A DNA stretch of 64,000 nucleotides from Dactylorhiza incarnata (lineage: Eukaryota > Streptophyta > Magnoliopsida > Asparagales > Orchidaceae): contig JAWHQI010000075.1 in NCBI GenBank assembly GCA_033032865.1, positions 5,084,001 through 5,148,000 of the forward strand, read 5' to 3'. This document shows, one piece after another, positions 1 through 64,000 of the stretch (position 1 is its first letter; each line of letters opens with the position of its first letter). The notes under the pieces were generated by a model that saw nothing but the letters and a program-made list of their open reading frames with translations, searched no databases and was not told where the DNA came from. A program made the position numbers and the translations under genes.

Positions 1-1051
1 TACATATGTCTTTCCATTTAATATATACATGAATCATGTTTGCTTTAACATAATACAATAGCATTTCATAAAAACTACTTTCAAGCTTGATTTGTTAGCA
101 CAACTAAATATACACCATCTTTTGCGATTCAAGTGAATTCGGAGATCCTTGGTCAATTAAAAATAAAACTATATACAAACTATAAAGTTAAGATATCACA
201 AAATATGTGATCAACAAAATATTTAAATTGAGGACAAGGATACTCCACCAAGCACTACTTACCCTCCTGATAAGTCTTAATAAGCATTGTGAGGTTGAGC
301 ACCTTGGAAAGAATTGTAAATTGTCTTGTGCAAAAGAAAAAATGATATTCTATTCTTATTGTGCTATATCTTCAAGGTCAAAGTTGTTTTTATATGCTTA
401 TATTATGTTTTCTATTCCAATGATCATGTAAATTAAATAATTTTATATGTTTGATCAAAGCAACACTTGTACACATCATTATGTTATATAAACCTTCATC
501 TCATGAGAATTGGACCGAAAAGATTTCAAATTTTTATACACAATTGTGTATTTCTATGATACTTTAAAATGACATTAATCATGTTTAAGTTATTTTTTTC
601 TACTACTTCATATGGCTATATCATCTCTTCATGAGTTTATTCAATACTATGACATATTACTATTATTTCAAGACTTTCAATCATTTTCAACACAAGTGCT
701 TCCGCCTACTCTTATTTTCTACATCCTATCTCTTCCCTTAAGACCAACTCATTCATTTCAAATTAACTTTCGCTAATACCAAAAGGGGGAGAATTTTATA
801 AGTATATTCAAGAAATTAAAGAACCATAAGAACAATTCCACCTAAATTTTCCACCTAAGCAATACATCATTTCAATTTACTATCACATTTAGGGGGAGCA
901 TTCATTTAGGGGGAGCTTTCATCTAGGGGGAGCTTACATTTAAGAGGAATATATCATGTTATTTTTGTGCACACACCATATGTTAAAAACAACAACCTAA
1001 ATAGACATGATTTCTTTTTATACGGATTTGTTATTATCAAAAGGGGGAGAT
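1..1051 (+). other. 3' non-coding interior of SIRE-like Copia element H
   Basis: AT-rich DNA with no credible long reading frame, lying directly upstream of an LTR. It contains several G-run motifs of the form AAAAGGGGGAGA or TTTAGGGGGAGC (about 781-793, 889-900, 904-914, 921-931) and a last one at 1039-1051 that abuts the LTR and is the likely polypurine tract. Repeated polypurine-like motifs before the 3' LTR are typical of SIRE/Maximus Copia elements. The same arrangement is seen 3' of pol in element A (32460-34177) and, inverted, in D (38156-40366). The coding part of H lies outside the window. Confidence 0.75.
243..334 (+). other. Conserved 3' UTR block shared by elements H, A and D
   Basis: About 92 bp running from CTCCACCAAGCACTAC to GTCTTGTGCAAA. 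Nearly the same sequence occurs at the equivalent place in A (33311-33403) and inverted in D (39341-39434), although the surrounding 3' UTR has diverged. A weaker second copy lies in D at about 39190-39260. One frame gives a similar peptide in all three (core LLISLNKHCEVEHLGKN in H), but no start, stop or flanking frame is shared, so it may be an RNA element or a remnant of a lost reading frame. Function not recognised. Confidence 0.55.
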
Positions 1052-2224
1052 TGTTGGAGCATGCGTTTCGCACTCTTCCAGTTTGATAATAACAAAATCC
1101 CGTTTGTATTTGATTCTATTTTTATTGATGGCGTGCAGGCAACATGTATGAGATGTTCACAATTCTGATTGAAGCTCAATTTAACTGTATGGAGAATTTC
1201 GATGTCGGAATTTCCGACATCTACTGTCGCCCATGCGACAGGACAGAAGTTGCAGCAATAGCCCGCACTAGAGCACGACGAGCAGCAGTTTGGCGCTGTC
1301 GGAATTCCAACAGCGATGTCGCCCAGGCGACAGGACAGAAGTTACAGCAACAGCCCGCACGACACCACGACGAGCGGTAGTTTGGCGTTGTCGGAATCTG
1401 ACAGCGATGTCGCCCAAGCGACAGTGAAAAACTATAAATTAATTCATTTTGTTCGTGCATTCCAAGCTTTGAAGATTCTAAGTCCTTTCCTGAGTGCATA
1501 TGAACCAGAGAGCTCCAGAACCTCATCAACTCCCATTTGTGCTTAGAAGGTTTGAGATTGAAGACGAGATCGGACGCGTTTCTACATCAACGATCATCTC
1601 GAGGCTTCAACCTTCCTTTCAGAGATCTGAATTTCTAGGGAGTTCTTCTTTTCATTTGGTATTTTCATTTATATACATTTCACTTTGTATTGGTAGGGAA
1701 ATCATCTCCTTGTGCATGACGTCTAAGTCCTTGCGTGTCTTAGGGGAAAATCGCTTCCTTGTGCGGAGCGTCCAAGTCCTTGCGTGGCTTGGTAGGAAAT
1801 TGTGGCCTTGTGTGCTACGTCTAGATCTTGGGAAGATCTAGAGGATAGGATTGGGCTTGGTCTAGGGAGAGACAAGTGATAACCTTCCTATCCTTGGGAG
1901 AAGGATTGGTAAACTCAAATTGTTAAAAGTTTATTATCATATTTGTGCCTTGATCTTAAGCATTGTTAAGATCATTTTTATTGTATGTGAATTTCTTAAT
2001 TAATGAAATTATGACTTTCTTTTAATTGCAAATTTTATTGTTTAATTTTTAACTTCAAAATTTGTGTTTGAATTAATTTAAAAATTTCATGGTTTGAAAA
2101 TTTTTATAAGTGATTTTTAGAAAAGCAAAATTTGTTTTAAAAAATTCTTAAGTAAAAAATCATAATTTAAAAAGGCCCTTATTCACCCCCCCCCCCCCCT
2201 CTAAGGGCGCCACAAGATCCAACA
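1052..2224 (+). repeat. 3' LTR of SIRE-like Copia element H
   Basis: Starts TGTTGGAGC directly after the polypurine tract and ends AGATCCAACA, the same termini as the LTRs of element A. U3 holds repeats of a palindromic word, CTGTCGC-CCAT-GCGACAG (1224-1241), TGTCGCC-CA-GGCGACA (1317-1332) and a third copy (1408-1423), just upstream of a TATA-like box (TATAAATT, 1433-1440). A C14 tract (2186-2199) lies near the 3' end, as in other LTRs of this group. The partner 5' LTR is outside the window, so no target duplication can be checked. Confidence 0.85.
1224..1423 (+). promoter_or_regulatory. U3 palindromic word array of element H
   Basis: Three inverted repeats with the core TGTCGC...GCGACA at 1224-1241, 1317-1332 and 1408-1423, spaced about 90 bp apart. 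The last ends 10 bp upstream of the TATA-like box at 1433. An additional CGCTGT...ACAGCG inverted pair sits at 1294-1315. The position directly upstream of the presumed core promoter suggests a binding-site array; that role is inferred. Confidence 0.6.
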
Positions 2225-2911
2225 CGCTCCAAGGGTAACGATCCTTCTCTTTGGTCTTAGTGCGGGTTTGTTCATTCTCATTTTTGATATGATTGCATAT
2301 GATAAATCTCTTCTGCTAATTAGTGGAGGTCACGACTTCATTTGGTTCGTTAGAATCCCGAGTCGATTGTGTCCATCGCCGACATGAAATGCATATAGAA
2401 ATCGGGTAGTCGTGTGAATTTAGGCATTGAGTGTGAAGCCTACCCGTGGCCGTAGACCCGGATTGGTGATGCGTGTTTTGATGTTGCATTTAGGTTAAGC
2501 CTAGTATGCGTGTTGGAGAATGACTCCTTGTTGTTGGGTTTTGGAATGAGAGAGCTCATGGAGTACCCATCAAAAGCCATATGGATGTGTAGTAGAACAC
2601 AAACCTTCACCACGAATAGGCGTGGAGTGACTTGAACCTCCTACGTCGGTAGTGCGTGTGAATCTTATGCCCTCATGTGAGGATAAGGTGCGTAGCATTT
2701 TGATGTCGTAGTGTTAGTAATCTTGAATGCTCGCGGGCATGTCAAATTGGTAGCATTTGTATATGTTAAGATGCTCATGGACTGAGGTAAAGTCGTGCCC
2801 GCATCATGATGATACACGGTTATATGAGCACGGACAAAAGCTTAACTGAACCCATTCCATGCAGTTCGGCTTGAGATTACTTCTCATAAATGCTGATCGA
2901 ACATGGGAGAG
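2225..2911. other. Unassigned non-coding DNA
   Basis: About 690 bp into which element H was presumably inserted. I see no reading frame, repeat array, LTR terminus or RNA gene that I can support. The sequence is of moderate GC content and looks like degraded repeat DNA. Confidence 0.4.
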
Positions 2912-3093
2912 TGAAGGATTAAAGAGTACTCTAATCACCTAAATGGGGTGAATATGTGTTTAAAATATTTTCTCTTTAAACTGTGTGGACTATTTTTAAT
3001 TTAGACAAAGAAAAATCGCACACATCACAGAATAGCACACAGAGATTTATAGTGGTTCTCCAGATTATGGGTACTCCAATGTCCCCCTCCACC
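2912..3093 (-). repeat. Left fragment of LTR I, F-like R/U5 side
   Basis: The stretch around 2938-3090 resembles the R/U5 side of the F LTRs (47200-47420 and 54290-54510): a GGGGTGAATA start, then TTTAAAATATTTTCT, later TTTATAG-GGTTC and GGGTA-TCC blocks in the same order. It therefore looks like the 3' part of an LTR read on the minus strand. It is interrupted at 3094, and LTR-like sequence appears to resume at about 9428. The exact terminus near 2912 is a guess. Confidence 0.35.
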
Positions 3094-6000
3094 TGTAAGA
3101 CCCCATTTTTTTTCTTTTTTAAACCCGGGTCTTATGCCCAGAACCGCCGCTTTGCGGTGACACCATCACTCCGGAAGGTTGCCACCACAAAACGCCGATC
3201 CTACCGGCCATATCGATCACAAAGAAGAAAAGTATATTTGAACATATAGAGAAGCTAAAGTCCACATCACATGTAATATAAAACCAAAAGGGTAAATGTC
3301 CACAGATAATAACTGAATAAACAAAGATAACAATAATAAAGGGTGCATGCCATGTACATCATATCCTCACTACAAGGTCACTCGCGAAAGCAAACTGCTA
3401 ATCACTCACTGATCCTAAAACTGGTGCTCCTGTAATAGACTGGCCCGCCTCCATCTGCACCGGCCTCTAGTGCTGCTGCGTTTCTTCGATCCCCAAAAAT
3501 GATATGGTCCACCGACCGTTAGTCAAAAAGACAAAGCCTTATGTTCCCCACCCCTCCCCCAATGGCTCCTAGGCACCGAGCGGGAGGATGAAGCGGAGGA
3601 CAGCAAGGGGTATAAACAAAGCAGATGACGACGGATCTTGTCTACAGGAAATGTCTACAACTACACATGTGTATATGAATAATTGAAGTAGTAATAGAGC
3701 GTGGTAAAGAACAAGTAAAGAACAATAAGTAAAGATAAGTACATAATAGAAATGTAACCATTGATTTATAAGAATGCCCATACAAACCTATAGACCAAGG
3801 GGTCATTTAGCAGGGCCTATCGTATAAAAAGTCCCATAACCAATTTATACGATATGGGTAGGGGTTGAAATGCAGTGCGTATGCCATGACATGCAGAGTT
3901 ATGCAGTTTATGCTATGTTCACACAAGTGCAACTCACACACTTCGACTTCATGCGCACAGACCTTTAGTTTCCCCTTTTTGGAGCTAGCAAGACTCCCAC
4001 GATACTCCCGTAAGGCAAACGAAAGCGGTGGGTTGGGCCTCGCCCACCTCTAGGTTGGTATTCACATTACCTAGCCTAGACCTATCGTACGCCTCAACGC
4101 AATACCGCAGAGCATCTGCATACTCTTACTGGCTGGACCACCAGACTTTTCTTGGCTAAGTGCAAATCCACACTTGCCGAGTCAGCGTATTACCGTCGGT
4201 GTGAACGACCGTCAATACCGAAGACCCACCACCTTTATGCACATGCAAACATGTTTACCATCTATCTCCGAGCCATAAGCTCCTCGTGCTAACCCTCCTA
4301 TCACAATAACCTTCCGAGCCACCGGCTCGCCGGACTAACCCGTCCGCACCAACACAAATTACTGAGTCACATGCTCACCAAACTAATTTGTCTGCTGCTA
4401 CAACCACCGAGCCTACCGCTCGTAAGAACAAACCGACTAATATACCCGTAACAATGGGGTGTGGGTGAGTGTATTATTAAGCTAATATTGTACATCAATT
4501 TATCCCTACAATTTATGGTTAATCCTGGACTTCCCGAGGTCTACCCTGTGAGGGGCTCGCAGCGGTACTAGGAGTTATGATGGGATTACACCCCAAAGCT
4601 CTCTTTTTAAGACACTTAATGTTATTGGTATCTACCCATAAGAATACCCTCCTTTTTGTCATTACACTTGGATTACCCTAAGTACTTTATGACTTTCCAG
4701 GGGAAAGTCGATTAACCGTCAATCCCGAGCACAAGCTTACCCTTAACTCACCAAACACACTCTCATCACCTAAACTCCTTTTTGGTGACCTTCAATCTTT
4801 TTAACTAGGCTAGGCACACCAACTAACTTCCATTCCCACCTACTGGTCTTCAATTTAATCAATTTTGCAGTTTTACTATACGTAGACCTAGTGAGATATA
4901 TAAGTTGCATAAGAGGAGGTACTCCAAATATTCATCCAACTGACTCAAGATTATTACTGGGAGTCTATCATGATATTCTAAGACTAAATCCAGAGAATTT
5001 TATTTTTCCTTAATTATTTGGCATTTATTATAATTTCTCCAACATTGGCCAAACATGAAATTGAACATGAAGTGTAAGATCTTCTTATGATATGGCCCCT
5101 ATAACATTATGGAAAATCTATGATATCAAAATAATAGTAAATACATAATATCAAAAAAATTCAACAAGGGGTTGACCTCTAATTATAATATTGAATAAAT
5201 ACCCCAAATTGAAAATTAAAGAAGGAACCACCAAAAATACTTGTCCAAAAATTATTGGAAAATTACCAGACCTTTATATTGATTAGAAAAGTCTACTGAC
5301 TAAATTTCAGAATTTATCAAAACTAATTAGTCACATAAATAATTATTCCAAGTAAACCCACACTAGGAAAACTTGTGAAGTAACTTACTGATAAATAATT
5401 CCTAAAATTTAACAAAAATTCACAGAGCTTTCTAATGCCCTAAAATGTCCTACCACCAAGTTTTATAATTTTCCAGAGGGTATTTGGCCCTCATTTGCTT
5501 AACATATTCCTAAGAAAAAATAGATAGCTTGTGCATAAAGTGCTAACTAAATTATTTCAATAATTACACAAAAATTATCAGAGGTCTATATCATGATTTT
5601 ATGTAATCGACCAAACTTTCATCAACATCCAAGATAATTTGAGCATGTAAATTTCTTTTATAAGAAGGTTCCCCCAAAAAGGTTATAACCTAAATCAGAG
5701 GGGATAATTGCTCCTAAAATTTCCTAGGGCATATTTACACCCTATGAACTTATCTACCAAGTTTCATGACCATTCAAGGACATATGCCCTATGTCCTTCA
5801 CAAGGCTTAAAGTGCAACCATAAGGTTAGAACTAGGGTCATAAGGCATATCCACCCCACATCACCCCAAATTTACTCATGGGGGTGTCTTATGTGATACT
5901 AAACCAGTGGCCAAAGTTTCACACCACTGATGAGATTTAACCACCTAATTCCATCATGTGCACTTTTGACCTAGTTTGACCAAACTTGGGTTTACCCAAC

Positions 6001-7970
6001 CAAATAAGTCCCAATTTGGCTGAAATTTTTACCAGGATCATATAATAACCCTAAAGAGAACCCACCAAAATTTGGAGGGGATTGGAGGTCATTAGACCCT
6101 ATAATTAAATAGTATATGAATTATTAAATTATTACAAAAACCTTAAAAAACTATTCTCCTAAAATTCCCATCTTTGGATATGTTACGGGTATAAGTACAA
6201 ATAGCCTATGTTTCAATTTTACAGTCAATATCCTTTCCCAATCAAAAGTTATTCAAGAAATAGTGGCTGCCCTACCCTAGGGACCAGTCCCACCAAAATG
6301 AGCATACAGGGAGCTACAGAGCTCCTTTTGGGCTGAAATCAATTTTAAAGTAAGTAGACTCCGAGGGCTACAACTTTGGTGTTGACCACTTTTTCTGTAG
6401 AGGGCCCTAAGTATCTTAATTAAATTAATCTATGTACAACAAAATATGTGACATAAAATACAATTCCACAAGGATTTATACTACATGATTCAGCACGAAT
6501 CCTGAAGCAAATCAGATGGCAGCTGGTCATCTTCCTCCTCCAGCCAAGGGTCCAGATTGCCCCGACCTGTAGCCCGTTTATCTTGGTTTTCCCGGCCACC
6601 CACGCCCCTCCCTGGTCGGCCAATGCCACCACCACCTTCCGTGAGGTGGTGGCCGGCGATGGGGGGTCTTGGCCGGCCGGTGGTGGCCGGAACCGGCGGT
6701 TTGGGCAAGAAGAAAACCTCCAAAAAATGGAGATTTCAGCCATGTTGATTGAGGACCAATTGACCCCAATCCTTGCCGATTTTAGATGTAGATCTACCCA
6801 CTAGAGAAGAGGAGAAGAACCAGACCTCCAATTGGGCTTAATGGTGGTTGTTTCCCGGATTTTCCATGGCCGCCCCCTTCATGTTGTGCTCCTTACGATC
6901 TCTTGATTCTCCACCAAATGTTGCAATCCAAGGCACTATTCTGACTCCCTTCCACCTTCTAAAGCTAATGGAGTGGTCATATTGGAGTGAGGAGGGCTTA
7001 ATGATGAAGTGCCATTAATGGTCATTTCGGCCATTGCTTGGGATTCCTCTTCCAGCCATTAGTTGGTTCCAATTCCATAGGGAATTGATTACAGAATTCG
7101 TGGGAAGTTGAGGGGAGTGCATCAAGCCATGGAAGGTGAAGAGAGGAGGCCTTTTGGCCTCCCAAGCCATGAATGACCTTTATTTCTCTCTCCACCATTT
7201 TTGGGGAAAATGGTGTTTTCTCTCTCCTGGCCGAATTTCCTGAATTTAAATGATAATTTTAGTAACTAACAACCCCATTAGCTAGTGGAAATCCTCAATT
7301 GGGTCTAGCCCAAGTGGATTGGGCTTGATTAGGTCAAAATAGGTCATTTTGACCTAAATTTAGGGTAGAGTTGATTTTGGTCAATTTGACAATTTGGGTT
7401 GACCCCAATGGGTGGCTAGTGACCCATTGGCCTCTCTTAAGGATTAGGAAGGTCTAGTTTGGGTCAATTTGGCAAGGTGGAGGCCAATTGACCCACAATA
7501 AGACAATTTGACCAAAATAGGGCTAGCGTTGACTTAGGTCAAATTGGCCAAATTGGTGGCACTATGATGGGGGGTTTTTAGTCCATTGTGTCCCTAATAT
7601 CCTTATAAGGGTAGGGGCAATGCCAATTTAGCATATTGGAGGTCAATTGACCGTAATTTGGCTACTTTGACCAATTTGGGGTTAGGATTGACTTTGGTCA
7701 ATTTGGCCTCTTTGGTTGACACCAATGGGTCCTTGGTGCTCTAAGGGAATTCCTAAAGGGTTATGTATGCTATGGTGGGGTCAAAGGGTCAAGGTGGGGC
7801 CCTTAAGTCCAACCCTAAGCTTGGTAACTAGAAACTGCTATTTGCAGACCAAGGTGCTCTTCCCCTTCAAGCCTAAGGCCAAGTGATCTCTTCAAGCTTC
7901 CTAGGATTTTGTCATGACCTAGTCATGACAAAAACACTCTAAGTGTCTAGTTGTTTGGGGGGATGTTACT
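3094..7970. mobile_element. Long LTR-like block, possibly a degraded solo LTR
   Basis: The block starts TGTAAGACCCC and ends GGGGGGATGTTACT, so its ends are imperfect inverted repeats of the TGTAA..TTACA kind seen on long Gypsy chromovirus (Tekay/Del) LTRs. It is about 4.9 kb with no credible gene. It includes a GC-rich patch (6540-6700) and many GGTCA/TGACC half-sites (about 7330-7800), for example the inverted pair AGGTCA-TTT-TGACCT at 7341-7355. The flanking 5-mers (CCACC and CTAAG) do not match, so solo-LTR status is not shown. Confidence 0.3.
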
Positions 7971-8470
7971 CTAAGTGCTATTGAAAACTCGTGAGAAAAA
8001 ATCAAAGAGAAGGAGTGAGAGCGGGGAGAGAGAGGAGTGTACCCGTGATGTCGTAGGTCAGTTTCATCGATGTTTCAGAGGCGAGGCCTGAGGTGAAAGG
8101 GGAAACACTGACTTCCGACAACCTGTTTGATAAACTGGATTGCAGTTGTAGCCCTTTGGGAGATGAATCGAACGATCGAGACTTCGAAAATCTGAAGCGC
8201 TCAGGAAAGGAGGAGGCAGAGATACTTTCGACAACCTGGTTTATAAACAAGATTGCAGTTGTGGCCCTTTGCGAGATGAATCGAATGATCGAATAACCTG
8301 CGACAAACTGAAGAGCTCGGGAAGGGCGAAGGCGCAAGCTGGTTCGTTCCTTCAGAATTCGAGTGAAAAGGAAATGAAAAAAGAACGGGAATTAAAGGCC
8401 GAGGCAGAAACGTGCGGAGGTGGAGATCGAGGGGGCCAGGTATAGTTGCGCACGCACCAGCTAACATTTT
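7971..8470. other. Purine-rich segment with an internal 113-bp-offset duplication
   Basis: A 65-bp sequence at about 8116-8180 is repeated imperfectly at about 8229-8296 (offset 113 bp). Both copies contain GATTGCAGTTGT and GAGATGAATCGAA. Reading frames exist on both strands, but none has a recognisable domain. It could be captured sequence inside a DNA transposon, but I cannot show a source. Confidence 0.3.
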
Positions 8471-9427
8471 AAGAGATATAAAAAATCAAGTTTATTTTTG
8501 AGAGAAAAATAGTAAAAGAAGTTGTAAATATTTGATTATAAATTTTGGTTATGTAAAGTTCAATTATTTTTTTGTACTATTAACTAAATTACTTATGCTT
8601 TTTTTGGCGCGACGGTGGCGTTTCTTCCGGCGGGTGCAAACGGAGCTTTCGAACCGGAGGGCAGAGGCTGGGGATCGAAACGGAGTTTTTTGCTCCGTTT
8701 CTATAGCGCGGCGGGTGCAAACGCCGCCGCCCGCCATTTGGTTAAGCGCCTTGCGGCGGCGTTTGCCGCAAACGCCGCCCGCCACCGCCGCGCCAAATGA
8801 AGCCTTAGTGATCAAATATAATTTTGTTCTCTAAATATTTAATATTTGTGATCAAATTTTAATTTATCGCAAAATAAATTATTTTAATGACCAAACTAAT
8901 TTTTCGTCACAAATAATCTTAAAATTTGATTTAATGATTATATTTTCATTTTTTGTCATTAATTAAGTCACTAGATTTATTTAATTATCAAAATCTAATT
9001 TCATCATAAATTAAGTTAATTATATATTAAGAAATACTTTCATTTAAGAGTGAAAATTTAATTCGATGGTGATTAGTGACTAATATATATTTGTCACAGA
9101 TAATGTTAAAGTATTTTTTTTCGTGACCAAATAATTTGTTCACTACAAAGATTAATTTAGTGACAAATATTTCATTGGTCACTAAAGAACAATCTTTAGT
9201 GACCAATTTTTATTTTTGTCACTACATAATAACATTTCGTGACGATTAAATAATTTTGGACACTAAAATTTTATTTTTGTGACTAAATATTTTTCCAGTC
9301 ACCAATAAAATGAAAAAAAATATTAATTAGTGACCGACTTCAAATTTCGTCACAAAAAGCACACTTTTAGTTATGAAAAATATTTTGTCACAAATATTTC
9401 GTCACCAAAAGTCATTTTTCTTGTATG
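8471..9427. mobile_element. CACTA-type DNA transposon end (right terminus)
   Basis: From about 8805 the sequence is dense in short subterminal motifs GTGACAAAT, GTCACTAA and TAGTGACC in both orientations. It ends with TTTTTCTTGTA at 9415-9425. Read on the minus strand this end is TACAAGAAAAATGACTTTTGG, close to the usual plant CACTA terminus except that the outer CACTA bases are altered. A GC-rich patch with inverted GGCGCG arms lies at 8605-8800. No matching left end and no transposase were found, so it is a fragment or non-autonomous copy. Confidence 0.45.
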
Positions 9428-10678
9428 ACTCCTCAGAGTCCTTGACTCATACAACTCAAGAACTTAACAAGTCCCCTACCTCAGATCCACTTCTTGGATC
9501 CTACCTCAGGTGCAAACAACAGTCTTACCTCAGAGTAATAACACTCCTATAGCTCAGATTCACCGCTGAATCCTACCTCAGGTCTTCACAAGACCCTACC
9601 TCAGGCTAACAACAAAGCCCTACACTCGGGCCTTCTCCCCAGCCCTACACTCAGGTTGACAGCACAGCCCCACCTCAGATCTCAGATAGATCTTACAACA
9701 GCAAAAAATAAACAAGTTGGTTTACAAGATTTAGACTCTAAAAAATATTGATGTTGTAGCTTGAGTCTTCTTAGGTCTTTTTGAGTAGAAAGCCTTCTTC
9801 AGCAACAACACTGGATCAATCAATGGATGTGCTTTTGTACCAGGATCAGTGATGAGCTTCCTTGAGAATAGAAGTCTTCTTACACTCTAGAGTGAGAGCT
9901 TTCTTTTTCTTGAAGCTCGACTTCTTCTTCATCTTCTTGAGAAAGCTTGTTTTTTCTGTTTTATTGCTTTTGCGACCAACAAGCTTTTTCTTTCAGATTT
10001 CACAAAATGATCATGATCAAAAGGTTAGGGTTTTTTGACCCTCTCTTATCCTTTTATAGCCCTGACACTACAAATGACCGAGACCTTAAAAAGTTTGTCT
10101 CAGAGCACTTTTCAAAAGTGATTGATTTGACATCTGCTTTTGTCGTCTCCATTAATTTGAAATCCCATCTTCCGAGCTTGACAAGATGATATCGTTGTGT
10201 GAAGATAGTTGACACAATGATATATGACTTAGCAGATTTTTCTTGAGCTCTTGCAACGATATCGTCGTGTGGAGCTTGTTGACACGATGATAAATAACTT
10301 AGTAAACTTTCATTGAACTTTAACAACGATATCGTCGTGTGAAACTTGTTGACACGATGATAAATGACATAACAGATTTTCCTTGAGCTCTTACAATGAT
10401 ATCATCGTGTGAAGCTTGTTGACATGACAATATCATCGTGTTCTTTTTATTATCATGCTGATAGTTAACTGACTCTTTCTTCCCCCCTTTGTGAGTGATC
10501 ACAACGATATCGTTGTGTGAGTGTCATACACACAACGATATTGTACTTAGAGATATTGTACTTTATCTCCGAACATACATAGGATGAATGATGTCTCATT
10601 CTGCTTATGTCACAATAGATAGATATTAAATACAAAATGTAATTAATATTGACTAAGGGAGTTCTCCAAATCTGGAAC
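9428..10678 (-). repeat. Right fragment of LTR I (promoter side)
   Basis: Non-coding DNA that behaves like the U3/R portion of a minus-strand LTR. A TATA-like box (CTTTTATA on plus, 10051-10058; TATAAAAG on minus) is followed upstream, in the minus sense, by a 70-bp-period repeat array at 10188-10470 and by an 18-bp perfect palindrome at 10500-10517. Repeated CCTCAG motifs mark 9427-9690. It probably continues the fragment at 2912-3093. The outer boundary near 10678 is set by the start of the next LTR and not by a visible terminus. Confidence 0.4.
10188..10470 (-). repeat. 70-bp tandem repeat with ACGATATCGT palindromes
   Basis: GATATCGT or its variant recurs at 10188, 10258, 10328 and 10398, an exact 70-bp period. 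Each unit holds the palindrome ACGATATCGT or a one-base variant followed by GTTGACACGATGAT. A related 18-bp perfect palindrome, CACAACGATATCGTTGTG, lies at 10500-10517. The array sits upstream of the minus-strand TATA-like box at 10051-10058. Confidence 0.75.
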
Positions 10679-12046
10679 TGTTGAGAAAAAAATCCTTTTG
10701 ATTTAACTTAACAAATTAACAATAGGTGATTTTACTCCCTAGGGTTATTACCCGTATTGTATAGTAAGGGTAATTTGGTCATAGAAGTATTAGGAAGTCA
10801 GTTGAGTTAAAGTAATGCGAAAGGCAAACTGAAATCATGGAGAAAATTATCCAGAGTAATTATGCGCCGACTAGAAGTCGACGCAACGTCAACTAAAAGT
10901 CGACATTACTCTGATTAGATATCAGTGCAACTTCAAAAAGTCATGTCGACGCTTCATTTCATTGGTAGTCACGCAACGTCGACTAGATATCGACGCAGAA
11001 GGCAGAAGTCGATGCATACATTCTTTAAAGATGGAGTCGACGTAACATTGAATGATATTCGGCACATAAGTTAGAATTTGGAGTCTATGTTCTTTATCTC
11101 GACGGACACAGTTGGAGTTTCTATGGTGATCAGGAAGTAATCAAGAAGTTAGTCTTACTGCCAACGCGATATAAGCCTATAGGGTCGCACATAAGAGCGT
11201 TTGGAGAAATTGGAGAAAGGATTGTGTTGGCCTTGCTCATATTGGATATGAGTGATAGGACCAATCCTATGACTATTTGGAATATAGTTGGTTCGGGAAG
11301 ACTGCTCCTAGATATTGTGAATATTGTATGGAGCATGTCAAAAAGGTTTCTAGACGATATTGTGAATATTGTTGAGAAGAATTCAAAACGACATTGTGAA
11401 TGTCGTCGTGACAGATAGCCTGTTTTCGGGATCACAAGACGATATTGTGAATATCGACTCATGAACAATGTCGTCGAGATTATCTCGATTATATGGACTA
11501 CAAGGAATTCGTCGAGAATGTCTCGGAGATTTCGTCGAGAGTGACTCGACGATTTCGTCGAGATGTCTCGACGATTTCCTTGAGATGTCTCGACAATTTC
11601 GTCGAGATGTCTCGACGATTTCGTCGAGATGTCTCGACGATTTCGTCTAGATGTCTCATCGAGTTCGTCGAGATGTCTCAACGAGTTCGTCGAGATATCT
11701 CGACGAGTTTGTCGAGACTGTCGCGACAAAATACTATCGAGACTGTCTCGACGAATGATTATTTTCATCGAGATGTCTCGACAAATCCGTCGAGACTGTC
11801 TCGACGGTTTCATCGGAACTGTCTCGACAATTTCTTCGAAATGTATCGACGAATTCGTTATGATGTCTCGACGAATAAGTGAACCCGACGAAACTATACA
11901 GTTTGTTTTAACTGGGTTTGCAGATAGAGGAAACTTCTGTCTACTTTATACTCTTGGGTATATAAGGCCAGATACTTTATGTTTTCTATTAGTAGAGGAA
12001 GCCCGATAAAAAGCGGGGAGAGCGACAAAATCGGGAGGGCGGTCCC
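10679..12046 (+). repeat. 5' LTR of Copia element E, part 1 (split by element A)
   Basis: Starts TGTTGAG at 10679. Its first 110 bp align well with the terminal U3 of the F LTRs (both contain TTTGATTTAACTTAACAAAT and GTATAGTAAGGGTAA), which supports this as a true LTR terminus. U3 continues with GTCGACGCAACGTCGA-type words (10870-11040) and a 22-bp palindromic array (11514-11880). A TATA box lies at 11959-11966 (TATATAAG). Element A interrupts the LTR at 12046. It resumes at 35361 and ends CCCAACA at 35851 just before a tRNA-Met primer site. Assignment of this start to E is inferred. Confidence 0.65.
11514..11880 (+). repeat. 22-bp palindromic repeat array in the U3 of element E
   Basis: About 14 degenerate units with consensus GATTTCGTCGAGATGTCTCGAC (positions listed here in two halves: GATTTC, then GTCGAGATGTCTCGAC). 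The second half is an inverted repeat, GTCGAGA-TG-TCTCGAC, so each unit can form a hairpin. The period is 22 bp in the best part (about 11538-11660) and decays after 11700. The array ends about 80 bp upstream of the TATA box at 11959. Apparent proteins across it are artefacts of the repeat. Confidence 0.8.
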
Positions 12047-13242
12047 TGTTGGAGCTTGTGTTCCACTTCTCTTAGTTTGAGAAATATCAAATCACACTAT
12101 GTATTTGATCTTGCTTGTGTTTATAGTGTGCAGGTACTATAGTTATATAACCCTATGAACAGGATGCTGATTGATGACGATTCTCTGAAAAGAGAGCTAA
12201 CACCCCGCGTTAGTAGTTAACGCCCCGCGTTAACTTCCGTCGAGAAAGAATCCGTTGAGATGAAATGTCGTCGAGAGGGAATCCGTCGAGAAGCTAGAGA
12301 CAACGCCAGCGTTGACTCTTCACGCCCTCGTTGAGTGACGATCTGCCACGATCTGCCACGATCCCGACGGTTTGCATGATCTCAGCAACTGTCGTACACG
12401 ATGCTTAACGCTGGCGTACACGATGCTTAACGTCGGGCGTTAGCTCCCGTGTCTATTTAAAGACCTGATTTCATTTGCTCAAGTGAGATGCATTGAAAGC
12501 TTCATTCCAGAGATCTGTGAGAGCATTTCATTCTGAATTTAGAGAGAACTCCCAACACCAACATTGAGGAACAAGAGTGAGAAGGAGATTTCCAACGACA
12601 AATTTGAAGAAGGACGCTCGCTTCAACTCCGACGTGGTCATGGCGTATCTTCAACATCTCCTTCAGCGCTCTTCATTCAAGGGAGTCTTTTGTTCTGATT
12701 TTATCTTTATCTTTTTATATTTTCTTGTAACGGTAGTGAATTCGCCGCCTTGCGTGTGGCGACTAGGTCCTTGTGCGGCTTAGGGGTAATTTGCCGCCTT
12801 GCGCATGGCGAATAGGTCAAGGGTAGATTTAGGGGGTGGCTAGAGGCTTTATCTGGGGATAGATAAGCTATAGCCAACCGGTCCTTGGGAGAAAGACCGG
12901 TGAAGGAACAAAAAAGTGATTTTTATCTTGTCGCCTTTATTTCAAGCGTTATTGAAATTAAATGTTTTGTAATCTTCTTCTTGAAATAAATAATACTCAT
13001 TTTATTATCTCTGATTGTCTGAAAATTTATTTCACTTAAGATTGTGCAAGTAAAATCACTTTGAATATTTCTGCAAAAATATTTTTGAGGAGATAACGCC
13101 CGACGTTAACTATATAACGCCAGGCATTAGCTACAGAGCCAAAAAGTTTTTCTGTTTTTATAAAATCTGTCAGTTTACCTTAAAAACAGTAAACCCCTTA
13201 TTCACCCCCCCCCCCCCTCTAAGGTCTCCATCAGATCCAACA
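12047..13242 (+). repeat. 5' LTR of element A
   Basis: 1196 bp, TGTTGGAGC to GATCCAACA. U3 has several palindromes with the core TAACGC..GCGTTA: GTTAACGC-CCC-GCGTTAAC at 12216-12234, CAACGC-CA-GCGTTG at 12301-12314, and variants at about 12405 and 12427. A TATA-like CTATTTAAAG lies at 12453-12462. Two more variants of the word lie at 13092-13140, and a C13 tract at 13205-13217. In the first 310 bp I counted roughly 17 differences from the 3' LTR, about 5%. Confidence 0.95.
12193..12445 (+). promoter_or_regulatory. U3 palindromic word array of element A (AACGC..GCGTT)
   Basis: Five or more imperfect and perfect inverted repeats with AACGC/GCGTT arms in about 250 bp, ending just upstream of the TATA-like box at 12453. 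The equivalent array in the 3' LTR is at about 34325-34562. The word is also found in the gag frame (14950-14963) and in the 3' UTR (about 32727-32755) of this element, but not in neighbouring families. Confidence 0.65.
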
Positions 13243-13244
13243 CT

Positions 13245-13256
13245 TGGTATCAGAGC
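13245..13256 (+). other. Primer binding site of element A (tRNA-iMet)
   Basis: TGGTATCAGAGC lies two bases after the 5' LTR. This is the usual complement of the 3' end of plant initiator tRNA-Met used to prime minus-strand DNA synthesis by Copia elements. Confidence 0.9.
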
Positions 13257-13291
13257 AAGGTTATTCCAAAACATTTTCACAACCGGGAATA

Positions 13292-15235
13292 ATGGCGCAT
13301 AATGATCATGCTTTCGCTGAGGGTCATGGGATTTGTAGACCTCCACTATTTACCGGAACTGATTATAATTATTGGAAAACTAGAATGCGTTGTTTTTTAA
13401 CTGCTTTAGATAATGACGTTTGGAGTATGGTAGAACAGTGTTACTCTCCACCAACATTTGTTATTGGAGAAGTCACTATGGAAAAACCTAGAGATAGATT
13501 AGATGACAATGATAAGTTGAGATGCAAGAATAACACTAAAGCAATAATGAATGCGTTATTTTGTGCTTTGGATAGAACGGTATTTAATAGAACTTGTGCT
13601 TGCGCAACAACTTATGATATTTGAAATTTATTAGAAATTACTCATGAAGGTACTTCGCAGGTTAAGGATTCAAAGCTCTTCCAACTTGAATCCGAGTATG
13701 AGAAATTCCGGATGGAGGCGGATGAAGACATAGATTCAATGTACACAAGGTTCACCAAGATCGTCAACGACTCAAAAGTACTTGGAAAGTTGTTCTCCAA
13801 TGGCGACATGGTGAGAAAAATTTTAAGGTATCTCCCTCCAAAGTTCAATCCAAAGGTGATGGCTATCTCGGAGTCGCACGATTTGAAGAAGCTCCAAATT
13901 GAGAGCCTCATTGGGAACCTGAAGACCCATGAGGTTGAACTCAAAATTCAACAACAAGAGTACAACTTGGAGCCAAAGAAGAAGGGTTTGGCTTTAAAGT
14001 CAAAAAAGGAGGCAAATGGAGATGATGATGAAGAGGACGAGGAGAGCCTTTTTGTAAAGAAGTTCAAAAGGTTCATGAAGAATCCGGAAAGGAGAAACAC
14101 CTTCCGGAGATATTTCATCAAAAAGGGATCTTCATCGAAAAAAGAGAGAGGTAGCGACGAGGACGATGATGAACGACCACCACCGGAGTGCTACCAATGT
14201 AGAAAGACTGGACATATTCAGAGCCAATGCCCAAAATATCTGAAAGAGCGTAAAGAAAAAGGGCACAAGGGAAAAGAGAAGAAGAAGGTCCTAAAAGCGG
14301 CTACATGGGATGACTCCTCCTCCGAGGATTCAAGCGGCTCATCCACTAGCGATGAAGAAGAGGCAAATATGTGCCTTATGGGAAAAAGTGACAAGACATC
14401 CGAGGATGAAAGCAGTGTCCAAAGCGACACTGAGGTAACTCTCCCTACTTCTTATGATGATTTATATATTGAGTATTAACAAACTTGCAAATTCTTTGAT
14501 AAAAGTTTAAAAGATATTGATCTTCTAAATTCTGAAAATAAACTTTTGTTAAAAGAAAACAAAAAATTATTTAAACAATTAGGGAAAGAAAAGGTATCTT
14601 GCCAAGAGTGCAATCACTCCTTGGCAAGAGTGAAAGAACTTGAAGATGCTCTTTCTAAATCCCACTCCACTATTGAACTTCTTACTGAGGAGAAGGGGTA
14701 TTTAGAAAGAACTTTAAAAACCTCTCTTTCTCAAATAGAGGATGGGAAGAAGAGTTTTGCGAATCGGTGCGTTATGTTGGTAACGGAAAACACCGCTCTC
14801 AAAGATCATATTCATGATTTTAATTTGGCTATTAAGAAGTTTGGAGTTGGGCAAAGATCTCTGGACATGATCTTGGCCAACCAATGCCATGGAAGTGCCA
14901 AATATGGCCTTGGATATGGTTCTGGAAGCTATCACCAGGCGTTAATTCCTAACGCCAGCGTTAGCTATATTTCCAGAAACATTAATTCTGTTAATAATAA
15001 ATCCAAAGATTCAAATGTTACCTCATTTTCCAGCAAGAGTTTATCCGAAACTTCAAAAACGATCTCATCCCCTTTTATATCGTGTGTCAAATGTCATTTA
15101 TTTGGACACACCTCAAACTCTTGTAAGAAAAAGAGCGGTAGTTCTATAAAGCAAATCTGGGTGCCTAAGGTTTCCACCTACTCTATGGGAGGAACCTCTT
15201 GGGTATCCAGATCTTTACTCTCAACTCTTTTTTAG
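13292..15235 (+). pseudogene. gag: gag region of element A
   Basis: Nucleocapsid/capsid polyprotein of a Copia element, starting at ATG 13292 (MAHNDHAF). The capsid (UBN2-type) region has FTGTDYNYWKTRM near residue 30. A CCHC zinc knuckle CYQCRKTGHIQSQC lies at about residue 300 (near 14193-14235), followed by Lys- and acidic Ser-rich stretches and a coiled-coil-like segment after 14546. A second Cys/His motif, CVKCHLFGHTSNSC, lies at about 15080-15122. The frame runs without frameshift to 15235 and on into pol, but it is broken by TGA at 13622 (a Trp codon in relatives), TAA at 14477 and TAG at 15233. The element D homologue is more intact. Confidence 0.9.
14950..14963 (+). promoter_or_regulatory. 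Element-A palindromic word inside the gag frame
   Basis: TAACGC-CA-GCGTTA, a perfect inverted repeat matching the U3 word of this same element, lies in the frame as codons for N-A-S-V. A further half-site GGCGTTAA lies just before it (14939-14946). Its placement inside coding sequence makes it unlikely to be there by common descent from the LTR. Role unknown. Confidence 0.5.
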
Positions 15236-16002
15236 GTATGTTGGCTGGCTAAGGACAAAAAGGACGTGTGGTATTTGAACTCGGGATGCTCCAAACACAT
15301 GACGGGAAACAAAGCAAAGTTCCTTAGCCATTAGATGAAGAAAGGAGGGATGGTGACATTTGGTGACAACATAAAAGGAAGGATTATGGGTATCGACACA
15401 ATGGGTAACGATTCTTTTTCAATCTCAAATGTTTTATTTGTAGATGGCTTAAAACATAATTTAATTTCAATTAGTCAATTATGTGATATAGGCTTAAATG
15501 TATTATTTGAATCATCCACAAATCTTTGCAAAATTATAAATTCTAAAACAAATGATGTCGTACTCACCGCACCTAGGATGCATAATGTTTATATGATTGC
15601 CTTTAATGATCTTTCAAATTCTTCTTTAAAATATTTTATTTCAAAAAATGAAGAATTAGAACTTTGGCATAGACGTCTTAGTCACTCTAGCACCAAGCTT
15701 ATTTTGAAATTATCAAAAGATAAATTAATTAAGGGATTACCTATGCTTAATGGAAATTTATCTTCTCTTTGTACGCCTTGCCAAAAAGGAAAATTTTCAA
15801 AAAAATCTTTTAAAAGCAAAAATGTAATTTCTACCACTAGACATCTTCAATTAATTCATATGTATTTATTTGGACCGATTAGCACTTTTAGTCTAGGAGG
15901 TCGAAAATATACTTTTGTAATAATTGATGATTATTCTAGATTTTGTTAGACATTGTTTCTATCTTCCAAATTCGATGCATTCCTTGAATTTACTAAACTA
16001 TG
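15236..16002 (+). pseudogene. pol: pol of element A, part 1: protease and N-terminal integrase
   Basis: Same frame as gag. The protease has WYLNSGCSKHMTG around 15266-15304: the catalytic Asp of the usual D-S-G-C-S is Asn here. Next comes the GAG-pre-integrase region with ELWHRRLSHSS (about 15658-15690) and CxxC (SLCTPCQKGK). The integrase core follows, where the first catalytic Asp is replaced (HMYLFGP in place of HMDLFGP, near 15857). Stops: TAG at 15332 and TAG at 15947, the latter in place of a Trp codon. Element B interrupts the frame after 16002, and the reading frame resumes exactly at 29124 once one copy of the CTATG duplication is removed. Confidence 0.9.
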
Positions 16003-17150
16003 TGTACAACCCCGATATTCGCCAGGCGAGTAGGTGCGGTTTAAGAAGGCAACAGGATGAAGGAAGTAATAAGAGAGGAAGGCCATAGGGCCAAAGACCT
16101 CGCGAGAGGGGCCTTGGAGAAGTCTCTCCCGGAAGGCTCGCAGAGAGGCGAGCGAGAAGGATCGCAGAGAGGCGAGCTCACCCCTGTTCGGCGAAATCAT
16201 CAGAAGTCGACGAAGTGTTCTATGCTCATTAAAGCAAAAGGGAAGGTCTCGCAAGGGGAGTCGCTGAGACCCGTGCCGAGGCAGATACCCTCAAAGGACT
16301 GGGTCAAGCGAGGGCTGGCAAACCAATACCTCGTAAGCTGCTGGCAGAAGACCTATTCTATGTTCGCGAGACCGGGCCTTCGCGTTCGACGAACAACCCG
16401 TCTCAGCGGTCAACGAACAGCCGGTCACGGCGGTCGACGAACGGTTTAACTTTCTGCGTTCGTCGAGCTCGCCTGTGATCGACGAGGCATCCTGCGCTCG
16501 ACGAAATGTGTGTTGAGCTCGACGAAGTCAAGAGACGGTCTCGCAGGAAGGTTCGCGAGACTAGACTTCGGCAGGTATCTCCGGGATGGGCCAGCGAGGT
16601 CCTCACTGGACGATCGCCTAGGAGAGGCATCGCGAGCAGGACTCGCGAGAAGGCCCGCGAGAGCTTCAGCAGCAATGTTCTCGCAGTTCTCTGCCCATAA
16701 GTTGATGGGGCCAAATTTCCCTTTTACCCTTGGTGGTCTGCCTTTAGCCTCTCCAAACAGCGGAGTTTGGCTGTTAGCAGGCCCATTTGGGGTGCGGGTA
16801 GTAAAATCAAAAGGTGGAATCCTGCTATCTGTAGGCCAGATCAGGAAACCTATAAATAAGACCTAAAGGGCACCTTTGGAGAGGACTTCGCTTCAACTTC
16901 TCTCTCCTCAGGCTCTCCTTGGCTAGCATTTCCAGAGCTCTCTAGGGTGCCCGGGTCTCAGCTTTGGCTTGGGAGGGGAAGCGCTCAATGATCTTCCGGG
17001 TTAGTGGAGGGATCTCCTCGCTGCGACTAAGGTCTTGGTCATTTTCCTAGTCTTCGGTCCACCTTCTCTGAGGGATCAGTAAGGGCTAGCTGCCCCTCAT
17101 TTCATTGAGGGCCCCGAGATTCACAAGAGGCCGAGAAATCAGTTTCAACA
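16003..17150 (+). repeat. 5' LTR of element B
   Basis: 1148 bp. Rich in CTCGCGAG and its arms (for example 16099-16106; TCGCGAG near 16356 and 16640). TATA box TATAAATAAG at 16851-16860. The LTR ends TTCAACA and is followed by TTTTGGTGCGGTGAGCG, presumably the primer site; I cannot assign the tRNA with confidence. Confidence 0.95.
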
Positions 17151-17206
17151 TTTTGGTGCGGTGAGCGTGGAGCGCGGCTGGTCCAAGAAAGTTCCTAGGA
17201 GCATAT

Positions 17207-18334
17207 ATGGCAGGAGGCGAGGATCAAGGCGAGGAGTTCTGCGAGTCACCGCAGGTGGTGACGCCGAGGATGTTCGCAGATTTCAGGAGGGAGGTGCTCG
17301 ACATCTTCGGACTCACTGTCGCGGCGCTGCGAAGTGAGTTTGCGACCCCAGTGCCTCAGGCGACCCCTCCCCCAGCAGCGGTTGGTGAGAATACCCCGGG
17401 GGGAAGGGCCGGAAAGGAAAGCGCCGGAGGTTCAGTGCAAGACCTGGAGGGGCGAGTGTTGTTCGCCAGCCCGACGAGCTCTGTGCCGGCAGGCGCGGCG
17501 CAGGCGAGTGCGCGCCCGGAGGATGCAGTGATGGTGGGGGTGGTTCAGGCGAGCGCCGCTCTCGCAAGCGCGGTCCCCGCAAGCCCAAGTCAGGCGAGGG
17601 AGCTCGGGGGGCGTGTGGAGCGAGAAGGGATGGCAGGAGGGGGAAGTCCCTTCTGTGAGCTAGTGCTTTCTGCATCTGTCCTAGCAGGGTTCGGGGAGTG
17701 GGACAGGGTGTACTACAATGACAGGGATGACCCTGTCCAACACTTCCAGTCTTTTGAGGACTCGGTCTCTATCAGGCCGATGTCAGATGCCTTCAAATGT
17801 TGGCTCTTCGCCGTCACCCTCAAAGAGAAGGCCAGGGATTGGTTCCACCAACTCCCTGTTAGGTCAACCTACGCCTTTGAAGACTTGCGCCGAAGTTTCC
17901 TATTGCGATTCTCAACTTCAAAGAAAAGGAAGAAGGACGCCAAGTCTCTCTTCAAAGTGAAGCAGGAGCCAAAGGAGTCGTTGGCTCGCTACGCGGACCG
18001 ATTTCAGGAGGAGGTACTGATCACTCAGGAGATGCCTGGGTTTGCACTCCAACTCGCTTTCACCGTCGGGCTAAAGGAGAGTTTCTTCAAGATGGCTTTG
18101 AAGAGGAAAGCCCCCGTCTCCTATGAGGAGTTGATGGAGAGGGTGGCGGAAGAGATCGAGAGTGAGGAAGCCAACCCGGAGCTCACCAAGAGGCTAGCAA
18201 AGCTCAGTGAGCCAGAGGTCAGGCAGCAGGAAGTAAGGAGAAGGGAAGAGCCCAGGGCCCCGGAGGGGGAGTGGAGGCAGCATGGCAGAGGAATGCAAGG
18301 TCAGGGAAGGGGTTACGGCCCAGGAAAGGGGTAA
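17207..18334 (+). CDS. gag: gag of element B (Tat-type retrotransposon Gag)
   Basis: 375 codons from ATG 17207 (MAGGEDQGEE). The N-terminal third is Ala/Ser/Pro-rich and poorly conserved. The Gypsy Gag core follows at about residues 165-300, with FQSFEDSVSIRPMSDAFKCW, KARDWFHQLP, FLLRFSTSKKRKK and ESLARYADRFQEEV, the usual order for plant Gypsy capsid. The frame closes at 18334, earlier than expected. The nucleocapsid part continues in shifted frames (about 18282-18476, then to 18678), where YCDFHDEEGHATATC represents the zinc-finger-like motif. The C-terminus is therefore frameshifted, although the core is open. Confidence 0.85.
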   Translation: MAGGEDQGEEFCESPQVVTPRMFADFRREVLDIFGLTVAALRSEFATPVPQATPPPAAVGENTPGGRAGKESAGGSVQDLEGRVLFASPTSSVPAGAAQASARPEDAVMVGVVQASAALASAVPASPSQARELGGRVEREGMAGGGSPFCELVLSASVLAGFGEWDRVYYNDRDDPVQHFQSFEDSVSIRPMSDAFKCWLFAVTLKEKARDWFHQLPVRSTYAFEDLRRSFLLRFSTSKKRKKDAKSLFKVKQEPKESLARYADRFQEEVLITQEMPGFALQLAFTVGLKESFFKMALKRKAPVSYEELMERVAEEIESEEANPELTKRLAKLSEPEVRQQEVRRREEPRAPEGEWRQHGRGMQGQGRGYGPGKG

Positions 18335-18678
18335 CTTCTATGGAGGTCAAGGAAGACCCCACCAGTCGGGATGGAGGCAGGGTCCGAGGCAGATGCTTCC
18401 CCCCACTTCAGCAAGCCTTGGCGATCAGATGGGGAAGAGGGGGAAGAGGGGGAAGAGGAAGAAGAGAAGAGGCTAGAGAAGAGGCAGGAGTAGGGAGAAG
18501 GAGGAGGAATAGGATGGCGGAGGGCGAGGCAGGGGAGGTGACGTTGCCGTACTGTGACTTCCACGATGAGGAAGGTCACGCGACGGCCACCTGCCCAGAA
18601 TTCCTGGAAACAAAAAGGGGCCGAGTGCCCACGCCGAGACAACAGCAACCGGTGAGAATTGAGGAGGTCGAACCTTGA
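18335..18678 (+). pseudogene. gag: C-terminal gag of element B, frameshifted
   Basis: Basic Gly/Arg-rich sequence followed by YCDFHDEEGHATATC at about 18550-18594, matching the Cys-X3-His...His-X4-Cys motif that ends Gag in Tat elements. It is in a different frame from 17207-18334, so one or more indels separate them. The frame ends at a TGA at 18676. Confidence 0.65.
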
Positions 18679-18745
18679 GAGGATGAGGAGGAAATGTGTG
18701 AAGACATAGTTGATGTGGGGAGCAGAGGAGGGATCGGGGTGATCC

Positions 18746-19957
18746 ATGGGGGGGGTGGGGGTGGAGGCAACCCGCAAGGCTAGCCTCCATACCATTTATC
18801 GGTGGAGCGTGGCCTCAACATCCACTGCTCCACCCCCAACGGAGAAAATTACTTTCTCCCAGAAGGACATGCCAGGTCATGAAGACTTGTTCTTCGATGC
18901 GCTGGTCATCCAGACCGCCATCGAGAACTTCACCGTCTCGCGGATTCTATTCGATAATGGGAGTTTGGTCAACGTCGTCTTCAAGAAGGCGTTTGACGAG
19001 ATGAAGGTGGAGGCCAGGAGGGTGTTGGCCTCGGATGGTCCCCTATTTGGTTTTTCAGGAGAAAGGAAGGAGGTAGAGGGTGGAGTGGGGCTCCATGTGA
19101 CCCTCAGAGGGCAGTCCCAAAACTGCCGCTTCGTGATAGTGGATGCCCCGAGCAGCTACAGCGCCATCTTCGGACGGCCTCTCATCAGCGCATTTCGATG
19201 CGTCCCTTCCACCTTCCACCAGCTTCTCAAGTTCAACGCGGGTGGAATCCAGGTCCGGGTCTGGGGAGACCCCAAGGTGGCGAGACAGTGCGATGTGACG
19301 GCTGTAAACACCATTACCTGGATGGGAGAAGCAGAGGAGTGGGATAAAGTGATGGAGGAGGCGGCAGAAGCCAGAGGTGAGGAGGGAGAAGAGGAGAGGA
19401 TGGAGAAAGAGGAAGTTCATGCCCAGGAGGGGGTCGCTGAGAGGCCCAGGGCGGAGAGAGGAGAAGAAGAGGAGAAAGAAGAGGGTGCCCGGGAAGGAGG
19501 GGCGGAGGAGTTGATGATGGTAGGGGAGGACGAGATGGAGGAGGGAACCCAAGTGCTCGCTTGCGGCGGAGAGAAGGAAGGTACTTGGGGAGAGCAATCT
19601 AGGCTGGAGGCCGTGGAGGAGGTCGTGGAGCTTGAGGTCACCACTCGGCTTGGGGTGGTGGAGAAGGTCCAAATCAGCGGAGAGATCAGTTCGGAGGAGC
19701 GGGCTGAGATCCTAGCCTGCGTGCAGAAGAATGTGGATGTCTTCGCTTGGAGCGCCGCGGAGATGCCCGGGATCGATGCGGATGTGGCTTGCCCCCGCCT
19801 CAACCTCGACCCCGGCACCCGCCCCATCCGTCAAAAGAGGAGGGCCATAGCAGACAAGCTGGAAGGACCCGTCCGAGAGGAGGTGGGTAAGCTCTGCAGG
19901 CAGGTTTTGTATCGGAGATCCAGTATCCAGGCTGGGTCTCCAACGTGGTCATGGTGA
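18746..19957 (+). pseudogene. pol: Protease and start of RT of element B
   Basis: About 400 codons. The aspartic protease segment has RILFDNGSLVNVVFKKAF (catalytic D-N-G, about 18943-18996) and later YSAIFGRPLISAF, the pattern of Tat proteases. A strongly acidic linker (Glu/Gly-rich, about 19370-19560) follows. RT begins with NVDVFAWSAAEMPGI and LDPGTRPIRQKRR (about 19730-19840). A frameshift near 19900 moves RT into the next frame. There is no clean start codon; the protein is presumably made as part of a polyprotein. Confidence 0.85.
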
Positions 19958-20734
19958 AGAAGGGAGGAGGTAAGTGGAGAATGTGTATCGACTTTTCACT
20001 ACTTAATAAATCATGCCCGAAAGATTGCTACCCCCTGCCTAGAATCGACGCGCTGGTTGACTCAGTCGTTGGTTTCCCTGTAATGTCTTTCTTAGATGCT
20101 TTTTCAGGTTATCATCAATTTCGCATGCACCCCCCCAGACATCAAAGATGTCTCCTTCATCATGGGGGATGAATGTTACTGTTATAAGATGATGCCCTTC
20201 GGGCTCAAGAATGCAGGTGCCACGTACCAGAGGATGATGGATATGGTCTTTCGCGAACAGAAGGGAAGAAACTTAGAGGTCTATGTTGATGATCTCATGG
20301 TGAAGAGCCGGGACCTTGGGTCTCACCTCCGAGACCTTGAGGAGATGTTTGGGACCCTGCGGAAGTATAAGATGAAACTTAACCCCTTGAAGTGTGTCTT
20401 CGGGGCTAACCGAGGGAAATTCCTAGGTCACTTACTCACCCCGACAGGGGTGGAGCCTAACCCAGAGAAGGTCAAGGCGATAATAGAGTTGGGGTCGCCA
20501 AGAAACCCGAAGGAGGTTCAGAGCCTCACGGGGAAGCTGGCCGGACTTAACAGGTTCTTCTCCAAGGCAGGAGAGAAGTGTGCGCCCTTCTTCAAGGTGC
20601 TGAGGGGAAACAAAAAATTCGAATGGACCCCGGAGTGTGAGGAAGCTTTTCAGGCTTTGAAAGAGCAACTCACCCAAACTCCCTACTTCAAGGGCCGAGA
20701 CCGGGAGAATACCTATCCCTATACCTGGGGGTAG
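19945..20734 (+). pseudogene. pol: Reverse transcriptase of element B
   Basis: RNA-dependent DNA polymerase of a Tat element. KWRMCIDFSLLNKSCPKD (about 19972-20025), SFLDAFSGYHQ with a catalytic Asp (about 20087-20119), MMPFGLKNAGATYQRMM (20189-20239) and the active site VYVDD (tat-gtt-gat-gat at 20282-20293) are all present. A one-base slip in a C7 run near 20130 splits the domain into two frames. The thumb/connection region ends with FFSKAGEKCAPFFKVL and moves out of frame near 20720. Frameshifts make this copy non-functional. Confidence 0.9.
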
Positions 20735-21080
20735 GATCTGAGACAGTAAGTTCAGTACTGATCCGGGAGGAAGGAAGAAAGCAATTCCCTATCTACTATG
20801 TCAGCCGAGTGCTGAAGAAGGCGGAGCTCCGGTACCCAATTTTGGAGAAGTTGGCTTTCACATTGGTGGTGGAAGCTCGGAGGCTCCGACCCTACTTTTA
20901 GGCACATTCAATCAAAGTAGTGGCAGATCACCCACTTCGCAAAGTCATGGAAGGGGTGGAACACTCGGGAAGATTGGAAAAGTGGTTCGTGGAGCTGAGT
21001 GAGTTCAATGTTACATTCGTGCCCAGGGCGTCGATCAAGGCCCAAGCAATGGCAGACTTCATGGCTGACTACACACCAAA
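20735..21080 (+). pseudogene. pol: RNase H domain 1 of element B
   Basis: Continues RT: FPIYYVSRVLKKAELRYP, then LEKLAFTLVVEARRL, a TAG stop at about 20900, then VVADHPLRKVME and FMADYTPKW. This is the ordinary Gypsy RNase H that follows RT, recognisable by order and sequence but interrupted by an in-frame stop. Confidence 0.75.
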
Positions 21081-21512
21081 GTGGGGGAACATGAACCGTC
21101 TCCCCCAGTGGCGTGGAAGATACTGGTGGATGGTGCATCAGGAAAGCACTCCTATGGATGGGGAATCATCCTGGTAAGCCCTCAAGGGACAAAGATCGAA
21201 CAAGCTTTGAACATCCACTTCCCAATTACCAATAACCAAGCTGAGTACGAGGCGGTGATAGCGGGCCTTCGGCTAGCCCAGGAACTGGGAGTGCAAGATG
21301 TGGAGGTCTCGACGGACTCCATGGTGGTGGCATGCCAAGTCCGGGGAGAGTTCGAAGTGAAGTATCCGACTCTCCAGCGGTACCTGGAGAAGGTCAAGGG
21401 AGTCATCGGGCGATTCCGCACTTTCTCCGTCAAGCACGTGCCAAGAGAAGAGAGCACCCCCGCAGACCTCTTAGCCAAGTTCGGTCCCCGAGCAGGGGGA
21501 ACAGTTTCGTAA
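21081..21512 (+). pseudogene. pol: Second (archaeal-type) RNase H of element B
   Basis: WKILVDGASGKHSYGWGIIL, with a catalytic Asp near residue 14, then NNQAEYEAVIAGLRLAQELG (catalytic Glu), VEVSTDSMVVACQV (catalytic Asp) and VPREESTPADLLAKFG (final Asp). The four acidic residues in this order mark an aRNH domain. Its presence between the first RNase H and the integrase is characteristic of Tat-lineage Gypsy elements. This stretch is fully open, in contrast to its neighbours. Confidence 0.85.
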
Positions 21513-22823
21513 CTCTTCCGACCCACCATCGAGGAAGGAGAATTGATGGAGGTGGATCAGCAGACCTCGTGGATGGATCCTTTCGTCACCTTCCTGTCAT
21601 CAGGGAAGTTCCCTGAAGGAGACATAGACAGACGACGCTTCAGGTATAAGTCAGCTTATTATTCCTTGCATGCAGGAGGGCTATATAGGAAGACTCTCTC
21701 GGGACTCCTGACCCGTTGTATTTCCGAGGAGGAGGTCTCGAAAGTCCTGGAAGAAATTCACTCCGGGGAGTGTGGCAGTCATTCCGGGAGCTGAACTCTG
21801 GAAGGGAGGGTGTTGAGACAACGCTACTTCTGGCCCACCCTCAACAAAGATGCGACGGAGTTCGCAAGAAGATGTTCAAAGTGCCAGCTCTATGCTCCAC
21901 TCCAACTCCTCCCAACCCAGAGGCTCCGGACCATCACGGCTCCCTGGCCTTTTGCCATATGAGGGTTGGACCTAGTTGGCCCTTTCCCTCAAGATAGTGG
22001 CCAAAGAAGGTTCTTACTGGTCATGATCGATTACTTCTCCAAATGGGTAGAAGTGAAGGCGCTCACCAAGGTAACATCTTAAGTTGTGAAGAATTTTGTG
22101 TGAGGAGAAATAATTTGCAGGCACAGCCTCCCCCTAGCTATAGTGACGGACAATGGGCCACAATTTGCTAGCGAAGAATTTGTTAGCTTCTGCACCCAGC
22201 TGGGCATCGACCTCAGGTTCGCATCGGTTCAACACCCGAGAAGCAACGACCAGGTGGAGGCGGCAAACAAAGTAATCGTCAACCTACTAAAGAAGAAGGT
22301 GGAGAACCTCCGGGGGAACTGGGTAGAGCAGCTACCATCCATTCTCTGGGCCCTAAGGACTACTCCAAACACCGCCACCAGAGAGACCCCTTTCAAGCTT
22401 TCTCATGGGTTCGAGGCTGTCCTTCCCGTAGGGTTCGAGGTAAAGACCCCCAGGGTGATCACCGCGAGCGAGGGAGATGAAGAGTGGCTAGTGGTTAATG
22501 ATGCGGAGCAAAGGCTATCCTTGGACCTGGTGGAGGAACTCTGGGACCTGGCCACCGTCAGGCAGGAGGAAGTCAAGCGGCGAATGACCCGATATTTTGA
22601 CAAAAACATCCGAATAAAGCACTTCCAGAAGGGAGATCAGGTCCTGAAAAAGGTCGACGCGGCCAGAAGAGGAGTCGCGGTGGGTAAGCTTAACTCCAAC
22701 AGGGAGGGTTCGTATATTGTAAGTGAAGTGCTCAAGTCGGGGGGATATCACCTCCGAGATGTGGAAGGGGTACCTCTCGGCCGAGCCAGAAGTGGAAACG
22801 ATTTGAAGCGATTCTACCCTTGA
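21513..22823 (+). pseudogene. pol: Integrase of element B
   Basis: The zinc-binding HHCC region ends with RRCSKCQLYAP-type sequence around 21860-21895. The catalytic core has GLDLVGPFPQ (first Asp, about 21965), VTDNGPQFASEEF (second Asp, about 22142) and QVEAANKV (Glu, about 22253), so D-D-E is present. The open C-terminal frame 22143-22823 ends KRFYP. Defects: frameshifts near 21790-21840, TGA at about 21960 replacing the Trp before GLDLVG, and two stops near 22079-22104. Confidence 0.88.
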
Positions 22824-22897
22824 AAGTTTTATTATGATATTAGTTGAATATTTTACTCCTTCACTTGATAGATGTAACTGTTATGCGAGGGCAACCA

Positions 22898-23598
22898 AGG
22901 TGACAAGTATTGATGCTGGAATGCCCCAGATCGATTCCGTTCCCGGGCTCTCACTAGACGGGGGGGGGGGGGGGGGGGGGGGGGGGTTTCAGGTTGATCT
23001 CTGGAGAGGCTGGCAAGGTGACAAGTATTGATGCCGGAATACCCCAGATCGATTCCGCTCCTGGGCTCTCACTAGATGGGGGGTTTCAGGTTGATCTCTG
23101 GAGAGGCTGGCAAGGTTACAAGTATTGATGCTGGAATGCCCCAGATCGATTCCGCTCCCGGGCTCTCACTAGACGGGGGGTTTCAGGTTGATCTCTGGAG
23201 AGGCTGGCAAGGTGACAAGTATTGATGCTGGAATGCCCCAGATCGATTCCTCTCCCGGGCTCTCACTAGACGGTGGGTTTCAGGTTGATCTCTGGAGAGG
23301 CTGGAAAGGTGACAAGTATTGATGCTGGAATGCCCCAGATCGATTCCGCTCCCGGGCTCTCACTATACGGGGGGTTTCAGGTTGATCTTTGGAGAGGCTG
23401 GCAAGCTGACAAGTATTGATGCTGGAATGCCCCAGATCAATTCCGCTCCCGGGCTCTCACTAGACGGGGGGTTTCAGGTTGATCTCTGGAGAGGCTGGCA
23501 AGGTGACAAGTATTGGTGCTGGAGTGCCCTAAATCAATTCCGCTCCCGGGCTCTCACTAGACGGGGGGTTTCAGGTTGATCTCTGGAGAGGCTGGCAC
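22898..23598 (+). repeat. 97-bp tandem repeat array downstream of pol in element B
   Basis: The motif TGACAAGTATTGATG starts at 22901, 23019, 23116, 23213, 23310, 23407 and 23504, an exact 97-bp period. The first interval is 118 bp because a G-run in that unit has expanded to G27 (22960-22986), where other units have about six G. Seven copies, nearly identical, indicate recent expansion. Minisatellites between pol and the 3' LTR are known in Tat elements. Confidence 0.92.
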
Positions 23599-23600
23599 GG

Positions 23601-24187
23601 AGGTGGATTCCTCACGAAGGTTGGTCAGAAAGTTGCAGGTTGACAAGTCTTCAGTACTGTCCAGGGCCTTCTGGCTCGACGAGAAGAACGGATTTCGCAC
23701 AGCAATGAAGGGGCCGACGAGACCCTCGCAGGATGACCTCTTAGGAGAGGTATCGTGAGCTGTATCCGCGAGAAGGCCTGCAAGAACTCCAATGGAGGGA
23801 GAGGGGTTCTCGCCGGGAGGGGGTATATCGTGTGAGATCTTAAAAGAGGGGGTAGTCCTAAACCCCAAACCCAAGGTACATCGGAGAATCCACGCCAAGA
23901 CGTGAGGAAAAGCGAGACTAAGAGAGAGCGGAGTCTACGCCATAACCGTCGAAGCACGCAGAAATCGGCTTGGCGAGAACGACAAAAAATATGCGGCAAT
24001 GCGATATAAACATGCAAATAATGAGGCAGAAGAGATGAACAAAATTAACAAGGCATAGAAGCTGTGTTTACACTTAAACAGTCCAATTACAATTTGCGGC
24101 GATCTCGTTAGCCAAAATGGAAACAAAAACAGAATGTCGACGATTCTCAAGAATCGCTCGCGGACTCCTCCTCGTCGTCGCTGCTCT
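23601..24187. other. Non-coding interior of element B, 3' of the antisense gene
   Basis: About 590 bp between the tandem array and the end of the antisense gene. It is rich in CGAGA and CTCGC words like the LTR. No supported gene. It would hold the 3' UTR and polyadenylation site of the antisense transcript. Confidence 0.5.
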
Positions 24188-26109
24188 TCACCGGGCGAGA
24201 GGGATGAAGAGCTCCGGGGCGACGTCTTCTAGTGTGAAGTCTGCCGCATCGGCAGACATTAGGCCAGCCACCTTCATCGCGCCGAAGATGTAGCGTGCTG
24301 ACTCGATTGACCCCAGGTGAAACTCCTCGTCCCGCGCTCGCCGCTCTTCCTTCAGACGACGGGGAAAAGGGGGAACGACGGCACAGGCGAACTCGCAATT
24401 TAGAGCTTTTAGCCCGGCCACCTCGCCCTCCAGGTCCTGGATGCGAGCGTCTGCTCTTCCGGCGGCCTCGACATCCTGTAAGTAAGATAAATTAAGGGAG
24501 CGAAATGGCCGAAGGAGAGGAGGGTGATGAGGTCTATGTAACTCACCACACCGCTCTCTACGACGAGCAGCTTCTCCTTCAGCTGCGCGTTCTCGGCGAG
24601 AAGCCCCTGATAGGCCCTCGCGAGCTCCACGTTTTGTTGCTCCAGTTGCAAGCAGCGCCTCCCCGTCATGTGGGTGAGCTCGGCAGAGCGCAACTGAGAC
24701 CTCGCGCTCTCGAAAGCGAGGGTCCTCGCAGTCTCGTCTTTGTAAGCCTCGACGTCTTCGCGTCCATAGAGGACGAACGAGAAATCAAAGGCATAACCGC
24801 TGACGGTCTCCTTCTCCACCCAGGTAGGGAGGATGGTGGAGATGTCCGCTCGGTTCATCTCCGGCTTCCAGTTCACCAAGAGCTCACTGGTCTCATCCCG
24901 GCGCCTCTGGCCGAGACCGAAGTTGTAGTGGTTGACGGGGATGGGCGGAGTGGAGGTTCTGGCAGCCTCCTGGCTGGGCTCGTCGCCCCCACCTCCCGCG
25001 GAGAGGCTGGTAAGGTCGAACTCATCAAATGCGGCCACGCCAGGCTCCTTCCCCTTCTAGGAGGCGAGCGAGACCCGGCTCTTCTTATTCTTTTTCTTCG
25101 GCGGGGATTTTGGGGGAAGGCCATGGCTACTAGAAGCCCCCGATATCTTGTGAGAAGATGGCTCACCTGGTGTGATGGCGTCTCGGCAAGCCTCCGCCCC
25201 CATGGTCGCGAGAGCAAGGGTAGCGTCGGTCTTCCGATTGCTAGCGTAGGGGGGATCGAGGGGTAGATCTCGCTCGCCTAAAAAGTGTTGGAATTACAAT
25301 AAATACGGAGTTACTTGGAATAGCAGGAGTTATTGAGCGATATCTTTACCTTCCCCAGCGAGCACTGGAAGCAGCGAGTCGAGGTTGCGGCAGAGATGAA
25401 CAACCTCGAAGTTCTTCTTGCAGATGAACTGATAAAGGACGGCGTCATGGCCGCCGAGGGCAGTGGGACGATAGGTGGTCTCGCTGTGTTGGACTGGCGA
25501 GATCGGGATATTGTCGAAGTTCCCCTTGACGAGGAGGAACTTCTGGGCCCAGAAGTGGGCCTTGTAGACGGGCTCGATGACTTTAGGACCCGAGCCCACG
25601 AAGTTGGCGGTCCCGTCCTTATATGAGCGGAAGGAGAACAGCTTCCGAAAAACCGGAAGGCTGAACTCGATGCGCTCCTTGCGCAGGTAGCATGTGAAAG
25701 CTGTAATCACCGCCATGGCATTAGGGGTAAGCTGACCCGGAACAACGCCATAATGTTTGAGCACCTGGCGAGCAACAAGAGAACCAGGATTAATTTATAT
25801 AATGAGCGAGATTTGACTTGCAGAGAATAAGAAATGAGCGAGAACGATTATTGCCTGGCGGATTTCCGGCCACAAGGGGAGACGCAAGCTGACCGCGAAA
25901 TGAGCGGTGGGGATGGCCAGCTTGTCGACGAGTGGCGCATTGATCACATCGTCCTCGCTAGGGCGGCGAGCCGCGAATGGTGGGGTAACATAGTCGGCGA
26001 CCGCGGTGATGTATTCCTCATCTGTCAGGTTGAAATGAGAGAAGTCATGCTCGGCGAAAGCCTTAGCAATCTTTCGCCGACCCTCCAACTCTTTAGCATC
26101 ACCGCCCAT
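24188..26109 (-). CDS. Antisense spliced gene 2 of element B (Transposase_28-like region, coiled coil)
   Basis: Four exons on the minus strand: 26109-25855, 25764-25350, 25277-24547 and 24475-24188. Introns are 90 bp (GC-AG: CAG|GCAATA..CGCCAG), 72 bp (AAG|GTAAAG..TTTTAG) and 71 bp (GTG|GTGAGT..TTACAG). Exon lengths 255, 415, 731 and 288 keep one frame of 563 codons including the stop. Across the first junction the protein reads LRLPLWPEIRQ then VLKHYGVVPGQLTPNA, the pattern of the 'putative gypsy type transposon' domain (PF04195, from memory of the family). A basic run PPKKKNKKSR suggests nuclear entry. Exon 3 ends in a coiled coil (LAFESARSQLR..LENA-type heptads). One in-frame TAG lies at 25057-25059. 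Function unknown. Confidence 0.7.
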
Positions 26110-26604
26110 TTCGAAAACCTGCGAGAAGGGAAATAGAATGGGAACGGGAAGGAGCGAGAGCTCTGAAGCAGAGAAGGAAGAAGGTTGGCAGTAAATGCGG
26201 TGGTTGACTTAGCTATGACAGCCTATTTATCAACAGTAGAAGGGCAGGAAGAAGCCCAAGCGCCGGTGAGCGAGGTTAGCCAAAACATCACATCACGACC
26301 GCGAGCGATAAAGGCCTGCGAGGTTAGTACAAGCAACATCTTTGCGAAAATAGCACAAGCAAACATAATGGCGTAAAGGGGGGAGGGGGGCGAGATACAT
26401 TTAGCGAGAACGGAGGCTCCTCGCGAGTACAACATAACATGAAAAAGAAACGGACATGTTAGCAGCGAGCGAGAACTAATTAAAAACTAGTAATAATTAT
26501 TATCAAACGAGATAAAGCCAATATATGAGTTGCAAGCCATTGCGAGATTGTCCAGAATAACGACACTAATTAACAGGTAATAAGAGTTCGCAACAACGTA
26601 GAAG
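26110..26604. other. Spacer between the two antisense genes of element B
   Basis: About 495 bp with no supported frame, containing the TATA-like box above and many GCGAG words. It may be an intergenic spacer or a long intron joining the two antisense genes. I could not find a donor in gene 1 that keeps the frame of gene 2. Confidence 0.45.
26223..26231 (-). promoter_or_regulatory. TATA-like box of antisense gene 2
   Basis: On the minus strand the sequence reads GATAAATAGG, about 115 bp upstream of the ATG at 26109. A good splice acceptor (TTCTCGCAG) lies just before the ATG, so a 5' UTR intron, or splicing from the gene upstream, is also possible. Confidence 0.35.
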
Positions 26605-27778
26605 TTAGCGAGAATCATGGGGCAAACACTTCCACCTACCCGCACCCCGCGACCCGGACCGCGACGGCACCCTAGAATTATAGTAATCCTCCGCCGCGCG
26701 GCCCTCCCGGTCCACGAGGAAGGCGTAATCCCTCATCCTCACTATATGCACCTCCGGCGTCGTGACGTTCTCATTGTGATCACGTTGTCTCGCCGCCCGG
26801 AGCCTCGCACACTCTTCCATCAAGACATCATGCTTATCCTCGGTGGCCTCTCTGTCTCGTCTCGCTTGCAGGTTGAGGTCCATCAGCATCCGACCATGTT
26901 TTCTAAGCAACTCTGCGGCTCGTTGTTTCATCATCTCAGGATCTCGTGGATCACCTAAGAAGTCTTCCACTTGGTCAGGGAGGGGGGACATCTCGTCGTC
27001 GCCCAACTCAGAATCGGTGGGCGGATTTTCAGAATTCTCTACGAAATATCACGAAAAGGTTAGATAGCGCGCTTGAGTTCGCGCATGGCAGGGGGGCCGT
27101 CTGAATGCTTACCCAGAGGGGGGAGAGAAGTCTCAGGGCGGCCCTAGAAGATGTTACCATAGTGGGGGTAGAGAGATTTACCCAGGCCAGGAGGGTAGGT
27201 TGCGCTGTTGGACGGAGGGATCTTTGGCGGTATAGAGCCGCCGGTCTCCTCGCTCGTCAGGAGGTTGAACCCTGGCGTATCTATAGTTTTTTCGGGAGGA
27301 AGCGGAGACGGAGGCCGCAATGCCTGATGAGCCGGGGACTTCCTGGGCGACACTGTAAGAAGCAGGGAATAAAGGTCAGATAGTCGACAAAAGGAGGGCT
27401 GGCATGCGAGATTAAGGGCGTACCTGCAACATTTTTCCCAGCAAGGTTTGTATCCGCTGGCGGACTTTTGCGAGACCCACCAGCAGGTTCACTAATGTCC
27501 TCATTCGGCAAAGCATTCTGCGAGTAAGCAAGTTGTTAGAGCGAGTCTATTGGTTTAACTGAAGGAATAATTCCTACCTTTGCGGGGGAGGGGTTATCGG
27601 AGGAAGAATCCACCAACACAGAGTCGCCCCTAGTTTGGCGGACCGATTTCGCCTTCTTGGTCTTTGGCGTCACTGCAGCGGGCGGGCGAGACATCCAGGC
27701 AGGAACTTTTACCGCGGATGACAGCTCGCCAGCCTTGGCAGCCTTTAAGCGAGCTTCAGCTTCTTCGGATAGTGGCAT
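26605..27778 (-). CDS. Antisense spliced gene 1 of element B (299 codons, unknown function)
   Basis: Four exons on the minus strand: 27778-27578, 27517-27424, 27352-27182 and 27038-26605. Introns are 60, 71 and 143 bp, each GT..AG (AAG|GTAGGA..TCGCAG; CAG|GTACGC..TTACAG; TGG|GTAAAT..TCGTAG). Exon lengths 201, 94, 171 and 434 sum to 900 nt, exactly 299 codons plus stop, with no internal stop although each unspliced frame closes early. The protein starts MPLSEEAEARLKAAKAGELS and is Pro/Ser/Lys-rich in the middle. Its last exon is charged and probably helical (EMMKQRAAELLRKHGRML; EDKHDVLMEECARLRAARQR). I do not recognise a domain. Preservation of the frame suggests recent selection or youth. Confidence 0.7.
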
Positions 27779-27853
27779 CTCCTGGCAGCTACAATACAGG
27801 ACAAAAAGAAAGAAAAGGAAGTGACGGCGCACGTCACTAAGGACTCGGGACGA

Positions 27854-27861
27854 TATTTATA
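27854..27861 (-). promoter_or_regulatory. TATA box of antisense gene 1
   Basis: On the minus strand GGGGGCTATAAATATCG, with TATAAATA at 27861-27854. It lies 76 bp upstream of the ATG at 27778, which fits a start site about 30 bp downstream and a short 5' UTR. It is located just inside the 3' LTR, so the antisense unit reads away from the LTR toward pol. Confidence 0.6.
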
Positions 27862-27975
27862 GCCCCCAGGGTGGGCCCTACCAAAGATTCTTGACATATC
27901 ATCAAGGGCCTGGCGAATACCAGGGGTTGGATGTTTCTTCGCGAGCCTAAATAGCCTCGCGAAGAGCGGGGATTG
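27862..27975 (+). other. 3' end of the element B interior with polypurine tract
   Basis: Short non-coding spacer before the 3' LTR. GAAGAGCGGGGAT at 27961-27973 immediately precedes the LTR start and is the likely polypurine tract for plus-strand priming. Confidence 0.6.
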
Positions 27976-29123
27976 TGTACAACCCCGATATTCGCCACGC
28001 GAGTAGGCGCGGTTTAAGAAGGCAACAGGATCAAGGAAGTAATAAGAGAGGAAGGCCATAGGTCCAAAGACCTCGCGAGAGGGGCCTTGGAGAAGTCTCT
28101 CCCAGAAGGGTCGCAGAGAGGCGAGTGAGAAGGGTCGCAGAGAGGCGAGCTCACCCCTATTCGGCGAAATCATCAGAATTCGACGAAGTGTTCTATGCTC
28201 ATTAAAGCAAAAGGGAAGGTCTCGCAAGGGGAGTCGCTGAGACCCGTGTCGAGGCAGATACCCTCAAAGGACTGGGTCAAGCGAGGGCTGGCAAACCAAT
28301 ACCTCGTAAGCCGCTGGCAGAAGAACTATTCTATGTTCGCGAGACCGGGCCTCCGCGTTCGACGAACAGCCCGTCTCAGCGATCGAAGAATAGCCAGTCG
28401 TGGCGGTCGACAAACGGTTTAACGTTCTGCGTTCGTCGAGCTCGTATGTGATCGATGAGGCGTCCTGCGCTCGACGAAATGTGTGTTGAGCTCGACGAAG
28501 TCAAGAGATGGTCTCGCAGGAAGGTTCGAGAGACTAGACTTTGGCACGTATCTCCGGGATGGGCCAGCGAGGTCCTCACGGGACGATCACCTAGGAGAAG
28601 CATCGTGAGCAGGACTTGCGAGAAGGCCCGCGAGAGCTTCGGCAGCAATGTTCTCGCAGTTCTCTGCCCATAAGTTGATGGGGCCAAATTTCCCTTGTAC
28701 CCTTGGTGGTCTGCCTTTAGCCTCTCCAAACAGCGAAGTTTGGCTGTTAGCAGGCCCATTTGGGGTGCGGATAGTAAAATCAAAAGGCGGAATCCTACTA
28801 TCTGCAGGCCAGATCAGGAAACCTATAAATAAGACATAAAGGGCACCTTTGGAGAGGACTTCACTTCATCTTCTCTCTCCTCAGGCTCTCATTGGCTAGC
28901 ATTTCCAGAGCTCTCCAGGGTGCCCGAGTCTCAGCTTTGGCTTTTGAGGGGAAGCGCTCAACGATCTTCCGGGTTAGTGGAGGGACCTCCTCGCTGCGAC
29001 TAAGGTCTTGGTCATTTTCCTAGTCTTCGGTCTACCTTCTCTGAGGGATCAGTAAGGGCTAGCTGCCCCTCATTTCGGTGAGGGCCCCGAGCTTCACAAG
29101 AGGCCGAGAAATCGGTTTCAACA
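27976..29123 (+). repeat. 3' LTR of element B
   Basis: 1148 bp, the same length as the 5' LTR, with TATA at 28824-28831 at the same offset (848 bp). It differs from the 5' LTR by scattered substitutions only. Followed by the duplicated target site CTATG at 29124-29128. Confidence 0.95.
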
Positions 29124-30501
29124 CTATGCATTCGTATTCAAAATGAACATGATTTAAAAATTAAATGCATACGTTCGGATCATGGAGGAGAATTTGAAAA
29201 TGATAAAATTTCTTCTTTTTGTAATAATTTAGGAATTAAACATGAATTTTCCGCTCCTCGCACCCACAACAAAATGGTGTAGTGGAGAGGAAAAATAGAA
29301 CCCTTCAAGAGCTAGCACGCACTATGCTTTGTGAATATGGGTTGCCTAAATCATTTTGGGCTGAAGCGGTTAATACTTCTTGTTATATCATTAATCGTGT
29401 CATGCTTCGTCCTATTTTAAAATTGACACCTTATGAGCTTTACTTTAAAAGAAAACCTAATGTATCTTATTTTCATGTTTTTGGTTGTAAGTGTTTTATT
29501 TTAAACACTAGAGATGCACTAGGAAAATTTGATGAAAAATGTGATGAGGGAATTTTCATTGGATACTCTTCAACTAGCAAGGCTTATAGAATATATAATA
29601 AAAGAACTAAAGTAGTTGAAGAGTCTATACATGTAAGATTTGATGAGTTTGTTCCTTGTGTAGGTTCTAATCATATAGGAAACAATGACGAACCTATTTC
29701 CCCTTTGAAGCATGAGGATGATGAATCAATTGGAGAAAAAGGAGAAGAAAAAGAAGAGAAAGAGGATGAGATAGTAGAATATGTACCTCCAAGTGTGCTA
29801 CAATTTTCAAAAAATCATCCAAGGGATCTTGTAATAGGAGAACCGTCAAAAGGGGCAAGTACTCGTTCTTCTTTACATGAGTCTTTTTCAAACCTTTGTT
29901 TTGTATCCAAAATAGAACAAAAAAATGTTTCAACCGCTTTAAATGATGAATTTTGGTTTTTAGCTATGAATGATGAATTAAACCAATTTGAATGTAATAA
30001 GGTTTGGAATTTAGTTGAGAGGTCATCTAATAATCCGGTTATAGGAGTCAAATGGATTTTCAAAAACAAACTAGATGGTGACTCTAGGATAACAAGAAAT
30101 AAAGCTAGACTAGTTGCACAAGGATATTCACAAATCGAAGGGGTATATTTTGATAAAACTTTTGCTCCCGTTGCTCGCCTTGAGTCTATTAGAATATTTC
30201 TTGCATTTGCGAGTTTTAAAAGATTTAAATTATTTCAAATGGATGTTAAAAGTGTTTTTTTAACGGGATTATAAAAGAAGAAGTTTATGTAGAACAACCC
30301 CCCAGTTTTGTGAGTGAAAAATTTCCCAATCTTGTGTATAAGTTAGAAAAAGAGCTTTATGGATTAAAGCAAGCGCCACGTGCTTGGTATGATATATTGA
30401 CATTATTTTTGATAAAGTACGGTTATAAAATGGGAAGTGCGGATAATACACTCTTCATTAAGCATGTAGATAATGATTTGATTATATTGTAAATTTATGT
30501 T
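29124..30501 (+). pseudogene. pol: pol of element A, part 2: C-terminal integrase and N-terminal RT
   Basis: The integrase frame resumes at the B target duplication: [15 protein letters not shown] (second catalytic Asp) near 29155-29200. A short deletion at about 29258-29275 breaks the frame, then [15 protein letters not shown] carries the catalytic Glu (29282 on). RT follows: [39 protein letters not shown] and QMDVKSVFL (catalytic Asp, about 30238). A one-base deletion at about 30260-30272 shifts the frame, after which ELYGLKQAPRAWYD (30353-30394) and LFIKHVDNDLIIL are read. A CAA-to-TAA change at 30490 gives a stop. Solo LTR C then interrupts the codons of the YVDD active site. Confidence 0.9.
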
Positions 30502-31542
30502 TGTTTACCCAGAAATCAGCGATCCCCTCCGAGCTAATATTTTCAGGTATTACGGTATATATGGAGATCCAGGCCGATCTCGCTCCTCCGGGGGGGGGGG
30601 GGGTCTCATCGAGCCCAGACGGTCTCGCACAGAAGTAGGCCGCCCCTTCCGGGCGACCTCGCAGAGGAGACCGCCCCTCCTGGGCGATCTCCTAAGGAGA
30701 CCTCTCGTAGAGGAGACCGCCCCTCCTGGGCGATCTCCTAACGAGACATATCGCAGAGGAGACTGTCCCTCCTGGGCGATCTCCTAAGGAGACCTCTTGT
30801 AGAGGAGACCGTCCCTCCTGGGTGATCTCCTAAGGAGACCTCACGCAGAGGAGGTCGCCTATTCCGGGCGACCTCGCGGGGAGATCGCCCCTCCCGGGCT
30901 ATCTCGCAGAGGAGAGATCGCCCCTCCTGGGCGATCTAGCAGGGAGATCGCCCCTCCTGGGCGATCTCGCTCCAGAGGGTCTCGGTCCTATACTTATTCT
31001 ATTCTGTGTGATCTGTTCAGGTGATGCAGGTCCAGACGATCTCAACAATCTCAGCGGTCTCAACAGCAGGTCCAGACGATCTTAGAAGGTCCAGACGATC
31101 TCAACGATCTCAGCGGTCTCAGCAGCAGGTCCAGACGATCTCGGCAGGTCCAGACGATCTCGGCGATCTCAGCGATCTCAGCAGGTCCAGACGATCTCGA
31201 TGATCTCAGCGGTCTCAGCAGCTGTCTCAGGCGATCTCAGCAGTTCCGGGCAGCCCGTTATCTTTCAGATCTGCACGTTCGTGCAGGCCCCCCGTGCCTA
31301 TAAATAGAGGGGTAGGGGTGCCAGTTAGAGCACTTTGGGAGAGCTTCCAGTTCCAGCCAGTGGTTAGAGCGGTCTCAGTTTTGAGTGACCGCCGAGACCG
31401 CCCGTCACCCTTTTTGGAGACCTCTCCGTCTCCCCCCAGGCCCCTTTTTTCTTCAACTCAAAGTAACCAGCCACCCAACAGTTTCACCCCCCATCCTTCA
31501 GCTTGAGCGATTGTGGAATTGGTACATTTTTTGGCACCAACA
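30502..31542 (+). mobile_element. Solo LTR C inserted in the RT active site of element A
   Basis: 1041 bp, TGTTTACCC to CACCAACA, flanked by a perfect 5-bp duplication ATGTT (30497-30501 and 31543-31547). No internal coding region is present, so it is a solo LTR left by LTR-LTR recombination. It has a TATA box at 31299-31306 (TATAAATA) and, upstream, two repeat arrays. It is unrelated in sequence to the other LTRs in the window. The family is probably Gypsy but cannot be assigned from an LTR alone. Confidence 0.9.
30600..31240 (+). repeat. Two palindromic repeat arrays in the U3 of solo LTR C
   Basis: About 30620-30975 repeats units such as GAGATCGCCC-CTCCT-GGGCGATCTC (perfect 10-bp arms at 30944-30968). 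About 31020-31240 repeats GGTCCAGACGATCTCAGC-type units of about 27 bp. The shared word is GGCGATCTC / GACGATCTC. A further inverted repeat, CTGCACG-TT-CGTGCAG, lies at 31271-31286 next to the TATA box. A G14 run is at 30590-30603. Confidence 0.8.
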
Positions 31543-32459
31543 ATGTTGATGATATCATTTTTGGAGCCACTAATGAAGAGTTATGTAATGAAGTAATTTT
31601 AGTGATGAAAAATGAATTTGAAATGAGCTTGCTAGGAGAACTCGCTTATTTTCTAGGATTTCAAATCTCACAAAAACAAGATGGTATATTTATTTGACAA
31701 ACTAAATATGTTCATGATATTCTTAAAAGATTTGGATTTGCAAGCATAAAACAAGCTAATACACCAATGAGTGCATCACTAAAATTAGGAAAAGATGAAG
31801 CCGATATTTATATCGATCAAACATTATATAGAGGGATGATAGGCTCATTGATATATTTAAGCGCATCTAGACCCGATATTTTGTTTTCTGTTTGCTTATG
31901 TGCTAGATTTCAAGCTAACCCAAAAGAATCACATTTAAAAGCGGTGAAACATATTTTTAGATATCTAATCGGAACATCTAGATTAGGCTTATGGTATCCT
32001 CATAATGATTGTTTTATTCTACATGGTTTTTCTGATTCGAACTATGCGGGATGTTCATTAGATCGTAAAAGTACTAGTGGCACGTGTCATTTTATAGGCC
32101 CTTCACTCGTATCATGGTCGAGTAGGAAACAGAATTTTGTTGCCCTCTCCACCACCGAGGCCGAATATATCGCTTTAGGTAGTTGTTGTGCACAAGCCTT
32201 GTGGATGACCCAAACGTTAGAAGACTTTGGTATTCATCTAAATAACATAAAATTAAAGTGTGACAACAAGAGAGCTACAGATCTCACAAACAACCCCGTA
32301 CATCACTCTAGATCAAAACATATAAATGTCCGACATCATTTCATTAGAGATCATATAAAGAAGGAACATGTTAAAATTAGCTTTATATGGACTGAATCAC
32401 AACTTGCCGACATTTTTACCAACCTCTACCCGATGCACGTTTTCACATGCTTAGGTTAG
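31543..32459 (+). pseudogene. pol: pol of element A, part 3: C-terminal RT and RNase H
   Basis: Starts at the C target duplication with DDIIFGATNEELCNEV, the second half of the split YVDD motif. It continues through FEMSLLGELAYFLGFQISQ, a TGA stop at about 31696, SASLKLGKDEADIY and LIYLSASRPDILFSV. The RNase H part has FSDSNYAGC (catalytic Asp), KSTSGTCHFIG, ALSTTEAEYIALGSCC (catalytic Glu), LKCDNKRATDL (Asp) and HHFIRDHIKKEHV. The end is frameshifted near 32425; relatives read TKPLPDVRF there. This is the normal C-terminus of a Copia polyprotein. Confidence 0.9.
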
Positions 32460-34177
32460 AATTAGGTGTCTTAGAAATGTCACTATAACCCTTATAAAAA
32501 TCTATCTAAATTATCTTATGTACTTTGTTATATTTGTTTGCATTAAAAAAAAACAAATCAAAAATCAATAAAAATTTAAAACTATTGACACCACTAAAAA
32601 GACGTTAAAAGCGCCTTCATATCAACTTCATAATGTCTGAAATTTCAACTGTAAAAAGGTCTATTTATATTACAAATGTATCATGAAAAAGATTTTTCAA
32701 AAAGTCAAAAACTGGTGTTCTGTCTCGGCGTTAAGAAGCTAACGCCTGGCATTACCCTCTATGCTCAAATTTTTTTTCCTTGTTTGTTGTTATTTACTTC
32801 AAAAATAAAAAAAATAAAAAAATAAAAATGTGCTAAAATGTTTATTTCAAGGATGATTATATATATTGCTTAAAGATTCTTTACAATGTTTAATTTAAAC
32901 CTTCAAGTTTCTTAAAAACATTGTTTTGATTTTATCATGCCTTGAATATCATCTTAAAATATGCAAAAACAAAATTGGTTATAGATTACATGTATAGAAA
33001 TGTTTTTACATGCCTCTAAGTATGAATAAAGTTTTTTATCTTTGATAATGATTTTCTCACTTACACCTTTTTGTTAATATACACGTGTTTTAAATCTTAT
33101 TGCATAATTGTGTAGTATAAGAACTTATTTTGAATCTCATAAATAGTTTACCTACACAACATTGAATTCTTTCTTGAATTCTTTGTTCTTCATGCACTTG
33201 TGATTAGAGAAATGTGGTATATAAAATAAAATTTCTATGTTTGCAAAAATAAGTGAATTCGGAGTCCTTAGTCACTATTCTAAAAAGCAAATAATGAGTG
33301 ACAAGGTTAACTCCACCAAGCAGTACTCACCCTTCTAATAAGTCTTAATGAGCATTGTAAGGTTGAGCACCTTGGAAAGAATTGTAAAGTGTCTTGTGCA
33401 AACAAAATTTTCACCACTTCTCTTTAAAAATAAAAATGAAAATCTTTATGTGCATTGAAATTTGTGGAAGTAAAGTTGTTTACGTTCAATTCAAGTTATG
33501 TTCTTACATTACATAGTTTCATGTGGTTTGATTTATACTCTTGTATACTTTATCAAAACACACTTATTGAACACATCATTATCATTTATAATACTTCCAC
33601 TCATGAGAATTGGACTAAAAATTTCGCTATACAATTTTCTACAATCATGAGTAAATGCACTAGATATCAACGAATGATCTTTACAATGTTTTTGTATACT
33701 TGAAATGCAAATTTATTTACATTGTAAACATATCTTTACTTGATATTCTTATAATCTTGCTTGCTACTTTTTGCTACAAATTACAAATGAACTTGCAACT
33801 TTTTTCTTACATTCAAAACATCTAATTATTTGATTTAAACGCTTATTATATTTTGTACTTATAATTTCTAAATGATGTTACAAATTGCTTTCGCTGTGTT
33901 CACTATTTATATTCAAGTTGCTCTTATCTCTACTAAATGCATATTGTTTTATATTGCTATGACTCTATCCCACCTTCTTTTGATTATAACAAAAGGAGGA
34001 GAATAATTGAAGAAATAAAGAAATCTTTTATTTAGGGGGAGTGCATTAGGAAATGCATTCATGTAGGTGGGGTATCCACATAGGGGGAGTATGCATGATT
34101 AACATATACTATAAAACACTACTTTAATTATATTTTATTTCTTATTAGTGAATTTGTTATTATCAAAAGGGGGAGAT
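32460..34177 (+). other. 3' UTR of element A with polypurine motifs
   Basis: 1.7 kb of AT-rich DNA without a supported gene. It contains one copy of the element's palindromic word (GGCGTTAAGAAGCTAACGCC, about 32727-32747), the conserved block shared with H and D (33311-33403), several AGGGGGAG motifs (about 34037-34090) and the final polypurine tract AAAAGGGGGAGAT (34165-34177) against the 3' LTR. Confidence 0.8.
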
Positions 34178-35355
34178 TGTTGGAGCTTGTGTTCCACTTC
34201 TCTTAGTTTGAGAAATAACTAATCACACTATGTATTTGATCTTGCTTGTGTTTATAGTGTGCAGGTACTATAGTTATATAACCCTATGAACAGGATGCTG
34301 ATTGATGACGATTCTATGAAAAGAGAGCTAACGCCCCGCATTAGTAGTTAACGCCCCGCGTTAACTTCCGTCGAGAAAGAATCCATCTAGATGAAATGAC
34401 GTCGAGAGGGAATCCGTCGAGAAGACAGAGACAACGCCATCGTTGACTCTTAACGGCCGCGTTGAGTCACGATTTGCCACGATCCCGACAGTTTGCACGA
34501 TCTCAGCAACTGCCGTACACGATGCTTAACTCTGGCGTTAATGCTTAACACCGGGCGTTAGCTCCCATGTCTATTTAAAGTCCTGATTTCGTTTGCTCAA
34601 GTGAGATGCATTGAAGCCTTCATTCCAGAGATCTGTGAGAGCATTTCATTCCGAATTCAGAGAGAACTCCCAACACCAACATTGGGGAACAAGAATGAGA
34701 AGGAGATTTCCAACGACAAATTTGAAGAAGGACGCTCGCTTCAACTCCGACGTGGTCATGGCGTATCTTCAACATCTCCTTCAGCGCTCTTCATTCAAGG
34801 GAGTCTTTTGTTTTGATTTAATCTTTATCTTTTTATATTTTCTTGTAACGATAGTGAATTCACCGCCTTGCGTATGACGACTAGGTCCTTGTGCAGCTTA
34901 CGGGGTAATTCACCGCCTTGCGCATGGCGACTAGGTCAAGTATAGATCTAGGGGGTGGCTAGAGGCTTTATTTGGGAATAGATAGGCTATAGCCAACCGG
35001 TCCTTGGGAGAAGGACCGGTGAAGGAACAAAAAAAGTGATTTTTATCTTGTCGCCTTTATTTCAAGCGTTATTGAAATTAAATGTTTTGTAATTTTCTTC
35101 TTGAAATAAATAATACTCATTTTATTATCTCTGATTGTCTGAAAATTTATTTCACTTAAGATTGTGCAAGTAAAATCACTTTGAATATTTCTGCAAAAAT
35201 ATTTTTGAGGAGATAACGCCCGGCGTTAACTATATAACTCCATGCGTTAGCTACAGAGCCGAAAAGTTTTTCTGTTTTTATAAAATTTGTCAGTTTATCT
35301 TAAAAACAGTAAACCCCTTATTCACCCCCCTCTAAGGGCGCCATCAGATCCAACA
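34178..35355 (+). repeat. 3' LTR of element A
   Basis: 1178 bp, the same termini as the 5' LTR. TATA-like CTATTTAAAG is at 34571-34580. The C run near its end is only C6 (35325-35330), against C13 in the 5' LTR of the same element, so the homopolymer has changed length since insertion (or in assembly). Confidence 0.95.
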
Positions 35356-35360
35356 ATCCC

Positions 35361-35851
35361 GACCTGTACCCGTGCGTGAAATCCGTCGCCACTCCTGGAG
35401 ATCAGACATGAAGAGTTTCTATCGATCTCGTTGCTGTTCCTGTAGACCCATCGCCGCCTTTCCTTGTCGGTTCTAGCAATTCGTAGAGACGTTGAGGGCT
35501 CTCCTTCTCCAACCTAGCTCTTGTCATACAAGAGGCTTAGGGTTCTCCTTCATTTGTGTGGACTTCTATATAGGTGTAGACTTATTTCTATACTAACTCC
35601 TCCGACGAGAAGTCCAATCTTGACAAAGACGAAGGAAGCCCAAAGGAAGGACCCGGAATAGGATTCTGATTCCTAGAATAATTTTCTTGGAGCATCTGAT
35701 TGAGTATTGACTATATTCCACAAAGGTAATTTTATTATTGCTGCAATTTCATGATTTATGGTTTTAGCAAGATCTATTTGTCTCTTTTGGGTTGTTCTTG
35801 TCTATTTCACTGCCCACATTTGATGTGACTACCCATAAGGAAAACCCAACA
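35361..35851 (+). repeat. 5' LTR of element E, part 2
   Basis: Continues the LTR interrupted by element A: sequence after the ATCCC duplication runs to AAAACCCAACA at 35851, immediately before a tRNA-Met primer site. Together with 10679-12046 it gives an LTR of roughly 1.85 kb. This part would be R/U5, downstream of the TATA box at 11959. Confidence 0.75.
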
Positions 35852-35852
35852 G

Positions 35853-35864
35853 TGGTATCAGAGC
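35853..35864 (+). other. Primer binding site of element E (tRNA-iMet)
   Basis: TGGTATCAGAGC one base after the LTR end CCCAACA, the standard Copia initiator-tRNA primer site. It fixes the end of the E LTR. Confidence 0.9.
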
Positions 35865-36714
35865 TAGGTTTCTGTTATTTCCATGTTTCAGAAATTGTTC
35901 CCTTTGTAGTAACCGTTTGTCTCTATGTTAGTTTGTGAAACTAAATGCATAAAGAGGCGAGCTTGTCTACTGCTATAAGGGTGTTTGCCTATGCTAGCAT
36001 CCAGTACATGTAAATTTGAAGATTTAGAAATGTTCTAAATATTCAGATTTAGTCCATATCATCAAATGTTGATGGTTTTGTGCATCTGGAATGTATCCGG
36101 GTTATGCTTGTTATTTCTTTCATAATTGTGAAATTGTGTGCACATTGATTAAATGTTAATCAAGATTAATTGTTAATCAAGTATCAAAAAAATCCCTTAA
36201 ATTTAATATTAAGTATTCGGATGCCTTCCGATGGATGACACTCTTCCTGCCTCGATCGATGAAATGTGGGCTTGACAAAGCAAGGTGCATTAATCTATCT
36301 TGGTAAGGGTGCGAGCGGATAATTGTGATATCCCATTGTTGACATCGGGTCCAACATAACTAGGTGACCTCAAAGGTTGAGTGCCTAGAGACATAGGGTT
36401 GACATGCACCATGTGATGGATATGAATAAACAGTTATTCACCAACCATACAAGAGTTGCATTGTGATGTAATTGGCAAGTGTTGTCTACCTAAATAGCCA
36501 CATTATGGGTGATCAGCCAAAACTGACTTATGATGGCGGTGAAATACAGATCTTGTCCACTAAGAGAGTAACTTGCATAAACTCTCTGAATTGATATTAA
36601 GGGTTATCAATTTGTCTAAAATTGTTGGAGCTTTTAATAAAAGTCCTTATTAAAATAAAATTGTATTTTGAAATATAATACTAAAATGTTATGAAAATTT
36701 ATTATAGAATTTCC
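35865..36714 (+). other. 5' leader of element E
   Basis: 850 bp between the primer site and the gag start. No supported reading frame. The sequence is not repeated elsewhere in the window. Confidence 0.6.
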
Positions 36715-36959
36715 ATGGAAAGTACATCTCACTCCACTCTATCCCTGAGAGCCATCCTTGAGAAGTACACGATCAATGGGACAAACTTCCTTGACTTGTA
36801 TAAGAACCTGAGGATTGTCCTCAGGCAAGAGCGCAAACTCTATGTCTTGGAAGGGGAATCCCCCACAAAGCCGACCGGGAATGCTCCTCGAGCAGACAAG
36901 GATGCTTACAAGAAGTATCAAGATGATACCATGGATGTTGAATGCCTCATGCTTGCTAC
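36715..36959 (+). pseudogene. gag: gag of element E, part 1
   Basis: Starts MESTSHSTLSLRAILEKY at ATG 36715. The Copia Gag pattern is recognisable: NGTNFLDLYKNLRIVLRQER, then LYVLEGESPTKP and AYKKYQDDTMDVECLMLA. The frame is open to the insertion point of element D (36959/36960), and the following codons are found at 46598. Confidence 0.85.
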
Positions 36960-38155
36960 TGTTGGATCGATCAGCGCCCTTATAGGGGGGGGGGGGGGGG
37001 GTGAATAAGGGTTTTCAAAAACTTTAGATTATATTTATTAAACTTTGAATTATTGTAAGATTAAAGACTTGAAATAAGTTAAGTAAACCAAAAAGAGAGA
37101 CAAGCTTTATTAATGATAAATAAGTTTTACAAAACTTGATCTCGATGTCGCTAGAGATCGGAGGCGAATAATAAAAAAACTCTTTTTGTTTTCTATCCCG
37201 ACTCGCTTCCCCACAAACCGGTGGACCTAGCCTTATCCTCCCCGGATTCGGCCTCAAGCCGCTCTAGCCAATCCTTCCACGGATGTGGCCTCGAGCACCC
37301 CCTATAACTAGCCTAGATCTAGTCGCCAACACGAGGCGAATTTCAGCCCTAAGTCTACCCCAGACCTAGTCGCCAACATGAGGCGATTTCACTACCGTTT
37401 ACAATGAAGAAAGAGAAATAAAATAACAAAACATCCCCTAAGATGAACTTCTGAAGTCAGGGATGAAGATCCGCTGTAGAATCAGCGTTTGTCGAAGCGG
37501 ACTTCGTCTGGATTCGGCGTGATGGAATTCTCCTTCAGAAATTGGCAGAGCTTCGCCGGGACCTCAAATTTCGGCTAAGACAAGCCTCTGGACTTCTAGT
37601 GCTCTCTCTCTCTGAGGTGTATGCAATGGGTGTGTTAGAAAACAAGAGGAGAGAGGGTCCTTTTATAGCCCAAGCGCTACCGCCGGCGCTAGCCCGGATT
37701 AGGAAACAATTTGCGCGGCAGGATCTCCCATCCGCGACAACGTTTTGCTCTATGCCTTTTGTGCGCCATGCTACCGCCAGCGCTAGTAGCTACCGCCGGC
37801 GCAATCCCTGATTAAGAAATATCTTGCGCGGCAGGATCTTCAATCCGCGGCAACCTTGCTTTTATTCCTTCTGTGTTCATCGCTACCGCCTGCGTTATCC
37901 GCTACCGCCAGGCGTTAGCGCCTTCTACAACAGCTCCTGGAATTGTGCTATTCATCGCTAGTGCCCGGCGCTAGGTGCTTCCACCGGCGCTAGTGAGCCT
38001 CTTCGAATTCTGGCTTCAATTTTGGGGGCAGTCATCATGAGTACTCCTTGAGTCATATGGATTATGTTAACCTGCACACTTGAACACACAAGATCAAATA
38101 CACATAGGATTTGTTATTCTCAAACCTAGGAGATGCGGAAAACTATGTTCCAACA
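36960..38155 (-). repeat. 3' LTR of element D
   Basis: 1196 bp. On the minus strand U3 holds repeats of GCTAGCGC/GCGGTAGC-type words (plus coordinates about 37669-38000) upstream of the TATA box TATAAAAG (37660-37667). A G17 run on plus (36985-37001) marks its 3' end. The adjoining polypurine tract is 38156-38168 (AAAAGGGGGAGTT on minus). Confidence 0.95.
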
Positions 38156-40366
38156 AACTCCCCCTTTTGATAATAACAAATCCATTAATGATAAATCAAA
38201 GCATTAATAGATAAGCATGATGAAACTCTACTTGTGTGTGTGTGAGAGTGATGACTTAGGATAATTATTGATTTTAGCATTTAGAATTGCTCCCCCTAAA
38301 TACATGCTCCCCCTAAGTGAGTGCACCCCTAATATGTAAGCTATCATCTGAATTTGTCATGTTGGGTTTATGATAGCGGGTTATATTTATCATGTTAGTT
38401 CTCCCCCTTTGTTATTAGCAAAAGAGGGTAGGGAAAAAAGCACCAAAGAATTTGTAAACAGAAGAGAAGGCATGATCAAGCCTTTTTTAAGTAAATGATA
38501 AGGAGTTTTAGAATTGTTTTTCATTTAAATAGATCAGAGTTATGAGCATTACAAAATTTTCAGAGTTTGTAGCATGAATGATTTTTATGTTTGAAGTAAC
38601 CAATAAAAAGTGTTCCAAGTAAATCTATCACTTAATGAAAGATAGGAATTTTTAAGAATAGGTGATGATGTAAAGAATACAAGATATTAAGTAAGCATGA
38701 AAGCACAAGGTAAAACACTAATATGGTTAAGATGCAGAAGGCTTATAGCAATACAAACAACATCAAATAGTAATGATAATCCAAAAAAAATATGAGTTAA
38801 AGATCACAAAAGATGATGTTTTTGTAAATCATTTTGCAGTTAGATCTTTAAGTTTTATAATAATCAAGCATTAAATAATGTTTATCAAAAAGAAATTACT
38901 ACACTGTTACTTTAATTCATAATTCCAAAAACATACAAAACATTGTAGAACACATGCTAGGTTATCTAGTGCATTTCATAAATAAAAAGTAATATAGAAT
39001 TAGCATTAGGATCCAATACTCATGAGAAGAAGTGTTATGGAGGATAATGATGTGCACATAAGTGTATTTTTGAGGAATGTAAACAAATGTTTTGATCAAA
39101 AATACAAGATATATGTAAAGTACTAGCACAATAAAACACAAATAAGATTACTTCCACACACTTTAATGCACAATAAAAAGTACAACTACCAAGGTGCTCT
39201 GCACACACAATGCTCATCAAGACTTATCAGGGTGCAAAGTAGTGCTTGGGGGATCACATATTTTATTTTGAATTTTGAGACTAGTGATCCGGTGTACTTA
39301 AGAGTAAGTGGTTTTTCTTATTTTTGAAAGAAAGATTTGATTTGCACAAGACACTTTACTATTCTTTCCAAGGTGCTCAACCTCACAATGCTTATTAAGG
39401 CTTATCAGGAGGTTCAAGTAGTGCTTGGTGGAGTTATCTTTGTCATTTATTTTATAATTTTGTTTTGTACAAAGTTCTCTGAATACACTTGTTTTGCAAA
39501 TCAATAGAATTTATGAAAAACATAACCACTTTTCTTAATTTTTAAGAGTGCAAAAGAAGGAGTGTAGGTAAGATACTTGTGCAATTTTAATTTATTTGTA
39601 CTAATACAAAACATACACGAGCATTCTTAGATTAAATACATATGTAGACAATGCCAAAAAAAAGGTGAGTGAATAAAGATCATTTTCGAACATAAAGCAT
39701 TTCTCATACTTAGAGGCATGCTAAGCTTGATCCTACACAACTTTTAAACTATAATTGATGCACATTTGAATAGATATATCAAAGCATGAAGAAAGACAAT
39801 GTCCAAAGTAGTTTGAAAAGATAAATTGTAATATTGTAGAATTTCGAAATAATAGATTAAATCATGCTTGAAAAAATTATACAGTTTTTTTTATAGTTTT
39901 AAAGTTTTATATTTTTGTATTTGATTTTAGCAAATAAAAGCATATTTTTGTAATTTTTTGCTTTTGTAATTTTTATATTTGATTTTTGCATAAAGATGAA
40001 CTTTAAACAAAGGAAACAACACAAGCGAAAAATAAAAACATATTTTTTTGTAATTTAGTTTTTGTAGTTTTTATTTGATTTTTCAAAAAATAAAGAAACA
40101 CAGAAGGGCAAAACTAAGTAGAAAATATAAATTAATATATTTTTAGAAATTTTTCGAAATTCAAAAAATACAGAAAATAGAACATGGACGCTAGCGCCTG
40201 CGGTAGCGCTAGCGCGGGAGGCAGTGAATGATTTTTAAGGATTTTGGAAATTTTTATTTTGGATCTGGATTAAGTGTCCCAATAGTAGTTCCATGCTGAA
40301 GTTGCAGATTTTTAGGAGATATTTTGGATGGTTAAAAGTGAAGAAAATTGTATTTGTGAGCATGTT
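38156..40366 (-). other. 3' UTR of element D
   Basis: 2.2 kb of AT-rich DNA with no supported gene. Several AGGGGGAGC motifs on the minus strand (about 38290-38320 and 38402-38410), the block conserved with H and A (39341-39434) plus a weaker copy (39190-39260), and one copy of this element's palindromic word (about 40187-40216: CGCTAGCGCC..GGTAGCGCTAGCGC). Confidence 0.8.
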
Positions 40367-41631
40367 TTAACTTGAAAGATCTAGGACACCTAATTCAAGT
40401 CGTAATAATCGAAATCTTACATCGGGAAGGGGTTTAGTAAATATGTCAGCAAGTTGAGAGTCCGTCCCAATGAAGCTTACTTTTATATTTTCTTTCTTAA
40501 TGTGATCCCTAATGAAATGATGGCGAACGTCGATGTGTTTGGATCTAGAATGGTGTACGGGGTTATATGTGAGATCTATTGCACTCTTGTTGTCACATTT
40601 AAGATCTATGTTTTTAAGATGAAATCCAAAGTCCTCTAGTGTTTGGCTCATCCATAACGCTTGTGCACAACAACTACCAAGTGCAATATATTCAGCCTCC
40701 GTGGTGGAGAGTGCAACCGAAGATTATTTTCTACTAGACCATGCAACTAAAGAGGGTCCCAAAAAGTGACACGTACCGCTAGTGCTTTTTCTATCTAGTG
40801 AGCACCCGGCGTAGTCCGAATCGGAATAGTCGTGGAGTGTGAAAGTGTCATTATGTGGGTACCATAATCCTAGTTTAGATGATCCTATTAGATAACGAAA
40901 AATACGTTTTACCACTTTTAAATGAGATTCTTTTGGATCGGCTTGAAAGTGAGCACATAAACATACGACAAACATTATATCTGGTCTAGATGCACTTAAA
41001 TAAAGAAGAGAACCTATCATTCCTCTATATAGTGTTTGATCAATAGAAATTCCAGATTCATCTTTTCCTAGTTTTAATGAAGCACTCATAGGAGTAGAAG
41101 CTTGTTTAAGATTTTCAAATCCAAATCGTTTAAGCATATCGTGAACATATTTTGATTGACAAATAAAAATACCATCAGTTTTTTGTGAAATTTGAAAACC
41201 AAGAAAGTATGATAGTTCTCGTACAAGACTCATTTCAAATTCATTTTTCATTATTAAGACTACTTCATTACACAACTCTTCATTAGTGGCTCCAAAAATG
41301 ATGTCATCAACACATATTTGTAGAATAATTGATTCATTATTTTTATGCTTAATGAAGAGTGTGTTGTCTGCACTTCCCGTAACATAACCGTGCTCTAACA
41401 GAAACGATGTAAGACGATCATACCATGCACGGGGCGCTTGTTTTAAACCATAAAGTACTTTTTCTAATTTGTAAACATGATTTGGAAAATTTTCATTTAT
41501 GAAAGGGGGGGGGGGGGGGGGGGGGGTTATTCTACATAAACTTCTTCTTTAATAAACCCATTTAAAAAGGCACTTTTAACATCCATTTGAAATAATTTTA
41601 TTCTTTTAAAACTCGCAAATGCCAAAAATAT
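40367..41631 (-). pseudogene. pol: pol of element D, C-terminal RT and RNase H
   Basis: After a TGA at about 41629 the RT continues: LFQMDVKSAFLNGF (catalytic Asp), a TAA and a C22 tract (41505-41526 on plus) that shifts the frame, then LYGLKQAPRAWYDRL and ICVDDIIFGATNEELCN. The active site reads CVDD in place of YVDD. RNase H: YSDSDYAGC, KSTSGTCHFLG, a TAA at about 40721, ALSTTEAEYIALGSCC, LKCDNKSAIDL and IFTKPLPDVRF. The frame ends normally at 40367. Apart from the C-tract slip, the damage is nonsense mutations. Confidence 0.9.
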
Positions 41632-43254
41632 TCATATAGATTCTAAGCGAGCTACGGGTGCAAAGGTTTCTTCAAAGTCTACCCCCTCAATTTGTGAATA
41701 GCCTTGAGCAACTAAGCGTGCTTTATTTCTTACAATCCTAGATTCACCATCTAGCTTATTTTTAAAAATCCATTTTACGCCAATAATTGGATGATTAGAT
41801 GGTCTTTCTACTAAATTCCAAACTTTATTTCTTTCAAATTGTCCTAACTCTTCATTCATTGCCAAGAACCAAAATTCGTCATTTAAAGCGGTGAAAACGT
41901 TTTTAGGTTCAATTTCAGACACAAAGCAAATATTTGAAAATGTTTCATGAAGAGAGGACCGAGTTCTTACCCTAGTAGAAGGTTCCCCAATGACTAGCTC
42001 CTTTGGATGATTTTTGGAAAAGTTTAGAATGCTTGGAGGTACATATTCATCTTCTTTGGGCTTCTCCTCCTCTTCTTTGGACGGTTCTTCTTCGTCGTGC
42101 TCCAAGGATGGCAAAGGTTCATCATCGGTACCTGTAGGGAGCTTCTCTGCACAAGGAACAAACTCATCAAATCTGACATTAATTGACTCTTCAACCTTAC
42201 TTGATCTTTTATTAAATATTCTATATGCTTTACTAGTTGAAGAATAACCAAGAAATATTCCTTCATCGCATTTTTCGTCAAATTTTCCTAAAGAATCTTT
42301 GGTATTAAGAATGAAGCATTTACATCCAAATACTTTAAAATACGATACATTAGGTTTCTTTTGATAGTAGAGTTCATATGGTGTGAGAGTTAATGATGGG
42401 CGAAGCATAACTCTATTCATTACATAGCATGCAGTGCTTATGACTTCTGCCCAAAAATACTTAGGTAATTTATATCCAGATAGCATGGTGCGTGCAAGTT
42501 CTTGTATTGTCCTATTTTTCCGTTCTACAACACCGTTTTGTTGAGGTGTGCGTGGAGCAGAGAACTCATGCTTAATACCTAACATGTCACAAAAAGATTT
42601 AAAATTTTCATTTTCAAATTCACCTCCATGATCTGAGCGAATGCATTTTATTTTTAAATCTAATTCATTTTGAATGCGAGTACATAATTTTGAAAATTCG
42701 CAAAATGCATCAGATTTGGAGGAGAGAAATAAAGTCCAACAATATCTAGAATAGTCATCTATGAGAACATAAGTATATAATCTACCACCAAGACTCGCAG
42801 TGTTAACGGGACCAAAAAGATCCATATGAATTAATTGCAGAGGTTTTGATGTAGAAATTTTGTTTTTGCTTTTAAAAGATGACTTAGTAAATTTGCCTTT
42901 TTGGCATGGAGAGCATAATGAAGATAAATTTCCATTTAACTTAGGCAATCCTCTAATCAATTCTCTTTTTGCTAGTTTTAAAATGAGCTTTGTACTAGCG
43001 TGGCCTAAGCGTCTATGCCATAATTCTAATTCATCATTTTTCGTTATAAAACATTTTATAGAAGATTTAGAAAGATCATGAAATGAAACTATGTAAACAT
43101 TATGAATTCTAGGTGCAGTTAATAACACATCATTTGTCTTAGGATTAACAATCTTGCAAAGGTTAGTGGAAGATTCAATAAGTACGTCTAAACCTTTATC
43201 ACACAGTTGACTTATAGATATTAGGTTATGTTTTAATCCTTTCACATAAATCAC
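41632..43254 (-). pseudogene. pol: pol of element D, integrase and N-terminal RT (540-codon open stretch)
   Basis: Longest intact frame in the window. GAG-pre-integrase [16 protein letters not shown] at about residues 74-89 with CSPCQKGKF. Integrase catalytic residues are present: [18 protein letters not shown] and GVVERKNR (D, D, E). The C-terminal [20 protein letters not shown] region follows, then RT begins with [30 protein letters not shown] and PVARLESI before a stop. The upstream frame (protease) is separated by a one-base deletion near 43262. Not functional as a whole, but the integrase looks undamaged. Confidence 0.92.
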
Positions 43255-43859
43255 ATTGATATAAGAAAAGATGCGTTACCCACTGTACCAACTCCCATGA
43301 TCCTTCCTTTTCCGTTATCGCCAAACGTCACTATTCCTCCTTTCTTCTTTTCTAGGCTAAGGAATTTTGCTTTATTGCCCGTCATGTGTTTGGAGCAGCC
43401 TGAGTCCAAATACCACACGTCCTCTATTTCCTTAGCCTTCCTGCAAATCTAGACAGAGGATGAGAGTAAAGACCCAGATACCCAAGAGGTACCACCCATA
43501 GAGTAAGTGGATTTCTTAGGTACCCAGATTTGTTTTAATGATCGTTGATTTATTATATTCCTGCAAGAGCCAGATGTATGCCCAAATTTAAGACAATTAG
43601 CACACGAAATAAAGGGGGTTGAGACCCTTTTCTGAGTTTGTACGTTGCCCTTGCTGGATGATGTTTGTACATTAGAAAAACCAGAAGAATTTTTAATATT
43701 AGAGCTACCGCCGGCGTTAGTAGCTAGCGCCGGGCGGTAGTGTTCACTTTTATATCCGAGTCCGATTTTTCAAGACCCAAAGCATTGATTACCCAGAAGC
43801 ATATCCAGGGATTTTTGACCAATCCCGAATTTGTTTATGGCTAAATTTAGATTTTGATT
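43255..43859 (-). pseudogene. pol: gag C-terminus and protease of element D
   Basis: Minus-strand frame with stops. SLDMLLGNQCFGS, a Cys/His motif FISCANCLKFGHTSGSC (about 43560-43610), IWVPKKSTYSMGGTSWVSGS, and the protease WYLDSGCSKHMTGNKAKF (about 43370-43425) with its catalytic Asp intact. A palindromic pair CTACCGCCGGCGTTAG..CTAGCGCCGGGCGGTAG lies in the frame at 43705-43740, matching this element's U3 word. Confidence 0.85.
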
Positions 43860-45338
43860 TTATTTTTTAAGAGATGTATTTTCTTGAACAATCATAACAC
43901 ATTTGTTTTCAAATCCTTTTTTGTTCTTTTCAATTTGTAATATAGAAGTTTTCAATTTTCTCTCTAAGTCCCCTTTTTCTTTTGCAATGATTTTGTTTTG
44001 TGAAAGGGCATTAGAGAGAGAAACTTCAAGTTCTTTTATCATAAATAAAGAGTGCTCACATTCTTGACATGAAACTTTTCTTTTTTCAAGAGAGACTAAT
44101 TTTTTTGTGAGCTTACGATTTTCTTTTATAATAGATTCATTTTCAAGATTTAATAAAACAAATTTATCATAAAGTTCTTCAAAGGTAGGAGGAGATACCT
44201 CAGTGTCGCTAAGAACACTTGTGTCGTCATCGTCGCTTTTGGCCATTAAGCACAAGTTTGCTTCCTCCTCGCTACTTGACTCAGAACCGTTTGACTCTTC
44301 GGAGGAAGAGTCATCCCAAGTAGCGGCCTTCAACACTTTCTTCTTTTCTTTTGCTTTCTTTTGTTCTTTCCGTTCCTTTTGGTATTTTGGGCACTGGCTC
44401 CGAATGTTCCCGATTTTTCTGCAGTGATAGCATTCTGGAGGCGGCCTTTCTTCTTCGTCATCGCTTCCTTTTTCTTTCTTCGATGAAGAGGAGGATCTCT
44501 TTCGTCGAGTATCTTTTTGGAAGAATTTTCGGAATGTGTTCCTTCTCTCTGGATTTCTGATGAACTTCTTGAAATTCTTCACCAGGAGTCCTTCTTCATC
44601 ATCATCGTCCTCTTCGATGCACTCCTTCTTTGATGTCAGCGCCAACGCCTTTTTCTTCGGCTCCTTGTTGTATTCGTCATGTTGAATTTGTAGTTCTACC
44701 TCATGGGTTTTGAGATTCCCAATGAGATTCTCGATCTGGAGCGTTCTTAGGTTGTGCGACTCCGAGATGGCTGTTACCTTCGGATTGAACCTTGGAGGTA
44801 AGGAACGAAGAATTTTCCTCACCAAGTCCCCGTCGGAGTAGGTCTTTCCAAGCGCCTTTGATGCGTTGACAATCTTTGTGAAGCGAGTGTACATTGAGTT
44901 GATGTCCTCTTCCGTGTCCATCCTGAATTTTTCGTATTTAGATTCCAGTTGAAACAGCTTGGCATCTTTTACCTGCGATGTACCTTCGTGAGTAACTTCC
45001 AATTGATTCCAAATATCATAAGCAGTTGTGCATGCAGAAATTCTATTAAACTCAGTCCTATTTAAAGCGCAATATAAAGCGTTCATTGCTTTAGCATTAT
45101 TTTTACACCTTAGTTTATCGTTGTCATCCCATTTATCTTTAGGTTTTGCTAATGTCGCCTCTCCTACTACAGTTGTAGGCGGAGAGTACCATACTTCTAC
45201 CATGTTCCATACTTCTACATCCATGGTCATAAGAAAACACATCATTCGATTTTTCCAGTAGTTAAAATCCGACCCAGTAAAGAGAGGTGGTCGACTAACC
45301 CCTTGACCCTAAGGAAAAGCGAGATCATGAGACGCCAT
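43860..45338 (-). pseudogene. gag: gag of element D
   Basis: ATG at 45338 (MASHDLAFP), then a TAG at 45309-45311, then an uninterrupted 461-codon frame to 43860. Capsid region: NYWKNRMMCFL, YDIWNQLEVTHEGTSQVKD and LRSLPPRFNPKVTAI. The zinc knuckle reads CYHCRKIGNIRSQC (about 44410-44450), with Asn where the metal-binding His belongs. Basic and acidic Ser-rich stretches follow, then a coiled coil (LTKKLVSLEKRKVSCQECEHSL). It ends at a TAA that in element A is still read through. Confidence 0.92.
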
Positions 45339-45372
45339 TGTTCCCGGTTGTTAAGCCGATTGGAACAAAACC

Positions 45373-45384
45373 GCTTTGATACCA
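45373..45384 (-). other. Primer binding site of element D
   Basis: On the minus strand TGGTATCAAAGC directly follows the 5' LTR (two bases apart), a one-base variant of the usual tRNA-iMet complement. Confidence 0.85.
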
Positions 45385-45386
45385 CT

Positions 45387-46592
45387 TGTTGGATCGGTCG
45401 GCGCCCTTAGAGGGGGGGGGGGGTGAATAAGGGTTTTCAAAAACTTTAGATTATATTTATTAAACTTTGAATTATTGCAAGATAAAGACATGAAATAAGT
45501 TAAGTAAACCAAAAAGAGAGACAAGCTTTATTAATGATAAATAAGTTTTACAAAACTTGATCTCGATGACGCTAGAGATCGGAGGCGAATAATAAAAAAG
45601 CTCTTTTTGTTTTCTATCCCGACTCGCTTCCCCACGAATCGGTGGCCCTAGCCTTATCCTCCCCGGATTCGGCCTCAAGCCGCTCTAGCCAATCCTTCCC
45701 CGGATGTGGCCTCGAGCACCCCCTAAAACTAGCCTAGATCTAGTCGCCAACACGAGGCGAATTTCAGCCCTAAGTCTACCCTAGACCTAGTCGCCAACAC
45801 GAGGCGATTTCACTACCGTTTACAATGAAGAAAGAGAAATAAAATAACAAAACCTCCCTTAAGATGAACTTCTGAAGTCGGGGACGAAGATCCACTGTAG
45901 AATCAGCGTTTGTCGAAGCGGACTTCGTCTGGATTCGGCGTGATGGAATTCTCCTTCAGAAATTGGCAGAGCTTCACTGGGACCTCAAATTTTGGCTAAG
46001 ACAAGCCTCTGGAATTCTAGTACTCTCTCTCTGAGGTGTATGCAATGGGTGTGTTAGAAAACAAGAGGAGAGGGGGTCCTTTTATAGCCCAAGCACTACC
46101 GCCGGCGCTAGCGCTACCGCCAGCGCTAGCCCGGATTAGGAAACAATTTGCGCAGCAGGATCTCCCATCCGCGGCAACGTTTTGCTCTATGCCTTTTGTG
46201 CGCCATGCTACCGCCAGCGCTAGTAGCTACCGCCGGCGCTATCCCCGATTAAGAAACATCTTGCGCGGCAGGATCTTCAATCCGCGGTAACCTTGCTTTT
46301 ATTCCTTCTGGGTTCATCGCTACCGCCGACGTTATCTGCTACCGCCATGCGTTAGCGCCTTCTATAACAGCTCCTGGAATTGCGCTATTCATCGCTAGCG
46401 CCCGGCGCTAGGTGCTACCGCCGGCTCTAGTGAGCCTCTTCGAATTCTGGCTTCAATTTTGATGGCAGTCATCATGAGTACTCCTTGAGTCATATGGACT
46501 ATGTTAACCTGCACACTTGAACACACAAGATCAAATACACATAGGATTTGTTATTCTCAAACCTAGGAGATGCGGAAGACCATGTTCCAACA
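45387..46592 (-). repeat. 5' LTR of element D
   Basis: 1206 bp. TATA box TATAAAAG on minus (46079-46086). Upstream in the minus sense lies a dense array of palindromic words, for example GCGCTAGCGC and CTAGCGCC-C-GGCGCTAG (46395-46411). A G12 run (45412-45423 on plus) compares with G17 in the partner LTR. Confidence 0.95.
46088..46430 (-). promoter_or_regulatory. U3 palindromic word array of element D (GCTAGCGCC..GGCGGTAGC)
   Basis: At least six CTACCGCC/GGCGCTAG combinations in about 340 bp just upstream of the minus-strand TATA box. The matching array in the 3' LTR is at 37669-38000. The same word recurs in the gag-pol frame (43705-43740) and the 3' UTR (about 40187-40216) of this element only. 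Confidence 0.65.
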
Positions 46593-46597
46593 ACTAC

Positions 46598-47149
46598 CAT
46601 GTCCTATGAGCTTCAGAAGCAACACGAGAGCATGTGTGGTTATGAGATAATCGAGCACCTCAAGAAAATGTTCGAGGGGCAAGCTCGGCAAGAGAGGTTT
46701 GACATATCCAAGGCATTTTTTCAGTGCAAAATGGGAGCTCGAGACTAAGTAGGGACTAACGTACTCAAGATGATTGGGTATATTAAGAACCTTGAAAGAC
46801 TCGGTTTTCCCGTAGGCCAAGAGTTGTCCACTGATCTGATCCTGTAATCATTGCCAAACAGTTATGAGCAGTTCGTCTTGAACTATAACATAAATGAGAT
46901 ATACAAGACACTGCCCAAGCTCCTAGGCATGTTGAGAATTGCCGAAAAAAACATGAATAAGGCCAACCCTGTTAGACACATACTGCTGGTCCATAAAGGT
47001 AAGGGAAAGACCAAGGGATCAAAGAAGGCGAAGATAGGATCGAAGTCTTATCTTGATCCCATGTCTTCAGCACTGAAGAAGAAAGGTCTGGCTAAGGAAG
47101 GGAAGTGCCACCACTGTGGTAAGGCAGGTCATTGGAGGAGGAACTGTCC
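46598..47149 (+). pseudogene. gag: gag of element E, part 2, with zinc knuckle
   Basis: Continues after D with MSYELQKQHES, YEIIEHLKKMFEGQARQERF and, after stops at about 46746 and 46844, LPNSYEQFVLNYNI and TLPKLLGMLRIAEKNM. The zinc knuckle CHHCGKAGHWRRNC at 47107-47148 has all four ligands. Element F is inserted immediately after it. Confidence 0.88.
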
Positions 47150-48889
47150 TGAAAGTGCACATTGTGCATCTGAGAATTCTCTAGAGGGGGGGGGGGGGGG
47201 TTAATAGAGATTTAAAATATTTTCTATTCTATTTATGCACACACAATAAAAACACCAAGTAGTATGCATTCAGCAAAACTAAAGACAGAATAAATTAAAT
47301 GCAGTTTGCTGAAAATAAACACAAAATAAAAAAGCAGGGACAGCACAGAAAATCACAAAGCAAAGACGTAAAAATTTTTATAGAGGTTCCCCAAAATGTG
47401 GGTAGTCCTCTCTTCTACCTCCGTGGTAGGATTGCACAACCTGTGCCTGAGTCTTTTGATAAGGAGACTCTTAGAACCACTGAGTCTTTTGATAAGGAGA
47501 CTCTTAGAACCACTGAATCTTTTGATAAGGAGACTCTTAGAACCACTGAGTCTTTTGATAAGGAGACTCTTAGAACCACTGAGTCTATTGACAAAGAGAC
47601 TCTTAGAACCACTGAGTCTTTTAATAAGGAAACTCTTAGAACCACTAAGTCTTTTGATAAGGAGACTCTTAGAACCACTGAATCCTTTGAAAGAGGGATT
47701 AATAAAACTCTTTACAGCGTAAGGAATAAGGAAAAGAAAGAAGGAAGATGAAGAAAAGAATTCTGTTCTAAGAATTCTTTAGAAGCTATTTCTCAAGTTC
47801 AGCTTCTGTTTTTCTTTCATTGGATCTGTTGATTATGAACCCTTGCTTATGATTGTGATGATTTGCAAGGGTTATTTATTCAGATCCTTTTCTCTGAAAG
47901 CTTCTTAAAATCTGACTGTTGTGTGATGAAGAAGAAGAAGTAACTATGTATATTTCCTTTGCAGAGAGAGACCTTGTTTTCTGTCTTAGGGCTAGAGAGT
48001 AGAAGGAGAGAAAGACCTATTCGACATAATACTATGATGATCAATCTTTTTTTTGAGTTTCTCTTCTTCTGCATACTTATTCTGTATGATTGAGATTTCA
48101 AAAACCTTTCTTCTTTTGGGCTGTCCTAAAAAGGAATTGATCTTTCCCACTTATTTTTCTTTCTTCTTTTGTTCTCGACCCGTCCATCACTTTTTGAATA
48201 CCTTCCAAGAATGATTTGATGTGTCCTGGAAAGCTCCATTCCATTCTTGGCAATAAATGAGCCATTGGAGAACTATCTCTAGCCTTGCAGTCCTTCTGAA
48301 AATGTCTCAAAAGGACAGCAGAAAAAGCTTCCTTTTTTGACTGTATTCGGCGCTGCATCGACATCATCATTCTTCATGTCGATGCACCTCTGAGTTCTTA
48401 TTGACGTAGCTTCGGTTTTCTTCTTAGCTTTGGCTAAACTTAGATGTCGACGCTACATCGATTCCTTATCGATGTGTCCGTCAAGTTGAAGACTTGGACT
48501 CTGAGCTTTAACTTCTGCGTCGAATTATAGTCGAAGTTGCGTCGACTTCTTGAATGACTTCGACAAGCTCTTCCTTCTGCGTTGAGTTACTTTCAATGTT
48601 ATGTCGACTTGAATTATACTTCGATAGGCTAAATAAATTGCTTGGACTTCTAGTCAGAGTTGTGTCGATATCAAGTCGAAGTTGTGTCGACTTTCATTCA
48701 ACGCAAGTCTTAACTTAACTTATTTTGTGATTGTCTTGACTTGGTCTTGACACTCTAAGGTGAGTGTGACATTTTGAGACATTTAATGACCAATTTACCC
48801 TTACTATACAATGCGGGTAATATAACCTAAGAAGTGAAATCACTTATAGATAATTTGTTAAGTTAAATCAAACGGAGTTTTTCCCAACA
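47150..48889 (-). repeat. 3' LTR of element F
   Basis: 1740 bp. On the minus strand it starts TGTTGGGAAAAACTCC and ends GTGCACTTTCA. It has a 33-bp tandem array with seven full units (47444-47690), a G15 run on plus (47186-47200), and TCGACG words in U3 (about 48440-48710). Confidence 0.93.
47444..47690 (-). repeat. 33-bp tandem array in the F 3' LTR
   Basis: Seven full units and a partial one. On plus each reads GAGTCTTTTGATAAGG then AGACTCTTAGAACCACT, with inverted GAGTCT/AGACTC arms. The 5' LTR has only three full units (about 54544-54643). The four-unit (132 bp) difference accounts for nearly all of the 135-bp length difference between the two LTRs. The apparent 11-residue-repeat protein across it is an artefact. 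Confidence 0.9.
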
Positions 48890-49248
48890 ATCTCCTCATA
48901 TTTATCTTAACAAATTTTACAGATTGTTTAAAGTAAATTTTCACATACTTTGACATAAACACAAACACAGATAATACATACATAGGCAATAAAATATGAC
49001 AGAATGAAATCACAGACTATTTCATACATTGTCAAGTAATTATATTGTTCACCACAACTGTTTGCTTCCAGAAAGTATAATATTGACAAAATACCTAAAA
49101 TTCAATGTTACTTCTCAGTATTTTTCCTTTTCCTTGAGAATACTTTTGGTATTACCTTCCTTGCAGCAAATGCAAGAGGTTCATTCTCTTCTTCATCAGG
49201 ACTCCTGACAGCTTCTTCATTGATTTGACCTTGATTGAGAGGCTCCCC
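48890..49248 (-). other. 3' non-coding interior of element F
   Basis: About 360 bp next to the 3' LTR. On the minus strand AAATATGAGGAGAT abuts the LTR and may serve as the polypurine tract. No supported gene. Confidence 0.6.
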
Positions 49249-49966
49249 TTATGATTGTGCATCTTGTTCAACATTTAGGGCAGCCTCCTTAGCAATCATT
49301 GCCACCATATCAAATTCCTGATCATCTTCTAGGAGCTCTCCCTGAGTTGATGGGAGCTCCCCCTGGGTTACTACAACTAGCTCGCCCTGAATTGACGTAG
49401 ACTTTACTGGAGGATTCTCAACTAGCTCCACTTGAACTGTTACTGTTTGGAAACATTTAACTTATTTGGATTGGTATCAGGAGCAATTTCTTCTGCAGCA
49501 CTCTTGCCTTCTCCTGGACATTCTCAATTCCCTAGTTAAGTATCTCCTTCTCCTGAATATTCTCCCCCTTCTTAACCTTGCTGACAAGAGAGGTTAAGAA
49601 CTCTTTGATGACCATGGAGGAGGATATAACTGTCTTGAGAGATAAGAGTGACTCTTTTGATTCTTGGATTTCCGACTCCATCTGAGAGTGTTTCTTATTA
49701 AATCTTCTAGCTTGACTGGCCAGTAAGTTAGCAAATATGCTGGAGGACAACCCTACTGCCTTAGAGATGGCTTGTTCAATATCAATAGATGGAGTATGGG
49801 AGGTAGAGGTAGGTGGAGGTGTGGAGAGGAAGAGCACGAGAGCAGGAGAGAAATAATTCGAAAGCGTAATGAATTTGACGCCAATCTTCCTTAAAAGAAG
49901 ATTATTTGTCGCTACTTTGGGTTTTATCTGAAGCACCGTCGAAATGATTAATAGACAACGCGCCAA
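49249..49966 (-). pseudogene. Second reading frame of element F, unknown function
   Basis: Two frames in the sense of the element: 49966-49532 (core IDIEQAISKAVGLSSSIFAN, then a charged, probably helical stretch with MESEIQESKESLLSLK) and 49431-49249 (VTQGELPSTQGELLEDD). The second contains a short repeat, TQGEL, and looks like the C-terminus of the same protein after a frame break. I do not recognise the family. Similar tails occur in plant retrotransposon-encoded proteins, but I cannot support a name. Confidence 0.4.
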
Positions 49967-50663
49967 AATGTGTCTAAGCAGCTTCTAGAAGTGAAACTGC
50001 ACGCGCTTATCATGTCGACGTTGCGTCAATTAGAACTCGACGCCCCTTCGAATTTGACAAGCAATTATTCATTCGACGTATCTAAAAAGGAAGCTTTCGA
50101 AGCTAGCGTCGAATAGAATTAGACGGTACGTCGAATTCTATTCGACGCAACTCTGAATTAGCAGTTGTGTGTTGCTTTCGGAGCAGGCGTCAAGTAGAAT
50201 TAGATGTTACGTCGAATTCTATTCGACACAACTCTGAATAAATAATTCTATTTTCTTAGAAAGTTCTTGATGTTTTTCCCAGCAATGATTTTTATTAAAA
50301 ATAATATTTATACTATTACTTTCATAAACTAAAGAAGATAATATGAAGATTTAAAGTAGAAATCACTCCACTTTTGGATTTGAGTCTTTATTAGACAGTA
50401 GCTCTTCCTTCCCTTCCCATCCTCTCTTAGGAGGGATCCTACTTATTCATGCACAAGTAGTTCAAACATTAGAAGGAACTCAGGTTACCTTGGGCCCTTT
50501 GCTTTTACCATTATAAGGTTCTATGAAAGAGTAGAAAGGTCTTTCATAATATCCTTTTGGATGGCAGAGAGTGAGTTTATCAAACCTTGATTTATTATTT
50601 TGATACTTCAGATGTGTATAAAATGTATCTAAATATAATAAATCAGCAGAGTGTTTTATTATT
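49967..50663 (-). other. Interior of element F with an 81-bp duplication
   Basis: No supported gene. The sequence TACGTCGAATTCTATTCGAC starts at 50127 and again at 50208 (81-bp offset, two copies), and other TCGACG words lie at 50014-50060. These match the word type of the F U3, so the region may be LTR-derived or regulatory. Confidence 0.5.
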
Positions 50664-51159
50664 CTATTTTTTTCCTTTAGCCTTTTGATTGTTGTTGTTT
50701 AATTTCTCTGTATTACTCTTGCTTAGAGATTTCTTTTTATTGTTTAGGATTACTTTATTAAGCGCAATTATTTTATTTGGATTATTACTGTCCTTATCCT
50801 TAGTTAGTGCACTCCTCTCACTTGTTTGAAGATCACTAGATCTAATAAATCTAACTAGATTTTTCCAGGCTGGTGATGAGTCCAATTTATATAGGGTTTT
50901 TGGACTCATCTGGGCTTGTTTTCACGCACATGCACTTCACTTTCTACACATTATTGCTTATATTGCATTGATACTCCAGATTATACGAAGTGCACCTTTC
51001 AGGCCCATTTTGGTGCGCATTTGCGCTCCATGTTGTTGTGGGTAGGCACATGGTGCTCCCCAACCCTTTTCTGTATTTGGATATTGCTGGATGTGTATTC
51101 CCAGTTGTTTATTGTGCTGTGAAGGTGGACAGATCTCCATTTAGCCCAAATTCCATTTC

Positions 51160-51480
51160 TGCATGAATCGCACGGTCGTGCATTTTCTTGACGCACGATC
51201 GCTCCGACCGTGTGTGCTTATCTGCTGGAAGAATGCTGTTCTACCCATGATCATGTGATTTGTTCACGCACGAGCAGTTCGCCCGTGCGCAAAGGAAACA
51301 TACAATCTCTCCTTGGTGGCCCGTTTTCGAGTTTTCTGGATTTGCTTGTGTGTTTTTACGCACAGTCGGCTTCAGCCGTGCGTGAGTAAAATGCACGGGC
51401 GCACTTGCTTCTTCTTCCTGGGCTCCTGTTATTTTAATATCACACGGTCCACGCACGATCGTGCGTTCGACCGTGCGTGA
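51160..51480 (+). promoter_or_regulatory. U3 palindromic word array of solo LTR K (GCACGATCGTGC)
   Basis: Repeated GCACGGTCGTGC, CGCACGATCG, CGACCGTGCG and a 16-bp perfect palindrome ACGCACGATCGTGCGT at 51451-51466, ending about 20 bp upstream of the TATA box at 51500. The word is not seen in other families of this window. Confidence 0.65.
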
Positions 51481-52079
51481 CCAATTTTGACCATTTTTCT
51501 ATAAAAGCTGCAGATTTCGCCCTATCCAGATCGACCATTTTTCCCGCGCCCAAGAGCTCCAGTTCCGCCCTTTTTCGCCGCTCCATCGCCGCCCACCTTT
51601 GGGAGGAGCTTCGGCCGCCATTCTCTTGCAAATCTAATGCCGGAGCATCCTCTAGGCCTCCTCCATCGTTCGAGCACTCCCAAGCTCCATTTTAAGAGAT
51701 TTCTTGCTGCACACGTGAAGTTCTCTGGTGAGGTTAGGATCAAAGAAGATTGACGGAGAAGACGGGCTAGTGGTAGTGAGAGCTTCAGAGGCTCCAGACG
51801 ACAGTTAGAGCCCGAGCTCGGACAAGGCTTGACAACCCTAGATTCCGACCGTGAACCTCCGATGAGTCTCCGCCCTTTGGTTGTAATCTCACTCCCTTCA
51901 TTTTGTAGTATTGTTTTCCTTGATTATTTGTGTGTATGAACGATGATTGCTAAACCTTATCATTACATTTAAGTTTATTTCATGTCTATGCAAAATTACT
52001 TTGTGGTTTATGCAAGTGAGGAGCGCCCCCATTCCATCCTCCACTTCGCCATCACCCTCCATTCCATTACGCTAGCCTA

Positions 52080-52400
52080 CTCATCCATTACGCGTGCCTA
52101 CTCTTCCATCCTCCAAGCTAAGCGGTGCTAATGGCCCATATAATCCACCTCAACTCTGCCGGTGCGAACCATTCCATACGCAAGCCTACTCTTCCATCCG
52201 CGCAGTGAAGCGGTGCTAACGGCCCGTATAATCCATTCGCCAAGCCAAGAGGTGCTAATAGCCCTCAAACCTTTCCGCAGTTACACTCACTTCATCCGCT
52301 TGCCTTCTCATCCATCCGCCTAACGAAGCAGTGCATAACGACCTGCATAGTTTCCATCTGCCCGGCGAAGCAGCGCATAACGGCCTGCATAGGAGTAGTT
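52080..52400 (+). repeat. Degenerate repeats in the R/U5 of solo LTR K
   Basis: Units of the form AAGCGGTGCTAACGGCCCGTATAATCC or GAAGCAGTGCATAACGACCTGCATAG (given here as two variants) recur about six times with variable spacing. No coding potential. Confidence 0.6.
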
Positions 52401-53894
52401 TAGTTCTTTTCTTTTATTTTCCACAATCCAAATCACCCCTTTTCCTTAATCCATCCAACCTAAAGGACTTCAATCTCAAGTCCTTCCTCCTTAGATAACT
52501 CCACCTTACTATGTTCCTTAGAGATTCGATACTTGAGGATTCACTCCCACATTTATGTTACTTGAACGATCGGTACACTACCGTGTCGCGCCGCAGTCTC
52601 GCTCCCGCCTATAGCGGTGTGCTAGATTTGCGCATTAGCTGGTCTACTAGTGATTTTTGTGTTAGTGCATGGGTCTTCTCCTTGACCTAAGTGTTTAAAT
52701 CTCATGGAGAGATTTTGTGTAATATCTTTGAGCTTTTGACTTCTCTCATTAAGAGAGTCCTCAAAGGCTTTTGCCTTTGTTAGCTCATCTTTTAATTTTA
52801 AATTCTCATTTCTTATTTCTATTAATTCTGTTTCTTTACCCTGAATTTTATTTTTCAAATCATCATTTAATGAGTATAATTCATCCTTCTTAAAATTTTC
52901 TAATTCTTCCCTATTTATTTCTTGTTCTTTTTTTTTTATTTTGAGGAAATCATTGCAAAATTCTTTAAAGAAAATATAAAAATCATCAGAATTGAAATCA
53001 AAATCATCAAACATAGAAACCTGTTCTTCTTCATCATTAGAAGATATCCCCAATGCCATCATCCAGGCTGCTTCAACATCTTTTTCTTCATCACTCTCTG
53101 ATGAAGAAGAGCTTGACTCTGCTTCAGAGTCACTCCAGGTTTCAGCAATGAAACCTTTGCCCTTGTTCTTGTCTTTCCTCCTGAATGACTTCTTCTTCTT
53201 CTCATCCTTGTTGCTACTCCTGTCCCTTTGTTCCCATGGGCACTCAGGGGCTATGTGCCCTGACTTGTTGCAGGAGAAGAAAATCACCTCCTTCTTTGGA
53301 GTCTTATCATATCTGGGCTTTGAGCTCCTCTCTCTTCTCCTTGAATCTTCTGTCTTGACCAATTTTCTGAATCTCCTTGCGAGGAGACTGAACATTTCAT
53401 CTTCAGGAGTGGAGGGATTTCCTTTAGTAGCTTTCAGAGCAAGCCTCCTTTGGATAGCAGTTGAGGTTGTCTCCTTTGCCTCCAATTCAGCTCTGCTCTT
53501 CAGTACATCTCATATGATTTGAGCTTTCCTAGCAAAGCATCAGTTGAGATTTCTCTATGGCATCTGGACTCTCTGATGCCCAGATCCTTAAATCCCATGA
53601 TCTAGGGAAGAACACGAGGATCTTATCATTTATCTCTATCAAGGATATTTGCATGTCCAGACTCTTCAGTTCACTAATAATGATGCTGAATCTGTCATAC
53701 ATTTGAACAACACTTTCCTCAGCTTTCTTTTGAAAGTTCTTATATTGGGATTTGAGAAGGGACTTCCTGTCATTTATTTCATCAGAACTCCCTTCTACCA
53801 TTCTTGAAAGGGATTCCCAGATCTCTTTTGCTGATTGGCAGTCAGCTACTTTCTGGAAAGTGTCATCTGACATTGTGGAAACCAGAATGTTCAT

Positions 53895-54133
53895 TGCCTT
53901 GACATCACATTCCTTCTACTTCTTCTCAACCTCTGTCCACTCATTTCTTGGGACAGCTACCAGTATGTACCACTGGTACTTTCTTTGACTAGAGCTGGGG
54001 GACCTGAAGTTATAACATCAAAGATACCTTCATCAAGAGAGTTTATATATAGCTTTATTCTGGCCTTCCAGAGTGTAAACTTATTCAGGTTACACACTGA
54101 AGGTCTTGTTGATGCATAATCCTTATAACTCAT
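53895..54133 (-). pseudogene. gag: N-terminal gag of element F
   Basis: ATG at 54133 begins MSYKDYASTRPSVCNLNKFT, then LWKARIKLYINSLDEGIFDV, the usual N-terminal Copia Gag pattern (F-x-x-W-K-x-R). The frame shifts near 53970 and a stop lies at about 53920 before the core resumes at 53894. It lies about 100 bp downstream of the primer site. Confidence 0.75.
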
Positions 54134-54228
54134 TTTATTTAAAAAGTAGTTTTAGTTAATTTAAAAATAAAGTAATGAGAGTAGGAGATCTTTTGATCAA
54201 TGTGTTAACCTTGTTAATGATCAACCTC

Positions 54229-54240
54229 CCTCTGATACCA
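54229..54240 (-). other. Primer binding site of element F
   Basis: On the minus strand TGGTATCAGAGG lies two bases after the LTR end, the tRNA-iMet type site with one variant base. Confidence 0.85.
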
Positions 54241-54242
54241 AT

Positions 54243-55847
54243 TGAAAGTGCACAATGTACCTCTGAGAATTCTCTAGAGTGGGGGGGGGGGGGTGTGAAT
54301 AGAGATTTAAAATATTTTCTATTCTATTTGTGCACACACAATAAAAATACTAAGTATTATGCATTCCACAAAACCAAAGACAGAATAAATTAAATGCATT
54401 TTGCTGAAAATAAACACGGAATAAATAAGTAGGGACATCACATAAAATCACAAAGCAAAGACACAAGAATTTTTATAGAGGTTCCCTAAAATGTGGGTAG
54501 TCCTCTCTTCGACCTCCCTGGTAGGATTGCACAACCTGTGCCTGAGTCTTTTGATAAGGAGATTCTTAGAATTACTGAGACTTTTGATAAGGAGACTCTT
54601 AGAACCACTTAGTCTTTTGATAAGGAGACTCTTAGAGTCACTGAATCCTTTGAAAGAGGGATTAATAAAACTCTTTTACAGCGTAAAGAATAAGGAAATG
54701 AAAGAAGGAAGATGAAGAAAAGAATTCTGTTCTCAGAATTCTTTAGAAGCTATTTCTCAAGTTCAGCTTCTGTTTTTCTTTCACTAGATCTGTTGATGAT
54801 GAACTCTTGCTTATGATTGTGATGATTTGCAAGGGTTATTTATTCAGATCCTTTTCTCTGAAAGCTTCTTAAAATCTGGCTGTTGTGTGATGAAGAAGAA
54901 GAAGCAACTCTGTATATTTGCTTTGCAGAGAGAGACCTTGTTTTCTATCTTAGGGCTAGAGATAAGAAGGAGAGAAAGACCTATTCAACAGAATACTATG
55001 ATGATCAATCTTTTTTTAGTTTCTCTTCTTCTGCATACTTATTCTGTATGATTGAGATTTCAAAAACCTTTCTTCTTTTGGGCTGTCCTGAAAAGGAATT
55101 GATCTTTCCCACTTATTTTTCTTTCTTCTTTTGTTCTCGACCTGTCCATGACTTTTTGAATACCTTCCAAGAATGATTTGCTGTGTCCTGGAAAGCTCCA
55201 TTCCATTCTTGGCAATAAATGAGCCATTGGATAACTGTCTCTAGCCTTGTGGTCTTTTTGAAAAGGTCTCAAAAGGACCGCAGAAAAAGCTTCATTTTCT
55301 GACTGTATTCGACGTTGTGCCGACTTCATCATTCTTCATGACGACGCACCTCTGTGTTCTTATCGAGGTATCTTCGAATTTCTTCTTAGCTTTGGCTAAA
55401 CTTAGATGTCGAAGCTACGTCGATTCCTTATCGACGTATTTGTCGAGTTGAGGACTTGGACTCAGAGTTTTAACTTCTGCATCGAATTGTAGTCGAAGTT
55501 GCGTCGACTTCTTGAATGGATTTGCAAAGCTCTTCCTTCTGCGTCGAGTTCCTTTCGACGTTACGTCAACTTGAATTATTCTTCGACAGACTGAATAAAT
55601 TGCTTGGACTTCTAGTCAGAGTTGCGTTGATATTAAGTAGAAGTTGCATCGACTTTCATTCGACGCAAGTCTTAACTTAACATATTTTATGATTGTCTTT
55701 GGTCTTGACACTCTAAGGTGAGTGTGACATCCCGAGACATCTAATGACCAATTTACCCTTACTATAAAATGTGGGTAATATATCATAAGAAGTGAAATCA
55801 CTTATAGATAATTTGTTAAGTTAAATCAAAAGGCGTTTTTTCCAACA
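54243..55847 (-). repeat. 5' LTR of element F
   Basis: 1605 bp. Minus-strand start TGTTGGAAAAAACGCC and end GTGCACTTTCA. TATA-like AATAAATAA on minus (54836-54845) with TCGACG/CGTCGA words upstream in the minus sense (plus about 55300-55660). G13 run at 54281-54293. The 33-bp array has three units here. Confidence 0.93.
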
Positions 55848-56344
55848 TGTCCTCTCTATATTGAGGATCTACAGAAATAGAAGGGAAGTATGACTTCCGC
55901 TTCAAGTATTTTCGTTATAGAAATAAACCTTTCTGCTCCTTTATCTTGGGTATGGGATACCGGATGCGGTTCTCATATTTGTACAAATGTGCAGGAACTG
56001 GGAAGGAGATGAATGCTGGGTAAAAGAGAGGTAGACATGCGCATTGGAAATAGAGCAAGAGTTGCTGTCATCGTTGTTGGTGTATATCGTCTTTCTTTGC
56101 CCACTAGGCTTGTAATTGAATTAGATAACTGTTATTTTATTCCAGCCATAACTCAAGACATTATATCCATTTCATGCCTTGACATGAAGGGTTTTTCATT
56201 TATAATTAAGAAAAATTGTTGTTCAATTTTTATGAATGATGTTTGTTATGGTGTAGCCCAATTTTTAATGGTTTATATGTTTTGAACTTAGACCATCCGA
56301 TCTATAATGTACAGAGAATACTAAAAGACTAAAAACTAATGACT
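55848..56344 (+). pseudogene. pol: pol of element E, protease
   Basis: Resumes directly after F. The aspartic protease signature WVWDTGCGSHICTNVQ (catalytic D-T-G) lies at about 55947-55994, followed after a stop by RIGNRARVAVIVVGVYRL, IELDNCYFIPAITQDIISIS and KKNCCSIFMNDVCYG. This is a Copia protease region, with a TAG at about 55883 and a stop near 56003. A TGA at 56282 ends the frame before the integrase. Confidence 0.8.
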
Positions 56345-56844
56345 CGAATCCTACGTATCTTTGGCATTGTCGTTTGAGCGATATAAATGAGAAACACATA
56401 TCCAAGCTCTATAAAGATGGAATGTTGGACTCATTTGATTATGAATCATTTGAGAGATGCGAGTATTGTTTATTAGGAAAGATGACGAAAGCCCCTTTCA
56501 CTAGTTGTATTGAGAGGCCTGATGATCTCTTGGGTGTGATACATAGTGATGTATGTGGACCTATGAGTTCTATGGCTAGAGGTGGGTTCTACTACCTCGT
56601 TACATTCACTAATGATTTCAGTAGATACGGATACATGTTTCTTATGAAGAACAAATCTGAAACCTTTGAAAAGTTCAAAGAGTTTAAAAATAAAGTAGAG
56701 AATCAACTGGGAAAAAGAATAAAAGTACTCCGATCCGACCAAGGTAGCGAATATCTGAGCCATGAGTTTCGTGGTCATCTAAAAGAGTGGTATTGTATCA
56801 CAACTCACTCCGCCCGGAACACCACAACAAAATGGTGTGTCTGA
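56345..56844 (+). pseudogene. pol: pol of element E, N-terminal integrase
   Basis: The pre-integrase zinc region YLWHCRLSDINEKHIS and CEYCLLGKMTKAPFT (HHCC-type) precedes the core: HSDVCGPMSSMARGG (first Asp, near 56552) and VLRSDQGSEYLSHEF (second Asp, near 56736). A one-base frame slip near 56810 moves the sequence containing the catalytic Glu into the next frame, which begins SERRNHTLLD. Confidence 0.88.
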
Positions 56845-58200
56845 GAGGAGGAATCATACTTTGTTAGACATAGTACGGTCAATGATGAGTCATGTAGATT
56901 TGCCCATTTCCTTTTGGGGTTTTGCTCTAGAGACTGCTGCTTTTATACTAAATCAAAATCCGACAAAGACGGTTCAAAAGACACCAAATGAGATATGGAC
57001 TGGGAAGCGTCCCAGTATGTCTTTCATTAAGATTTGGGGCTGTGAGGTATACATGCGACGTCAAATTCCTGATAAGATGGAACCCAAGTCAGATAAGTGT
57101 TATCTTGTAGGATATCCTAGAGAAACCAAAGGTTATTACTTCTACCTGCGATCCGAGGGCAAAGTGTTTGTCGTAAGGAGTTGTGTTTTTCTAGAGAATG
57201 AGTTTCTATCTAGAGAAAATGCCAGGGTAGAACTTAAAGATGTTCAAGGACCACAAACTATAACTATGAATGAACCCGAATCGGAACCTGATCAAGGACT
57301 ACAATCTGTTGTAGATGGAGAACCTGCTCAAGAAACACAAGTCCTACGTATATCTGGTGGACCTAGAAGTAGGTCTGAAAGATATGGATTTCTCATGTCT
57401 CAAATAGGTAGTGTGTTGCCTATGGATCATGATGATGAGTCTGCAACCTACCGAGAGGCTATGAATGAACCAAACTCAGAGAAGTGGCTTGAGGCCATGG
57501 AATCTGAAATGGACTCCATGTATGCAAACCAAGTTTGGATCTTGGTGGAACCACCTGAAGGTGTACGACCCATAAGGTGCAAATGGGTCTTCAAGAAGAA
57601 GACCGACATGGATGGGAATGCACAGACATTCAAAGGTCGATTGGTGGCTAAAGGTTTCAGGCAAATTCATGGTGTTGACTATGATGAGACCTTTTCCCCT
57701 GTTGCTATGGTCAAGCCCATCAGGATTCTACTTGCTATTGCTGCGTATTATGACTACGAGATCTGGCAAATAGATGTCAAAATAACTTTCCTTAATGGAA
57801 ACCTCTTTGAGGATGTGTATATGACACAACCCGAGGGTTTTGTATCTCCAAATGAAGCCACTAAAATATACAAGTTGCATTGATCCATTTATGGGATGAA
57901 ACAAGCTTCTCGAAGTTGGAATCTGCGTTTTGATGAGAAGATCAAAGAGTTTGGTTTCATCAAGAACGAGGATGAGTCTTGTGTTTACAAGAGGATTAGT
58001 GGGAGCATTGTTATATTCTTGATATTGTATGTAGATGACATACTGCTGATTGGGACTGACATTCTGACCCTGTAAGCTATTTAGAATAGCCTAGGGGACT
58101 GCTTTTCTATGAAAGACTTGGGTGAAGCGACTTATATACTTGGTATTAAGATATATAGAGATAGATCAAAGAAGTTGTTGGGTTTAACGCAGAGTACATA
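56837..58200 (+). pseudogene. pol: pol of element E, C-terminal integrase and RT (cut by G)
   Basis: SERRNHTLLDIVRSMM (catalytic Glu), FWGFALETAAFILN, YLVGYPRETKGYYFY, then RT: NQVWILVEPPEGVRPIRCKW, KGRLVAKGFRQIHGVDYDET, PVAMVKPIRILLAIAA and IWQIDVKITFLNGNL (catalytic Asp). A TGA at 57881 replaces an Arg codon. The frame continues SIYGMKQASRSWNLRFDEK and LYVDDILLIGTDI (active site, about 58027). A TAA follows near 58073 and then MKDLGEATYILGIKIYRDRS. Element G begins at 58201 after LGLTQSTY. Confidence 0.9.
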
Positions 58201-58765
58201 TGATGGTTTAAATTTTAAAAGCTTTGCAAAAACCTTTTCGTGATGAGATTAGAATTAAGTGGGCGTTCTCGAGGAGTTTCGCGAGTACTCCTACTTTGAG
58301 AAACTAACCATTATCCTACTTCGATGAATAGAAGTAACGGTCTTTCCTTCTTTCGGAATATCGACGATTACACCCCGGCTTCGGCGCCGAATTCTCTAAA
58401 TATGTAAATAGAAAAGGAGAGAGTTTTTGCAAGTTTTTGTAATTATTTATCCAAACTAATCTTTCGATGAAGGCAAGCGCACCTTATCGCGTATAGTATA
58501 GGATATTTTTTTAGAAAATATCAAGGTCGTATTTTTCCAAGGACGTGTTGATTATTTTTACTTTTTAAGAACGCGCTATTATTTTATCGATGAAATGAGT
58601 GATTAATTTTATAAAGTTAAAAGAGCGATGACGATGATAATTAAGCAACTACATGCGTTAGCGAAAACAAAGAAACAATTATAAGGAAAAAGAGGTGCAC
58701 ACTAAATTAAAAACACACGCATACTACGGAATTGAAATGACAGAAATTAAAGGACATAAATTGCA

Positions 58766-58990
58766 ATCTCTACCCGAACGGGTAGAGGAGAAGTAAATGC
58801 GTGAGCGAGTTCTACCCAAATGGATAGAGGGGAAATAAATGCGGTGCAAGTTCTACCCAAATGAGTAGATGGGAAATAAAAGCAATCTCTACCCGAACGG
58901 GTAGAGGGGAAATAAATGTGGTGCAAGTTCTACCCAAACGAGTAAATGGGAAATAAAAGCAATCTCTACCCGAACGGGTAGAGGGGAAAT
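58766..58990 (-). repeat. About 40-bp repeat with CTACCCG-AA-CGGGTAG palindromes
   Basis: TACCC-containing units start at about 58771, 58813, 58853, 58890, 58931 and 58967. Alternate units contain the perfect inverted repeat CTACCCGAACGGGTAG (58770-58785 and later copies), and the others a decayed form. It is located downstream of the TATA box, within the transcribed part of the LTR. Confidence 0.8.
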
Positions 58991-59629
58991 AAATACAGGA
59001 CAATAATAAACTACGCTATTAAATTAAAATCTAAGTTAACAAAAAAAAATTTATCCACCTACACACACACACACTTACAATAAATGAAAAACTAAATTAA
59101 AAACAAAAACAATAAAATTTACACTCATAAACTCACACACACAACATGAACAAAAGAAGAACAAGAAGAACAAGAAGAGCAAGAACAAAAAGAACAAGTA
59201 GAACAAAAAACTTTCTTATATATATATATATTCATATTACAACTTTTTAAAGAAAGACTAAACTTGGGGAGCTCAAACAAGAGCAAGGAAATACATATAC
59301 AAAAAACTCACAAACACTCACAAGAAAAACTCACTAGAACACTCAAGAAAAACTCACAAACTCTTACTTAGGTTCTAATTTTTATGAACTTTTTAAACAA
59401 GGGAGAAGCCCCCTTATTTATAGACAAGAAGGTGGGCTGCAATAAGAAAAAAAATCAGGTATTTAGGACCTAATGGGAAGCAGCTGGAGGTTCTAGAAGG
59501 AGTGTGCTGGACAAGCTTGCTGGAAGGAGAGCTGGCGGGTTGGGGTGCGAATATCAGCTGGAAGTTGGCAAGTTTGACTTGAGCGCTGGTCTGGTCTCAG
59601 CGGGCAGGCACGTCAGCGGCAGGACTGTT

Positions 59630-60040
59630 CGTTGGACGCAGTGGAGAGTTCGTCGAACGCAGTGGAGAGTTCGTCGAACGCAGTGGAGAGGGGTTCAGCG
59701 AATGCCGCTCGAGAGAGTTCGTCGAACGCAGCACGGGGTTCGTCGAACGTAGCGCGGGGTTCATCGAATGTAGCTCGGGGAGAGTTTGTCGAACGTAGCT
59801 CTGAGATAGTTCGTCGAGCGCAGGGCGGGGAGAGTTCATCGAACACAGGGCGCCTTTTGTCGAACGCAGCTCGGGGAGAGTTCGTCGAACGCAGCTCGGG
59901 GAGAGTTCGTCGAACGCAGGGCGGGGAGAGTTCGTCGAACGCAGGGTGCCTTTCGTCGAACGCAGCTCGGGGAGAGTTCGTCGAACGCAGGGCGGGGAGA
60001 GTTCGTCGAACGCAGGGCGCCTTTCGTCGAACGCCTGCAG
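59630..60040 (-). repeat. U3 array of element G (GTTCGTCGAACGCAG units)
   Basis: About 17 units of 20-26 bp built on GTTCG-T-CGAAC followed by GCAG and a G/A-rich spacer. The GTTCG/CGAAC arms form a perfect short palindrome. The array lies upstream, in the minus sense, of the TATA box at 59415-59422. Apparent Ser/Arg/Asn-rich proteins across it on both strands are artefacts. Confidence 0.85.
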
Positions 60041-60418
60041 ACATATATATATTATTCTTATTTATTATATATACATATATATATATATATATTCATTATA
60101 TTTATAACATATACATTATTATTACTATGTTATTATTATACTAAAGTACTATATTATATATATATATTCACAGAATTTTTATATTAATACATATTCAATA
60201 ACTAACTTAATTATATTCAATAAATATTTACATATATATTTAAATACTTTATATATATATATATATATTTACATACTTAAATAGTTCCTTTTTACATATA
60301 AATATAAAAATTAGCTAAAACAAATTATGTATTCAATAATTTTTATGAAATATGTACAATATTACCCAAAATTATGCTAAAAACTATACTAAAAATATGC
60401 ATAATTTACTATTCATCA

Positions 60419-62097
60419 AATACCCCCATACTTAAGCTTTTGCTATTCTATGGCAAAAGTACGAAAAATACTCTTAAGACATTAATACAATTTCTAGTTC
60501 ACTACAACTTCAAATAAATCAAAAAGTAAGTTTGAAGTTAATTTTAGAGATTTTAAAGTGGTAAATCCTAAGCTATGAAAATGACTTAAAAAGAGCAAAA
60601 TATTTTAGCCAACAAGACCTCTTTAAGTTAGCTAAATGGCAAACAATATTGCAATCGTTAGTGACAAAATTAAACTAGAATTATAAAACTTTAACTTGTT
60701 ATGAAATTTCTAAGGAAGAATAAAAACTACTAAATATTGCTCTCCCAAAAATTTAATTTTTTTTCTAGGTTTCAATTATAATGGCTAAGGGGTAAGGGGA
60801 AAACTTGGTAGGAGAAGATGCTTTTGATTTGGGGGTGATGAATTTTATCCTCTCACCCCACTCAATTTTTTTGGATTTGAGAGTGGCTAGGGAATGAAAT
60901 CTTATTCCCATAATGAAAATTTTCAATTTTCAAAAATAACCCAATATATATGTTTAGGGAACGAAATTTTTATTCCCATGTCATAAATTCTTTTAATAAA
61001 ATTGGGTGCCTATGTTTACAGAATGAAATCTTATTCCCATTGACATAAGATCTTTTAAATGATTACCAGGAAAAAAGCTAAGAGGAAAGAGGGTTTAAAA
61101 AGAAATTTCTAGATTTGAAATCAAAAATTTAGAGAGCAAGATAAAGTAGATACAATTTTCCAAAGCTTCCAAAAGTTTGAAGTATGAATAATTTAGAGTT
61201 TAAGGTTGTTTTTTTTCTAACATAATACAACAAGTAGCGGTTTAAAACTAACGAGAAGTAGTGCTAAAAGAAATTCTCTAATTAAAGTGAATTCATAGAA
61301 TGCTTTTTAAAACCAAATCTCTGAAAATTTAAATCTTACGAACTATGATAAAATGAACTAAAAGCAAACCAAAGATAATGAAAATACTTAAAAATAAATC
61401 GACCAGCCCTTGAAAGTTACAAAAAGCCAAGTAGGGGTTTTATTCTATTTTTGGATTTTTTTTTTGGATAAATTTTTCATCTTTTTTTTTGAATTTTTAC
61501 TACGATCATTTTTTATTTTTTTTCATTTTTGTTGGAATAATAATATTATTATTTATTTTTATTTTTATTTTTTCTTCATCAAAATTTTTTGGATTTTGGG
61601 GGTTTTTTTTAGAATTTTCAAAGTTATTTAAGATATGAAACAAATTATATTATTGATAAATTTTTGGTTTTGGGGTTTTTAGAATTTTTTGGGATTTTTT
61701 TCAAAGTATTTACAAAGTATGAAATATATTTTTTTTGGATTTTGGGATTTTTTAGACTTTTTTTTATTTTTCTAATTTGTTTACAAAGTATGAAGTATTT
61801 TTTGGATTTTGGGGTTTTTAGAATTTTTTTTGTTTGGAATATCGTAATGTTTGGAAAGAGCGGAAAAGTATGATACCCCCATACTTAAAACCCAACATTG
61901 TCCCCAATGTTGTAATTTAAGTATGAAGAAGTAAAAAGAAGGAAGAAAGAAAATGCAGTTTGTAAAAAAAAATAGAAAATGCAAGAAACCCTGCAAAAAT
62001 AAAGTAGACAAAAAAAGGTAAAAATATTAGATAAATATGGGGTGCCTCCCACAAGCGCTTTGTTTACCGTCGCGTAGATTGACTAGTTTAGCATTTT
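60419..62097 (-). other. Non-coding interior of element G between pol and 3' LTR
   Basis: 1.7 kb without a supported gene. The stretch 61440-61830 is T-rich on plus with degenerate TTTTTGGATTTTGGGG units. A second TACCCCCATACTTAA motif occurs at 61874-61888, like the polypurine tract at 60419. Athila elements often carry an env-like frame here; I see none. Confidence 0.6.
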
Positions 62098-63225
62098 TTA
62101 GATGTTGGGGAGGGGTAAAGATTCGAGTTTACCGTCCGTCGGATCGCCCGCCAAATAAAGTTTTAAACGATGACCGTTGACTTTAAACTCGCCTTTTTTG
62201 GGGTGGGAAATAAGAACGGTGCCATATGGACAGACCTCTTTGACATCAAAGGGGTCGGACCACCTGGATTTTAGCTTACCCGGAAAAGGCGAAGGCGTGA
62301 ATTAAAAAGAAGGACAAGATCGCCCGGCGCAAATGTTTTTGGAAATTTAATTTTTTGATCGTGATAGAACTTAGAGCGCTCCTTATAAAATTTATTGCTC
62401 TCGTAAGCGTTCGCACGCCATTCATCGAGCTCATTTAATTGGAATTTCCTAGACTCGGAGGCTATGTTCGGATCGAGGTTTAAAAATTTTAAAGCCCAAA
62501 AAGCGATGTGCTCTAACTCTACGGGAAAATGTCACGCCTTGTCGTAGACTAATCGATAGGGCGTACAACCGATGACGGTCTTATACGCCGTACGATACGC
62601 CCACAACGCGTCGTCGAGTTTTAAAGACCAATCTTTCCTATTTGTCGAGACGGTTTTTTCTAAAATGCGCTTGATTTCTCGATTAACTACCTCTACTTGG
62701 TCGCTTGTTTGGGGGTGATAGGCGGTGGCGAGCTTATGCGTGACGCCATATTTAGATAAAGTTTTTGCAAACTGGGCGTTGCAAAAGTGCGTACCCTTAT
62801 CACTTACTATCGCGCGGGGCGTACCGAAGCAAGAAAATAATTTTTTTAGAAATTTGACGACGAATCTCACATCGTTAGTGGGGAGAGCTTGCGCTTCCAC
62901 CCACCTAGATACGTAGTCGACCGCCACTAAAATATAGCGATCAATATAAGAGGGAGGTAATGGGGCCAACGAAGTCTATGCCCCATAAATCGAAGATTTC
63001 GCATTCTAAATAAAAATTTTGGGGCATCTCGTCACGACGCGAGATGTCACCCGACCGCTGAGAGCTATCACACGTGCTCACATAATTGTGGGTATCTTTG
63101 AAAAGAGTGGGCCAATAAAAGCTCGCCTCTAGCGCCTTCCGCGCGGTGCGGTTAGCTTGATAATGCCGGCCGGCCCCTCGTGGCAGTGATGCAATATTTG
63201 CGCACCTTCCTCGCATGAAACGCAT
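62098..63225 (-). pseudogene. pol: Integrase of element G
   Basis: Frames on minus. 63225-62941 holds the zinc-binding region (ASFYWPTLFKDTHNYVSTCD) and [14 protein letters not shown] (first catalytic Asp). 62969-62532 holds [32 protein letters not shown] (second Asp) and [16 protein letters not shown] (Glu). A TGA at about 62532 replaces a Cys codon, and the C-terminal domain continues in frame to a stop at 62098 ([52 protein letters not shown]). One frame break separates the first two parts. Confidence 0.88.
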
Positions 63226-64000
63226 CTCCGCACCACTTGGTCCGCGCAGACGCGAAAGAGAAATGGGTCTTCCTAAAAGTAAATTTTCAAATCAGAAAAG
63301 AATTTCTTCTTTTCCTGTTTTGAAAAGTCTTTTGGAAGGACCCGCGCAACCAAATAGTTTGCGTAGTCTGCAAACCATGGAGTGGGAGAAGTTTTTAAAT
63401 TAGAAAAAGCTAAGAGGCGCTCCTCGGGAAATCTATCGTCTATATCTGGTTCGACGAGCACTTCCGTGATTAGGCACTCTAAACGAGAGAGGTGGTTGGC
63501 CGCTAAATTTTCAGCCCCCCGCTTGTCCCGGATCTCTAGAGCGAACTCCTGCAATAGGAGGATCCATCGAAGCAAGCGGGGTTTGGCGTCCACCTTAGCT
63601 AATAAATATTTGAGTGCGGAGTGGTCGGTAAAAACGATAATTTTTGAAAGTGTTACGTAGGGCCTACACTTATCGATTGAAAAGACGCGGCGAGAAGTTC
63701 CTTTTCCGTCGTATTGTAATTAGCTTGTGCGGCTGTGAGCGTTCGAGATGCGTAGTAGATGGGATGAAAATAATTATTAACACGTTGGCCAAGTACGGCT
63801 CCCACCGCGATATCGCTCGCATTGCACATAATCTCAAACAGAAGGGACCAATCTGGTGCCACCAGAATTGGAGAATTGATAAGTTTTTCTTTAATAATAT
63901 TAAATGCCTCTACGCAGGCGGAATCGAAAATAAAAGGAGATTCCTTCTCCAGGAGGTGGGTTAGCGGTTTCGTTATTTTGGAAAATATTTGAATAAACCG
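63226..64000 (-). pseudogene. pol: RT C-terminus and RNase H of element G
   Basis: From the window end on minus: IFSKITKPLTHLLEKESPF, FEIMCNASDIAVGAVLGQR and IYYASRTLTAAQANYNTTEKE (RNase H with catalytic Asp and Glu), then after a frame break DAKPRLLRWILLLQEFALEI, DKRGAENLAANHLSRLE and FADYANYLVARVLPKDFS. This is the RT thumb, RNase H and linker to the integrase, as in Athila. The catalytic RT core is outside the window. Confidence 0.85.

Follow-up and report, generated by a model that had tools for sequence, protein, structure and literature searches.

Repeated cis-regulatory boxes that differ between subfamilies are present in the U3 of Tnt1/Retrolyc1. The VANDAL elements are DNA transposons. 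In maize Sireviruses, Bousios et al. are said to have reported in 2016, from small-RNA data, that palindromes are siRNA hotspots and that the LTR contains a palindrome-rich, fast-evolving cis-region. Two other papers also describe the palindromes of maize Sireviruses as small-RNA hotspots (PMC5311732, PMC10760457). The closest precedent for the arrays described here, unnamed in the original prediction, is the repeated motifs (RM) of Sireviruses (Bousios et al. 2010), i.e. high-copy palindromic, family-specific U3 words upstream of the TATA box, which form CpG islands at an average of 37 bp from the TATA and have additional copies in the linker (PMC2829016). That paper terms RM Sirevirus-specific and absent from classic Copia, credits an inverted repeat conserved at the gag/pol boundary of Sireviruses to earlier work and, on comparing the motifs with known cis-regulatory sites, recovers chiefly those of stress-related factors. 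The target motifs of the VANC proteins of VANDAL elements, of which a binding protein is known, are arranged as tandem repeats that differ from one related TE to another; the VANC21 motif YAGTATTAY, reported for non-coding regions, is non-palindromic, as is a second motif, AGTTGTCC/AC (PMC5735166).

Recurrent palindromic CpG words in the window

The window analysed is a stretch of 64,000 nt from Dactylorhiza incarnata (GCA_033032865.1, JAWHQI010000075.1, 5,084,001-5,148,000, forward strand), in which ten LTR types (A to I and K) had been proposed to carry each its own palindromic, CpG-containing word, arrayed just upstream of the TATA box. These words are visible in the sequence at the positions originally given. 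Plain dyad density was dropped as a statistic because windows without arrays also scored well, and a blind scan for repeated words was adopted instead, in which 636 windows of 500 bp each were searched for a repeated 5-nt CpG arm occurring as a dyad with a gap of at most 8. Such words reached at least three copies in 33 of the 636 windows, compared with 3 of 636 in the best of 20 dinucleotide shuffles, and 30 of the 33 correspond to six named arrays (H 4, I 2, E 7, C 6, F 4, G 7), the other three marking a seventh array at 58752-58994 that had been missed. CpG-free dyad words attained at least three copies in four windows, every one inside 58501-59300. The palindromic CpG arrays are real, and they exceed chance in H, I, E, C, F and G. 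The evidence is weaker for A, D and K, with two exact dyad copies each in the scan, a level also met off-array (e.g. at 4001-4800, in the B pol at 20401-21300 and in the R-U5 of D), and the expectation did not hold for B, whose U3 yielded no dyad array in the blind scan; CTCGCGAG occurs there in 2 copies against 0.06 expected, which none of 300 shuffles equalled.

Elements carrying the arrays and their kinship

Three of the elements are Sireviruses, in which the terminal PPT AGGGGGAG adjoins the 3' LTR (H 1042, A 34168, D 38158 on the minus strand). The H 3' LTR (1059..2224, plus strand; start set by the PPT, end approximate) has its array at 1203-1424, with TGTCG dyads in 4 copies in the blind scan, and the TATA at 1433; its junction reads AGGGGGAG-AT|TG, with four PPT octamers further upstream, giving five in total, compared with three in A and four in D. 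The paired LTRs of A, both on the plus strand, lie at 12049..13240 (5'; word TAACGCC/GGCGTTA, TATA 12453) and 34176-35357 (3'), with an exact PBS TATCAGAGC at about 13244-13248. Those of D, on the minus strand, lie at 45386..46591 (5'; array 46092-46430, TATA 46086) and 36962..38157 (3'; three octamers upstream of the terminal PPT). The D word, an AGCGC dyad with 2 exact copies or 6 units when up to 5 mismatches are allowed, carries a recurring mismatch between its arms. The PBS of D, TATCAAAGC, has one mismatch to TATCAGAGC, the PBS region of H falling outside the window; the attachment site is AT|TG in A and H and TT|TG in D. A viral-contig search returned no relatives of the D pol. These elements resemble the RM system in their palindromic U3 words near the TATA, and D also in its linker copy. 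By sequence, the CGG-CCG core occurs in H (TGTCGG..CCGACA) and D (TACCGCC/GGCGGTA); it is absent from the A word TAACGCC.

The design extends to other elements. The first part of the E 5' LTR (10679..12046, plus strand) contains an array at 11508-11874 (TCGAG dyad, 9 copies in the blind scan), a distal GTCGAC block at 10877-11036 and a TATA at 11959, the rest of the LTR lying at ~35361-35850 beyond the nested A, with a PBS-like GTGGTATCAGAGC at 35852. Its RT piece, compared with A and D alone, shows 30-31% identity to them, while A and D share 74% over the RT-containing piece; judged from its sequence, E is a non-Sirevirus Copia. The G array of GTTCGTCGAAC (59627..60034, minus strand; 17 units when 2 mismatches are allowed, with a TATA at 59422) is located downstream of a minus-strand Gypsy RNaseH/integrase with the Gypsy domain order RT_RNaseH, H2C2 (just under cut-off), rve, and no LTR ends were located for it. 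B is a Gypsy element (5' LTR 16003..17148, plus strand, with words CTCGCGAG and TCGACGAA and TATA 16851; 3' LTR ~27976-29121) with a Gypsy gag and RVT_1 followed by rve, the latter below the Pfam cut-off. C is a solo LTR (30502..31542, plus strand; TSD ATGTT) with an array of GAGATCGCCC/GGGCGATCTC, a CGCCC dyad at 5 copies in the blind scan and a TATA at 31299, and I is an array of ACGATATCGT (10182..10517, minus strand; ACGAT dyad 3 copies, TATA 10058). K (51113..52551, plus strand; TSD TTTAT, 4-nt inverted ends, word GCACGATCGTGC, TATA 51500) is a possible solo LTR, the sole candidate from the search, which may be due to chance.

F has its 3' LTR at 47151..48889 and its 5' LTR at 54243..55850 (TSD TGTCC), both on the minus strand, and its LTR start is similar to that of E. 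We did not class it as a Sirevirus because the PPT octamer is missing at the 3' LTR junction, where the terminal tract is ATGAGGAGATTG; two octamers occur further upstream. The site at 54836 that had been taken as TATA-like reads AATAAATAA, and good TATA boxes are present at 54477 in the 5' LTR and 47382 in the 3' LTR. The array adjoining the F TATA is a CpG-free 33-bp repeat (seven copies at 47447-47690), and the main CpG cluster (words at 55308-55664) begins ~0.8 kb further upstream, apart from a lone GTCGAA at 54508. A location just upstream of the TATA thus fails for F; the distance is ~6-90 bp in H, A, D, K, C and E and ~120-205 bp in I, B and G, so that nine of the ten arrays have a TATA within ~205 bp.

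Contrary to the view that the words share no sequence, CGTCGA occurs at three or more copies in five of the ten U3s (E, A, B, F and G), a number reached in none of 200 shuffle sets, and B and G have the exact 11-mer GTTCGTCGAAC in common. Two of five cross-family tests (6-mers at three or more copies and 8-mers at two or more) went beyond all 200 shuffle sets; those with 5-mers, 6-mers at two or more copies and 7-mers did not. The pattern CGCC..GGCG with a gap of up to 6, outside which the gap of C fell, was found once in H against 0.00 expected, 6 times against 0.28 in the D LTRs and twice against 0.02 in D internal DNA. A core common to H, A, D and C is not claimed, because this pattern is also over-represented in unassigned DNA (2 vs 0.14). 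The families are not all independent either, given the identity between A and D and the Sirevirus PPT octamer shared by A, D and H. Descent, which had been ruled out, may therefore account for the design among A, D and H, but E and G fall outside that group. One design across unrelated LTRs (the Sirevirus Copia A, D and H, the non-Sirevirus Copia E and the Gypsy G) is supported, complete independence of the words is not; the design is thus wider than the RM paper states (PMC2829016).

Family words inside gag and linker

Own-word enrichment in internal DNA was assessed against 100 trinucleotide shuffles. Own 6-mers numbered 24 vs 10.0 in A, 35 vs 9.0 in D and 43 vs 8.3 in F, with no shuffle as high; with 8-mers the excess held in D (22 vs 1.2) and F (16 vs 0.3) and weakened in A (4 vs 1.1, p 0.06). 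Neither E (44 vs 46.4) nor G (29 vs 21.9, p 0.08) showed enrichment. The post-pol excess of own words in B (194 vs 103.5) was discounted because C's words are enriched there too (147 vs 90.3).

The D word recurs in gag at 43703..43742 (minus strand), where D-U3 7-mers cover 51 of 60 bases and none of 705 other D windows scores as high, thus clearly matching its own U3. At the homologous position, the A gag coding region carries the TAACGCCAGCGTTA hairpin (14937..14966, plus strand), with 33 of 60 bases under A-U3 7-mers, a level equalled in 5 of 649 other A windows; 28 of 60 are covered by 7-mers of the D U3, barely fewer, leaving a slight preference for its own U3. This window is outside the six densest A-word windows beyond the A LTRs, which are U3s of other families and one F-linker window. 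In a third gag protein, the H word could be encoded at this position. In the linkers, D has a single block in AT-rich DNA (40187..40217, minus strand; fold z -3.45) and F a group of GTCGA dyads (50013..50225, minus strand), the densest F-word cluster outside the F LTRs within the window. Both rely on CpG-word counts, any-7-mer coverage being ordinary (33 of 705 D windows and 16 of 296 F windows as high). The sections consulted of the RM paper do not mention gag copies, and its gag/pol-boundary inverted repeat could be related to the gag words found here (PMC2829016). This recurrence within the own element (gag of A and D, linkers of D and F) is possibly new.

Such copies might be RNA signals, family-specific hairpins of the genomic RNA serving Gag packaging or dimerisation. 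Transcripts of LTR elements include the U3 at their 3' end, and the gag hairpins fold well (z -5.84 in A, -4.11 in D). We consider this improbable: arm mismatches over 75 units (F and B left out) comprise 30 G-U and 29 A-C, with no preference for the sense RNA, other copies of F and D sit in the linker, and solo C and Gypsy G have the same design. As a separate observation, single families lean to one side, with 2 G-U against 6 A-C in both G and E and 5 against 0 in the 58752-58994 array.

It is tempting to speculate that in Sirevirus-like elements the word is an element-wide address, whose versions in U3, at a fixed place in gag and in the linker would change together as a new family arises, with a co-evolving reader, element-encoded or host, that would recognise its own family, and that unrelated Copia and Gypsy elements have converged on this design. 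We regard this as rather doubtful, and hold it lower than we would otherwise because the A gag site favours its own U3 only slightly over that of D. Far less probable, and argued by analogy, is a VANC-like system in which a putative element-encoded anti-silencing protein would read its own family's word. Own-word enrichment within A, D and F and repeat turnover between LTRs with a common start (E vs F) would suit it, and the comparison made in the original prediction stands for short, family-specific tandem motifs differing between related TEs; it differs in that the VANC21 motif is non-palindromic and reported for non-coding regions (PMC5735166), the words here being palindromic and present in gag too.

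Hairpins, neutral expansion or promoter modules

Many of 18 chosen segments fold below shuffles (z -10.8 in E, -5.2 and -4.4 in C, -4.6 in H), and CpG bases differ between paired LTRs more often than other bases in 4/4 pairs (e.g. 0.154 vs 0.029 in the B U3), as would be the case for methylated DNA. Both agree with palindromes in the 3' LTR or read-through RNA that fold, feed siRNA and mark the LTR for methylation, as do the small-RNA hotspots of maize (PMC5311732, PMC10760457). The likeness to maize lies, at the level of sequence, in a fast-evolving, palindrome-rich cis-region of the LTR. Such silencing hairpins are nonetheless an unlikely explanation: I shows no folding advantage over shuffles (z -0.45), folding is weak in one B segment (-1.03), one K segment (-1.95) and the A U3 (-2.00), a sense-strand G-U excess is absent, and the consequence for the host is covered while the retention of words by the elements is left unexplained.

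Neutral slippage and template switching could also amplify quasi-palindromes and render them perfect, their position and CpG content being set by the repeat tolerance of U3. Consistent with it, tandem periodicity was detected in E, G, C, I and H, U3 divergence slightly exceeds that of R-U5 in 4/4 LTR pairs, thus giving no sign of recent constraint, and covariation among C units is not above shuffles (48 of 500 as high); word conservation is estimated with a bias because units were chosen by their match to the word. We think self-expansion slightly less likely still, given that it explains neither the location upstream of the TATA, why dyad words lacking CpG are rare (4 windows vs 33), the exact 11-mer of B and G, nor own words within gag coding DNA.

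The explanation we favour, although in our judgement the case is evenly balanced, is that the arrays are promoter-proximal cis-regulatory modules, putative dimeric-protein sites acting on the LTR promoter. Each U3 array would offer many two-fold symmetric sites to a dimeric, sequence-specific DNA-binding protein, either a host regulator or a factor evolving along with the element, and would grow and turn over through tandem duplication, so that related LTRs may bear different words. A, D and F would retain their own word at secondary sites (3' part of gag, linker), which suggests that its reader acts along the element. Concentration in U3, TATA proximity, own-word enrichment, the lack of G-U bias and the RM precedent count in favour of promoter modules; a word common to Copia and Gypsy fits a shared binding site. 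By description, Tnt1/Retrolyc1 are similar in their repeated U3 boxes. Against them we count the missing enrichment in E and G, the missing covariation in C, U3 divergence, the D arm mismatch and the A gag match.

Should Gypsy and classic Copia elements share the design with Sireviruses, palindromic CpG arrays would be widespread among plant LTR promoters in general and no peculiarity of Sireviruses; the TCGTCGA core common to families would then offer a concrete probe for the protein reading them. The word match inside gag, if true, would be an unusual double constraint on protein and DNA, open to verification in the genome of any plant.

Elements of the window and placement of the arrays

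Nested plant LTR retrotransposons make up the window, and ten LTR types (A to I and K) had been predicted to carry arrays of short palindromic CpG-containing words in U3. Self-comparison of the window yielded the LTR pairs of A (12049-13240 / 34176-35357), B (16003-17148 / 27976-29121) and, on the minus strand, D (45386-46591 / 36962-38157) and F (54243-55850 / 47151-48889). C is a solo LTR (30502-31542; TSD ATGTT) and K a possible one within F (51113-52551; TSD TTTAT, a match possibly by chance); the 3' LTR of H lies downstream of a run of the Sirevirus PPT octamer, and the 5' LTR of E, starting at 10679, is split by the A insertion, its PBS-like site following at 35852 and its pol at 56308-57883. 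When some 60 bases of flank were joined across the D insertion a single open frame resulted; the same joining at F gave, as trimmed, a CCHC knuckle and then a stop. In our judgement these sequences resemble Copia gag, a reading backed by a Pfam zinc-knuckle match at 46848-47204. AGGGGGAG stands at the 3' LTR junction of A, D and H, with additional copies upstream in each. Over the RT-containing piece A and D share 74% identity, E being 30-31% identical to either. B and G are assigned to Gypsy on domain matches, some scoring below the Pfam cut-off; their integrases are 36% identical over 92 aa, and on the minus strand fragments of Gypsy RNaseH and integrase lie upstream of G. F has a Copia gag; scanning of F pieces detected no pol domain.

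The expectation that the arrays lie just upstream of the TATA box held for H, A, D, K, C and E (array end within ~90 bp); those of I, B and G are farther away (~120-205 bp), and it failed for F, whose TATA (54477 / 47382) has ahead of it a CpG-free 33-bp repeat (47447-47690 and 54542-54653; about seven copies in one LTR, three in the other), some copies containing GACTCTAAGAGTC.

A blind scan of 500-bp windows for the same 5-nt CpG arm repeated as a dyad (gap up to 8) found a word at least three times in 33 of 636 windows, falling in the arrays of H (4), I (2), E (7), C (6), F (4) and G (7) and within 58501-59200 (3); the best of 20 dinucleotide shuffles reached three copies in 3/636. Two-copy windows (n=46), among them those of A, D and K, are weak evidence, because D's R-U5 (TCGCC, 9 windows), 4001-4800 (CGAGC, 4) and B pol (CGGAG, 5) also reach that level. 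The B array was missed among the 636 windows; its CTCGCGAG exceeds shuffles in U3 (2 versus 0.06; 0/300 shuffles). An extra palindromic array, TCTACCCGTTCGGGTAGA, absent from the original prediction, lies at 58752-58994 (minus), ~140 bp upstream of the minus-strand TATA at 58613, and a 47-bp tandem pair with TCGCC dyads occupies 45721-45812 in D's R-U5, outside U3.

Sequence sharing between words

That the words share no sequence, as originally proposed, is contradicted by CGTCGA, present at least three times in five of the ten U3s (E 24, A 3, B 7, F 7, G 12; five reached by 0/200 shuffle sets), and by GTTCGTCGAAC, found without mismatch in each B LTR and at nine places in G. TCGACGAA likewise occurs at least twice in E, B and G, exceeding all 200 shuffle sets. 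This evidence for cross-family sharing beyond shuffles is graded as suggestive, since the same test gave no excess in three other settings (5-mers, 7-mers, and 6-mers with a two-copy minimum). The LTR starts of E and F are alike (87% over 105 bp for one F LTR, 82% over 124 bp for the other) and F's GTCGAC occurs five times in E's distal U3; their TATA-proximal arrays differ, which we read as array turnover between LTRs having a common part.

Copies of the LTR words in gag and other internal DNA

Dyads lie at a shared gag position in A (14937-14966) and D (43703-43742), right after GLGY and ahead of a second zinc knuckle. The A site reads TAACGCCAGCGTTA; that of D contains forms of CTACCGCC..GGCGCTAG and CTAACGCC..GGCGGTAG, and therefore its second block retains A's TAACGCC half. 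Each of the two sites folds well (z -5.84 in A, -4.11 in D). D-U3 7-mers cover 51/60 bases of the D site (next best family, 22), and the A site has 33 bases covered by A-U3 7-mers versus 28 by D-U3 7-mers. As the two are related by descent, they are one site varying with the LTR word, plainly so in D, and not two independent events. Among 120 listed relatives of D gag the best, P0001 (59% identity), carries SESCRPATTTVAGDSE at this position, where codon degeneracy would allow H's TGTCGCC-N(0/1)-GGCGACA to be encoded twice, a peptide-level comparison made after the peptide was seen; one other place in all 120 proteins (65,829 residues) is compatible with H's word (gap up to 5). H's word had no match in the other 60 of 61 listed proteins with a recognisable gag site, nor did the tested A and D words match there in any of the 61. 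Two of the named relatives of D gag, P0071 and P0005, come from the orchid Platanthera zijinensis, matching at 72% over 28% of the query and at 48% over 73%.

CpG 6-mers seen at least three times per U3 were also counted in the elements' internal DNA against trinucleotide shuffles. Own words were enriched in A (24 versus 10.0), D (35 versus 9.0) and F (43 versus 8.3), each with 0/100 shuffles as high; with 8-mers D (22 versus 1.2) and F (16 versus 0.3) hold, A giving 4 versus 1.1 (p 0.06). Enrichment was absent in E (44 versus 46.4) and G (29 versus 21.9, p 0.08), and H words were absent from H's 1-kb internal fragment. Off-diagonal 6-mer cells at p<=0.03, among 80, were C words in B post-pol (0.01) and, at 0.03 each, A and G words in F, I words in G, and those of D and G in unassigned DNA; longer words add others, including enrichment of G for words of B and C, of F for E words and of A for D words (8-mers, 0.03), this last case being expected because A and D are related families. 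In view of such cells, including C words in B post-pol, the own-word result there was discounted. Outside D's LTRs, D words are densest in two windows that both lie within D (43536-43735, 40011-40210); outside F's LTRs, the top window for F words is in F's linker (50013-50212). The six densest windows for A words do not include A's gag window.

Elsewhere in internal DNA, a 97-bp tandem array of about six copies (22884-23659, with a 27-G run at 22960-22986) lies 3' of B's pol, and an antisense open frame (24409-25056, minus) in B's post-pol region. D's words are somewhat dense in a GC-rich block at 8603-8797, possibly a small DNA transposon, which has inverted ends TTTGGCGCGACGGTGGCG / CGCCACCGCCGCGCCAAA with one mismatch.

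Possible function and relation to Sirevirus arrays

The arrays are most likely dimeric DNA-binding sites, a reading to which we give about an even chance. CpG bases differ between LTRs more than other bases in 4/4 pairs, as expected of methylated DNA, and this would fit hairpin-derived silencing, the main rival, which is compatible with dimeric sites and seems to us rather improbable. The 59 wobble-type mismatches divide into 30 G-U and 29 A-C and hence reveal no RNA-strand bias, with power limited by post-insertion decay.

Palindromic, CpG-rich, family-specific arrays upstream of the TATA, with linker copies, were described in Sireviruses in 2010 and reported absent from classic Copia (PMC2829016). 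E and G extend the range of the design beyond that description. In the sections consulted, that paper makes no mention of own-word copies within gag, as in A and D, and, on a limited search of the wider literature, these copies may be new.
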